Part shown: piece after piece, positions 1 to 43,569 of the stretch
Numbering within the stretch: position 1 is the first letter of the stretch
Layout: every line of letters starts with the position of its first letter
IMG/VR virus record: IMGVR_UViG_3300043464_001446
Coordinates: 1-43,569 of that record
Length of the DNA stretch: 43,569 nucleotides
Reading direction: 5' to 3' (one strand)
Source of the DNA: a virus
Translations under genes and position numbers: made by a program
The notes under the pieces: model-generated
What the model saw: only the letters and a program-made list of their open reading frames with translations
What the model was told of the DNA's origin: nothing
Databases searched by the model: none

Positions 1-22
1 TAGGTGTAGTACCCACATCTTC
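1..22. repeat. Left copy of 22-bp direct terminal repeat
   Basis: The first 22 bases recur exactly at 43533-43554, 15 bases before the right end. Beyond the 22 bases both copies continue into C-rich sequence, but the tracts differ (CCCACCCCCTCCCGCCCC on the left, a longer pure C run on the right). This can be a true terminal redundancy or the overlap of a circular assembly with errors in the C run. It supports reading the window as a whole genome whose ends meet. Confidence 0.85.
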
Positions 23-566
23 CCCACCCCCTCCCGCCCCCGCCCCAAAGTGTGGGGTCCGTTCCACGCCTCCACAGGTTGCGCCCCTCCCCAGCCTAGC
101 CCGCCTGGTTCGCCGTGGGGTCTGTGGCCCACAGGGGGCGGCCCCCGCTCGCCGGCTTCGCCGTCTCGCTGCCAGACGACCCCAAGCCCCCCTGGCGTCC
201 CTTGGCCCCCCGGCCCCGCCTGATACGAATCCTCGCCTTTCCCGCCTAGCGTTTTGCGGAGAAAAAGTACACTTAGGGTTCACCTCCGTGAAAGCTTTCC
301 CGGAGAAGACGCCTTGCCTCGCCGCGCAAGTCCGCCCGTTTGCGCAAGTCCGCGAAGTCACGTTCCGCCCATTGTCTTAGGAGTTGGGATCTACATTCGC
401 CGGAGGCGGGCAGACGCGCGTCGCTTCGCGCCGCGCCTCGCGCGCCGGGCGTCCGGGGCCAGAAATTCCGCTCTAGCTGTACATGACTTTCCTGAGCATC
501 TTTTTTTATCATCTTGATTTTATTCGATCTACCTCCTCGATTTGACAATTTTGCGCTCGTCTGTCA

Positions 567-647
567 CCCTAGAACCATACCAAGCTGAGCAGGCGGGGGG
601 CGCGGAGCGCGCCCCCTCCCGACATAAGTGAAATGGTGGTTCTAGGG
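567..647. repeat. Nested inverted repeat upstream of the packaging operon
   Basis: An outer 10-base arm CCCTAGAACC (567-576) is matched by GGTTCTAGGG (638-647). Between them sits a perfect GC hairpin, GGGGGCGCG (596-604) and CGCGCCCCC (608-616), with a three-base GAG loop. The structure lies just before the first packaging genes, where terminase recognition sites often are, but it could also be a terminator-like or regulatory hairpin; there is no T run after it. Confidence 0.6.
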
Positions 648-692
648 CCGGAACGGCGCGACAATGAAGTCCAAGCAAACAGCGAGGGACAC

Positions 693-1121
693 ATGGCATA
701 CTACCGAAGGAAGCCTGACAGCGACATCTCGAAGTACCGCAGCCCGCGATGGCGGGCGATGATGGCGAGCAACTCCTACAGCACCAAGGCAGCCGATCTG
801 AATCCTGGGGAGATGATGAAGTTCTTGGAACTTCACTTCCTTCAGATGTGGGATCTGAAGAGGCTGGCGGACGACTTCCGCTTGACGGACAAAGCCGCAG
901 CGGAGGCTGCGGAGCTTGCCGACAAGCCGGGGAAGCACCTCATCTCCGTCCTTCTGGAGACTGCCGGCCCAGAAGCACTGAACCGCAAGCGGGGTTCGGA
1001 ACCGGCGAGAGACGCCACGTCGAAGGCCCTGACTCTCATCGAGGCGACCGACTTCGACGATGGGATGATCGCCGCCAAGACCGGCCTGTCCGTGCAGCAC
1101 GTCGCCTCACTTCGCTCGTAA
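693..1121 (+). CDS. Unknown protein at head of packaging operon, possible DNA-binding
   Basis: This 142-residue protein starts the rightward operon. I chose ATG 693 because GAGGG lies 4-8 bases upstream and the protein then begins MAYYRRKPDS; an upstream in-frame ATG at 633 runs through the inverted-repeat arm and is less likely. No family was recognised. The C-terminal 25 residues (DFDDGMIAAKTGLSVQHVAS) look like a helix-turn-helix, so it may bind DNA, either as the small terminase subunit or as a regulator. The next gene, 25 bases downstream, is the other small-terminase candidate. Confidence 0.7.
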   Translation: MAYYRRKPDSDISKYRSPRWRAMMASNSYSTKAADLNPGEMMKFLELHFLQMWDLKRLADDFRLTDKAAAEAAELADKPGKHLISVLLETAGPEALNRKRGSEPARDATSKALTLIEATDFDDGMIAAKTGLSVQHVASLRS

Positions 1122-1146
1122 GAACCCGTGGTGGGATGGGGGTCCA

Positions 1147-1662
1147 ATGAGCAGCGAGGGTGACCAGACACCGCAGCCGGCGCCGACTCCTCCCTCGGCG
1201 CGTAGGCTGGCAGAGGCGGTGAAGCCGCCGAGCCGCAAGCGGAAGGCCACCCTCGCTGCTCCCCCTGTCCCCGCCCCCCTGACTCCGGCAGGCGAAGTCG
1301 TCCCGGAACACCTCCAAGCCGCGCACGACACCCACCAGTTCAAGTTGGGGCTCGTGGGCGGCCAAGGCATTTCAGGCAAAGACGAAGCCGCCATCAAGGC
1401 GTGGACAGACCGCAAGGCTGTCGAGCTGCTCCCGACAGTGATCGCGGACCTGGCCTTCGACTTGAAGTACGGCACGGACAAGCAGCGCGCCGAAGCCCGA
1501 GACAGAGTGCTCGACATGCACGGCCTCCGGAAGCGTGAGGCAGCGGCAGGCAACCACGCGACGATCGTCCTGAACCTCGGCGACGGCAGCAAGAGCCTGA
1601 CGGCGAAGTTGCCCTGGCTGTCCCGAAGCGACGTGGCAAGTGAAGATGAAGGTGGCGAATGA
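1147..1662 (+). CDS. Probable small terminase subunit
   Basis: A 171-residue protein directly before the large terminase gene and joined to it by an ATGA overlap (1659-1662), which is the classic place of the small, DNA-recognising terminase subunit. Residues 1-50 are proline- and alanine-rich with many basic residues and are probably disordered. Residues 60-145 are predicted from composition to be helical (TDRKAVELLPTVIADLAFDL and the following charged stretch). There is no sequence motif that proves the function; the call rests on position and size. It would bind the packaging site and load the large subunit. Confidence 0.5.
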   Translation: MSSEGDQTPQPAPTPPSARRLAEAVKPPSRKRKATLAAPPVPAPLTPAGEVVPEHLQAAHDTHQFKLGLVGGQGISGKDEAAIKAWTDRKAVELLPTVIADLAFDLKYGTDKQRAEARDRVLDMHGLRKREAAAGNHATIVLNLGDGSKSLTAKLPWLSRSDVASEDEGGE

Positions 1663-3146
1663 GGCGGAGCGGCGTCGAGAAGGCCAAGCCAAGCGTCAAC
1701 GCTGCGGCCCAGGTCCTCGACGGCATCGAGGACCTCATGGCCCTCCTCATCGACGACAACCCCGTCAAGTGGAAGCGGAAGCTGCTCCCGACGCAGCTCG
1801 CGTACATGACGAGCCGGAGTCGTCTCAAGGCATACATGGGGCCCGCCGGCTGCGCCAAGTCAACTACAGGCTGCGCCGACATCATGCTCCGGGCCCTGCT
1901 CCTGCCTGGCTCCAAGTGGTTCGTGGCTCGCCGAGACTACAACGATCTGATGGACACGACGGCCCGGACCATGACGAACATCCTGAACCGGCTGCCGGAC
2001 GGGACGTTGGTGGAGCGGACGAAGGCGCCGCCCATGAAGTGGTACATCCGGCCCATTGCCATCGGGACAGACGGGCATCGCGGGGCCCTGTCCGAAATCA
2101 CCTTCATGGGGTTGTCGGACAACGTGGGCTCCTACGAGTACACGGGCGGCTTCATCGACGAGGCGGACGAAGTGGAGCAGCACTACTTCGAGCAGATGAA
2201 GATGCGCCTCCGGTTCCGGCCCCCGGGCATGGAAACCTTCGACGAGTGCAACCACTTCATCGGGCTCGCCTTCAACCCGCCCCCTGTGACGCACTGGCTG
2301 TACACGGAATGTACAGGCGTCGATGCCACAGGCGAGTCCGTGAAGAAGCCGAGCATGACGCTCTTCCGGCCCCAGCCCAAGGAGAACGAGGCGAACCTCC
2401 CCAAGGGGTACTACGACGAACTCGGGGCCACGCTGCCCGAGGATCTTCGGAAGCGTCTCGTCGAGGGTGAGTGGGGCAACACCTTCCCCGGCCAGCCCGT
2501 CATCCGCCAGTTCTCCCGGAAGCTCCACACCCGGAAGGGGCTGGAGCACCGAGGCGGCGCGACCCTGTTCCGGTTCTGGGACTTCGGCTACCGCAGGCCC
2601 GGCGTCGTCTTCTGCCAGAAGCGCAAGGACGGGCACCTGCAAGTCCTACGTGAGCACATGGGCCGGCACGTCGAGGGGGCCCAGTTTGCTCAGCAAGTCC
2701 TGGCCCTGACGGCAGAGTGGTTCCCAGACGCGCAAGAGTTCCTCGACGTGGGCGACCCGGCCGTGAAGCAGCAGAAGGACACGGGCTCGATGCTGAAGAT
2801 CCTGCACGACGCCGGCATCCAGCTCCGCTCCGTGCGGACCCCGTTGGACCTGAGCCTCGACGTGCTCCGCAAGCGGTTCGAGCTGACGGCCGGCGGCGAC
2901 CCAGCCATCCTCATCGACGACCGGTGCCGGGTCCTGTGTGATGCCCTCGCGGGCGGGTATCACCTCGATCCGCAGGGAGAAAAACCGGTCAAGGGCGGAC
3001 CGGACGGTGGTGAGTACGACCACTTGGTGGATGCTCTCCGATACGGAATTTGGTACCTCTTCGGAGTGTCCGCAACTGCCATCACGAACCGGGTACTGAC
3101 TTCGATCCGCTACAGACGAGAGTCGTCACAGGAGGAGGACGAGTGA
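1659..3146 (+). CDS. terL: Large terminase subunit (packaging ATPase and nuclease)
   Basis: The motor that cuts concatemeric DNA and pumps it into the prohead. The 495-residue length is normal. The N-terminal ATPase shows a Walker A loop at residues 61-68 (GPAGCAKS) and a Walker B with catalytic glutamate at 164-170 (GFIDEAD). The C-terminal RNase H-like nuclease has likely metal-binding aspartates at D308 (RFWDFGY), D366 (DVGDP) and D454/D458 (EYDHLVDALRY). The ATG overlaps the stop of the preceding gene, and its own stop overlaps the GTG of the HNH gene, so translation is coupled on both sides. Confidence 0.95.
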   Translation: MRRSGVEKAKPSVNAAAQVLDGIEDLMALLIDDNPVKWKRKLLPTQLAYMTSRSRLKAYMGPAGCAKSTTGCADIMLRALLLPGSKWFVARRDYNDLMDTTARTMTNILNRLPDGTLVERTKAPPMKWYIRPIAIGTDGHRGALSEITFMGLSDNVGSYEYTGGFIDEADEVEQHYFEQMKMRLRFRPPGMETFDECNHFIGLAFNPPPVTHWLYTECTGVDATGESVKKPSMTLFRPQPKENEANLPKGYYDELGATLPEDLRKRLVEGEWGNTFPGQPVIRQFSRKLHTRKGLEHRGGATLFRFWDFGYRRPGVVFCQKRKDGHLQVLREHMGRHVEGAQFAQQVLALTAEWFPDAQEFLDVGDPAVKQQKDTGSMLKILHDAGIQLRSVRTPLDLSLDVLRKRFELTAGGDPAILIDDRCRVLCDALAGGYHLDPQGEKPVKGGPDGGEYDHLVDALRYGIWYLFGVSATAITNRVLTSIRYRRESSQEEDE

Positions 3147-3625
3147 GCCGAGACATCGAGTTCTTCAAAAGTAGGGCGACTGAGACTGCCTCAGGCTGTT
3201 GGGAGTGGAAGATGTACGTCGGGAAAAACGGTTACGGGCAGTTCACCGACTCTAGGCCTAGGAAGTTGAAGAATGCGCATCGAGGGGCGTGGGAGGCAGT
3301 CAATGGCCCCGTAGATGCCGGCATGCACGTCTGTCACAAGTGCGACAACCGACGGTGCGTGAACCCTGAGCATCTGTTCCTTGGCACGCCTGCGGACAAC
3401 TCGGCCGACATGGTCCAGAAAGGCCGATGTCGTGCCCCGCGCGGTTCGGCGTCAGGTATGTCGAAGCTCACTGAAGTTGACGTGGCGATCATCAAATGGT
3501 GTCTTGATGCTGGCGTAAGTAAGGCGAAGCTGGCCAAGCTCTACAGTGTCACTTGGCCGACTGTAGGCGACATCGCCGCCGACAAGACGTGGCGTCACGT
3601 CCAAGCGATGGAGTACGCGCCTTGA
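3143..3625 (+). CDS. HNH endonuclease, probably homing type
   Basis: 160 residues from GTG 3143, preceded by a strong AGGAGGAGG site and overlapping the terminase stop by four bases. The HNH core is clear: CHKCDN (64-69) and CVNPEHLFLGT (72-82), with H65, N74 and H77 as likely metal or catalytic residues and C64, C67 and C72 as possible zinc ligands. Residues 108-150 form a C-terminal helix-turn-helix of the kind found in free-standing phage homing endonucleases. The gene is less GC-rich than its neighbours, which suggests transfer. Its stop overlaps the TTG start of the portal gene, so it sits in the seam without breaking either gene. HNH proteins next to terminase can also take part in packaging cuts; I cannot tell these roles apart. 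Confidence 0.9.
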   Translation: MSRDIEFFKSRATETASGCWEWKMYVGKNGYGQFTDSRPRKLKNAHRGAWEAVNGPVDAGMHVCHKCDNRRCVNPEHLFLGTPADNSADMVQKGRCRAPRGSASGMSKLTEVDVAIIKWCLDAGVSKAKLAKLYSVTWPTVGDIAADKTWRHVQAMEYAP

Positions 3626-5637
3626 TCGCACAGAACGCCCCTGAGACGCCCCTCGTCTCCACAGGCCCCGCCGACGAGGTGGACGCCTTCTTCATCCCCT
3701 CCAAACTGAACTTCGTCGCCGACAAGGCAGTGCGGGCCTGGATTGACGACAACCTCCTGCCCATGCTTCAGCAGGGGGAGTCAGACGGGACGGCGGTCCG
3801 GGACGAGTGGGAGCGCATCCGGGACATGCTGTACCTGCGGCACGGCGAGGACCAAGGCTACAAGGGCGAGTCGAACTCGTACCTGCCCGCCTACGCGAAG
3901 GCGTCGGATGTCCGTACGTCCCACATCAACCGGGCCCTGTTCCCCACGGACTCCGTGGTGGACGTGATGCGCGAGGGGGACGAGGGCGACGCGGACCTGG
4001 TCAAGTCGTGGATGCAGTACCAGATGGAAGTCGAGATGAAGATTCGTCTCGGCATGAAGAAGCACATCCGCACCCTCAACGACTTCGGGTTCGCCGTCAG
4101 CAAGGTGTTCTGGCACAAGCCGCCCGCCCCCGACAAGGCGACTCGGCTCCGCAAGGTGCCGGGCCTTGGCCTGTTCGGGGACCTGTCGGCGGCGGACACG
4201 GAGGGTGCCCGGTTCCTGCCCCGTGACATCTTCGGGTTCTACATCTGGCCCACGACCATCGACACGCCAGAGCAGGCGTCGCTGCTGTACGAGATCATGC
4301 AGGTGTCGAAGCAGGACGCCGACCTGCGCTTCAAGTCGGGCGAGTGGCTCAACGAGGACGAGGCCGGGTTCCCCGACATCGCCAACGAGTACAGCCAGGA
4401 CTTGCAGCAGCAGGCGGACCTGGTCCTCGGCGGGGCGGACATCGCGACGGAGGCGCGGAGCCGGGGCGAGCTTGGGACGTGGGGCTACGTGAAGGAGTGC
4501 TGGCTCCGCATGCCCGTGCCGGCGAGCCTGTACGGGCCCGGCGAGGTCAAGGGGGCGCCAGTCCCGGTCAAGGTGGTGCTCGTCAATGACGTGCCCGTCG
4601 AGGCGTGCCGGAACCCCTTCTGGCACCAGAAGCCGCCCTACGTCATCTCTTCGCCGTGGGCACGTCCCGGCCAGATCTACGGGACCGGCTTGGGTCGGAT
4701 GGGCCTTGAGCTTCAGGGACTCATCAACGACACGATGAACCAGACGCAGGACAACGTGACGTACGGCCTGAATCCGATGGCCATCATCAACCCGAACACC
4801 CTCGTCGGAAACAGCAGCCAGATCTCCATCAAGCCCGGCGGCGTCATCAACAGCCTGGACCCCAACGGCGTCAAGTGGGACCGGCCCCCCGTCGAGCAGA
4901 TGCAGTACGGGAACCAGCAACTCTCCAGCCTGATGTCGATGATGAACGACCTCCTCGGCACCCCGCCCATCGTGCAGGGCACCGGGTCGAAGGGGGCGGG
5001 CAGGACGGCGACGGGCAGCCAGATTCTCCAGAACAACGTCAAGACCGACATGCAGGACGTGGTCGAGGACTTGGAACTGTCGGTCCTCGTGCCCACGATG
5101 CAGATGGTCTACATGCTCGGCCAGCAGTACGAGAAGAACGAGCGGTGGCTGGCCATCACCGGCGGCGAGCCAATCCGGTTCACGCGGGACGCCTTCGTCG
5201 GCCGGTACAAGTTCAAGTGGCTGGCGAGCAGCCAGGCGATGAACCAGCAGGTCCGGGCGCAGCAGGCGCTCCAGTTCCTCCAGCTCATCTCCAGCCCGCC
5301 CCTCATGCAACTCCTGATGCAGCAGGGCAAGATGGTCAACCCCGAGCCTCTCCTGCGACTCCTGTACGAGACGGGCATCGGCGGGCGCGACTTCGCCAAG
5401 ATTCTCATCCCGGCCCCCATGCCCATGGGCATGCCCGGCGCCCCCGGCCTGCCGCCGGGCGCGGCACCTCCCGGCGTCGGTCCCCTCGGTGGCGACCCCC
5501 GGTCAGCAGTCGAGCAGGCCCCCGGCGGTTCGGGAGAGATGGCGCCCGGCGAGGGCGAGGACTTCGCGGCGATTCGGGGCGAGGCAGACATGATGGCCGC
5601 CGAAGCCGGGGCGGCAGGAGGGTTCGGACTTGAGTGA
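3622..5637 (+). CDS. Portal protein
   Basis: The 671-residue dodecameric portal of the head vertex, through which DNA enters and leaves. I chose TTG 3622, which overlaps the HNH stop (TTGA) and has GGAG nine bases upstream; the open frame extends further up but inside the HNH gene. Typical portal features are the helical N-terminal half (WMQYQMEVEMKIRL), the LINDTMNQTQDNVTYGLNPM stem-like segment and the long TGSQILQNNVKTDMQDVVED helix. The C-terminus (from about residue 590) is proline- and glycine-rich and probably flexible. Order terminase, portal, scaffold, capsid is standard. Confidence 0.85.
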   Translation: MIAQNAPETPLVSTGPADEVDAFFIPSKLNFVADKAVRAWIDDNLLPMLQQGESDGTAVRDEWERIRDMLYLRHGEDQGYKGESNSYLPAYAKASDVRTSHINRALFPTDSVVDVMREGDEGDADLVKSWMQYQMEVEMKIRLGMKKHIRTLNDFGFAVSKVFWHKPPAPDKATRLRKVPGLGLFGDLSAADTEGARFLPRDIFGFYIWPTTIDTPEQASLLYEIMQVSKQDADLRFKSGEWLNEDEAGFPDIANEYSQDLQQQADLVLGGADIATEARSRGELGTWGYVKECWLRMPVPASLYGPGEVKGAPVPVKVVLVNDVPVEACRNPFWHQKPPYVISSPWARPGQIYGTGLGRMGLELQGLINDTMNQTQDNVTYGLNPMAIINPNTLVGNSSQISIKPGGVINSLDPNGVKWDRPPVEQMQYGNQQLSSLMSMMNDLLGTPPIVQGTGSKGAGRTATGSQILQNNVKTDMQDVVEDLELSVLVPTMQMVYMLGQQYEKNERWLAITGGEPIRFTRDAFVGRYKFKWLASSQAMNQQVRAQQALQFLQLISSPPLMQLLMQQGKMVNPEPLLRLLYETGIGGRDFAKILIPAPMPMGMPGAPGLPPGAAPPGVGPLGGDPRSAVEQAPGGSGEMAPGEGEDFAAIRGEADMMAAEAGAAGGFGLE

Positions 5638-5878
5638 CAGCCTGTCTCGTCTCAGCAATGCCGAGCAGTACCGGGCCCTGAAAGACATGATCGACTCCGA
5701 CGGCTGGCGAGTCCTGAAGCTGTACTTCTCCGAGCGGTACGTCCCAAGCGCGGAGCAGGCCGTCATCGCCGCACCAGATGCACACCAGATGGCCCGAGCA
5801 GTCGGGGCCCTCGCAGCAACGAAGAACCTTGTCCCCACGGTGGAGGCTACCGTGGAAATCTTGAAGTCCCAGAAGTGA
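5630..5878 (+). CDS. Small unknown protein between portal and scaffold
   Basis: An 82-residue protein starting at TTG 5630, overlapping the portal stop by eight bases, with a GCAGGAGGG ribosome site upstream. It looks helical (NAEQYRALKDMIDSDGWRVL) and has no membrane segment or known motif. Similar small helical genes in this position are common in podovirus-like genomes and may help head assembly, but no function can be assigned. Confidence 0.75.
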   Translation: MSDSLSRLSNAEQYRALKDMIDSDGWRVLKLYFSERYVPSAEQAVIAAPDAHQMARAVGALAATKNLVPTVEATVEILKSQK

Positions 5879-5920
5879 ACCCCAAGGCGTCGCCGGCCTC
5901 AACGGGCGTAGGAGCGAAAC

Positions 5921-6607
5921 ATGGAAGAGAATCAGACCCCCGCTCAGTCTGAAGCATCGGCACAGCCCGCGCAGTCAGCGTCTGAGCCGCAGGTGAACGA
6001 AGGAATCCAGAAGCGAATCGACCAGCTCACGGCCCGAATCCACGAGAAGGATTCTCAGGTCCAGGAGTTGACGAGCAAGCTGTTGGAGCTGGCAACCCGC
6101 CAGCAGACGCCGGCAGCCCAGGCTGCCCCAGTTGCCCCCGAAGTCGACCCACTCGCAGAGTACGGCGAGCAGCTTGACCCGGTGGTGGCGAAGGCAGTGA
6201 AGGCGGCCGTAGGCAGCATCTCGAAGAAGTTCGAGGTGGCCCTTGCACAGCAGCAAGACTACTTCGCGCGTGAGATGAATGCCGCGCAGGTGCAGGCCGT
6301 CGCCGGACAGTACGGCGACGTGGTGCCCCAGGAAGTCCGGGCCAAGGCTGCCTCCATCGCGAAGCAGTACGGCACGGCCCCTGACATCGCCCTGAAGGTT
6401 GCCTTCGGGGAGCATGCCTTGGAGCAGGCGAAGAAGGTCCGCAACGTCGCCGGCTACGTCCCTCCGTCCACCCCCATCATGACTGGCGCAGCTCCCGCGC
6501 CCCAGACCCGGCAGGGCCCACAGCGCCCCGCCAACTTCGACTCACTGCCTCCGAGCCAGCAGATCGCATGGTTCGAGGCGCACGGGTTTGACGACCCGTC
6601 TCTCTGA
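5921..6607 (+). CDS. Capsid scaffolding protein
   Basis: The 228-residue protein lies between the portal and capsid genes and has scaffold features: a disordered Q/A/S/E-rich start, a coiled-coil segment at about residues 28-60 (IQKRIDQLTARIHEKDSQVQ), an alanine- and proline-rich middle, then a helical charged domain and a C-terminal tail rich in P and Q. It would direct capsid protein assembly and leave before DNA entry. TAGGAG lies ahead of the ATG. No protease motif was seen. Confidence 0.8.
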   Translation: MEENQTPAQSEASAQPAQSASEPQVNEGIQKRIDQLTARIHEKDSQVQELTSKLLELATRQQTPAAQAAPVAPEVDPLAEYGEQLDPVVAKAVKAAVGSISKKFEVALAQQQDYFAREMNAAQVQAVAGQYGDVVPQEVRAKAASIAKQYGTAPDIALKVAFGEHALEQAKKVRNVAGYVPPSTPIMTGAAPAPQTRQGPQRPANFDSLPPSQQIAWFEAHGFDDPSL

Positions 6608-6619
6608 AGGATGTAAGCA

Positions 6620-7963
6620 ATGACGATGAATGCGGCCGCCCTGAGCCTTGATCAGGAGAAGTACCTTGTCGCGAAGCTGCTCGACCGCAGCTACCTCAAC
6701 CTCGTGATGGCGTCGATGTGCGACAAGCTGTCGATGAAGGAAGGTGCCGGACGCACTGCCTTCATGGTGCGCTACCAGCGCATGAATGTGCCGGTGGCGA
6801 CCCTCGCCGAGGGCACCACCCCGGCGGACAGCACCTTCAGTCTCCAGGAAGTCACGGTCACGCTGGACCAGTGGGGCGACTGGATCGAAGTGACTGACGT
6901 GGCTGAGCTGACCACGAAGCACCCCGTCATCCAGGAGGCGACCCGCCTTCTGGCTGACAACGCGGCCCGCGTCATGGACCGCGAGATCACCGTGGTCATG
7001 CTGGCCGGCACCAACGTCATCTTCGGTGACGGCACCCCTACCGCCCGCAGTGGCGTCGATGCCACGATGGTCGTGTCGGACGCGCTCCTGAAGCGTGCCC
7101 GTGCGCTCCTGACCAACGACGGCGCGCCTCCGTTCGGCGGGCCTGCCGGCGACGCGAAGGAAGCGTCGAAGTCGTACCCGCGCGGCTCTGGGTACATGCT
7201 GGTCTGCGGTCCCGAGGTCGTGAACCAGATCTCGAACCCGTCCGTGTCCTACGGCACGTTCGTGACCACGGCGACCCACACCGACCCCAGCCAGCTCGTC
7301 ACGGGCGAGGTCGCGAAGTGGATCAACTACCGCATCGTCGAGTCGAACTTCATCCCCCGCTTCACCCGCCTCGGCAACACGACTGAGGCGAACGCCTCGG
7401 GCTCCGGCTTCGGCGTCACCGGCCTGACCGTGACGGCCTCGCTCGTCGGTGGTCTGGCCACCGGCACCTACTTCTACAAGGTGACCCGGAAGAACCTGCT
7501 CCGTGGCTTCGAGGAAGAGATCTCGATCGCTCACAGCACGGCCACGGGCGGCGCCAACGGTCGGTTTGCGTTCGTCCTCCCCTCGACGGCCGGCTTCGTG
7601 TACAACATCTACTTCGACAAGACTTCGGGCGGCGGCACCAACGCCGACTCGAACCTTGGGCTCGTTCACGAGAACGTGCCTGCCGGCGCGACTCGAAACG
7701 TCGATGCCATCGCGGGCGCGGCGACTGCGGCCCCTCCGCAGAACATCAACAGCGCCGTCAGCCTCGTGCACCCCATCTTCATCGTGGCGCAGTCGGCCCT
7801 GGCGTGGTGCGGCTTCTACAAGACCCGGATGCTGATGAGCGGCACCGGAGCCACGAAGGATGACCCGCTGGCGCAGCGCCGGACCCTCGGGTACAAGTTC
7901 TTCGGCAAGGCCGTCATCAAGGACCAGACCCGTCTGCTCCGTCTCGAAGTGGCCGACGCCTAA
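6620..7963 (+). CDS. Major capsid protein, N4-gp56-like, with an inserted Ig-like domain
   Basis: 447 residues. The sequence around 60-135 (ATLAEGTTPADSTFSLQEVT, then DQWGDWIEVTD and MLAGTNVIFGDG) is the hallmark of the N4-gp56 capsid family, which has the HK97 fold. Between about residues 251 and 378, where the family normally runs straight on to the HPIF strand, there is an extra threonine- and glycine-rich segment with TGTYFYKVTRKN and FVYNIYFDKTSG, which looks like a fibronectin/Ig-type beta sandwich. It is probably displayed on the outside of the shell. A GGAGGGG hairpin follows the gene at 7975-7996. Confidence 0.88.
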   Translation: MTMNAAALSLDQEKYLVAKLLDRSYLNLVMASMCDKLSMKEGAGRTAFMVRYQRMNVPVATLAEGTTPADSTFSLQEVTVTLDQWGDWIEVTDVAELTTKHPVIQEATRLLADNAARVMDREITVVMLAGTNVIFGDGTPTARSGVDATMVVSDALLKRARALLTNDGAPPFGGPAGDAKEASKSYPRGSGYMLVCGPEVVNQISNPSVSYGTFVTTATHTDPSQLVTGEVAKWINYRIVESNFIPRFTRLGNTTEANASGSGFGVTGLTVTASLVGGLATGTYFYKVTRKNLLRGFEEEISIAHSTATGGANGRFAFVLPSTAGFVYNIYFDKTSGGGTNADSNLGLVHENVPAGATRNVDAIAGAATAAPPQNINSAVSLVHPIFIVAQSALAWCGFYKTRMLMSGTGATKDDPLAQRRTLGYKFFGKAVIKDQTRLLRLEVADA

Positions 7964-7974
7964 GTTCCCTAGGT

Positions 7975-7996
7975 GGGGGAGGGGCAACCCTCCCCC
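7975..7996 (+). terminator. Strong hairpin after the capsid gene
   Basis: GGGGGAGGG and CCCTCCCCC form a perfect nine-pair stem closed by a GCAA tetraloop, 12 bases after the capsid stop. No T run follows, so it is either a partial terminator that lowers downstream expression or a stabiliser of capsid mRNA. The main terminator at 26483-26519 also has a GCAA loop. Confidence 0.6.
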
Positions 7997-8015
7997 GCCT
8001 GAACCTGGAGATTCC

Positions 8016-8447
8016 ATGAAGAAGGCTCTCGTCCTTGCCGGCGTTCTTGTTGGTGGGCTTGCGTTCGCGCAGCTTGCCCTCAACGTCGACATCTTCAACG
8101 CCCGTCCGGTGCTGTTCTCGCAGCCGATCCACATCGGCCCCGCGCTCGGCCCGAACCGGGTGTTCCCGTCGTCTACGTCGCGCGTCACGCGACTGCTGCG
8201 CGCGGACTACACCATCGACTTCGCGTCCGCGACTATCACCTGCGTCGACTCGGCGGCCCAGACCCTCACGGGCGCTCGCACTGGCGACATCTGCCTCGTG
8301 TCGCCTCCGGCCGGTTCGACGGCCAACACCAGCTTCACCTGCCGCGTCAACGCGGCGAACCAGGTGACCGTCCGCTACTGCCCTGCCGGCACGGCGGCTG
8401 ACCCCGCGTCGGGCTCGTACAACGTGCTCGTTCTCTCCAACCAGTAA
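8016..8447 (+). CDS. Exported small beta protein, possible capsid decoration
   Basis: 143 residues from ATG 8016, with TGGAG seven bases ahead. Residues 1-18 are a textbook Sec signal peptide (MKKALVLAGVLVGGLAFA, cleavage before Q19), which is unexpected for a gene next to the capsid gene. The mature part is short beta-type sequence with four cysteines (TITCVDS, GDICLVS, FTCRVN, VRYCPAG), an even number that would suit two disulfides. Position suggests head decoration or a fibre; the signal suggests the periplasm. I do not recognise a family. Confidence 0.8.
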   Translation: MKKALVLAGVLVGGLAFAQLALNVDIFNARPVLFSQPIHIGPALGPNRVFPSSTSRVTRLLRADYTIDFASATITCVDSAAQTLTGARTGDICLVSPPAGSTANTSFTCRVNAANQVTVRYCPAGTAADPASGSYNVLVLSNQ

Positions 8448-8454
8448 GGACATC

Positions 8455-8985
8455 ATGAGCGACCCCAAGAAGACTGAAGCTAAGCCGGCCCCCCAGCCGG
8501 AAGTGCAGACTCGGCAGGACGAGACGGCAGCCATCGCGGCTGCGGTCGCGCAGAAGACGCTGGAGGCGGTGCTCCCGTCCCTCATCGCCGGCCTCCGGGC
8601 CGGGCAGGCCCCCGCGCCTGTTCAGAAGCGTGCAGGTCCGTCGGCGCGTCGATGCGACGTGTGCGGTTTCCCGACGAAGGACGGGAAGGAAACCTGCGCC
8701 GAGCACGAAGCTGTCGTGGCGTACCCGACCAAGTACCCCGAGTGGGGCGACTGGTTCACGGGCATCGTCATCAACGGCGTCAAGGTGCTCAGCAACCACG
8801 AGTCGCACTCGGTGCTTGTCCCCAAGGGCACGGCAGACACGGTGCGGCTCATGGTGCAAGAGTGGGAGCGGTCGGAGCGCATCATGCGCACCGGGCGGGA
8901 GCGCCAGAACCGGCGCGGCTCCGGCACTGTCGGCAATGGCGGGGCCAGCGTCGACACCAACCCCAACCCGCTGCACTGGACGTAA
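8455..8985 (+). CDS. Unknown protein with a zinc-binding motif
   Basis: 176 residues, cytoplasmic type. The N-terminal 60 residues are charged and alanine-rich, then C67-x2-C70 and C81-x2-H84 (RRCDVCGF and ETCAEH) form a likely zinc site. The following part (YPEWGDWFTGIVINGVKVLS) is more globular, ending in a disordered R/G/N-rich tail. It lies between head and tail-connector genes, so a minor virion role is possible, but this is inference from position. Confidence 0.75.
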   Translation: MSDPKKTEAKPAPQPEVQTRQDETAAIAAAVAQKTLEAVLPSLIAGLRAGQAPAPVQKRAGPSARRCDVCGFPTKDGKETCAEHEAVVAYPTKYPEWGDWFTGIVINGVKVLSNHESHSVLVPKGTADTVRLMVQEWERSERIMRTGRERQNRRGSGTVGNGGASVDTNPNPLHWT

Positions 8986-8988
8986 GCC

Positions 8989-9672
8989 ATGGGTGTCCTG
9001 ACTCGCGGTGAAATCGTGGCGCAAGGCATGGCAACCGCCGGGCGCGACGACTTGACAGTGGAGGCCCGTACTTGGCTCCAGAACTGGCTGAACGCGGTTG
9101 CGGCTTCGTCCGACTGGCAGGTCCTTCGCCGCGAGTCTCAGGTCACCCTCAACGCACAGCAGATCGACGTGGGCGCCGGTTCGGGGGGCATTCTGGAGCG
9201 CATCCTCCGAATCGGTGACGAGATGTGGTGGTTCACGGCGGACCGGAACAACCGGGGCCGCATCAACGTCCGCGACCAGAACGCGGCCCCCATCGACCGC
9301 ATCCAGCCAACCAGCATCACAGGAAGTCCGGCGTCGGTTCGCATTCTGAAGCCGTCCGCCGGGGTCGCTCGGCTCAGCTTCGAGCCGGCGCCGGACCGCA
9401 GTTACTTGCTGTACCTCAACTACCAGGTGCAGCCGTCGAACATGGCCGCCGACGCCGACGTTCCGTGGTATGAGAACGACGAGACGATGATTCAGGCCGT
9501 CGCCTTCAAGACGCACGAGTACGCCGACGGCAAGGACGCGCCGACGACGCAGGCGGCCCAGCAGGTTCTGAGCGGCCTGCTCAACGCCGACCGGTACCGC
9601 TACACCATCGCGGCCGGCCAAAATGACGTGATTTACAAAGATCCCAAGACGTTCCCACGGAGCCGCAGGTGA
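8989..9672 (+). CDS. Head-to-tail adaptor protein
   Basis: 227 residues placed directly before the tail hub gene and coupled to it by a GTGA overlap. The pattern of an N-terminal helix pair (ARTWLQNWLNAVAASSDWQV), beta strands with LLYLNYQVQPSNM, then helices with ENDETMIQAVAFKTHEYADG fits the P22 gp4/T7 gp11-like adaptor group that binds the portal and starts the short tail. The match is by pattern and position, not by a single diagnostic residue. Confidence 0.65.
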   Translation: MGVLTRGEIVAQGMATAGRDDLTVEARTWLQNWLNAVAASSDWQVLRRESQVTLNAQQIDVGAGSGGILERILRIGDEMWWFTADRNNRGRINVRDQNAAPIDRIQPTSITGSPASVRILKPSAGVARLSFEPAPDRSYLLYLNYQVQPSNMAADADVPWYENDETMIQAVAFKTHEYADGKDAPTTQAAQQVLSGLLNADRYRYTIAAGQNDVIYKDPKTFPRSRR

Positions 9673-12095
9673 TTCGTCGACTGCCCGTGCCCATGCTTGG
9701 CGGCGTGAACCTGTGGGCCGACCCGACCCAGATTCGCGACGACCAGCTCGCCTACGCGAAGAACCTGATGCCCGTCGAGCCTGGCGTCGTCGGGACTCGC
9801 CCGGCCATGAAGTGGGCCCGGAGCGTCCTGCTGAACCCCCTGCTGGCGCCGTACATCCCGGTGCGGGCTGCGTTCAGCCCCGTCGGACCCAACTTCGCCA
9901 TCATCCTGCACGTCAACGGGCAGACGCTTCTCGTCGGAATCGACGAGAACAACTCGAACAGCCTCGTCCTCGGTACCTCTGACACCCCCATTCCGGCGTC
10001 ACTGGCGCAGTGGGACGGTGATACCTACGCCTTCACGGGCCAGTCGCCCGGCGCTCGGCTCGCTTTCGCTGTCAACGCCGCCGGCTACGTGCTGGAGGCC
10101 CTCAACTTCGGGACGGGCAATGGAGATTTCAAGCCGACTGGCGCAGCGGTTGTACGAGATCGCTTCGTGTACTGGGGGTTCGAGGCTGGCGACGGTGGCC
10201 GCTCGGTGCTGTTTGCGGACCGTGGGTTTCCTCTTCAGATTGGCAACTCTGCTGTTGCAAGTGGGCGTACGCTTCCTGTAGCCGGCATCAGCCAGACGCC
10301 CATCACACACTGCGGCGAAATCAACACGCAGAGCACGGGCAGCCCGAATCAGTCCGTCGTCGCCGTCTGGACACGGGACAACATGTGGATGCTGCTCGGC
10401 GAGCCCGGCGAGACTGGCGACGGACTCACGCCCGAGAGCATCATCGGCACGCTCCAGCAGAACCTGCTCCCCGTCGCCGCCGGCTGCGTGTCAGGGGCGA
10501 CTGTTGTGCAGACGCCTTATGGCACGCTGTGGACCGGGCCTGACGACGTGTGGTTCATGCCCTTCGGCAGCCTGCCCATCCGGGTCGGCACGAACATCCG
10601 GCCAGCCCTGGAAGCGACGCCTCCCGCTGTCCAGTGGAAGTGGCACGCGGAGTACGACTCCTCGAAGGGCCACTACCGCCTGGCCATCTTCGGGCCCGGA
10701 ACCGGCCCGACGGAGTTCTCAGGCTGCGATCACCACTGGATTCTGGATCTGTCGCAGGGGCCGCCGCGCAACGCCGACGAGGCCCGCTGGTTCGGACCGC
10801 AGGAGTACAAGCAGTCTGTGTCCGACTCGCGCTTCAACGGGACGCACTGCCTCCTGCGCGACATCGGCGCGAACGGGGACCGCAGCCTGTACGGCATGTC
10901 GTGGGCGTCGGAGTCTGTCGGGGGCGGGAGCATCTCCGGCCTGTTCCTGACCCTGCTCGACGCTGACGACAGCATCGACACCGTAGCCCCGATGTTGGAC
11001 CGTGTCCCCCGTGCCGGCTCGTCGGAGTACTTCCTCGGCGACGAGATCGTGCCCTACGACGAGGCGGCCGGTGAGTTCCGTCCCTACGTGTGGAAGGTCA
11101 CGGACGCAGGCATCACCGACTCGGGGCCCAGCCCCCTGTTCAACGACGGGAACATCTCGCCCAGAGTCGACGGCGGTGTGACGTGGGAGCCGAAAGAGAC
11201 TGCCGGACTGACGCCGGCCGTCATGTTCATCCCCAGAAGCTGGTATCCCGAGGCCAACGGCATCCGGGCAGAACTCTTGACGAAGGAGTACGCGCTCGGC
11301 GACCCGATGGTGGACAAGCTCATCGACGGCTCCGAACTCGGCTACTGGACGGACAAGACGAACCGCCTGTCGTACCGGTTCCTCACCGACGTGTCGGAGC
11401 GGACGCGGGTCATCCAGGCTCCGGCGGACCAGCTTGGCATCGCCGGCTTCGAGAACGTCGCGAACCCGAAGCCGCCCCTCCTTCGAGGGCAGCGGGTCTG
11501 GAAGACGCGGCTCCTGCCTGCGGCCGGCAGCCGGCGCAGCGTCGCCAAGACCATCCAGCTTCGTATCGCACAGGACAACGTTTTCATCGTTGACGACAGC
11601 AACGACCGTATCGTTGTCGGCGAGGACAGCGCGGACGCCATCGTCGTGTCGGTCCCGCACGGAGAGTACACGTACCTCACCTTGCTGACGACCGTGGCGG
11701 CCGCGTTGGAGTCGGCCTTCGCGGCCGGCTGGCAATTTGTCACGCCGCTCATCGGACTCGGAAGCCTTGAGGGCCTCGCCGCCACTGGCGCGACCAGCAC
11801 CTTCCAAATCTACTTCCAGCGTGTCGGTCCCGGTGCGTCTTCGTCCAACACGGCAGTCACCAACGATGACTTGCAGAAGTGCGCCCGACTGTTCCAGCTT
11901 CTCGGGTTCGATCCCAACAACGCCCCGGACTGGGGCACTGGCATCGGGGTCGGCTTCATCACGATTCAGGGCGACACGACGGAGCCGTTCACGTTCACGT
12001 TCGGTCGCATCTCCACGTACAAGCTGAACTCGTCTCGCATTCAACTCTCTGGGCTGAACGTTCGCGTCCGCCCGTTCGGCAGGAGGCCCATGTGA
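9669..12095 (+). CDS. Tail hub / nozzle protein
   Basis: 808 residues from GTG 9669. The start, with LGGVNLWADPTQIRDDQLAY and GVVGTRPAMKW, matches the beta-propeller tail nozzle proteins of short-tailed phages (P22 gp10/T7 gp12-like), which begin with a conserved GG-N-x-x-DP-I segment followed by a R/P motif. Repeated beta strands fill the rest. It would extend the adaptor and hold the fibres and plug. The stretch coding for residues 155-205 (about 10130-10280) uses noticeably more T- and A-ending codons than the rest, perhaps a recombined patch. Confidence 0.75.
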   Translation: MIRRLPVPMLGGVNLWADPTQIRDDQLAYAKNLMPVEPGVVGTRPAMKWARSVLLNPLLAPYIPVRAAFSPVGPNFAIILHVNGQTLLVGIDENNSNSLVLGTSDTPIPASLAQWDGDTYAFTGQSPGARLAFAVNAAGYVLEALNFGTGNGDFKPTGAAVVRDRFVYWGFEAGDGGRSVLFADRGFPLQIGNSAVASGRTLPVAGISQTPITHCGEINTQSTGSPNQSVVAVWTRDNMWMLLGEPGETGDGLTPESIIGTLQQNLLPVAAGCVSGATVVQTPYGTLWTGPDDVWFMPFGSLPIRVGTNIRPALEATPPAVQWKWHAEYDSSKGHYRLAIFGPGTGPTEFSGCDHHWILDLSQGPPRNADEARWFGPQEYKQSVSDSRFNGTHCLLRDIGANGDRSLYGMSWASESVGGGSISGLFLTLLDADDSIDTVAPMLDRVPRAGSSEYFLGDEIVPYDEAAGEFRPYVWKVTDAGITDSGPSPLFNDGNISPRVDGGVTWEPKETAGLTPAVMFIPRSWYPEANGIRAELLTKEYALGDPMVDKLIDGSELGYWTDKTNRLSYRFLTDVSERTRVIQAPADQLGIAGFENVANPKPPLLRGQRVWKTRLLPAAGSRRSVAKTIQLRIAQDNVFIVDDSNDRIVVGEDSADAIVVSVPHGEYTYLTLLTTVAAALESAFAAGWQFVTPLIGLGSLEGLAATGATSTFQIYFQRVGPGASSSNTAVTNDDLQKCARLFQLLGFDPNNAPDWGTGIGVGFITIQGDTTEPFTFTFGRISTYKLNSSRIQLSGLNVRVRPFGRRPM

Positions 12096-12649
12096 AGAAT
12101 CGACTCATCATTGCGGCGGGGTGCTGCATCGCCCTGGCGGCGCTTGCAGGTCCCATCAAGACGTGGCAGGCGGGGGAGGTCATCACCGCCAACGACATCA
12201 ACGCCAACTTCCAGCACATCCACAACCTGATGGTCGGCGGGCACGGTGCGCGCCTCGTCAATGCGGACGTGAACGCGAACGCCGGAATCGCCCACAGCAA
12301 GCTGGCGACGCCGGTCCTGCTCCCGAAGATGGCGGCGCTCATGGCGAACACATGCAACACCGTCGGTGCCTGCTCAATGACCTTCAGCCAAGGATTCTCG
12401 AACGTCGAGGCCCTGTCGACGACCGGGCTGTACAGGTTCACGTTCAGCGTGACCCGCCCGAACAACAGCTATTCCGTCTTCGTACAGCCAGGGATCGCCG
12501 TCGGCGCGATTCCGGTGTGTCGCCTGACGGATGCGCAGACCGCGTTTTTTGAGATTCAGTGCAAGGTGTCGTCCTCGGCCACGAGCATGAGCACCATGAC
12601 GAACACGGCCGTTCGCACTTCTGTCGCCGTCCTCGACGACAACCCGTAA
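12092..12649 (+). CDS. Exported fibre-like protein
   Basis: 185 residues from GTG 12092, overlapping the nozzle stop (GTGA) behind AGGAGG. Residues 1-19 form a signal peptide (VKNRLIIAAGCCIALAALA, probable cleavage before G20). The mature start (WQAGEVITANDINANFQHIH, then NADVNANAGIAHSKL) is a module often seen at the base of phage fibres and decoration proteins. The mature part holds four cysteines. This pairing of a fibre module with a signal peptide is unusual. Position after the nozzle gene suggests a tail-associated protein. Confidence 0.8.
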   Translation: MKNRLIIAAGCCIALAALAGPIKTWQAGEVITANDINANFQHIHNLMVGGHGARLVNADVNANAGIAHSKLATPVLLPKMAALMANTCNTVGACSMTFSQGFSNVEALSTTGLYRFTFSVTRPNNSYSVFVQPGIAVGAIPVCRLTDAQTAFFEIQCKVSSSATSMSTMTNTAVRTSVAVLDDNP

Positions 12650-12661
12650 GGAGCATCAGCC

Positions 12662-13570
12662 ATGTCCTACCAAATCTACGCTGACCAACTGGCTGCCATC
12701 AGGGCTAAAATTAACTCTATGCCCGGCAGAGACGCATGGGAACGGCTCAACGCATTCGTTGCAGCTAATCCAGATGACCCACTTTCTGCGTCTGTGCGTA
12801 AGCACGGGGCCGACAGGGTTATCGGAACTCTGGGTACAGGCGAGGCCGGCCTCAAAGATCCCAACCGTGTGGGTGCCCATGAGTGGATTTCGACAGCGTC
12901 CGACGTTCTGGGCATCAAGGATTACGACCAGCAAAAGGCGGAAGAGAAGGCGAAAGCTGCCGGTCCGACGCAGGAAGACCAAGAGCGCGCCGCCCTGACG
13001 AAGTGGATCACCGATTTCACCACGGAGATGAGCCGCGACGTGGGTCCGGGCGATCCGATGTTCGACAGCCTCCAGCGCCTCGGGGCGTCGAGGGCGTCGA
13101 TGAATGTCGGGCAGTCGGGCGTGCGAGTGGGCCGAGGCGGCCTCGGCGAACTAGCAGTTCAGCAGGGCGCGATGAACGCGACTCAGCCCTACGTCATGGG
13201 GCGGAAGCAGATGGCCCAGCAGGGCCTCGGGATGCTCGACCAGCGGGAGCGGGGCATCGAGCAGCTTCGGCAGGGCGCGCAGACCCTGGAGATGAACCGC
13301 ATCGCCCTGCAGAACCAGATCGACATGCAGAAGTACGGGCAGGAAGCAGACGCGGCGGGCGGCGTTGGCGGAACGATCGGCGGCGTTCTGGGCGGTGTCG
13401 TCGGTGGGGTTGCCACCATCGCGACAGGTGGCGCGGCGGCTCCTATGATTCCGGGCCTCATCGCGGGCGGAAGCTCCCTCGGCGCCGGCATCGGGCAATC
13501 GACGGTCCGTAGGCCGTCTCTTCGGAGTCCGCGTCCGTACGGCAGCTTCGGCGGCGGAGGGTACACGTAA
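12662..13570 (+). CDS. Internal virion / ejection protein candidate
   Basis: 302 residues. The first two thirds are helical and charged with many glutamines (QQGLGMLDQRERGIEQLRQG), and residues 235-285 are a glycine- and alanine-rich hydrophobic stretch (GGVLGGVVGGVATIATGGAA) that could enter a membrane. It is the first of three genes in the usual position of ejection proteins, and its stop overlaps the next start (TAATG). The first 250 bases are less GC-rich than their surroundings. No enzymatic motif was found. Confidence 0.65.
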   Translation: MSYQIYADQLAAIRAKINSMPGRDAWERLNAFVAANPDDPLSASVRKHGADRVIGTLGTGEAGLKDPNRVGAHEWISTASDVLGIKDYDQQKAEEKAKAAGPTQEDQERAALTKWITDFTTEMSRDVGPGDPMFDSLQRLGASRASMNVGQSGVRVGRGGLGELAVQQGAMNATQPYVMGRKQMAQQGLGMLDQRERGIEQLRQGAQTLEMNRIALQNQIDMQKYGQEADAAGGVGGTIGGVLGGVVGGVATIATGGAAAPMIPGLIAGGSSLGAGIGQSTVRRPSLRSPRPYGSFGGGGYT

Positions 13571-15003
13571 TGCCCACGCGGATCACAGACCTCGTGACGG
13601 GCGGCTTCGGCACGCTCGGCCAAGGTGTCGGGCAGGGCGTCGAGGGCTACCTGACCCAACGAGACTTCGACCAGCTCATGAAGGCGAACCAGGGCGCGGG
13701 GCAGCCCCAGCCCCAAGGCGGAGATCCCCTTGTCGAGCGCATCCTGTCTATGGCGCGGCAAGGCCTGAGCCCGCAGGATGTCGCCGAGATGCTCCGCAAG
13801 GAGCGCGGCGCGGCCCCAGCCATCAACGTGCCCGGCCAGAGGCAGGGGCAGGTTGTCCAGAACGCCGTGCCGTTGGGCCAGAACGCGCCCCCGAGCCAGT
13901 TCGGCGGCCTCAGCGCCCCGCCCCCGCAGGCGCAGCCCCAGATGCAGGCGGCCCCGCAGCCAGCGCCGGCCCCGTCAGAGTTCACCGTCGGCCAGACATC
14001 GCCGGGACTGGAGGCCGTCTTCGCGGCGGGGGATGCCTCACGCGGTCAGCCTCGCTCGCCGGGCACTGTCCCTCGTGACCAGACCCCAATCCCATACGCC
14101 GAGTCCCCTCCTCCGCAGCCCGGCCGGCCACAGAACCGTGTCCAGCAGGCGAATCCGGCCATGAGTCCGGCGCCCATGGCCGGATCTGGGGGCGGGCAGG
14201 CCAACGCGCTCGGGATTCAGGGCCAGATCACCCCCCGGAACTTCGCCTTGGCGCAGTTTCTGGCTCAGCAGCAGCGCGCCCAGCAGGAAACGGCGGCCCG
14301 AGGGCAGGCTGCCCGCCTCGAAGCGGCGTCCCGCGTCGCGGCGTCGAGCCAGACGGCGGCCGGAAGCTCGGACCGGGCGGCGATCAACGCCCTCGCTCGC
14401 CAAGAACTCGAAGAATTCAAGGCCGAGGCGAAGGCAAACGTGACGAACGGCCGGCTGGCGCAGAAAGTCCAGCAGTTCGACACCCAGAACCAGACGAACA
14501 TCTGGAAGGCGTTCCTGCAACTGCAAGCGGCCCAGGTCCGCGCAGGCGCGACGCGCGACGCGGCAGGTATCCGGGCCAACGCCAAGGGGGGCGGCGGCGC
14601 GAAGGAGGCCCAGAAGCTGCTCGAAACCATCGCCAAGGGGCGTCAGCGGTTCCTCATCACCAACGCCAAGAACCGGGGCCGCAGCCCGGATATGGACCGC
14701 CAGCTCGACGAGAGCGAAGCGGCCCTGAAAGCCATCGAAGAGGTGGCTGCCGGCCTCGCCATCGAGGGGGGTAGCGAGGAAGTCATCGAGCCCGCGCAGC
14801 CGGGCCCGTTCGGGGGCCCGTTCCTGGGCACGCCGCCCAAGACGGAGAAGAAGCCGCCGAAGGCGACGCTGACGCCCCCTGCCGGTCCGGGTGGAGGGTC
14901 CGCCCAACCGTCGGCCGGCAAGACTGTCGTCAAGACACAGACCAATCCGCAGACGGGCAAGCGCCGTCGAGTGTACAGTGACGGTACTACTGAGGAGTTC
15001 TGA
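13570..15003 (+). CDS. Second internal virion / ejection protein candidate, low complexity
   Basis: 477 residues, very rich in Q, A, P and G. Residues 35-150 are disordered, about 210-340 form long alanine/glutamine-rich helices (LAQFLAQQQRAQQETAARGQ), and the tail is proline- and lysine-rich. It ends with a TGATG overlap into the giant next gene. The composition and place match the disordered ejection proteins of short-tailed phages, which leave the capsid with the DNA. Function is inferred from these features only. Confidence 0.6.
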   Translation: MPTRITDLVTGGFGTLGQGVGQGVEGYLTQRDFDQLMKANQGAGQPQPQGGDPLVERILSMARQGLSPQDVAEMLRKERGAAPAINVPGQRQGQVVQNAVPLGQNAPPSQFGGLSAPPPQAQPQMQAAPQPAPAPSEFTVGQTSPGLEAVFAAGDASRGQPRSPGTVPRDQTPIPYAESPPPQPGRPQNRVQQANPAMSPAPMAGSGGGQANALGIQGQITPRNFALAQFLAQQQRAQQETAARGQAARLEAASRVAASSQTAAGSSDRAAINALARQELEEFKAEAKANVTNGRLAQKVQQFDTQNQTNIWKAFLQLQAAQVRAGATRDAAGIRANAKGGGGAKEAQKLLETIAKGRQRFLITNAKNRGRSPDMDRQLDESEAALKAIEEVAAGLAIEGGSEEVIEPAQPGPFGGPFLGTPPKTEKKPPKATLTPPAGPGGGSAQPSAGKTVVKTQTNPQTGKRRRVYSDGTTEEF

Positions 15004-18000
15004 TGGCGACGCCGGGCAACGACGGGTGGGTGGATGACGAGGGATGGGTCGACGATGGAGGGTGGGTAGACGAGCCCGCCACGCCGGCCCCTGCGCCTGC
15101 GCCTCAGGCCGCCGGTCCGGTCGACTACTCGCAGTACATGCCCGCCCCGCAGGAGACGACGTGGACGCCGCAGCAAATGGACGCCATCGCGCCGACGACG
15201 CCGCCGACTCAGGGGCCGATGTCGGTCGCGCCCCGGTTCGTCACCAACGAGGAGCGCCTGGCCGCCCTGACGACCGGCCTGCCCGGCGGCGCGGACTACC
15301 GGACGGGCCCTGACGGCAAGGGACCTGTCGGGCTCGGCGAGCAGGCCGAGGCGGCGATGGGAATCGTCGGCAGCCTCCAGCAAGAGTACATCGCGCCCCC
15401 GCTCCGGGCCGCCCAGAAGTTCATGCGCGAGGGCGGGAGCCCCATCTCCGGCATCCCTGGCGCCGTGGAGCGTGCGGTCGGCGCCGTTGCCGGCCCTGAC
15501 GTGGCGACGGCAGAGCGCGCCCTGACGGAGGGCATCCTCTCCCTGCCCTTGGGCCCCCCGTCGGAATACCTGACGACGCCGGAGCAGATGAGGCGCGCCA
15601 AGGCCGTCGCCGACCTGCCGCCGAACCTGGGCATGGGTGACCGACCCGTACTGTCAGGCGCGCTTCAGTCGGGCGGGGAGGCTTTCGCCTACCTGCCCCT
15701 GTACCTCATCGACGCCCCGAAGTCTGCGGCGAAGCTGGGGATCGCGGCGCGCGGCGCCATCGCCGGTTTCTTCGCAGAGCTGGCCGACCCGCGCCGGGAA
15801 GCGAACGCGCTGCGCGGAGCCGTGGGCGGCGCCGTCCTCGGGAAGGGCCTGGAGCTGGGGTTCCGGGGCGGAGCGGCCGCGATGTCTCGCGTGGCCCGCG
15901 AAGTCGAGGCCATCAGGACGTGGAAGATCGACGGGCTGCCGTTTGGGGAGTGGGCCGCCAAGCAGGGCACCGTGGCCGTCGTCCCCTCGACGGAAGTGAA
16001 GGCCCTGCTTGACGCGGCGCCCGTCGGTGACATCAGGGCCGGCGCGAAGGCATCCTTCATGGAGGCCCGCCGTGGCCCCCATGGCGGAATTGACATGCGC
16101 CCCGTGCAGGTGACGCCAGAAGGCAAGAAGGTCGGACCGGAGGCCAAAGTCGATCCGAACGCCACGCCCGTTCAGCGTCGGTCGCGGACCCCTGTGGTGG
16201 CAGAGTCGCCCGAAGTGGCGGCAGAATTGGAAGCCCTCGGCGCGCCCGTGGTGCGGCCCGGCAAGGCCAGAGAGATGATCCTCAACCCAGCCGACGAAGG
16301 CGACGTGCTGCTGAAGGAGGGCGGCTCGTACCGCACTGCGTTCGACGAAGACGGTACTTTGCGCCTCGACGCGCTGCCGGAAGGCGACTTCCTCGTTGGG
16401 CGCATGTCCGAGACTGGCCCTGTCGAGTTCCGGCCAGTGAAGCTCCGCAACCTCCAAATAGAGTCCCTGCGCCGCCGCGATCTGGTGGTCGTCGACACGC
16501 CGGAAGGCCCCCGCTTCGGCTGGGACCGCACTCTGCGCGAGGCCCTTCCAGACGGCACCCGGACGAACCCGGACGAGCGCCTTGTCGTCCCCATCAACCC
16601 GGCCGAGAAGATCCCGAACAGCCTGACAGCCCCCATCGTTGTCGGCCCCAAGCAGTACCGACTGGTCACGTCAACGACGGAGTTCAACGACATTCTGGCA
16701 CGCCGCGACGACCTGCTCGAAGCGGAGCGCCGGGCGGCCCTCGATGCCGCAGACGCCGCAGTCGCGGTGCAGGCCCAGGCTGCCGGGGTGCCTGTCGTCG
16801 AGACGCCAGTCGGGCCGAAGGTCGCCATCAACGGCACCATGGGCGGCCCGCCCCCGCAGCCGCCCCCACCGGGCGTCACGCCCTCGACGGCCAGTGCAGC
16901 GCCGACGCCCGTCATGGTCGGCGGCAACGGCAACGCCCTGCCCCCCGGCGCCCCGCCGACGCCGGCTCCTCCCATGCCCGGCGGCAATCCGACGGGCGGC
17001 GTCATCGCGGCCGTGAAGCGCGCCGGCTTCGGGCTGCTCGACGCCTTCATCGGCCCGACGATGCGGGGCAAGCGTGGCGTACTGACCCAGCGGCAGGCGC
17101 TGTACGCGGCTGACTCGGCGGCCCGCTTCAAGGCGGCCGATGTCGTCAAGAACCGGCAGGGCGACCTCATCGTCGCGACGTGGAACGACCACGCGAAGTG
17201 GCTCAAGTCCATCGCCGACAAGAACGGCGGCGGGCAGCAGGGCTTCGCCATCGCGAAGAAGAAGCTCGACGAGGCCCGCGTTGACCTCGACGCGGCTCTC
17301 CGTACCGGCTCGCAGGACTTGTCGGGGTGGCGCCAGAAGCACCCCGAGGCCGCCTTCGAGATGGACAACTTCGTGGCCGACTGGCAGAAGGGTTCGCAGG
17401 AGGCGCAGGCAGAACTCCGCCGCCTGGGCTGGCTGGATGAGCCGGACATCCCGGCGCCGAAGGGACTGGAGAACTTCACGAACGGACTCATCGACGACCG
17501 GGCGTACTACGCACAGTTGTACCTCGCGCAGATGGGCGGGCCCGGCGAGCTGTCGAAGCTCGTCAAGGCCAAGACCGCCGAGTACAAGTCCATCGTCGAC
17601 GACGCCCTCCAAGATCTGGAACTGTCCGGCCCCAAAGACTGGCGGGCACTGTCCCCGGACGAGAAGCTGGCCCGCGCGACGGAGGCGGTCGACCGTTTCC
17701 TCGGCGACCCCGACGCCATCAACAAGACCATCGTCGGCGGGGCAAAGAAGTCCGCCGCCGGCAAGGATGCTCTCAAGGGCAAGCGGGCCGGCCAGCTCCC
17801 CATCTACGCCGAGACGTTCAACGAGTGGGCCAAGGGGCAGCGCCCGGCCGTAGTTGACGCAGCGAACCGCTATCTGCGCAAGGACATCACGGAGCAGCAG
17901 TTTGAGGCGTTCCTGAAGAAGGCCGGCGCCAACCTCGCCCCCGAGGATGCGAAGTTTCTCCGGGCCATGCAGGAGGAGCTGAGCGAGTCCTTGCGCCCGT

Positions 18001-19826
18001 GGCAGCTTCGGGCACTCCGGCCCGTCATGGACCCGCTGACCCTCATGTCCGCGTCGGCGTCGCGTCAGCAGTCGCTGCTCATGCGTGCCCGCGCCCTTGA
18101 GACGCTCCGCGAAGGCGGGCTCCTGAAAACCCGTGCCCAGCTTGAGCAGACGATGCCGTCGTTCCAGGACGAGGGCTGGAAGCAGTTGCCCGAGAGCGAG
18201 GAACTGTACGGCAAGTACTCAAAGCGAGTCGGCCCACTGGAGACGGACCAGTTTGGGAACCTGATGTCACGAGAAGAGGAGTGGTTCGTTCACCCCGATG
18301 CCTACAAGTCGGCGACGGAGTTCGACGAGAGCCTGCGCGGCTTCAAGAACCTCGTGGCAAGCCTGTCCCAGCACGGCATCTACAAGGCGTACAACGTCAA
18401 GAAGCTCGGCGAGACGATGGCAAACCCGGCGACGTGGGGCTTGCAGGTCTTCGCCAACATGACGAACATCGCCCTCAAGTCGGGCGTGTCGCCCCTCGCC
18501 CTGCTGAAGTCCGGGCAGTACACGCAGGCGTGGCGGCAGTGGCAGGCGTACCGTGCCGCCCCATACAAGGCGGGAGCGCCGGGCGCCCTCACCGATGCGG
18601 ACTGGATTCGCCGGGGCATTGAGGTCGGCACCGTCGGCTCGGACCAGTTCGGGGCCGAACTCAAGCCGATGGCAGATGCGATGATCAAGGCCAGCCTGGA
18701 GTCGCGCACCTTCGACGGCCTCGGTGGTGGCTTCCTGGGCTTCCTCAAGAAGGGCGCGCGCTTCACCCAGGAGATGTACGCGGGCATTGACTCCATCGCC
18801 AAGCACGGGACGTGGCTGACCCTGATGAAGGACGCCGGCATGGACTTCAAGACCGGCGCCGTCACGGACCTCGCCAAGGCTGACGCCTTCATCAACGGCA
18901 GCCGCCTCCGCCAAGCCGCCTTCGGCACCCGCATCGACTTGTCCGGCCTGTCGCCCCAGCAGATCGGCGACCTCGTACAGAAGGAAGCCGCATGGCGAGT
19001 CAACCGAAGCTTCGCCATGCCGGACCGCCCGGCAGTCGTGGGTGAAGCGGCCGGCCTCGTCAGCACCGCCGGGGTGGGCATGGTCAGCAACGCCTACGCC
19101 CGCATCGGCATGGAGGAGGCGAGGACGTGGGCCATGCTGCCGTACCGCATGGCGTCCGAGCCCGGCGTCGGCGCCGCGACGCTGGCGTGGGGCACGGTCC
19201 TCCTCGGCATGGGGGCGGCGCTTCAGGCCCGCCGCCGTGCGCAGGGGCTCACCGACGAGCAGGTGGACAAGTCCTTCAAGGCCCTGCCCACGAACCTCAC
19301 CGCGTACCGCCCGGCGACCCTCGGCATGTTCGAGTTCGGCGACAAGGGCGAGGTGATGTACCTCAACACGGAGCGGCTCTTTGAGCCCCTCCGCTGGGCC
19401 GCGAAGGACTACCTCGCCCGTCCGCTGGAGGAGCAGGCGATGGGCGATTCTCGCGGGCAGCTCCTCGCTCGCATGGCGTACAATGCCAGCGTCGGCACCC
19501 TCACGGGCACCCTGGCCGAGCCCGCCGCCGACAACCTCGCCCGCTCCGCCGGCCTCCAGTTGTACGAGCGGAGCGTCAAGCCTGAACAGCCGTCGTGGAC
19601 CAACGTCCCCAAGGCCCTGTACGAGTGGATGTCCCCGCCAGTCCTCGACGCCGCGCTGCGCTCGTACCAGCTCGCGAACCGCCCGCAGAACCCCGTCCCA
19701 TACTCGCAGTCCCTCATGCCGCTCATGTCGGCCGGCGCATTCAGCGTCGGCGGGAATCCCGCGAACCAAGCCTCGCGCATGGATTTCCTCGACCGACAGG
19801 AGCAGAAGAACCCTTCAAGGAGATGA
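15003..19826 (+). CDS. Giant internal virion (ejection) protein
   Basis: 1607 residues, the largest gene. It opens with three tandem hexads (GWVDDE, GWVDDG, GWVDEP) at residues 8-25, similar in style to acidic tryptophan repeats seen at the start of some other phage ejection proteins. Residues 35-270 include hydrophobic segments (LPLYLIDAPKSAAKLGIAAR). A proline-rich linker lies at about 615-670, a long helical region follows, and near 1390-1410 there is another hydrophobic stretch (GAATLAWGTVLLGMGAALQA). I see no lytic transglycosylase or RNA polymerase motif. It probably forms the channel across the cell envelope with the two preceding proteins. Confidence 0.7.
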   Translation: MATPGNDGWVDDEGWVDDGGWVDEPATPAPAPAPQAAGPVDYSQYMPAPQETTWTPQQMDAIAPTTPPTQGPMSVAPRFVTNEERLAALTTGLPGGADYRTGPDGKGPVGLGEQAEAAMGIVGSLQQEYIAPPLRAAQKFMREGGSPISGIPGAVERAVGAVAGPDVATAERALTEGILSLPLGPPSEYLTTPEQMRRAKAVADLPPNLGMGDRPVLSGALQSGGEAFAYLPLYLIDAPKSAAKLGIAARGAIAGFFAELADPRREANALRGAVGGAVLGKGLELGFRGGAAAMSRVAREVEAIRTWKIDGLPFGEWAAKQGTVAVVPSTEVKALLDAAPVGDIRAGAKASFMEARRGPHGGIDMRPVQVTPEGKKVGPEAKVDPNATPVQRRSRTPVVAESPEVAAELEALGAPVVRPGKAREMILNPADEGDVLLKEGGSYRTAFDEDGTLRLDALPEGDFLVGRMSETGPVEFRPVKLRNLQIESLRRRDLVVVDTPEGPRFGWDRTLREALPDGTRTNPDERLVVPINPAEKIPNSLTAPIVVGPKQYRLVTSTTEFNDILARRDDLLEAERRAALDAADAAVAVQAQAAGVPVVETPVGPKVAINGTMGGPPPQPPPPGVTPSTASAAPTPVMVGGNGNALPPGAPPTPAPPMPGGNPTGGVIAAVKRAGFGLLDAFIGPTMRGKRGVLTQRQALYAADSAARFKAADVVKNRQGDLIVATWNDHAKWLKSIADKNGGGQQGFAIAKKKLDEARVDLDAALRTGSQDLSGWRQKHPEAAFEMDNFVADWQKGSQEAQAELRRLGWLDEPDIPAPKGLENFTNGLIDDRAYYAQLYLAQMGGPGELSKLVKAKTAEYKSIVDDALQDLELSGPKDWRALSPDEKLARATEAVDRFLGDPDAINKTIVGGAKKSAAGKDALKGKRAGQLPIYAETFNEWAKGQRPAVVDAANRYLRKDITEQQFEAFLKKAGANLAPEDAKFLRAMQEELSESLRPWQLRALRPVMDPLTLMSASASRQQSLLMRARALETLREGGLLKTRAQLEQTMPSFQDEGWKQLPESEELYGKYSKRVGPLETDQFGNLMSREEEWFVHPDAYKSATEFDESLRGFKNLVASLSQHGIYKAYNVKKLGETMANPATWGLQVFANMTNIALKSGVSPLALLKSGQYTQAWRQWQAYRAAPYKAGAPGALTDADWIRRGIEVGTVGSDQFGAELKPMADAMIKASLESRTFDGLGGGFLGFLKKGARFTQEMYAGIDSIAKHGTWLTLMKDAGMDFKTGAVTDLAKADAFINGSRLRQAAFGTRIDLSGLSPQQIGDLVQKEAAWRVNRSFAMPDRPAVVGEAAGLVSTAGVGMVSNAYARIGMEEARTWAMLPYRMASEPGVGAATLAWGTVLLGMGAALQARRRAQGLTDEQVDKSFKALPTNLTAYRPATLGMFEFGDKGEVMYLNTERLFEPLRWAAKDYLARPLEEQAMGDSRGQLLARMAYNASVGTLTGTLAEPAADNLARSAGLQLYERSVKPEQPSWTNVPKALYEWMSPPVLDAALRSYQLANRPQNPVPYSQSLMPLMSAGAFSVGGNPANQASRMDFLDRQEQKNPSRR

Positions 19827-19828
19827 CC

Positions 19829-20179
19829 ATGAAGCGATTCATCCTCGTAACTCTCGCATTCGCATCCGTTGCCCTTGGGGCGGAGTTCCTTCGTGGAACT
19901 CTCTCCGGCACGGGCACGCAGACCCTCAACGTCGGCCCTGGCTCGTCCCGGCTCGCCCTTCAATGCACGACCAACGTCCGGTACAAGCTGAGCCGGGCGG
20001 ACGCCACAGACGCCGGCAACCTCGTCACGGCCAGCGACGCCCTCATCGCCACCGGCGACCCGTACATCATCGACAAGACGAACGCCTATTCCCTGCTGAA
20101 CGTGGCCCACAGTGACATCGCCGCCGACGGCGGCGGCGGGTCGGCCATCTCTTGCTCCGTCTTCGTCAGGAACCCGTAA
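19829..20179 (+). CDS. Exported small beta protein
   Basis: 116 residues. I chose ATG 19829, six bases after AAGGAG, over ATG 19823, which overlaps the previous stop but touches the ribosome site. Residues 1-18 are a Sec signal peptide (MKRFILVTLAFASVALGA). The mature part is short, beta-rich and carries two cysteines (LQCTTN near the front, ISCSVF near the end), enough for one disulfide. It is followed after one base by another exported protein. No family was recognised. Confidence 0.78.
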   Translation: MKRFILVTLAFASVALGAEFLRGTLSGTGTQTLNVGPGSSRLALQCTTNVRYKLSRADATDAGNLVTASDALIATGDPYIIDKTNAYSLLNVAHSDIAADGGGGSAISCSVFVRNP

Positions 20180-20180
20180 C

Positions 20181-21551
20181 ATGACTGCCCTCGTACTTGC
20201 CCTGCTCGGGCAGCTCGGGGGGCCGGTGCCCCCGCAGCTTCTGTGGGACGAGAACGCAGGCTGCTCCCGGACGGGCGGCCGGTGTGGTGTACTTCGGAAC
20301 GGCCGGCCCACGGCCAACTTCGCCTTCTTCGAGTTCGCCCCGTCCAACGGCGCGGGCATGGGCTCCGCGTGCGCTTGCACGACGCCGACGGGCGCGAAGG
20401 GCGAGACGCTGACGTTCACCCGTACAGGCAACGCGACGTGCTCGCGTTCCGGCCTCGCGACGACGGGGATTCAGAACGGCGACCTCGTGACGTGCGCCGC
20501 CAACCAACCCCGCGTGGAGCCGAGCGGTGGAGTGCTGGGCCTGCGGGTTGAGGGGGCGCGGACGAACGAGATTCTACGCTCTCAGGAAATCGACAACGCG
20601 GCTTGGACAAGCGGCGCAGTGGGTGTCGCCGCTCCGACCGTCACCGCGAACGCCGCGACAGCCCCTGACGGAACGGTAACGGCCGAGCGTCTTCAGGTTC
20701 CGTTGACGACGGCCGCCCAGTATTCGTACAGGCTCCAGACGGGTGCGGCCGCCTCTCAACACACAGCCAGCATCTACGTGCGCGGCAACGGCACAAGCGG
20801 CACGATGCACCTGTGGGCAGGCACCACGCCGAACTCGTGCGTCCTGTGCTCCTACGTTTCTGGTTCGTGGTCGCGCTGCTCGACGACAACGCCCGGCAGC
20901 GCGACCTATGGAATCGGTTTTGGCAACGACTCGACCAACGCCGTCTGCGTGGCGGCAGGCGCGGCGCTTTCGGCGCTCGATGTGTTCGTCTGGCAGGGAC
21001 AGGTAGAGAGTTCGGCCGCCTACGCCACCTCGCCAATCCCCACCGTCGCGAGCGCGGTGACGCGGAACGCGGAGGCGGCCGACTTCGTACTGGCGTCTGC
21101 ATTCGCGCCGACCTCCGGCCTTAGCGTTGCGTCGACACAGCAAGTGGCCACCGGCTCGGTGTGGGTGGCTGGCGGCGGGGCGCTGTCGCCGATTCTGACG
21201 ACTGGCGCAGCAGGCGCAGCCATCGGAGCAACCTACTGGTGGCCCTATGTCGGCGGCTCGTTCGTGAACATCGCGGCCGACTCTGGTGGCGTCGTGTCTG
21301 CGGGGCTCGCCACCTACAATCCAAACCTCGCGCTCTCCTTCGGAACGACCGACAGGTTCTCGACGAGCCACACCGGTAGTGCCATTCGCGTCTGTCAGTC
21401 CGGTACGTGCGCGACGAGCGGGGCGAGCACCTTCGGCACTCCGTCGTTCACCCGACTCAAGGTGTTTCCTGCGACTGGGCTCGCATCGAGCCAGACCAGT
21501 TCCATCCTGTCGCGCGTCTGTTTCGACCCCTCGCCATCAAGGTGTGAGTGA
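20181..21551 (+). CDS. Exported receptor-binding or fibre protein with carbohydrate-binding-like module
   Basis: 456 residues from ATG 20181. The start (MTALVLALLGQLGG) is hydrophobic but lacks a basic residue, so it is a weak signal peptide. The segment GVLGLRVEGARTNEILRSQE, followed by AWTSGAVGVAAPTVTANAAT and APDGTVTAERL, is the well-known start of lectin-like modules in phage fibres and particle proteins. Fourteen cysteines, an even number, suggest disulfides. Its stop overlaps the next start. It may bind host surface sugars. Confidence 0.75.
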   Translation: MTALVLALLGQLGGPVPPQLLWDENAGCSRTGGRCGVLRNGRPTANFAFFEFAPSNGAGMGSACACTTPTGAKGETLTFTRTGNATCSRSGLATTGIQNGDLVTCAANQPRVEPSGGVLGLRVEGARTNEILRSQEIDNAAWTSGAVGVAAPTVTANAATAPDGTVTAERLQVPLTTAAQYSYRLQTGAAASQHTASIYVRGNGTSGTMHLWAGTTPNSCVLCSYVSGSWSRCSTTTPGSATYGIGFGNDSTNAVCVAAGAALSALDVFVWQGQVESSAAYATSPIPTVASAVTRNAEAADFVLASAFAPTSGLSVASTQQVATGSVWVAGGGALSPILTTGAAGAAIGATYWWPYVGGSFVNIAADSGGVVSAGLATYNPNLALSFGTTDRFSTSHTGSAIRVCQSGTCATSGASTFGTPSFTRLKVFPATGLASSQTSSILSRVCFDPSPSRCE

Positions 21552-22300
21552 TGAACTCCAAACTCCGAGCACTCGTCGCCAGCGTCGGCCTCTTCATCGT
21601 CGGTGGCGTCAGCTACACCGTTTTCATTCGCACCCCTCCCGGCCAGCCCATCACCAACCTCCGCGACGCGGGCCTCTTCTCCGAGCGCACCGACAGGTTC
21701 GTGCTGGCGTGCCCGGAGAAAATCACCCTCGCGACGCGGAACTACCTCCGCAACAACGGCTACGGCACGTTCGCCGTCGGCAGCATTCACCGAGTGGCGC
21801 GGGTTGTCATCGAGCACACCCTGCCCGACGGCGGGCGCGAGCTGGTCAACCCGTCCCTCGACGTGTTCGCGGTCGAGGACGCGGGTGACGAGGAGGACGA
21901 GACGGACGACTCGTTGCAGTTCCGCACCGACGACTGCTTCCGGCTGGAGTGCAACGACGACAGCGACGCGGGCATCCGCGAGCTGAACTGGCGCCCCGAC
22001 GGCGGCGCGCGGCACCCGTTCCCCGACGGCGGGCCTCGCCCCTGGTGCAACGTCGCGACGCGGCGCGGGCGCATCACCCCGCCGTGTGTCATCCCTGACT
22101 GCTGGACGCTGCCCGACGGCGGATGGAATGACGACGCGGTGGTGGATTGTCGCGGGACGGGGCCGTTCGGCGTGCAGCCGGGTGGGGCTCCTCGTTGGCG
22201 CGGCTGCAACACGACGCCTGCGCAGTTCGCGACGGGTACACAGTGCGTGCCTGTGGAGTGCGGCGTCGTCGCGGGCGACGGCGTCGAGGTGCTCCGATGA
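21551..22300 (+). CDS. Membrane-anchored cysteine-rich PDGG protein
   Basis: 249 residues from ATG 21551 (GTG 21548 just before it is also possible). Residues 7-26 form one membrane helix (ALVASVGLFIVGGVSYTVFI) after a basic start, so the rest should face the periplasm. That part has ten cysteines and four PDGG motifs separated by acidic and proline-rich stretches. This style is common in Myxococcota exported proteins, but I know no function. It overlaps the next small gene through ATGA. Confidence 0.75.
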   Translation: MNSKLRALVASVGLFIVGGVSYTVFIRTPPGQPITNLRDAGLFSERTDRFVLACPEKITLATRNYLRNNGYGTFAVGSIHRVARVVIEHTLPDGGRELVNPSLDVFAVEDAGDEEDETDDSLQFRTDDCFRLECNDDSDAGIRELNWRPDGGARHPFPDGGPRPWCNVATRRGRITPPCVIPDCWTLPDGGWNDDAVVDCRGTGPFGVQPGGAPRWRGCNTTPAQFATGTQCVPVECGVVAGDGVEVLR

Positions 22301-22437
22301 GGCTGGTCGAAGTCGTCGAGGCGGTCGGCGGCTTCGTGGTGACGTGGGCCGTGGCAACCCTCCTTCAGTTGGGGTCGTGCAATGAGTGCAGAGCAGCGAC
22401 CCCGGAGCGGTCACCTGCGGCGCGTACTTCTCGGTAG
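22297..22437 (+). CDS. Small lipoprotein-like peptide
   Basis: 46 residues, starting in an ATGA overlap with the preceding stop. A hydrophobic stretch at residues 9-25 ends in a lipobox-like L25-G26-S27-C28, with a short R/P-rich tail. A lipid-anchored outer-membrane spanin subunit is one option, and the place in a lysis region supports this. It overlaps the next small gene by 56 bases in another frame. Confidence 0.5.
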   Translation: MRLVEVVEAVGGFVVTWAVATLLQLGSCNECRAATPERSPAARTSR

Positions 22438-22543
22438 CGCCTTCGGCTTGGCGACTGCCATCATCTGCCCGCAGTTGCCCGAGGAGGCGCAGATGCCCTG
22501 CCGATTCATGCTGGCCCTCATTCACGCCTGGGTGAACACATGA
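22382..22543 (+). CDS. Small membrane peptide overlapping the previous gene
   Basis: 53 residues from ATG 22382 in a different frame from the 22297 gene. Basic start (RPRSGHLRR), then hydrophobic residues 15-29 (VLLGSAFGLATAIIC) and a short tail. Its stop overlaps the ATG of the next gene (ATGA at 22540), so it is probably translated. The out-of-frame overlap of two small membrane-type genes resembles spanin pairs, though the sizes are smaller than usual. Confidence 0.45.
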   Translation: MSAEQRPRSGHLRRVLLGSAFGLATAIICPQLPEEAQMPCRFMLALIHAWVNT

Positions 22544-23034
22544 GCAAGAGACACATCGTCAGGGCACCGCAGACGGACCGGTACGCCATCGATGTCCCGT
22601 GTAAGCCGGCGGACCTGAACTGCTCGCCGATCGTCCTCGCTGGCCGCTCGTCCAGCCTCATCGTTGAGGCCGGTGCGACGGCGACGCTGGGTGGCTTCAC
22701 TGTGACGCGAGATACGGAATCCATCGTCACGTCGACTTCGCCGTTCACCATCACGCCGAAGCACGACGGTACGTACCTCGTCGTCTTCAGTTCCGTCCTC
22801 GACATCGGCACGGCCTTTGCGGATCGCATAATTGCGTACACCGTTCTCGTCAATGGAGTGTCGGCGGCGTCCATCCCCAAGGCCGCGCGAGTCGGGGGCC
22901 TGCACACGGAACAGATCATCGCCAACCTGCGCATCACGGCCGGACAGCCCGTGACGTTTCAGGTGACCAACTCAGCCGGTGGCAACGTGACGTTCGCCGC
23001 CTTTCAGATCGACTTCATCAACGTGGGGCCGTGA
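22540..23034 (+). CDS. C1q/TNF-like beta-jelly-roll protein
   Basis: 164 residues without a signal peptide. The second half (FTITPKHDGTYLVVFSSVLD, then AYTVLVNGVSAASIP and AFQIDFINV) has the strand pattern of C1q-like domains used as trimeric knobs of phage fibres and decoration proteins. It begins in an ATGA overlap and ends two bases before the lysin gene. It probably trimerises; the receptor is unknown. Confidence 0.6.
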   Translation: MSKRHIVRAPQTDRYAIDVPCKPADLNCSPIVLAGRSSSLIVEAGATATLGGFTVTRDTESIVTSTSPFTITPKHDGTYLVVFSSVLDIGTAFADRIIAYTVLVNGVSAASIPKAARVGGLHTEQIIANLRITAGQPVTFQVTNSAGGNVTFAAFQIDFINVGP

Positions 23035-23035
23035 C

Positions 23036-23581
23036 ATGAGCAACTGGAAGAACGTCGCAGCGTGGGAGCCCATCCTCGTCCCCGGCCGTGAGAAGCCGTG
23101 GGCAGAAAGGCTGGACGCAGTCCTCGATGACCTCGATGTCGTCAGGGCGATCCGGTACGACCCGCAGCCGAAGACGAAGTGCAACATCTACGTCACCGAC
23201 GTGATCCGCAACATGCGGGTGCCGGCGCCGGAGCACTGGATGACGAGCGAGGGCGTGCCGGCCAAGATGGGCCAAGGCATTGAGATGTCCGCGAACCGCC
23301 TGGCCCCGTGGTTCCGCCTGCACGGACCCCGGTACGGGTGGTGGAGCGCGGACGAAGCCACGGCCCGGAACGCGGCGGAGCGCGGGCACCTCGTCGTCGT
23401 GTCGTGGCAGAGCGACGGCCGGCGCGAGCCGGGCCACTGCGCCATCGTCCTCGGGGAACTCGACGGCAAGGCGCGCATCACGCAGGCCGGCGGCTTCAAC
23501 AGCCGGGAATGTCCGCTCTCGGCCGGCTTCGGGAACCGGGGTCCGCTGGAGTTCTGGATTCAGGCGGAGCGAGTCGAATGA
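23036..23581 (+). CDS. Endolysin-like cysteine peptidase/amidase (NlpC/CHAP type)
   Basis: 181 residues without a signal peptide. C49 in KCNIYVTDV sits at the start of a helix, H134 is in EPGHCAIVLGE, and a polar residue in ITQAGGFNS (Q150 or N155) could complete the triad: this is the papain-like amidase pattern of NlpC/CHAP-type cell wall enzymes. It should cut peptide bonds of peptidoglycan. With no signal peptide it would need the holins at 25847-26460 to reach the wall. It overlaps the next gene through ATGA. Confidence 0.7.
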   Translation: MSNWKNVAAWEPILVPGREKPWAERLDAVLDDLDVVRAIRYDPQPKTKCNIYVTDVIRNMRVPAPEHWMTSEGVPAKMGQGIEMSANRLAPWFRLHGPRYGWWSADEATARNAAERGHLVVVSWQSDGRREPGHCAIVLGELDGKARITQAGGFNSRECPLSAGFGNRGPLEFWIQAERVE

Positions 23582-23916
23582 AAGAGGCCCTCATCGAGTT
23601 GCCGGACCAGCCGGTCAACCCCATCAGCACCATCCTCTGGGCAGCCCGCGTCGAGGCCTGGGCAGGCATCGGCGTCCTCGTGGAAAACACGGGCTCCGAG
23701 ACGGTCACGGTCCGCATCGAGACAAGGCTGGCCGACACGGGCGACTACGCCCCCCGGCCCGTCGACGACCTCGTGGACATTGCCGCCGGTGCGGCCAAGC
23801 AGTTCGACGCCGACTCGTCCCTGTCCATGTGGTTTGCCCTCGTCGGCACAGCAACCGGAGCCGGCTCGACTGCCAAGGTGTCCTTGCTTCTCTCTCGCGG
23901 AGGTCGTCCATGGTGA
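23578..23916 (+). CDS. Unknown small beta-rich protein
   Basis: 112 residues from ATG 23578 inside an ATGA overlap with the lysin stop. Sequence such as WAGIGVLVENTGSETVTVRI and SSLSMWFALVGTATGAGS suggests a beta sandwich of the sort found in phage particle proteins. It has neither cysteines nor a signal peptide, in contrast to the flanking exported genes. It overlaps the following gene by seven bases. Confidence 0.7.
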   Translation: MKEALIELPDQPVNPISTILWAARVEAWAGIGVLVENTGSETVTVRIETRLADTGDYAPRPVDDLVDIAAGAAKQFDADSSLSMWFALVGTATGAGSTAKVSLLLSRGGRPW

Positions 23917-24455
23917 TGCTCGTGATGGCTGTGCTGGCGCAGCCCCTCAACCTCAACGCCGGCCCCATCAAGTCCCTCGCCTGCGATGGCGGCCTCGTCT
24001 GCTCCGTCTCGGGCAGCAAGGCGACCATCATCAACACCGTGACGGGGGGCGGCGGGGGCAGTGGGGGCGCCCCTGTCGATGGCGGGTACGTCGTCTGGCA
24101 GTCGGTCGGCTCGACGAACGAGCGCGTGCTGACGGCAGGGACGAACGTCACGCTGGACACCTCGACGCCGGGGCAGCTCATCGTCAACGCCTCGGGCGGC
24201 GGCGGTGGCTCTGTCAACACGGCATCTGGCTCGGCTTCGTTTGACGGTGGCTCGCTCGACGCGCGCACGACCGTCACGGCGGCTTGGGTCACGCCTTCGA
24301 GCGTCATCGTCTGCACGCCCACGGGCGAGGAGGCCAGCGTTGAGGGCCTCGTCACCACAGTGCTCTCTCAAGGCTCGGGTTCTTTCGTCGTTCGCGCGGA
24401 GCCGCGCCACGGCTCACACTGGGGCGCCATGCCCTTCGTCTGCATCGGGAACTAG
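23910..24455 (+). CDS. Exported glycine-rich fibre-like protein
   Basis: 181 residues from ATG 23910 with GCGGAGG six bases ahead. The first 17 residues are hydrophobic (MVMLVMAVLAQPLNLNA) and may be a signal peptide despite the missing basic residue; AGPIK follows, exactly as after the leader of the 12092 gene. Then come a G-rich linker, a fibre-type segment (NERVLTAGTNVTLDTSTPGQ), a second G-rich linker and a C-terminal beta domain. Four cysteines. The fibre motif suggests attachment or decoration. Confidence 0.7.
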   Translation: MVMLVMAVLAQPLNLNAGPIKSLACDGGLVCSVSGSKATIINTVTGGGGGSGGAPVDGGYVVWQSVGSTNERVLTAGTNVTLDTSTPGQLIVNASGGGGGSVNTASGSASFDGGSLDARTTVTAAWVTPSSVIVCTPTGEEASVEGLVTTVLSQGSGSFVVRAEPRHGSHWGAMPFVCIGN

Positions 24456-24457
24456 CC

Positions 24458-25837
24458 ATGCGCATCGCACTCCTCGCCGCACTCCTCGCAAGCTCGGCCT
24501 TCGCCGACGTAACCGTCAACGGCACCGTTCGCGTCGTCGCCGACGGCGGGCTGCAAATCACCGACGAGTTTGGCGACGCGCTCGTCTTCACTGACGAGCG
24601 AATGGACGTTGGACGGGACACGCCGCTGTTCACCGACCGATTCGTCGGCACGGCGGTAGCGTCGAACAACAAATGGATGCAAAGCCTCCTCACGATGACC
24701 GCCCCTGTCAGCGCGGGCGCAATCAACCTCAACGCAGGAGCCTCGGTGCTAGCCAACACCTACGCGACGCTGGCCACCACGCAAAAATACCGCGGCTACG
24801 TCGACGCGGCGCTCGTCGTGCAGGTTCGCGCAAGGCCGGTCAACCTGCCGCAGACGAACGCGGTTGCGGAGATAGGGTTGGGCAACGCCACCGCCAACAC
24901 AGCCCCCACTGACGGCGCGTTTTTCCGGTGGACGAGCAGCGGCGGCTTCGAGTGCGTCATCAGTCGTGGCGGCGTCGAGACGTCGGTGGCCATGACTGCG
25001 CCGACGGCGAACGTCTACTCGATTTTCAGCATCAAAACGAAGGGCGACCGACAGATTTGTCGGTACATCACCCCAAGCACAGGCGCAGACGTGCGCGCAG
25101 TGGTCACCCTCGATGCCGCCGCTCCGAGCGCGTTCAACGAATCGCCGGGCGGGTTGATTCGTCTCTACAACGGCGCGACCTCACCAGCCCTTGCGCCACA
25201 ACTTATCGTCGGTCTTTTCGAGCTGTCCAAAAAGGTTCTCGACGAGGCTCGACCGCCCGAGGTTACGGCGGCCATCGCCGGTCAGTCGGCCGTCACCACC
25301 CCCACGACTGGCGCGCAGGCGGCCAACAACGCCAACAGCGCCGCGCCAGCGAGCGTGGTGCTCAATAACACTGCGGCTGGATACTCGACGCTCGGAGGTC
25401 GGTGGCAGTTCCTGGCGGTGGCGGGTTCCGTAAACGACCTCATCTTGTTCGGTTATCAGGTGCCAACGTCGTACCGGTTCGTTCTGACGGGCATCTCAAT
25501 TTCCACCTGCAACACTGTTCTCGCGGTGGCCACGACGCCAACCGCGTTTGAGTGGAGCCTCGGGGTCAACTCCACCAACGTCTCGCTGGCCACGGCGGAC
25601 GCGACGGGAGCCTCGCCGACGACCGCCCCGCGACGCCTCAGTCTCGGCAAACAGTCTTTGCCCGTCGGCGCGGCACCGGAGCAATGCGCCCCCGACCTAA
25701 TCCGGACTTTTAGCTCTCCGTTGACGGTGGAGTCCGGGCGGTTCCTGCAAATCATCGTGCAAGTGCCCGTCGGCACCGCAACCGCCACGGAGATTTTCCG
25801 AGGCACCGTCACTGTTAACGGCTATTTCGAGCAGTAA
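24458..25837 (+). CDS. Exported fibre-like protein with lectin-type region
   Basis: 459 residues with a clear signal peptide (MRIALLAALLASSAFA, cleavage before D17). The middle (DGAFFRWTSSGGFECVISRG) resembles concanavalin/LamG-type sandwiches, with residues 295-459 forming a second beta domain (FVLTGISISTC, FLQIIVQVPVGT). Four cysteines. The gene uses more A and T than its neighbours. Such two-domain beta proteins are typical of fibre tips, but export is not. Confidence 0.72.
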   Translation: MRIALLAALLASSAFADVTVNGTVRVVADGGLQITDEFGDALVFTDERMDVGRDTPLFTDRFVGTAVASNNKWMQSLLTMTAPVSAGAINLNAGASVLANTYATLATTQKYRGYVDAALVVQVRARPVNLPQTNAVAEIGLGNATANTAPTDGAFFRWTSSGGFECVISRGGVETSVAMTAPTANVYSIFSIKTKGDRQICRYITPSTGADVRAVVTLDAAAPSAFNESPGGLIRLYNGATSPALAPQLIVGLFELSKKVLDEARPPEVTAAIAGQSAVTTPTTGAQAANNANSAAPASVVLNNTAAGYSTLGGRWQFLAVAGSVNDLILFGYQVPTSYRFVLTGISISTCNTVLAVATTPTAFEWSLGVNSTNVSLATADATGASPTTAPRRLSLGKQSLPVGAAPEQCAPDLIRTFSSPLTVESGRFLQIIVQVPVGTATATEIFRGTVTVNGYFEQ

Positions 25838-25846
25838 GGGGCCAGC

Positions 25847-26113
25847 ATGGAACTCATCTTGAGCATCACAAGCATCGTACTGTCTCTGGCCAGCATGGCC
25901 CTCATCCTCTTCCGCCGGCACACCTCCCGGCAGGGGGAGTTGCAGCTCATTGCCCGGCAGGCCGTGGCCGCTGCGCGCAGCAAGGCCCAGGACGGGCTGC
26001 CCCTCCAGCGGCTGGCGCTGGAGACGGCGCTGCTTCTCGACCTGCGGGACGGGAAGCAGGACTTCAGCCGAGAGCAGCTCTGGGCAGCCATCTCGGCCGA
26101 GGTGACGAAGTGA
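25847..26113 (+). CDS. Single-helix membrane protein, LL-H-like holin or lysis accessory
   Basis: 88 residues: one membrane helix at 3-22 (LILSITSIVLSLASMALILF) followed by a basic, helical cytoplasmic part with alanines and leucines (ARQAVAAARSKAQDGLPLQR). The single N-terminal helix and charged tail resemble the LL-H-type holin family; an inner-membrane spanin is another choice. It is joined by a GTGA overlap to the second holin candidate. Confidence 0.55.
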   Translation: MELILSITSIVLSLASMALILFRRHTSRQGELQLIARQAVAAARSKAQDGLPLQRLALETALLLDLRDGKQDFSREQLWAAISAEVTK

Positions 26114-26460
26114 ACCAGACGAGGCGCCCTAACCGACTCGGGGCGCCGGGAATCAACGACGAGTCGTCTTTCGCGAAAGGAATGCTGTCCATGGCTGACA
26201 ACAAGGAAAACGCTGTGCCGCCCGTCGAGCGCGGGCCGTCGCAGCTTGAGAAGGGGCTGGAGATCGCCAAGCGGGTCGCCATCGTCATCGGCGTCCTCAT
26301 CTCGGCGGTGCTGGGCGCGGTGGCGTCCGGCGCACTGACGCTGCCTGCCGGCGTGCTCGGCGTCCTGAACGCCATCCTCGGCCTCCTGGCTGCGGCTGGC
26401 CTCGCCAGCAACGGCCTGCACAAGGCGCCACCCCCGCCCCGCATCGGTCCGCCCGAGTAA
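26110..26460 (+). CDS. Two-helix holin candidate with two possible starts
   Basis: 116 residues from GTG 26110 (overlap with the preceding stop), or 89 residues from ATG 26191, which has AAAGGA upstream. Two membrane helices at about 55-75 (VAIVIGVLISAVLGAVASGA) and 78-100, with a P-rich end. This fits a holin that opens the membrane for the lysin. The two starts differ by 27 residues including several charges, a layout known to give a holin and its inhibitor in other phages; whether both are used is unknown. Confidence 0.65.
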   Translation: MNQTRRPNRLGAPGINDESSFAKGMLSMADNKENAVPPVERGPSQLEKGLEIAKRVAIVIGVLISAVLGAVASGALTLPAGVLGVLNAILGLLAAAGLASNGLHKAPPPPRIGPPE

Positions 26461-26482
26461 GTCGCAGACGTAGGGCAAAACA

Positions 26483-26519
26483 AAACCCCCGGAACCGCAA
26501 GGCTCCGGGGGTTTCTTTT
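26483..26519. terminator. Bidirectional terminator at the convergent junction
   Basis: AAACCCCCGGA (26483-26493) and TCCGGGGGTTT (26504-26514) form an 11-pair stem with an inner CC-GCAA-GG. An A run before and a T-rich run after (TTTCTTTTT) make it work for both strands. It separates the plus-strand late genes from the minus-strand early genes. Confidence 0.93.
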
Positions 26520-26536
26520 TGTGCACCTGCTGGGAG

Positions 26537-26740
26537 TCAGACTGGCGAGTCGACGAACTGGGCTACGACGAACAGCGCACCGTCACGCTTCAGGAGTGCC
26601 TCCCATTCCCCAGGTGCCAAGTCGAGGCAGAGCATGGGACCTGACTGGGGGAGAACCTCGACGAGCACTCCGCCGTCGTTTTGCCACGTCACGCGCAGCG
26701 AGGCCGGCTGGCTGTGCGTGCTCCGCGTCTCCGTCTTCAC
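26537..26740 (-). CDS. Small unknown protein
   Basis: 67 residues from GTG 26740, in a GTGA overlap with the preceding 29-residue gene. Sequence such as VTWQNDGGVLVEVLPQSGPM and DLAPGEWEALLKRDG suggests a small beta-alpha protein. It is the last gene of the minus strand, ending about 20 bases before the terminator. No family was recognised. Confidence 0.65.
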   Translation of the reverse strand: MKTETRSTHSQPASLRVTWQNDGGVLVEVLPQSGPMLCLDLAPGEWEALLKRDGALFVVAQFVDSPV

Positions 26741-26826
26741 TCGTCCTCCTCTGCCGTGGCGATCTGGTAGATGACTACGAGCCCCGACGTGACGACGAGG
26801 GCCACGAACCAGGCATCAGCGTCCAT
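26737..26826 (-). CDS. Tiny 29-residue membrane protein
   Basis: Starts at ATG 26826, preceded by a strong AGGGAGG six bases upstream, and ends in a GTGA overlap with the next gene. Residues 6-23 form one membrane helix (WFVALVVTSGLVVIYQIA), with an acidic end (EEDE). Good start signals on both sides make it likely to be real despite the size. Confidence 0.6.
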   Translation of the reverse strand: MDADAWFVALVVTSGLVVIYQIATAEEDE

Positions 26827-27544
26827 CGTACAGCCTCCCTTCGACGACACACTTGTAGTTCACGATGGGTACGGGCTGGAGGTGGATGACCCCGCTCGGC
26901 TCCATGTATCCGATGCCGAACCCCAGGGGCCACCGCTTCGCCTCGGCCCGGTGCAGGTAGTCGACGGCGGCGGAGTTGCCCAGCCAGCCGAACATCGTGG
27001 CCACGATTGGCGGGCCGGCCTGCCGACCCACGACTTCGTACGCCATACGATGCGTGTGCCCGATGACGACACTGCCCATGTACGAGGCGGCGGCTGACCG
27101 GTGCGCGTTCTGCCCTGCCTTGCCCACGTCGTGCGTGAAGTGGACCTTGCCCAGCTTCAGCGTCTCATTGTACGGCGTGACACTGTCCCACTTCTGGAGG
27201 CACAGGGCGTCGGCGATGTCGAGCATCCCGTCGAGGGCCGGCGCCTTCTGGGCGATGTACCGCTCCAGCCGCGTCTCGTGGTTGCCCATGATGAAGTGCC
27301 GCTCCTTGATGCCCCGGGACAGGGACTCCAGCCGGGTCGCGGCTGCGAGGATCTCCTTGCCCGCGTTCGGACCTTGGTGCACCTTGTTCGGCGTGTGTCC
27401 CGACAGGGCCAGGTTGTCGACCCAGTCCCCGAGGCACACGAAGATGTCAGGCTGCCAGTGGTCGATGACCGACTCGACGATTCGGACCGCCCGCTCGTCG
27501 TGGTACGGGGCGTGTGTGTCCGGCACGATGAGGAGCTTCTTCAT
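26816..27544 (-). CDS. Calcineurin-like metallophosphoesterase
   Basis: 242 residues. The full set of metal-binding motifs is present: PDTH (D9, H11), LGDWVDN (D40, D43), MGNHE (N88, H89), a later histidine (H138) and IGHTH (H163, H165). It would hydrolyse phosphate esters with two metal ions, as do phage phosphodiesterases that process nucleic-acid ends or cyclic nucleotides; the substrate is unknown. The ATG overlaps the DUF3310 stop (ATGA). Its last bases overlap the 29-residue gene. Confidence 0.88.
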   Translation of the reverse strand: MKKLLIVPDTHAPYHDERAVRIVESVIDHWQPDIFVCLGDWVDNLALSGHTPNKVHQGPNAGKEILAAATRLESLSRGIKERHFIMGNHETRLERYIAQKAPALDGMLDIADALCLQKWDSVTPYNETLKLGKVHFTHDVGKAGQNAHRSAAASYMGSVVIGHTHRMAYEVVGRQAGPPIVATMFGWLGNSAAVDYLHRAEAKRWPLGFGIGYMEPSGVIHLQPVPIVNYKCVVEGRLYDGR

Positions 27545-27927
27545 CGGCCGCTCACCAGTCGGTCCAAGTACCAGATCGCCTTCCGCAGTGACTCGGTGCC
27601 GCCCTTGTGCTGCTCGCGCCACACGTACTTCAGGGCGTTCCCCTTGCAGTACGCCCTGAATCCGTCAGGCCCCAACGCCGCCTCGATGGCGTCGATGCAC
27701 TCCACTGCGCCTTGGTTATAGTGGGACGGGTGATTCACGTTGTCCTTCACCGGCAGCTCCTTGTCGTACCCGCCCATCGCCTGCGTCAGCTCCGTCAGCT
27801 CCCGGACCGCCTTTGCCGAGGGACGCTCAGGCGACGTGCGCACTGGCTCCGGTCGCGTGCAGACTTCGCAAGTCTCGTGCTCGTTGCGGCATCGGCAGTC
27901 GAGATCCTCGGCGCGGAACCACCTCAC
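27541..27927 (-). CDS. DUF3310 protein with N-terminal zinc site
   Basis: 128 residues from GTG 27927, overlapping the polymerase stop (GTGA). The C-terminal half (NVNHPSHYNQGAVECIDAIE, then KYVWREQHKGGTESLRKAIW) is the DUF3310 domain, sometimes labelled nucleotide kinase-like in phages but without proven activity. The N-terminus has C11, C13, C20 and C23 (CRCRNEHETCEVC), a likely zinc-binding addition. It lies between polymerase and phosphoesterase in the replication operon. Confidence 0.82.
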   Translation of the reverse strand: MRWFRAEDLDCRCRNEHETCEVCTRPEPVRTSPERPSAKAVRELTELTQAMGGYDKELPVKDNVNHPSHYNQGAVECIDAIEAALGPDGFRAYCKGNALKYVWREQHKGGTESLRKAIWYLDRLVSGR

Positions 27928-29324
27928 ACCTCCGCCCACGTTCCCCCCTCTGATGCCCGCGTCACCTTCATCTCGACAGGGAACATCCGCGTCATCGCGC
28001 CGAAGGTCCACTCTCTGCACATCACTTGGTTCATGACCTTGCATACCTTCTCCTCGTCTTTCTCGGGGCACTCCACGTCGATGGCGTCGTGCAGTTGGAT
28101 GATGATGCGGGCCTTCGGGACTTCTGCCTTGAGCCGGCGGTCCAGCTCGATGATCTCTAGGTTCATCATCTCGGCCGCCGTCCTCTGGATGGGGTAGTTC
28201 ACCGTCTCCGAGAGTTCGGGGGGCCTGGGGTACACGCGCCGCCCGCCGAGGATGCGGCCCTGCGAGTAGCCGTCGCGGCGGACTCGGGCCATCTCCTCCT
28301 GCCAGTACTCCAGCGTGCGGTAGTACGTCTTGTCGAACTGGCGCATCAGGCTGTCGACGGCGGCGAAGGTGAAGCTGTTGTCCTGCCGAAGCGCCTGCAT
28401 GAAGACCGTCTGCTTGCCGGCCCCGTACTGCCGGCCGAGGTGAATGATCTTCGCCGCCTTCCGGGCCGCCTTGTGCTGCTTGTTCCCCTCCTTGTCGAAC
28501 GTCTTGGGGTCGAGGTTGAACCACGAACAGGCATCGAACGAGTACACGTCGTTGGTGTCGAGCGCGTCCTGGAGTACGTTGTCCGCCGCAACGACTGCCA
28601 TGACCCGAAGCTCCAGTTGGGACTTGTCCGCGTGGACGATGACGTTGCTCGGCTCCGGCGCGAAGACGTGCCGCAGAAGCTGCTCGATGTTCATCACGTT
28701 CGGCTCGCGGCAGGCGAAGCGCATCGTGTCCGTGCCGCACGAGTTCCAGCCCGGCCGGAGGCGCCCGTCAGGCCCGATGGCGTGGGCGAACATGTCGGAG
28801 TTGAGGTAGCCCAGGCGCTTCTTCTTCTTCTGGTACTCCCGCCACGCCTTGAGGATGGGGGGCAACTCTGGGGGGAGGGTCGTCGACGCCTGCAAGAGAA
28901 GCAGGGAGTTCTCGTCGACGCTGATGCTCTCCTTCGACTCATCCGTGTACATGCGCTTGTCGAGCGGGTCCGGCAAGTCGAAGCACCGGATGCCGTCCCG
29001 CTTGTGCCGGCGGAACAGGAGGCTCTGCATTCCGTGCGGCGTAGTTGGGAAGTCCTCTTGCCCGATGATGGCGCGGAGGGCCAGCGCCTTCTCCTCCACT
29101 TCCTGTGCCGTGCAGTGGGCCATGAAGCGCCACCAGTCCTGGTGGACCCAGATGCCCGTCGTGTGCATCTCGGCCGCGATGCGGGAGAGCTGGGCATGCA
29201 CGTCGTACAGGGACCGGGACAGGTCGTCAGCTTCCCGAAGCAGGCCCTTGTAGACGCGCGCCGTGTACGCCGCATCGCGGGCGGCGTAGGTGAGATGGGT
29301 CGCGCCGTCAGCTTGCCACGACAT
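27924..29324 (-). CDS. Family A DNA polymerase, C-terminal piece (exo motif III plus polymerase domain)
   Basis: 466 residues from ATG 29324 (GTG 29327 adjacent). It lacks exonuclease motifs I and II but begins with motif III, Y13-x3-D17 (THLTYAARDAAYTARVY). Polymerase motif A is VHADKSQLELR with D233; motif B has R288, K292, L296, Y300, G301; motif C is QLHDAIDV with D413. The position equal to E. coli F762 is leucine (L296), a type frequent in environmental phages, and the usual HDE of motif C is HDA. The missing exonuclease half lies two genes upstream, past a zinc-finger gene. This is the replicative polymerase. Confidence 0.92.
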   Translation of the reverse strand: MSWQADGATHLTYAARDAAYTARVYKGLLREADDLSRSLYDVHAQLSRIAAEMHTTGIWVHQDWWRFMAHCTAQEVEEKALALRAIIGQEDFPTTPHGMQSLLFRRHKRDGIRCFDLPDPLDKRMYTDESKESISVDENSLLLLQASTTLPPELPPILKAWREYQKKKKRLGYLNSDMFAHAIGPDGRLRPGWNSCGTDTMRFACREPNVMNIEQLLRHVFAPEPSNVIVHADKSQLELRVMAVVAADNVLQDALDTNDVYSFDACSWFNLDPKTFDKEGNKQHKAARKAAKIIHLGRQYGAGKQTVFMQALRQDNSFTFAAVDSLMRQFDKTYYRTLEYWQEEMARVRRDGYSQGRILGGRRVYPRPPELSETVNYPIQRTAAEMMNLEIIELDRRLKAEVPKARIIIQLHDAIDVECPEKDEEKVCKVMNQVMCREWTFGAMTRMFPVEMKVTRASEGGTWAEV

Positions 29325-29505
29325 CACGCCTCCCCAGCCTGCGGTACAGCGAGTGGTACCCGCGCTTGCACTCGACCCTCAGACACTTCACCGGCGCCCG
29401 GTTCGCGGCGTGGCGGAGCGGCTCCAGGCACACCACGCACGTCTTGGACTCGCGCGCCTCGTCGACGAGCCGCTTCCACAGGGCACGCTTCTCACTTCGT
29501 TCCAT
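29308..29505 (-). CDS. Zinc-finger peptide between the polymerase pieces
   Basis: 65 residues from ATG 29505 with CGAGGAGG upstream. It overlaps both neighbours (14 bases with the exonuclease gene, 17 with the polymerase gene). C23-x2-C26 and C41-x4-C46 (KTCVVCLEPL, VKCLRVECKRG) form a zinc site, followed by basic residues. It may bind DNA or hold the two polymerase pieces together, or be a remnant of a mobile element; nothing in the sequence decides this. Confidence 0.65.
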   Translation of the reverse strand: MERSEKRALWKRLVDEARESKTCVVCLEPLRHAANRAPVKCLRVECKRGYHSLYRRLGRRDVVAS

Positions 29506-30520
29506 CTTCTGCCTCCTCGTCTTTCTCCACCTTCCACGGCGGGGCGTCTGTGTACCGCGTCGCCAAGTACGCCAGTGACAGGCGCGACGTGGAGGAGATG
29601 GATCGGCGCAGGTCCCGCGTGTCGATGAAGTTGGAGACGGGCAACCCATGTCGAGCCAGCACGCGGTTGTCGAACCACACGATGTTGTGCCCGACCTTCA
29701 GCGCCTTGTCCGAGGCAAGGAGCCTGGCCATCGCGGACATGGCCTCGCGGCCGGCGCGGTCCACGAAGAAGCTGTACCCGAAGTCGGGCCAGCCCAGGCT
29801 GATGGTGCGGAGCTTGGCCCGCGTCGGGTCCTTCCCCGTCCACGGCTCTTCGCTTCCGGTCGGCGCCGTCTCGATGTCGAAGGCCACCCAGCCCTCCGCA
29901 AGTGCCCGGCGAACCACTTCCATCAGGGGCTCCGTCTGCTCCGTGAACTCGATGCGCGGTGGCGCCTCCAGTTCGCCCCGGATGAGGCGACCGAACCGGC
30001 GCACGTCGATGTCGAAGCACTCCCACTCGTGGGGTGCCCAGAAGTACGCCAGCTCCGGCCGGAACGTGACGCACACGTTGCCGTCGACGAAGCCGCGCCG
30101 GTCGCCGTGCCCCTCCCTCTTCCCCGTCAGGGCCTGCCAGGCGAACTGCCCCAAGACGAGGGACGGCGTGCCCGACTTCGTCAGTTCCTTCGCGGCCTCA
30201 CGCATGGGCGCGCAGGCCTCGACTGCCTTGCCGACCGCCGAGTCCTTCGCCCCGTGGGGGCGCTTGCAGGCAGTCGCCGGAACATGGAGCAGGGCCTCCC
30301 GCTCCAGTCCGGCCTGCCGCAAGCTGGCCCCCCACTCGCGGCCCACCTGTGAGTTCGGCGCCATCGGCACTCCTCGCCGGGCATCGTCATGGGTGGGGAT
30401 GTCGCACCACACGACCCCGGCCGGCGAGGCTGGCCCCTCCGGCATGACGTAGTCCTTCGCCTTGCCCCCGTGCGAGAACGGGCACGTCTCGCACTTGCAG
30501 CCTGCCGACTCGGGCGTCAT
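29492..30520 (-). CDS. UDG-like iron-sulfur domain fused to 3'-5' exonuclease, N-terminal polymerase piece
   Basis: 342 residues. Residues 1-175 resemble family 4 uracil-DNA glycosylases: C10, C13, C85 (ACKRP) and C103 (EACAP) keep the iron-sulfur spacing, and LVLGQFAWQALTG and GNVCVTFRP match later parts, but the catalytic GEAPG and HP motifs are replaced by CDIPT and RP, so glycosylase activity is doubtful. Residues 210-330 are a DnaQ-type exonuclease with motif I (VAFDIETA, D215 and E217) and motif II (GHNIVWFDN, N279 and D284), then SLAYLATRY and PPWK. Motif III is absent here and is found at the start of the polymerase gene. Confidence 0.85.
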   Translation of the reverse strand: MTPESAGCKCETCPFSHGGKAKDYVMPEGPASPAGVVWCDIPTHDDARRGVPMAPNSQVGREWGASLRQAGLEREALLHVPATACKRPHGAKDSAVGKAVEACAPMREAAKELTKSGTPSLVLGQFAWQALTGKREGHGDRRGFVDGNVCVTFRPELAYFWAPHEWECFDIDVRRFGRLIRGELEAPPRIEFTEQTEPLMEVVRRALAEGWVAFDIETAPTGSEEPWTGKDPTRAKLRTISLGWPDFGYSFFVDRAGREAMSAMARLLASDKALKVGHNIVWFDNRVLARHGLPVSNFIDTRDLRRSISSTSRLSLAYLATRYTDAPPWKVEKDEEAEDGTK

Positions 30521-30521
30521 G

Positions 30522-30803
30522 CTACTTCACCTTCCCTTGTGCCTTGAGGCGCTTGTAGCCTTCCATCGTGACCGGCTTGCCCTTCTTCAGGACGTACTCG
30601 TAGTCGACGCCGGCCATCTGGAACACCAGCTTGTTGATGGCGACCTTCTTGAAGATGAGTGGGACCTGCCCCTCCTCGACGTGCAGCATGAGGTGGGCCC
30701 CTGGCCGAATCGCGGCCGACTCGCCCCGGTTGTTGATGAGGAAGGAGATGTGATTCTCCTTCGGAGCCGGGGCCGACTCCCGCAGCGGTGCCTCAAGAGG
30801 CAT
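30522..30803 (-). CDS. Unknown protein upstream of the exonuclease gene
   Basis: 93 residues from ATG 30803 with GTGGAGG seven bases ahead; it ends one base before the next ATG. The middle (GAHLMLHVEEGQVPLIFKKV) looks like a beta domain and the end is basic (YKRLKAQGKVK). Co-transcription with the polymerase suggests a replication accessory role, but I know no family. Confidence 0.7.
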   Translation of the reverse strand: MPLEAPLRESAPAPKENHISFLINNRGESAAIRPGAHLMLHVEEGQVPLIFKKVAINKLVFQMAGVDYEYVLKKGKPVTMEGYKRLKAQGKVK

Positions 30804-30897
30804 GGAAGAACCTCCACGCCATGTAGGCCAAGTTGCCTACGGCAATACCGACCGCAACCGAGCCGCCAAAGGCGAAAAGCAGCGTCACGACCCTCAT
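30793..30897 (-). CDS. Tiny 34-residue membrane protein
   Basis: Residues 3-21 form a hydrophobic helix (VVTLLFAFGGSVAVGIAVG), followed by NLAYMAWRFFHAS. It fills the space between two genes and overlaps the next start by 11 bases. No strong ribosome site is seen, so translation would depend on coupling to the gene above. It is similar in style to the 29-residue peptide at 26737-26826. Confidence 0.4.
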   Translation of the reverse strand: MRVVTLLFAFGGSVAVGIAVGNLAYMAWRFFHAS

Positions 30898-30904
30898 GGC
30901 AAGG

Positions 30905-31555
30905 TCACACCGCATCGCCGTCCTCCTTCAGCCAGTCCTTGACGCCGGCCTTCTTGGCAAGTCGGTTGCCCGCCTTGCGGATTCGCTCCACCGTGTCTTC
31001 CAGGTCGCGCAGCTTCCCGATGAGGTTCTGCTCCCGCACCATCTTGCCCGTCTCGGCGTCCTCCTCCTTCTGCCGGGAGGCCTCCTGCTCTTGATGCACG
31101 ATGGCGGCCTTCTCCTCCTCGCGCTTCTCCTTGCGGGCGTTGGCCGCCGAGATCACCTCATCGGCCGCGATGAGGTAGTCATCGAGTTCCTCCCCTGAGA
31201 GGAACACGTCGATGAGGGCGGTGATGGTTTCGCCTTCGTCAGACACCCAGATGTTGTGGACGACTCGGTTCGCCCTGGCGTCGCAGTACATGTTGAGCTG
31301 CTCGACTGCGTTGGGCATCCCGCCATTCACGGCCTCGAATTCCTCGACGGCCTTCTCGTGGTCAACCTGCTCTGCCTCGTCCAGCCCGCAGGACCAGCCG
31401 TCCACGGAGAACTGCACGAGCCGCGCCCCTACGGCCGCGCTTCCGTTGGCAAACTGGAACCGGATGTTGCCCGGCGCCCCCTTCGCCAGCTTCTTGTTTT
31501 TGTACGTCGGGGACTTCACGGTGATGTCCTGCACCACCTGGTCAACGTCCGTCAC
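30905..31555 (-). CDS. Unknown acidic, coiled-coil protein
   Basis: 216 residues from GTG 31555, preceded by GTGGAGGTGG. The first 130 residues appear globular (GNIRFQFANGSAAVGARLVQ, FSVDGWSCGLDEAEQ). Residues 135-200 are a charged coiled coil (ARKEKREEEKAAIVHQEQEA). It lies beside the single-strand-binding-like gene, so a role in replication or recombination is possible. No motif gives a function. Confidence 0.7.
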   Translation of the reverse strand: MTDVDQVVQDITVKSPTYKNKKLAKGAPGNIRFQFANGSAAVGARLVQFSVDGWSCGLDEAEQVDHEKAVEEFEAVNGGMPNAVEQLNMYCDARANRVVHNIWVSDEGETITALIDVFLSGEELDDYLIAADEVISAANARKEKREEEKAAIVHQEQEASRQKEEDAETGKMVREQNLIGKLRDLEDTVERIRKAGNRLAKKAGVKDWLKEDGDAV

Positions 31556-32015
31556 TGGCCACCTCCACTTGCACTCTGTAGTTGATGTCGTACTTGCACG
31601 CAGCCACCTCCGCCTGCGTGATGAGCCCGCCCTCGACGGCCTTCGCCAGCTTGTCCGGGTTCACCTCGTAGGTGATCTTGGCGTTCATGGCCACGCCGGG
31701 GTCGTGTCCCTTCGCGCGCAACTTCGCCTCCAGCCGCTTCGGGTCCGTACCAGTCCGGGTCGGGATGGCCCGGATGAGATGCGACCCGAGGACGACTTCG
31801 TGCGTCCCCTTCTCTGTCGTCTTGTGGCCGTGGGTCAGGGCCTGCTCCTTGAGCCGGGCCGTCACCACGTCCTCCAACCCCTCGACGCCCCGCTGAATCA
31901 GGGCCAGGAACTCATGGGCCTCTCCGAGCCGCTCCGGCCCGAGGCTGGCGATCTCCTGCGCCAGGCCCCGGACCAGAGCAACCAGAGGCTCCCGCTGTGC
32001 GAGAGCCGACGACAT
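31542..32015 (-). CDS. Unknown protein in replication operon
   Basis: 157 residues. Helical first part (VALVRGLAQEIASLGPERLG), then KTTEKGTHEVVLGSHLIRAI, a charged segment with DPKRLEAKLRAKGHDPGVAM, and an end with strands (YDINYRVQVEVAS). The stop of the 32015-32536 gene and its ATG share one base (TGATG). No catalytic motif was found; it may act with the OB-like neighbour. Confidence 0.7.
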   Translation of the reverse strand: MSSALAQREPLVALVRGLAQEIASLGPERLGEAHEFLALIQRGVEGLEDVVTARLKEQALTHGHKTTEKGTHEVVLGSHLIRAIPTRTGTDPKRLEAKLRAKGHDPGVAMNAKITYEVNPDKLAKAVEGGLITQAEVAACKYDINYRVQVEVASDGR

Positions 32016-32536
32016 CAGCTCTCCCGGACGAGGAACTTCACCTCGTTCTTGTCGCGGGACTTGCCGTTGTACGTCTCCGACTTCACCTTGAGGTAGGCCG
32101 GGAGGCGCTCCCCGCGCCGGCCGTTGATGGCGTCCGACACTTCGTTGGGGTTGATCATCTCCGCCTCGACGAGGTTGCCCTCCGAGTTGGTGGCCTCCTT
32201 CGTGGTGGTGGTGAAGGGGGGCAGGCTGGCACCGAGGCCCTTGAAGAGGGCGATGAGGCCGCCCTCCCGCTGGTAGTTCTTGATGCCGTCCTTGCCCGGC
32301 TTGGTGCCCAGGATGAGGTTGGCGCTGAACTTCCGCCCCGTCTCCGGGAGGTTGCCCCCGAAGACGCGGAACTGCACCTCGACGTAGGGCAGCTTCAGGT
32401 CGCCCTTGTCGTTGAAGGCGTCCTTCGGAACCTTCACGCCAGCGTCGACGATCTCCAGATCGTACCGGCCCTGCGGGATGGGCTTGTACTCGTTGACGTG
32501 AACCTGCTCGTTGTTGAGATCGAGAGTGGTGGTCAT
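32015..32536 (-). CDS. OB-like, probable single-stranded DNA-binding protein
   Basis: 173 residues, with AAAGGAC ahead of the ATG. The pattern PIPQGRYDLEIVDAGVK, then LPYVEVQFRVFGGNLPETG and GRKFSANLILG matches a group of phage proteins (DUF669-like) with an OB-type barrel used for single-strand binding. The end contains repeated charged and aromatic residues but no acidic SSB tip. Place among recombination genes fits this job. Confidence 0.55.
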   Translation of the reverse strand: MTTTLDLNNEQVHVNEYKPIPQGRYDLEIVDAGVKVPKDAFNDKGDLKLPYVEVQFRVFGGNLPETGRKFSANLILGTKPGKDGIKNYQREGGLIALFKGLGASLPPFTTTTKEATNSEGNLVEAEMINPNEVSDAINGRRGERLPAYLKVKSETYNGKSRDKNEVKFLVRES

Positions 32537-32799
32537 GGCTTGTCCTTTTGTGGTGGTGGGTACTTCAGGGTTTCGACGCCGGGCATCAGCGTCACGAGAA
32601 TGCGGTGGTTCTTGCGCCTGAGAATCGCCCCGAGGGGGCGGAGATTCTGTCTGTAGCCGCCGATGTTCAGGCGGTTCGCTGCGGTGAAGTAGTCTGTGAT
32701 GTCTGTCCAGTTCGGCCAGGGCTTGGCGACTTCCTTGATCATCGCGAGGAAGCCGGACCCGCCCTGCCTGCCGTCACTCCTCCTCTTCTGTCGAGACAT
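32533..32799 (-). CDS. Small basic unknown protein
   Basis: 88 residues from ATG 32799 (TTG 32802 adjacent). Basic and aromatic, with KEVAKPWPNWTDITDYFTAA and GGYRQNLRPLGAILRRKNHR, ending P-rich. It overlaps the preceding gene by 26 bases and the next one by four (ATGA). The basic charge suggests nucleic-acid binding; no family was recognised. Confidence 0.65.
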   Translation of the reverse strand: MSRQKRRSDGRQGGSGFLAMIKEVAKPWPNWTDITDYFTAANRLNIGGYRQNLRPLGAILRRKNHRILVTLMPGVETLKYPPPQKDKP

Positions 32800-33103
32800 C
32801 AAGGGCTGCCTGCTGCTCCTCGTACTGATCGGCTTCGGCCCTGTCCAGCGCGTTGTAGATGCGGTCCGCCTTCTGCACGGCTTTGGTGATCTGCTTGTTC
32901 AGCTTCACCAGCTCCGGCCCGACGGCAGCGCACCTCTTGAGGTTCTTGAGTTCATCGGAGTTCGGCCCGGACCAGTGTTTAGGAAGGGACTCGAAATCGG
33001 CCTTCTCAAGAAGCTTGTCCCGACGTGCTGACACCGCGTCAAGCGCAGCCTCCGCATCCTTGAGCTGCTTGGTCAACTTCTCCACCTTCGTCAGCTTCGC
33101 CAT
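32774..33103 (-). CDS. Coiled-coil unknown protein
   Basis: 109 residues. I chose ATG 33103 because GGAGG lies six bases upstream and the previous stop is one base away; an in-frame ATG at 33127 lies inside the previous gene. It is helical and charged throughout (KVEKLTKQLKDAEAALDAVS) and ends in an acidic tip (STEEEE). It follows the Sak4-like ATPase gene and might help it. Confidence 0.7.
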   Translation of the reverse strand: MAKLTKVEKLTKQLKDAEAALDAVSARRDKLLEKADFESLPKHWSGPNSDELKNLKRCAAVGPELVKLNKQITKAVQKADRIYNALDRAEADQYEEQQAALDVSTEEEE

Positions 33104-33104
33104 G

Positions 33105-33968
33105 TCATGCCTCCAGGGGTGCGCCATGCACCTTCTTGCCCAGCTTCTTGAGAATCTCTGTCAAGTCCACTTCCTTCTCGCCGAGGAGCGCCGCCTTCCG
33201 TCCCGTGGCGAACGTCCCCATGCGAGGCTTCGTGTCGACGTAGCACTTGTCGACCTGCGTCCCGTCGTACTTCGCCATCTCCCGGCGCAAACGGAAGATG
33301 AAGTCCACGTTGGCCCCGAAGTGCCGGGCCTCGCCGCCCTTGCCGGCGTTGACCGTCTCGACCGTCACTTCCTGACCGCCCTCTTGCTTCTTGTCCACGT
33401 TGATGTGCGCCTCCCAGAAGACGTGCAGTCCGCAGGTGACGAGGCGGTTCCGCACGGCCATCACCTGCCGACCCAGGTCCTGCCACTTCGACTGGTCCAT
33501 GCCGCCGCCACGCTTCGCCGGGTTCGGCATGCCAGCCAGCCCGCACAACAGACCCTCGGTGAGGCCCGTCAAGGAGGAGACGACCACAGCCGAGACGCCG
33601 TTCGCCTTGGCGGCCGCCGCCTTGACACGGTCAACCACCGTCATCGTCTCGTTGTAGAAGGCGTAGTCCCACTCCGTCGTCGTGCCCGACTTGCGTCGGG
33701 CTTCCGTCATGGGATGCACCGTCACGTTGAGGAAGGACTCCGGCTTCTTGCAGCTCCCAGTGATGAACTCCACCAGCCCGTCCCCGAATGCCTCGTCGAA
33801 GCCGAGGAGGTGCAGGTTCTGCGGGGCGGAGACGACGGCTCCCTTCTGGTGCGGCAGGGCGCCGAGGGCAGACGCCACGAGCCAGCATGTCTTGCCTGCC
33901 TTCGCCTCCGCCATGTACACCTGGTTGCCCCAAGGAGACGACGAAGCCCCAAGCTCTTTCAGATTCAT
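33105..33968 (-). CDS. Sak4/AAA_24-like RecA-fold ATPase
   Basis: 287 residues from ATG 33968 in an ATGA overlap with the nuclease gene. The start NQVYMAEAKAGKTCWL has a modified P-loop (EAKAGKT, K26 and T27), as in phage AAA_24/Sak4-type ATPases. The Walker B strand is VSAVVVSSLTGLTE with serine where an aspartate is usual. Later HVFWEAHINVDKK and RHFGANVDFIFRLRRE fit the RecA-fold sensor region. It probably promotes strand annealing or exchange with the SSB-like protein. Confidence 0.72.
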   Translation of the reverse strand: MNLKELGASSSPWGNQVYMAEAKAGKTCWLVASALGALPHQKGAVVSAPQNLHLLGFDEAFGDGLVEFITGSCKKPESFLNVTVHPMTEARRKSGTTTEWDYAFYNETMTVVDRVKAAAAKANGVSAVVVSSLTGLTEGLLCGLAGMPNPAKRGGGMDQSKWQDLGRQVMAVRNRLVTCGLHVFWEAHINVDKKQEGGQEVTVETVNAGKGGEARHFGANVDFIFRLRREMAKYDGTQVDKCYVDTKPRMGTFATGRKAALLGEKEVDLTEILKKLGKKVHGAPLEA

Positions 33969-34897
33969 TCGCAGTCCTCGGCAGTGAGGGGCTCGCCGCC
34001 CCGCTTGACGTACATGCCCGACGCGGGGGCGCCGAACGTACACAGGTCGCGGAACTCGCACGACCCGAAGGTCGTACCCCCGAGCCCCAGTCGGGGCCGC
34101 GCGCACGAGGTGATGTTGCGGGGAACGTCGTCGTCTGGCTTCATGGTCCGGGTCGCCTTGACTGCGAGGGCCAGCCACTTCTTGTACCAAGTGAGAGCGT
34201 GTGGCTCCGGGCGTAGCACCGGCCGAGCGAACTTGCAACGCTTGCCGCTGTAGCCCTTCTGCACCACGTCGAGGACGATAGCCCCGAGCGGGCCGTATTG
34301 CGCCGCGCCCTGGGGCGCCAGCTCCCACAGAATCCACTGAAGCAGGGGCTGGCCGTGGAGCTGGTACTCGTTGGCGATCTGCGCCGGCGTGCCTGAGCCG
34401 GTCTTGCACTCGCCAATGCACAGCACGCCGCCCGCTTCCTGGTAGTAGCCGATGTCGTCGAGCCGGGCCGTGCGCTGCGTGTCGTCGTCCGTCAGGGCAG
34501 TCGGCCCGAGCAAGTGCTCGACGGCCACCGTCTTCGGGGCGGACTGCATCGAGTAGTGCTCCCGGTACTCGGTGAGGTAGCGCTTCACGTCCGTCACGGC
34601 ATCACCGAAGACGGGCAAGCCCTGCTCCTCGTACTCGGCACGGATGCGCACCACTTCGAGGTCGATGGCGGTGTCCGTCTCGGAGTCCATCGCGCACTTC
34701 CGGGCCAGCCAGATCGCCCGCCCGGCGTGGAATGCGGACCCGATGAAGAAGTAGTCAGGCGTGGCAGTCCTTGGGACGCTGACGCCTCGGACCTTGGCGA
34801 GCTGGTACTCCTTGGGGCAGCGGAAGTACGCGGCGATCTCGGACCAGCCCGCCCCTGACGGGCCGCCTGGGTTCCAGATGGGGAGGATGTCAGTCAT
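33965..34897 (-). CDS. Cas4/RecB-like PD-(D/E)XK nuclease with iron-sulfur cysteines
   Basis: 310 residues. The start SEIAAYFRCPKEYQLAKV is typical of the RecB/Cas4 group. H57, D147 or D148 (RLDDIGYY), E163 and K165 (IGECKTGSG) form the nuclease site. C27 near the front with C265, C280 and C286 near the end match the 4Fe-4S arrangement of Cas4 and AddB. It should trim DNA ends for recombination. No other CRISPR genes are nearby. It is directly coupled to the Sak4-like ATPase, an expected exonuclease and annealing partner pair. Confidence 0.85.
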   Translation of the reverse strand: MTDILPIWNPGGPSGAGWSEIAAYFRCPKEYQLAKVRGVSVPRTATPDYFFIGSAFHAGRAIWLARKCAMDSETDTAIDLEVVRIRAEYEEQGLPVFGDAVTDVKRYLTEYREHYSMQSAPKTVAVEHLLGPTALTDDDTQRTARLDDIGYYQEAGGVLCIGECKTGSGTPAQIANEYQLHGQPLLQWILWELAPQGAAQYGPLGAIVLDVVQKGYSGKRCKFARPVLRPEPHALTWYKKWLALAVKATRTMKPDDDVPRNITSCARPRLGLGGTTFGSCEFRDLCTFGAPASGMYVKRGGEPLTAEDCE

Positions 34898-35045
34898 GTC
34901 CGCGCTCCCACGCCCGGCGCCACCCAGCGCGGTCCGCCACGCTGCGCGTGGTGCTTGCCTGCTGCCTCAGCCTCTTGTACCTGACGAACACGCGAGGCTT
35001 AGGCTCCAGTGCTCGGTGCATCTTGCCGTGGGTGCCGTCACTCAT
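34890..35045 (-). CDS. Small basic protein
   Basis: 51 residues from ATG 35045, which overlaps the previous stop by eight bases (ATGAGTGA) and has GGAGGAG upstream. Highly basic (KPRVFVRYKRLRQQASTTRS, then RRAWERGHD), so it may bind nucleic acid. It overlaps the nuclease start by eight bases. Confidence 0.6.
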   Translation of the reverse strand: MSDGTHGKMHRALEPKPRVFVRYKRLRQQASTTRSVADRAGWRRAWERGHD

Positions 35046-35268
35046 CGTCGGGCTCCTCCAAAAACTTCGGCACGAACTTCTCTGGCACCTCGATCTCGAC
35101 GTAGGGAAAGTCGTGCTCGCCCCCGAGCCAGTCTTCGGTTCCGTCATCGTACACCACGGTCCAGACCTTGAACGTGGGTTCGCCGAATTCGCAGGAGATG
35201 TAGCCCCGCAGATCCTTCACGCGCTTTCCGGCCAGTTGGGAGAGCATCACTTCGTCGGAGTCACTCAT
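35038..35268 (-). CDS. Small acidic unknown protein
   Basis: 76 residues, acidic, with a small beta fold suggested by FKVWTVVYDDGTEDWLGGEH and PYVEIEVPEKFVPKF. Its start again overlaps the previous stop by ATGAGTGA, and its end (PDDE) repeats the end of the preceding protein (SDDE). No family was recognised. Confidence 0.68.
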   Translation of the reverse strand: MSDSDEVMLSQLAGKRVKDLRGYISCEFGEPTFKVWTVVYDDGTEDWLGGEHDFPYVEIEVPEKFVPKFLEEPDDE

Positions 35269-35416
35269 CGTCGCTCACCTCGACCACGTCGAAGTCCACC
35301 GTCTGCCCGTCCTCGATGAGGAGCCCCTCCTTCGCGACGGCCAGGGCCTCCGCTTCGTCCTCGGCGTCCACGTAGGACACGATATCGACATGGAACGTCA
35401 CCTTGTAGGTCTTCAC
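35261..35416 (-). CDS. Small acidic protein
   Basis: 51 residues from GTG 35416 with GAGGAGG four bases ahead, in a GTGA overlap with the helicase stop. The sequence VKTYKVTFHVDIVSYVDAED followed by EAEALAVAKEGL has the beta-alpha pattern of small phage proteins. Function unknown. Confidence 0.65.
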   Translation of the reverse strand: MKTYKVTFHVDIVSYVDAEDEAEALAVAKEGLLIEDGQTVDFDVVEVSDDE

Positions 35417-36972
35417 TCTTCCTCCTCGGATGCCGCAAGTGCCGCGTAGATCTCTGCCAAAGCCTTCTCCTCTGCCTCAGCCGTGGCCGGGGCACTCATG
35501 ACATCATTCATCGCCGACGTAGAGTCAGACCCCATCGTCTGCCGCCACGCCTCCAGCTTGTCCACTACCTGCTCGACCACGAGCCGGTCCGCCGAGTCTT
35601 CCATCGCGAAGAACACCGCAGTCACCGGCTTGCCCTGCCCGAGGCGGTGCGCGCGGGACTCTGCCTGCGCCATCTTGATGGGCGTGTAGTCGAGGGCATG
35701 GAACAGCACCGTGTCCGCGACATGCTGGAGTCCGTCGACGCCTGTCCCTGTCGAGTCAATGGTCGCGACAACGCACGCTTTCTGTTTGGTTGCGCGGGCA
35801 ACGGCCGCCTCGCGTTGCTTGTGGGTCAGGTCGCCCGTGATGCAGATGGCGGGGTAGCCTGCCTTCTCGATGCCGTCGGCCAAGGCCCGCGCATCCTCCT
35901 TACGCCAGGTGAAGACGATGGCGTGGCCCTCCAGCTCCTCGACGGCCGAGATGACGGGCTTGATCTTCGCCGTCAGCGTGGCGATGAGTGCATCGGTCAG
36001 TCGAATCTGGCGCAGGGCGAAGGCCGTCAGGGCCTGCTTCGCCCCCTTCTCCGAGGGCAGCCAGCGGATGACCCGCGTCAGGCTGGGAAGCTGGTCCCCG
36101 AGTTCGGCCTTGGTCCGGCGCGTCATGACATGGGACAGCCTGGCCTTCAGCTCCTCGCTCCGGCTGATGCCCTTGTTCTCCTTGCCGCCCCACTTGTTGA
36201 CGCTGGCGTCGCAGTAGGCGTAGTCGAACTGGTTCGCCGTCCCGAAGCGGTAGCCGAACAGCAACTTCAGCGGATTCCACAGGTCGCGGGGCCGACCCCA
36301 CATCGGAGTGCCCGTCAGACCCAGCCTGTACGACGCGATGCGACACAGATTGAGCAGCGCCTCGCCCCGCTCCGTGCGCCGGCCCCGGACCAGGTGGAGT
36401 TCGTCGATGACGATCATGTGCGGGGCGAAGGACTTGGGCAGCTTCGCCAGCAACTCGAAGCTGATGATGACCACGCCCTCGCCGGGCATCGTGTTCTCCG
36501 CCTGCTTCCCTGTCTCGACGAGGCGGGGCGTGACACCCAGCCAGTGCTTCATCTCCTTCACCCAGCCCCGCCGAACCGAGGCCGGGGCCACGACGAGGAG
36601 GGGCCAGGGCCGACTCAGTGCATCCCAAGTCGCACACGTCTGGAGCGTCTTGCCGAGGCCCATGTCGTCGGCGAGGATGTGCCCGCCGTCTCGCTGAATC
36701 AGACCGACCACGCGCCGCACGCCGTCCCTCTGGTACGGGCGGAGTCGGGCGTCGTCGAGCAGCGAGGGCGTCTTGCGTGGCGGGTACGTGGGGCGCAGTT
36801 GGAACGCCCCGCGCATCCGGGCCAGCTCGTCCTCCGAAGTAAAGCCTCGACGCTGAATGAGGACAGGCAGGGCATCGATGGGCAGGAGCACCTGCTTGCC
36901 TTGGTTCGTCAGCTTCACGCCAGGGATGTGCTCGATGTCCTGCCCTGCGTAGGGGACGGTGATGTTCATCAT
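35413..36972 (-). CDS. SNF2-type DNA helicase
   Basis: 519 residues (ATG 36972; a second ATG three bases on). Helicase motifs are complete: LRPYQRDGVRR, motif I ADDMGLGKT (102-109), motif II IDELH (189-193), motif III LTGTP (219-223) and a C-terminal VI-like QAESRAHRLGQ. This is a compact member of the SNF2 group, which moves along double-stranded DNA and can remodel forks. It lies in a run of replication genes, just downstream of the RepA-like ATPase, and is coupled by ATGA to the gene above. Confidence 0.92.
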   Translation of the reverse strand: MMNITVPYAGQDIEHIPGVKLTNQGKQVLLPIDALPVLIQRRGFTSEDELARMRGAFQLRPTYPPRKTPSLLDDARLRPYQRDGVRRVVGLIQRDGGHILADDMGLGKTLQTCATWDALSRPWPLLVVAPASVRRGWVKEMKHWLGVTPRLVETGKQAENTMPGEGVVIISFELLAKLPKSFAPHMIVIDELHLVRGRRTERGEALLNLCRIASYRLGLTGTPMWGRPRDLWNPLKLLFGYRFGTANQFDYAYCDASVNKWGGKENKGISRSEELKARLSHVMTRRTKAELGDQLPSLTRVIRWLPSEKGAKQALTAFALRQIRLTDALIATLTAKIKPVISAVEELEGHAIVFTWRKEDARALADGIEKAGYPAICITGDLTHKQREAAVARATKQKACVVATIDSTGTGVDGLQHVADTVLFHALDYTPIKMAQAESRAHRLGQGKPVTAVFFAMEDSADRLVVEQVVDKLEAWRQTMGSDSTSAMNDVMSAPATAEAEEKALAEIYAALAASEEEE

Positions 36973-37289
36973 GCCTGCCCCTCTGGCATCGTGAAGACGG
37001 TTGGCTCCTCAGAGGCCCGGCGCTCCCGCATCTGGCGCTCCGTCTCGGCGAGCACCTGCTTCGCCGCCTCGCCCAGCGTCGCCATCAGGGCGAGCTGTGC
37101 CGCCGCCCGCCCGTCCTCCTGCGACGGCTCCACCTCCCCGAACACGGCGTGCATCTGGGACATCTTCGCCGACGAGGCGTCGAACCTCACCTCCCACTGC
37201 GTGCCCTGGCGCATCTCCTCGGGGCTGGGGATGTCCACTTCGACCTTGGCTTGCAACATGACCTGCATCATCACGGCGGTCTTCGTCAT
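36969..37289 (-). CDS. Unknown protein between RepA-like ATPase and helicase
   Basis: 106 residues from ATG 37289, with ATGA overlaps on both sides. Methionine-rich start (MTKTAVMMQVMLQAKVEVDI) and a helical end (LAETERQMRERRASEE). No recognised family; coupling to both ATPase genes suggests a shared role. Confidence 0.7.
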   Translation of the reverse strand: MTKTAVMMQVMLQAKVEVDIPSPEEMRQGTQWEVRFDASSAKMSQMHAVFGEVEPSQEDGRAAAQLALMATLGEAAKQVLAETERQMRERRASEEPTVFTMPEGQA

Positions 37290-38260
37290 TCGTTCATGTC
37301 CTTCTGGATGGTCTTCGTTGCCTTGTGTACCACGTCAAGCATGGCCGGGTTCGCCTTTCCGTCCGGCGTGACGGCCCCGAGGGAGCGAAGCTGACTGATG
37401 GCTTTCGCTTTCGTAGCCGCCGACACGCCTGTCAGCTCCTTGCCCTCCAGCATGGCGAGGAACAAGTCCCTCGCGTAGCCGTCAATCTCCGCCACGGCCT
37501 CGCCGTTGCCCCACACCTTCAGCTGCACCGTCTTCTCCCACGACGCGCCACGCTTCAGGGTCACGTCGAAGTGGACCCGCCCCTTGCCCTTCGGGGTGAG
37601 CACGATGAGTCCGTCGGCCAGACCGAACATGGCCGACGTGCCGCGCGCATCGTCTGCCTTCAGGTTCCGCTCCTCGTCCCCGCCGCTCCGCTTGCGAGTG
37701 TGATGCACCACGAGCACGCACGAGTCGTTCTCCTTTGCCCACTTTTGCAGGGGCCGGAGCAGCCGGTTCATCTCGCCCGCGTCCACCTCGTCGAGAGAGT
37801 GGAAGTCCCGGAGTGGGTCCAGCCAGAACAGCTTCGGCCGCTTCTCGTTGAGCAGGCGGAGCAGCTTCGTCAGGATGCCTGGGTCGTCGAGCCGGAACTG
37901 CCACGGGTCCCGGAGCAGTCGGACCCGGCCGTGGATTCCGCCCTTCACGCCCATGCCCTGCTCGACCATGTACCGCAGTTCGCCCGGCGTCGCCTCGATG
38001 CTGGCCCCGATCACAATGCCTGCCTCGGGCACCTTCAGCAGCTCGGCTGGGAGGGCGTCGATCTTCTCCCCCGCCACGACCAGGCTCCACGCCATCTCGA
38101 CCGTGCTCTTGTAAGACTTGGGCGGGGCCACCATGAAGACGATGCCGGTTGGGAGCACGCCCTCGATGACCCACTTCGGCGCCTCCATCTCGGCGTCCCA
38201 CAGGTCCTCAAACCAGTGGTCGAAGTCGTCCTCCCCTTCCCATTCGTCGTGCTCACTCAT
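37286..38260 (-). CDS. RepA/AAA_25-like replicative ATPase
   Basis: 324 residues. RecA-fold ATPase of the AAA_25 type: P-loop APPKSYKST (45-53, with the glycine before lysine replaced by tyrosine), Walker B LFWLDPLRDFH (D148), and VLVVHHTRKR (H186, H187) followed by GTSAMFGLADGLIVL. Proteins of this group open origins as hexameric helicases or load them. The C-terminal 60 residues look like a winged helix. It is the best candidate for the replication helicase; no primase was found. Confidence 0.8.
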   Translation of the reverse strand: MSEHDEWEGEDDFDHWFEDLWDAEMEAPKWVIEGVLPTGIVFMVAPPKSYKSTVEMAWSLVVAGEKIDALPAELLKVPEAGIVIGASIEATPGELRYMVEQGMGVKGGIHGRVRLLRDPWQFRLDDPGILTKLLRLLNEKRPKLFWLDPLRDFHSLDEVDAGEMNRLLRPLQKWAKENDSCVLVVHHTRKRSGGDEERNLKADDARGTSAMFGLADGLIVLTPKGKGRVHFDVTLKRGASWEKTVQLKVWGNGEAVAEIDGYARDLFLAMLEGKELTGVSAATKAKAISQLRSLGAVTPDGKANPAMLDVVHKATKTIQKDMNE

Positions 38261-38490
38261 GCGCGCCTCGCCATCTTTCGGTTGTTCGCCGCCAGCTTCG
38301 ACTCAGGTGGACTCTCGACTCCCAGGCTTCCGTTCCCAACGTGCCGCAGGTCGGATGAGAGGAAGTGCAGGATGCGCCCGTCGTCGAGCACCACGCACCA
38401 CATGTCGTTCATGTGGACCCCGCCGTCGGTGACGTAGACGGTCGTCCCCTCCCCGAGGGGAGTCGAGACGGGGATGGAGATGGGGAGCAT
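38257..38490 (-). CDS. Small unknown beta protein
   Basis: 77 residues from ATG 38490, overlapping the preceding stop (ATGA). Strands such as GEGTTVYVTDGGVHMNDMWC and VVLDDGRILHFLSSDLRHV suggest a small barrel. It ends in an ATGA overlap with the RepA-like gene. No family recognised. Confidence 0.68.
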   Translation of the reverse strand: MLPISIPVSTPLGEGTTVYVTDGGVHMNDMWCVVLDDGRILHFLSSDLRHVGNGSLGVESPPESKLAANNRKMARRA

Positions 38491-39074
38491 CACGCCCCCT
38501 CCGGGTACTTCGCGAGGACGGCGCGTGCTTGGCACGTCTCGCAGTTACAGCGGTACCCAGCCACGGCATCGTCGCAGTCTTCCGGCGCGAGCCTGCGCAG
38601 CGCCCGCACCGCCTCGTCGCGCTCGGCCTCGGCCTTCTCGGCGCGCTCAACCATCTTCGCGATTTCGTCCCACGACCGCTCCAACTCGTCCGCCAGCGGC
38701 GTGGCGGTGAGTGGCGTGACGCGCACCTTCTCCGCTGCCCACGCATCGACTTCGTCAGTGACGGCGCGCTCGAATTGCCCAACAGCGGCGAGACGGGCGA
38801 ATTCACCGAGATGGCCATCAACGAGTTTGGCGGCCTCGTCGAGCAGGCGGCAGCGCAGTTGCCGCGCGCACGCCTCCCGCATCTCCTCCCTCTCCCGCGC
38901 AACCGCCTCGGCCGTGCGGGCGGCCTCGGCGTCGATGTGGGCGAGAGCATGGTTCAGCGCCCACGTCGTCGGGTCGGACCCGTTGGCCGCGCACTCGCGC
39001 ACCTCGTTCAGTGCGTCCTTCACGTCGTCAGTCATGGTCGCCTCGCTCGATGTCACGTCATCAGAACGGGACAT
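38490..39074 (-). CDS. Coiled-coil protein with C-terminal zinc motif
   Basis: 194 residues from ATG 39074, or 181 from ATG 39035, which has GCGAGG upstream; the sequence does not settle it. Almost entirely helical and charged (EAARTAEAVAREREEMREAC, WDEIAKMVERAEKAEAERDE), ending with YRCNCETCQA, which may bind zinc. Function unknown. Confidence 0.65.
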   Translation of the reverse strand: MSRSDDVTSSEATMTDDVKDALNEVRECAANGSDPTTWALNHALAHIDAEAARTAEAVAREREEMREACARQLRCRLLDEAAKLVDGHLGEFARLAAVGQFERAVTDEVDAWAAEKVRVTPLTATPLADELERSWDEIAKMVERAEKAEAERDEAVRALRRLAPEDCDDAVAGYRCNCETCQARAVLAKYPEGA

Positions 39075-39252
39075 CTTCGTCTTCCTTCGCGCGGTCGGCC
39101 TGCTCTGCCTCCACGGCCACGCCGAGCGCGTAGACCAAGGCCTCCCTCTGCGCGTCGGTCAGCCGCCCGCGCTCGGCAATCTCCTCGGCGTCCTCCCACG
39201 AAAATTCCACCACCACCACACGCACTCGGCGTTCCTGAACCGTTGCTTTCAT
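39061..39252 (-). CDS. Small acidic unknown protein
   Basis: 63 residues from ATG 39252 (ATGA overlap). A beta start (VRVVVVEFSWEDAEEIAERG) and a helix with an acidic tail (KEDEDVPF). No family was recognised. Confidence 0.62.
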   Translation of the reverse strand: MKATVQERRVRVVVVEFSWEDAEEIAERGRLTDAQREALVYALGVAVEAEQADRAKEDEDVPF

Positions 39253-39551
39253 CGGTTGTCCTCTCCGTCGTCATGGCCTCGCCCGCCCGTACCCTGAAGG
39301 CCACCGATACTCAACGTCTCCTCTAGGTTCTCGTACGTCAGCGCCCGGCGGGGGTCATGACGCTCCGGTTCGCACATGCTGACACGCGCCCCGAAATACT
39401 GCGCCATGCACTCTGCCGCAAGGGCCGTCTCGCAGACGAACTCCCTCACCTTGGACGTGAACGGCTCGTAGAGACGCCACACGTTCCCGCCCAACGTGGC
39501 GGGGCATTGGTACACAAACCACGGGTCCTCGATTTCCCACGCGCGCGTCAC
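39249..39551 (-). CDS. Unknown protein
   Basis: 100 residues from GTG 39551 (GTGA overlap). Aromatic and cysteine-containing start (WEIEDPWFVYQCPATLGGNV, KVREFVCETALAAECMAQYF) and a G/D-rich end. The front resembles a small alpha-beta domain. Function unknown. Confidence 0.62.
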   Translation of the reverse strand: MTRAWEIEDPWFVYQCPATLGGNVWRLYEPFTSKVREFVCETALAAECMAQYFGARVSMCEPERHDPRRALTYENLEETLSIGGLQGTGGRGHDDGEDNR

Positions 39552-39733
39552 GGTTGGGCCTCCTTCGTCGTGAAGAGGGCGACAGCCAGCGCGTCGGCGA
39601 AGTCCAGCTCGACCTCCGCCTTGTCCGACATCGGGCGCTTGTTGATGGCCGCGAGGAGATACCGGGCTTCCTTCTCCGGCATGCTGACGTGAATCGTCTT
39701 GCGCGTCTCGACCTCCGCAGTCGCTGTGATCAC
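39548..39733 (-). CDS. Small unknown protein
   Basis: 61 residues from GTG 39733 (GTGA overlap). Contains a strand-rich start (ETRKTIHVSMPEKEARYLLA) and a helical end (DFADALAVALFTTKEAQP). No family recognised. Confidence 0.62.
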   Translation of the reverse strand: MITATAEVETRKTIHVSMPEKEARYLLAAINKRPMSDKAEVELDFADALAVALFTTKEAQP

Positions 39734-40035
39734 AGCAGTCCCTCCAGTCTCTCGACAGCCGCGCGGAGCTTGCGCGTGGCCAGGCCCACTTCCGCATCCA
39801 GGCTCTTCTCCACGTCCTCGACTTGAGCCACAGCCTCGGCCACGGCCGCGTCCACGGTCCGGCGCTCCTCGTCCGCGTCGGCCTCGGCCTCTGCCAGCGC
39901 CGCCAGGAAGTCGAGCACTGCTCTGGCCTGCTCAACTGACACGATCAGGTGCCGCGCTTCGCATTGTGCCTCGTCCGCTTCCCGCGTCAGGCCGTGCCGC
40001 AACTTGCTGAGGGCGTTTCTCTCGTCTCGCGTCAT
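39730..40035 (-). CDS. Helical unknown protein
   Basis: 101 residues from ATG 40035 (ATGA overlap), with GGGG at good spacing. Long helices with many alanines and acidic residues (ARAVLDFLAALAEAEADADE, VEKSLDAEVGLATRKL), probably a coiled coil. Function unknown. Confidence 0.63.
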   Translation of the reverse strand: MTRDERNALSKLRHGLTREADEAQCEARHLIVSVEQARAVLDFLAALAEAEADADEERRTVDAAVAEAVAQVEDVEKSLDAEVGLATRKLRAAVERLEGLL

Positions 40036-40262
40036 ACGTTCCCCACGAAGGTGAAGGAGTGCGCGACTCGCTTCAACAGCCGCAGCGCGCCCTCCGGGTT
40101 GGACTTCGCCATCATGCCCCGCGCCTCGTCCACTGCCGAGGGCGAGGCCCGCACAGCGTACACCTCGACCGTCCTGTACGTCGAGGGCAGGGTGTCCAGG
40201 CTCGGTGCCAAGCCCTCGACGGCGCCGCCGTCTTTGGCAATGCTCACGTAGACGGTGATCAT
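40032..40262 (-). CDS. Small unknown protein
   Basis: 76 residues from ATG 40262 (ATGA overlap). Beta start (MITVYVSIAKDGGAVEGLAP), then STYRTVEVYAVRASPSAVDE and a helical end. No family recognised. Confidence 0.62.
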   Translation of the reverse strand: MITVYVSIAKDGGAVEGLAPSLDTLPSTYRTVEVYAVRASPSAVDEARGMMAKSNPEGALRLLKRVAHSFTFVGNV

Positions 40263-40549
40263 CGCGCACCCCCAGACTCCGCGCGCAGCACGATGTAGGG
40301 CACGTGCCGGTGTCCCACCTCGTGCCACTGCCCCCGCACGAGGCGCCGAGTCGGCACGGTTGCGGCCGCACTGGCACGCGGCATGCGCCAGTAATCGACT
40401 GGGATTTGCTCGGAGCGCGCGAAGACCTCGCACGCCTGCTCGTCTGAGGTCGCCTTGACGACCCCTCGCCTCACGCACAGCCTGGCCGTGTGGGGCGCGG
40501 CGGGGCTCGTCAGGGCCCACGCTTCCACGGTGTAGGCGCGGAGTGTCAC
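40259..40549 (-). CDS. Unknown protein
   Basis: 96 residues from GTG 40549 (GTGA overlap). Contains ACEVFARSEQIPVDYWRMPR and many basic residues, ending in HEVGHRHVPYIVLRAESGG. No family recognised; it is coupled to genes on both sides. Confidence 0.6.
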   Translation of the reverse strand: MTLRAYTVEAWALTSPAAPHTARLCVRRGVVKATSDEQACEVFARSEQIPVDYWRMPRASAAATVPTRRLVRGQWHEVGHRHVPYIVLRAESGGAR

Positions 40550-40845
40550 GGCGTCACCTCCTCGCCTTGCAGGGCTGCGCGGACCTTCGCGGTCAGCACC
40601 TCCAGACGCTCGACCTTCCGACGCTCGGAGTTCCGCTCCCGGCGGATGATGTCCAGGATCTCGGCCAGCTCCGTCTCAAATTCGTCGATGACGCCTGCGC
40701 TGAATTCGTGGCCGTCCTGCTCGGCGAACCCTGCGCCATAGCCCATTTCGGACATTTCCTGCGCCGCCTTGCCCGACAGGGCCCTCACCTCGCCGATTGC
40801 CACCGAAAAGTCGTCACTCGCCTGCGCCAAAGTCTTGCTCGCCAT
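40546..40845 (-). CDS. Helical protein at the start of the coupled early run
   Basis: 99 residues from ATG 40845 with AAGGTGAG close upstream. It is the first gene of the unbroken minus-strand run. Helical, with acidic segments (FSAGVIDEFETELAEILDII) and a basic one (RRERNSERRKVERLEVLTAK). About 77 bases without a gene precede it, holding a weak hairpin (40898-40913) and no clear promoter. Confidence 0.65.
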   Translation of the reverse strand: MASKTLAQASDDFSVAIGEVRALSGKAAQEMSEMGYGAGFAEQDGHEFSAGVIDEFETELAEILDIIRRERNSERRKVERLEVLTAKVRAALQGEEVTP

Positions 40846-40922
40846 TGTCTCACCTTGTCCTTACCTGCTACGTGGAACCACTGCGCTCACTGCATGGGAC
40901 CCCTACGAGGGTCAGGCGTGTA

Positions 40923-41177
40923 TCAGTGGCATTCCCGCTTGACGCACACGTAGACGTTGCCCTTGGAGTCCGCCCGGCCCCCACGAACCCACGTGCCATG
41001 CCACCCGTACTTCAGAATCAGCGCCCGTGCCGCCGCGTCATGGTTCGCTTCGCTGCTCAGCGCGTGGTCCCAGGGGACCGTGACGCTTCCGGCTTCCGCG
41101 CTAGCCTTCACGCGCGCGCCGCGATGGTCGGTGGGTCCGATGTACTTCGTTTCGATGGCTTGCATTGTCGCTTGCAT
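40923..41177 (-). CDS. Conserved small phage/plasmid-type unknown protein
   Basis: 84 residues. I chose ATG 41177, five bases after GGGAG, over GTG 41183 and a third ATG at 41165, because a 12-base tandem duplication repeats the start site (41158-41181). The sequence with TKYIGPTDHRGARVKASAEA and NHDAAARALILKYGWHGTW belongs to a widespread but uncharacterised small family. It has no known function. Confidence 0.7.
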   Translation of the reverse strand: MQATMQAIETKYIGPTDHRGARVKASAEAGSVTVPWDHALSSEANHDAAARALILKYGWHGTWVRGGRADSKGNVYVCVKRECH

Positions 41178-41181
41178 TGTC
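41158..41181 (-). repeat. 12-bp tandem duplication over a start codon
   Basis: GACAATGCAAGC occurs twice in a row on the minus strand. Each copy holds an in-frame ATG, so the duplication adds a second start and four residues to the 40923-41177 gene. Confidence 0.8.
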
Positions 41182-41213
41182 ACTCCCTTGTTTGTGCTGC
41201 GTTGACGGCATGG

Positions 41214-41239
41214 TGCCCCGGACTCTCACGCGCGGGGCA
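41214..41239 (-). terminator. Hairpin between early genes
   Basis: TGCCCCG and CGGGGCA form a seven-pair stem around a 12-base loop, just after the 41246-41530 gene. No T run follows, so it may be an attenuator, not a full terminator. Confidence 0.4.
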
Positions 41240-41245
41240 AGGGCG

Positions 41246-41530
41246 TCAGGCGTCTTTCCACTCGTCAACGCAGGCCCCACGCGGGCCGTGGAGCAATTCC
41301 ACGCGCTCGATCACTCCGCTCGTTTTCAGGAACTCGAAGCGAGCACGGGCCTCTGTCTCGGTCGCGTAGAACTCGCACCACGTACCATAGCCGTAGCCCT
41401 TGTTCGGGTTTGGGTAGCCGATCACGCCTTCAACCTCGGAGTCAGGCGCATAGGGCAGAAAGTCAACCGCCCACTGATCACGGGGCGTGCCACTGAAACG
41501 TGCATCACAATTGCCAACGAGAAAACCCAT
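41246..41530 (-). CDS. Small unknown early protein
   Basis: 94 residues from ATG 41530, preceded by AAGGAGG at seven bases; an upstream in-frame ATG at 41560 lacks such a site. Aromatic- and glycine-rich, with VGNCDARFSGTPRDQWAVDF and PNKGYGYGTWCEFYATETEA, the latter typical of small phage proteins of unknown role. Stands alone with its own leader. Confidence 0.68.
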   Translation of the reverse strand: MGFLVGNCDARFSGTPRDQWAVDFLPYAPDSEVEGVIGYPNPNKGYGYGTWCEFYATETEARARFEFLKTSGVIERVELLHGPRGACVDEWKDA

Positions 41531-41633
41531 GGTGCGTCCTCCTTGTGCGAACTGCATCACTTCAATCCGCGTGCCGGGCTCGATCCCGACAGTGCCGCAT
41601 GGTTACGGGCGCGGTGTGTTGCATGTGTGGGGG

Positions 41634-42419
41634 TCAGTCCACCTCACTGTGGGGTGCGCACGCCGCGCGTGCTTCGTTGATCCCAATCTGGAGATCCGAC
41701 AGGACCCCAGCGATAGCCGCGCGGTCCGGTAAGTCCCACGGAAGCGAGTCACGCACTGTGCCAGGTTCGGGAACCGTCACGAGCGGAAAACCGAGGGCGG
41801 CGCACAATGGCTCGATCAGGCGCGGCTCACGACCCCACCGCGATTCACTGCCAAAGTCGTATGCGCTAGAGTCGATCTTCTCCGGGTACACGCCCACCTT
41901 GTGACACGTTTCCCAGTAAAGGTCATCGATCGTGTCAGGCATTTCGACTGCCAAGCCCTCTAGTTCCGCCTCGACGGCCTGTGTCACGTCGGACCGGCCA
42001 TAGCTTTCCCAGTGTTCAGCTTCTTCTTCGCGTTCCACCTCGCTGTGGTCATCCTCGTCGAGCAAAGGATACTGGCCAAGCGCGCACAGTGAGTCAACGA
42101 TGCTTGTCAGGCCCGTCAAGCCCAGCGACTCGGCGCGCCGATAGACCGGGTCACGATCCGTCATGTCGATCAACTCGGGTCGCACTTCGACCCACTGTGA
42201 CCCATAGCCGCCGTGCCGCATGCGCCACAGATGATCCTCGGTGTCGGCATGAGTCTCGCGCCACACTCGCAGATTGCTCACTGCCACGGTGTCCGAATCC
42301 ACGTCAGAGTTTGACAGTTCGCGGCCCGCCTGGACCGTGGTGAGGTTGCCGCAGAAGGCACACACTCGCGAGGGTTTGTCGGGCCGGAAGGTACAGTCAC
42401 AGAGTTCGTATCGAGGCAT
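41634..42419 (-). CDS. Unknown early protein with N-terminal zinc motif
   Basis: 261 residues from ATG 42419, behind CACTGGAGA. An in-frame ATG at 42458 would add 13 residues and would overlap the stop of a 21-codon frame. The start has C7, C9, C20 and C23 (LCDCTFRPDK, RVCAFCGN), a likely zinc site. The rest is acidic and helical (DDHSEVEREEEAEHWESYGR), with an end containing PEPGTVRDSLPWDLPDR. Function unknown. Confidence 0.7.
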   Translation of the reverse strand: MPRYELCDCTFRPDKPSRVCAFCGNLTTVQAGRELSNSDVDSDTVAVSNLRVWRETHADTEDHLWRMRHGGYGSQWVEVRPELIDMTDRDPVYRRAESLGLTGLTSIVDSLCALGQYPLLDEDDHSEVEREEEAEHWESYGRSDVTQAVEAELEGLAVEMPDTIDDLYWETCHKVGVYPEKIDSSAYDFGSESRWGREPRLIEPLCAALGFPLVTVPEPGTVRDSLPWDLPDRAAIAGVLSDLQIGINEARAACAPHSEVD

Positions 42420-42454
42420 CGGGTGTCTCCAGTGTTGGGGTTGTGTCGGGTGAT

Positions 42455-42520
42455 TCATCGGGCCCCCGAATCGGCGTTGCGTGATGGCACGTAGGTGTAG
42501 CCAATTCCGAGGGGGCTCAT
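42455..42520 (-). CDS. Possible 21-residue leader peptide
   Basis: A frame coding 21 residues (starting MSPLGIGYTYVPSRN) begins in an ATGA overlap with the stop of the 42517-42723 gene and ends in an ATGA overlap with ATG 42458. It could couple the two neighbours. The peptide has no feature of its own, so it may be chance. Confidence 0.25.
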   Translation of the reverse strand: MSPLGIGYTYVPSRNADSGAR

Positions 42521-42723
42521 CGCGCACCACACCCACACGGCTTACCGTCCGTGATGCGCTGGCCACACAGGGCACACGAGTAGATGGCCAGCGTAGCCTG
42601 AACATCGCCGAGCCGTTCCCAGCGGGGCCATTCTGGTAGACGACTAAGCAACGCGCCAGCCAAGGCAATGTCCTGCGAGGACTCCGAGGTTCCGTGATAG
42701 ACGCGCGTGTTTTCGATGGGCAT
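42517..42723 (-). CDS. Small unknown protein with zinc motif
   Basis: 68 residues from ATG 42723, with ACTGGAGA upstream. The end holds C50, C53, C63 and C65 (YSCALCGQ, KPCGCGAR), a likely zinc knuckle. The front half (LAGALLSRLPEWPRWERLGD) is helical. Function unknown. Confidence 0.68.
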   Translation of the reverse strand: MPIENTRVYHGTSESSQDIALAGALLSRLPEWPRWERLGDVQATLAIYSCALCGQRITDGKPCGCGAR

Positions 42724-42766
42724 TGGTTTCTCCAGTGTGGGTGGGGTGCTTCTTGCTTCAAGGTGT

Positions 42767-42794
42767 GGCCCGCCATCTGTAATCACGGCGGGCC
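42767..42794 (-). terminator. Hairpin between early genes
   Basis: GGCCCGCC and GGCGGGCC form a perfect eight-pair stem around 12 bases, between the 42815 and 42517 genes. There is no T run, so attenuation is more likely than full termination. Confidence 0.5.
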
Positions 42795-42814
42795 GTGCCG
42801 TCAAGCGAGAAACG

Positions 42815-43060
42815 TCACGGTTCGCGCCGATTGAAAGCCTCGATGCTCGCGAGGACCCGGTTAGCGCGGACGGCTTCCGCCTTTGCTTCGCAGTAGCCTT
42901 CCGCCGCTGCCGCCCATTCCTCGGGAGTCATGAAGTCCGGTGATTCAAGGACGGCGCGGAGCCGCTCGGCCTCTCGGTTAGCGCGGACGGCTCGATCCAA
43001 TTGTGCTTTCGTTGCGAGTTTCACTTGTGCCCCCTTTCGTGCTACGGGTTGGAATGCCAT
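42815..43060 (-). CDS. First leftward gene, helical unknown protein
   Basis: 81 residues from ATG 43060, with CACTGGAGG upstream. Basic start (QPVARKGAQVKLATKAQLDR) and two related helices sharing AVRANR (residues 29-34 and near 65-70), coded by an 18-base repeat (42858-42875 and 42975-42992). Being first on the strand, it may be an early host-takeover protein, but this is inference. Confidence 0.65.
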   Translation of the reverse strand: MAFQPVARKGAQVKLATKAQLDRAVRANREAERLRAVLESPDFMTPEEWAAAAEGYCEAKAEAVRANRVLASIEAFNRREP

Positions 43061-43316
43061 CGTGCCGCCTCCAGTGAAGGGCGCGGAATGCGCCGCGCCG
43101 GGCTTCTGCGATCGCCATGCCATGCCCTGCGGCGGATTCGGCAGGCGAGCACAGTAGTAAGCAGAGTGCCTTGCGCCGCCCGCGTCGAGTGATCGCGCCG
43201 GTCCCTTGGCCGGTCCCTTGGGGGTGTGGGGAGCTGCCCCCCGCATGTTGTGGTGCGCTTGCCACATGGTCTTGCGCGGGGTCGGCGACGGGGTCGGCGT
43301 CAAGGGGTAACAGTGA

Positions 43317-43393
43317 CCGATCGGACACGGTATCGTCGTCGCTGACACTTCGAGGTGTCCACTCCCGTTGACACTGAGAGTCACACTGACTCT
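43317..43393. promoter_or_regulatory. Cluster of three dyads, possible operators
   Basis: CCGATCGG (43317-43324), GACAC-TTCGAG-GTGTC (43344-43359) and AGAGTCA-CAC-TGACTCT (43377-43393) lie within 77 bases in the divergent control region. Such a cluster often binds a dimeric regulator. A TTGACA overlaps the third area. No regulator gene was identified. Confidence 0.45.
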
Positions 43394-43427
43394 TTCTCCT
43401 GGCTTCGCGGGGAGTCGGCCCGCGCGC

Positions 43428-43484
43428 GGGGTGGGGCCGGGGGGAGGGGGGCCCCTCCCCCTACCGACACCGGGGGGTGGGGGG
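43428..43484 (+). other. G-quadruplex motif with competing hairpin
   Basis: Tracts GGGG, GGGG, GGGGGG and GGGGGG (43428-43451) with one- and two-base loops fit a strong G-quadruplex. Part of the same bases (43440-43449) pairs perfectly with CCCCTCCCCC (43452-43461). Two more G6 tracts lie at 43472-43484. The structures exclude each other. Confidence 0.7.
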
Positions 43485-43532
43485 TAGAGGAATCATATGC
43501 TTACACACCCAGACTAGCCCCTGGGACGCATG

Positions 43533-43554
43533 TAGGTGTAGTACCCACATCTTC
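43533..43554. repeat. Right copy of 22-bp direct terminal repeat
   Basis: Identical to 1-22, followed by G and a C run to the end of the window. See the left copy for the meaning. Confidence 0.85.
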
Positions 43555-43569
43555 GCCCCCCCCCCGCCC

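Follow-up and report, generated by a model that had tools for sequence, protein, structure and literature searches.

Leader-bearing, cysteine-paired proteins interspersed among the virion genes of a podovirus-type genome

Introduction

Virion proteins of tailed phages are generally taken as cytoplasmic. Why, then, does a podovirus-type genome carry a series of genes with N-terminal leaders and even numbers of cysteines among its capsid and tail genes? The window analyzed here is a 43.6-kb virus contig (IMG/VR record IMGVR_UViG_3300043464_001446, positions 1 to 43,569; 66% GC). An earlier note, made from the sequence alone, had proposed that seven of its proteins fold with disulfides in the periplasm and then either coat particles at lysis or stay on the host surface. 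We compared these proteins with their homologues in related viral genomes and with known phage structural modules.

Results

Genome organization

The window is a podovirus-type genome in which leader-bearing, cysteine-paired proteins are interspersed among the virion genes. Genes are named by their first position.

1659, plus strand: terminase large subunit
3143, plus strand: HNH endonuclease
3622, plus strand: portal
5921, plus strand: scaffold-type gene
6620..7963, plus strand: major capsid protein (PHROG 1357), adjoining 8016
8989, plus strand: adaptor-type gene, role by synteny
9669..12095, plus strand: nozzle-type tail gene, role by synteny, adjoining 12092
12662, 13570 and 15003, plus strand: ejection-type proteins, roles by synteny
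up to 26460, plus strand: tail-end set, then lysis-type genes
after 26460, minus strand: replication genes (DNA polymerase, helicases, nuclease)

The order of the virion genes is the same in two environmental genomes, MW202637 and MW202477, whose capsid proteins are 55% and 32% identical to that of the window. Family searches returned zero direct family matches for the adaptor, nozzle and ejection genes; in MW202477, 9669 has a homologue that carries the annotation "phage stabilization protein". The three ejection-type proteins (2,386 aa in all) contain no cysteine. A single-subunit RNA polymerase, a trait of Autographiviridae, had zero matches in the record, in a search whose control likewise matched nowhere. 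PDGG/DAG motifs were considered as a sign of a Myxococcota host; they number 18 in the window versus 8.4 expected, a small excess, and are uneven in relatives, and we do not rely on them.

The seven leader-bearing proteins are as follows.

8016..8447, plus strand: predicted exported, small lectin-like protein beside the major capsid gene, signal peptide at residues 1-18
12092..12649, plus strand: predicted exported, fibre-like protein right after the nozzle-type gene, whose stop it overlaps
19829..20179, plus strand: predicted exported, small protein with signal peptide and two cysteines, between the large ejection-type protein and 20181
20181..21551, plus strand: head-spike-fibre/tail-type protein, leader short and uncharged, 14 cysteines
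21551..22300, plus strand: cysteine-rich, putatively membrane-anchored protein with 10 cysteines outside the anchor, conserved behind 20181
23910..24455, plus strand: four cysteines, leader short and uncharged with AQ at its end
24458..25837, plus strand: predicted exported, canonical signal peptide and four cysteines

Outside the leader, the cysteines number four each in 8016, 12092, 23910 and 24458, two in 19829, 14 in 20181 and 10 in 21551. 12092 has six in total, two of which lie within its leader. All seven counts are even, an outcome that chance alone would give once in 128. These genes and counts reproduce those of the earlier note. The single hydrophobic stretch of 21551 may be a membrane anchor.

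Leader anatomy

Four leaders have the complete anatomy of a signal peptide, with a hydrophobic core between a charged n-region and an A-x-A/G site (4/4): 8016 (MKKALVLAGVLVGGLAFA, with cleavage before Q), 12092 (VKNRLIIAAGCCIALAALA, before G), 19829 (MKRFILVTLAFASVALG(A)) and 24458 (MRIALLAALLASSAFA, before D). We class them as predicted Sec signal peptides of the signal peptidase I type. The leaders of 20181 (MTALVLALLGQ) and 23910 (MVMLVMAVLAQ) are shorter, opening with about ten uncharged residues that end in A/G-Q. This agrees with the earlier distinction between four clear signal peptides and two weaker leaders.

Leaders were called with a rule-based scorer written for this analysis. It recognized 11 of 12 listed exported E. 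coli proteins, missing FepA, and gave a leader call in one of 43 T7 genes (gp14, weak) and in 0 of 14 Mx8 virion genes. Its hits in the window are set members and one 53-aa membrane protein (22382); among window genes of at least 80 aa it found no cleavable leader outside the set. The rule scored 12092 as a lipobox, and the same leader appears by eye and from its homologues to be of the signal peptidase I type. A lipoprotein was rejected for 12092, since the core is too short and its homologues are of the signal peptidase I type.

We also considered that the leaders could be artefacts of start-site choice. Good ribosome-binding sites stand right before the leader in 12092 (AGGAGG), 19829 (AGGAG), 23910 (GGAGG) and 8016 (GGAG), with weaker ones in 20181 and 24458. 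Since most starts have such a site and the leaders are conserved, this explanation was ruled out.

Conservation of the set in related genomes

Genes were called in MW202637, MW202477 and about twenty related viral contigs. Freshwater springs, Manatee Spring among them, are a source of members. Wherever a relative's contig covers this region, a leader-bearing homologue of 12092 lies directly 3' of the nozzle-type gene. The leader calls at this place are all SP1, except for the window (lipobox, probably false) and MW202477 (TM), both of which read by eye as signal peptides. In the window, MW202637, G001, G003, G017, L149, L151, L153 and L155, the next gene after that of the capsid encodes a predicted exported homologue of 8016; the remaining relatives lack one. 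The succession of a 19829-type leader protein and a 20181-type protein recurs, also behind unrelated capsid modules (G021, G022). The search for the same cassette in related genomes that the earlier note had suggested finds the set conserved, at fixed places beside virion genes. The GenBank annotation of MW202637 omits one gene of this kind (33159-33494).

Phages of Silvanigrella, Bacteroides (B40-8) and Flavobacterium (11b) have few leader-bearing genes and nothing resembling the set. Two pattern-limited genome scans of an 84,980-genome collection returned zero relatives of the 20181 and capsid families.

The conserved order bears on whether these are ordinary late or accessory genes, such as lysis helpers or secreted enzymes, that lie among the virion genes by chance. 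The putatively membrane-anchored 21551 and the small membrane protein 22382 lie close to lysis-type genes, as this would have it. However, the order beside the same virion genes is kept across divergent relatives, and 8016, 12092 and 20181 show virion-type homology (see below), so that we regard a chance arrangement as very improbable.

The leaders vary in sequence and length among relatives while keeping n-region charge, core and cleavage pattern. Leader types also interchange within families. Members of the 20181 family have a short leader, a charged signal peptide (L040, L021) or a lipobox (MW202637), the last being the lipoprotein signal of MW202637:33494. In the family of MW202637:38170, a charged signal peptide and short leaders swap before one conserved [AG]QG site.

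This interchange weighs against reading some leaders, above all those of 20181 and 23910, as hydrophobic anchors that plug into a base protein of the particle, with disulfides forming after release into an oxidizing medium. Such a role has a model in the head-spike fibre of the gene transfer agent RcGTA, whose Leu/Gly N-terminus plugs into a base pentamer, and the short leaders tend to alternate Leu with small residues and are uncharged. Within one family, however, they are replaced by a charged signal peptide or a lipobox, and a conserved A/G-Q follows the hydrophobic core. Moreover, the full signal peptides of 8016, 12092, 19829 and 24458 vary in sequence and length in a way that a specific pocket would not accept. 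We consider anchoring improbable.

Cysteine pairing

Each of the 11 divergent homologues compared keeps the four C-terminal cysteines of 12092 (88, 94, 143 and 157); 10 of them are 27-43% identical to the window protein. The cysteines of 8016 lie at positions 76, 93, 109 and 122. Ten small leader-bearing members of its family show only three patterns: all four, 93 and 109 only (G001, G003, L062), or 76 and 122 only (MW202554). None of the 17 leaderless members has these pairs. Because cysteines are lost strictly pairwise, disulfides 76-122 and 93-109 are the simplest reading.

In the tree of the 8016 family the leader-bearing members form one group (88/87). Leader and cysteines were thus probably gained together once and count as one gain, not ten. 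A Fisher test of leader against cysteine presence in this family (p 1e-6) is inflated for the same reason and was set aside. The independent evidence here is the pairwise cysteine changes inside the leader-bearing group.

Among cysteine-containing proteins of the whole clade, the mature cysteine count is even in 61 of 70 with a leader, versus 59 of 176 without one (Fisher p 6e-15), where homologues below 70% identity were kept apart, so that the counts share ancestry and are not fully independent. Some of the odd-count leader-bearing cases are miscalled cleavage sites (12092 in the window, G005 12600 and G008b 1425).

With leaders that diverge yet keep their anatomy, leader types that interchange within families and cysteines that come and go in pairs, this comparative evidence gives good support to the prediction that the seven proteins are exported and disulfide-bonded, with the short leaders of 20181 and 23910 as the weaker cases.

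Homology and predicted folds

The domain of 8016 is widespread. In unrelated phages, among them L072, L075, L086, L110 and L130, it forms a protein of some 110 aa that has neither leader nor cysteines and whose gene is the first or second behind that of the capsid. 20181 matches PHROG 5939 (tail, E 9e-17) and the RcGTA head-spike fibre (E 1e-22, profile positions 99-316). The RcGTA head spike is a particle component of solved structure; it decorates the capsid and serves in binding to host capsular polysaccharide (PMC7296036). 12092 (185 aa) comprises a signal peptide, a fibre-head segment and a C-terminal lectin-like knob. Its match in cyanophage P-SCSP1u is the tail-fibre protein, through short repeats (E 9e-5; best single stretch alone 0.02).

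AlphaFold models of 12092 and 8016, both as single chains, have a mean pLDDT of 73-75 and about 90 within domains. Residues 78-185 of 12092 match Pam1 (Z 7.4 over 67 residues), and residues 56-143 of 8016 match KP32gp38 (Z 8.4 over 82 residues). Nearly every one of the top fold matches is the tip of a phage fibre or spike, at middling Z (<9). In these models, 8016 and the C-terminal domain of 12092 resemble tailspike tips or H-type lectins, folds of a sugar-binding type. Homology supports a virion ancestry for at least three of the modules.

Particle or host surface

It is well known that phages can encode surface proteins which block infection, and the seven proteins, once exported and disulfide-bonded, could stay on the infected cell. 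There, late in infection, they would coat surface sugars or bridge them, masking receptors, blocking superinfection or keeping progeny off debris. The Sec leaders, the lipoprotein signal of MW202637:33494 and the putative membrane anchor of 21551 point to the envelope, and the sugar-binding folds of the 8016 and 12092 models would fit masking. Against this, the seven genes lie among the capsid and tail genes, in fixed places beside presumed partners, which is unusual for exclusion genes. Leaderless 8016-type homologues occupy the capsid position in unrelated phages, and 20181 is related to a particle spike (RcGTA). On gene position and homology a host-surface role is the weaker reading compared with a role on the particle, and we consider it unlikely.

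The earlier proposal is thus well supported for export and disulfide folding; of the two destinations it left side by side, the evidence leans to the particle, because related modules belong to the virion in other systems and the genes lie beside presumed docking partners. The lipoprotein signal of one 20181 homologue counts against particle docking, since it would tie the protein to the membrane.

Discussion

We favor, with moderate confidence, a scheme in which Sec exports the appendages, periplasmic oxidation follows, and the proteins dock on particles at lysis. The seven proteins would be synthesized as Sec precursors and would serve as appendages on the surface of a podovirus-type particle. 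The leader would carry each appendage across the inner membrane and would then be cut by signal peptidase. The host's periplasmic oxidation system could close the cysteine pairs, stabilizing small sugar-binding knobs. A search of the phage genome for a DsbA-type gene found none, so oxidation is assumed to be the host's. Leaderless heads and tails would meanwhile be assembled in the cytoplasm. As these must form there, exported appendages would meet particles only once the inner membrane opens, and a holin may bring finished particles and oxidized appendages together at lysis. In this scheme 8016 could dock to the capsid and 12092 to the nozzle-type tail, and 19829 and 20181 could form a head-spike or tail-spike pair.

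More generally, this lineage of tailed phages may use a two-compartment assembly, in which DNA-filled heads and tails from the cytoplasm and disulfide-locked receptor- or sugar-binding appendages from the periplasm are joined when the inner membrane opens; we give this even chances. We found no precedent for a periplasmic protein docking onto a cytoplasm-built tailed phage, and no report in the open-access literature of Sec-exported, disulfide-bonded virion appendages in tailed phages.

If virion-type proteins are exported, the particle would be produced partly on the far side of the membrane, linking assembly to lysis, and the phage would gain disulfide-stabilized binding modules. Receptor-binding proteins of this kind could misfold when expressed in the cytoplasm, and gene finders and virion-protein classifiers may drop such genes as secreted.

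Several known systems share parts of this arrangement. The RcGTA head spikes consist of a base pentamer (Rcc01079) and a fibre (Rcc01080) whose domain is common to 20181. Both fibres have a hydrophobic N-terminus, which in Rcc01080 is the Leu/Gly repeat that plugs into the base pentamer, and 20181 also lies behind a small partner gene. Unlike Rcc01080, 20181 carries 14 cysteines, and some members of its family bear charged signal peptides or, in one case, a lipobox. Its partner 19829 starts with a signal peptide, unlike the RcGTA base protein, and a profile of the very divergent 19829 family found zero solved relatives, base proteins included.

T7-type tail fibres (P-SCSP1u gp28) share with 12092 a GxxLTAxDLN segment and a NADxxASAAIAxSKLA repeat, and their gene, like 12092, adjoins a nozzle-type gene. 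The helix/repeat segment alone matches; before it, no N-terminal jelly-roll of the kind that docks between adaptor and nozzle was recognized in 12092, which also differs from T7-type fibres in its short length, its signal peptide and its cysteine-paired knob. The C-terminal domains of tailspikes and H-type lectins (KP32gp38, phi297 gp61, Pam1, LKA1, Helix agglutinin) have folds like those predicted for 8016 and 12092. Unlike tips carried on long spikes, 8016 and 12092 are single small, putatively exported proteins with paired cysteines. The leaderless capsid-adjacent proteins of unrelated phages (e.g., L072:5980-6321) have the 8016 domain in the same place after the capsid gene, and differ from 8016 in lacking both leader and cysteines.

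The MAT fibres of Bdellovibrio likewise have a signal peptide ahead of phage-fibre modules. Unlike the proteins described here, they are encoded by the bacterium and used for predation, and many (13 of 21) carry an S74 autoprotease/chaperone (PMC10769870). A search for S74 (PF13884) in our genome, with a positive control, did not find it. The RcGTA head spikes and these exported phage-like fibres are the nearest parallels that we found. The comparison suggests that the predicted exported, disulfide-bonded set differs from that of any well-studied tailed phage, and that two-compartment assembly would be a novel case.

Exported proteins in other viral contigs

The tail-end exported set of the window also occurs in the compared viral contigs L047-L050 (G021, G022), L046 (G018) and L045 (G014). 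There it lies behind an unrelated capsid module, or no capsid gene was found on the contig, and the set may therefore move as a block. In the environmental genome MW202637 (L003), one predicted exported gene is missing from the GenBank annotation:

33159-33494 (+), predicted exported gene

Domains resembling the small lectin-like module of the 8016 protein also lie within long proteins with N-terminal signal peptides (L061, L070, L073, L081, L087, L101, L103, L131, L133 and L134). These viral contigs are mostly low-GC, and the proteins mostly lack the cysteine pairs.

Other genes in the window

Three further window genes encode small proteins or a nuclease:

3143-3625 (+), HNH endonuclease (PF13392, E 1e-15)
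8455-8985 (+), small Cys/His protein with a Cys-x2-Cys motif and an additional Cys/His group (counterpart in MW202637, 21862-22344)
22382-22543 (+), conserved membrane protein (53 aa, two cysteines)

The endonuclease gene sits between those for terminase and portal. Nearly all relatives keep the Cys-x2-Cys protein, which probably binds metal, and encode it between capsid and adaptor. The gene for the membrane protein lies near lysis-type genes. Within the replication genes, two reading frames make up a split DNA polymerase (27924-30520, -), separated by a small cysteine-rich frame (29308-29505).

A podovirus of a different lineage

MW202554 (L054), a podovirus of a different lineage from the same spring, carries at least six leader-bearing genes. 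One is annotated as a pectin-degrading enzyme, and another, downstream of the nozzle-type gene, encodes a tail-collar protein.
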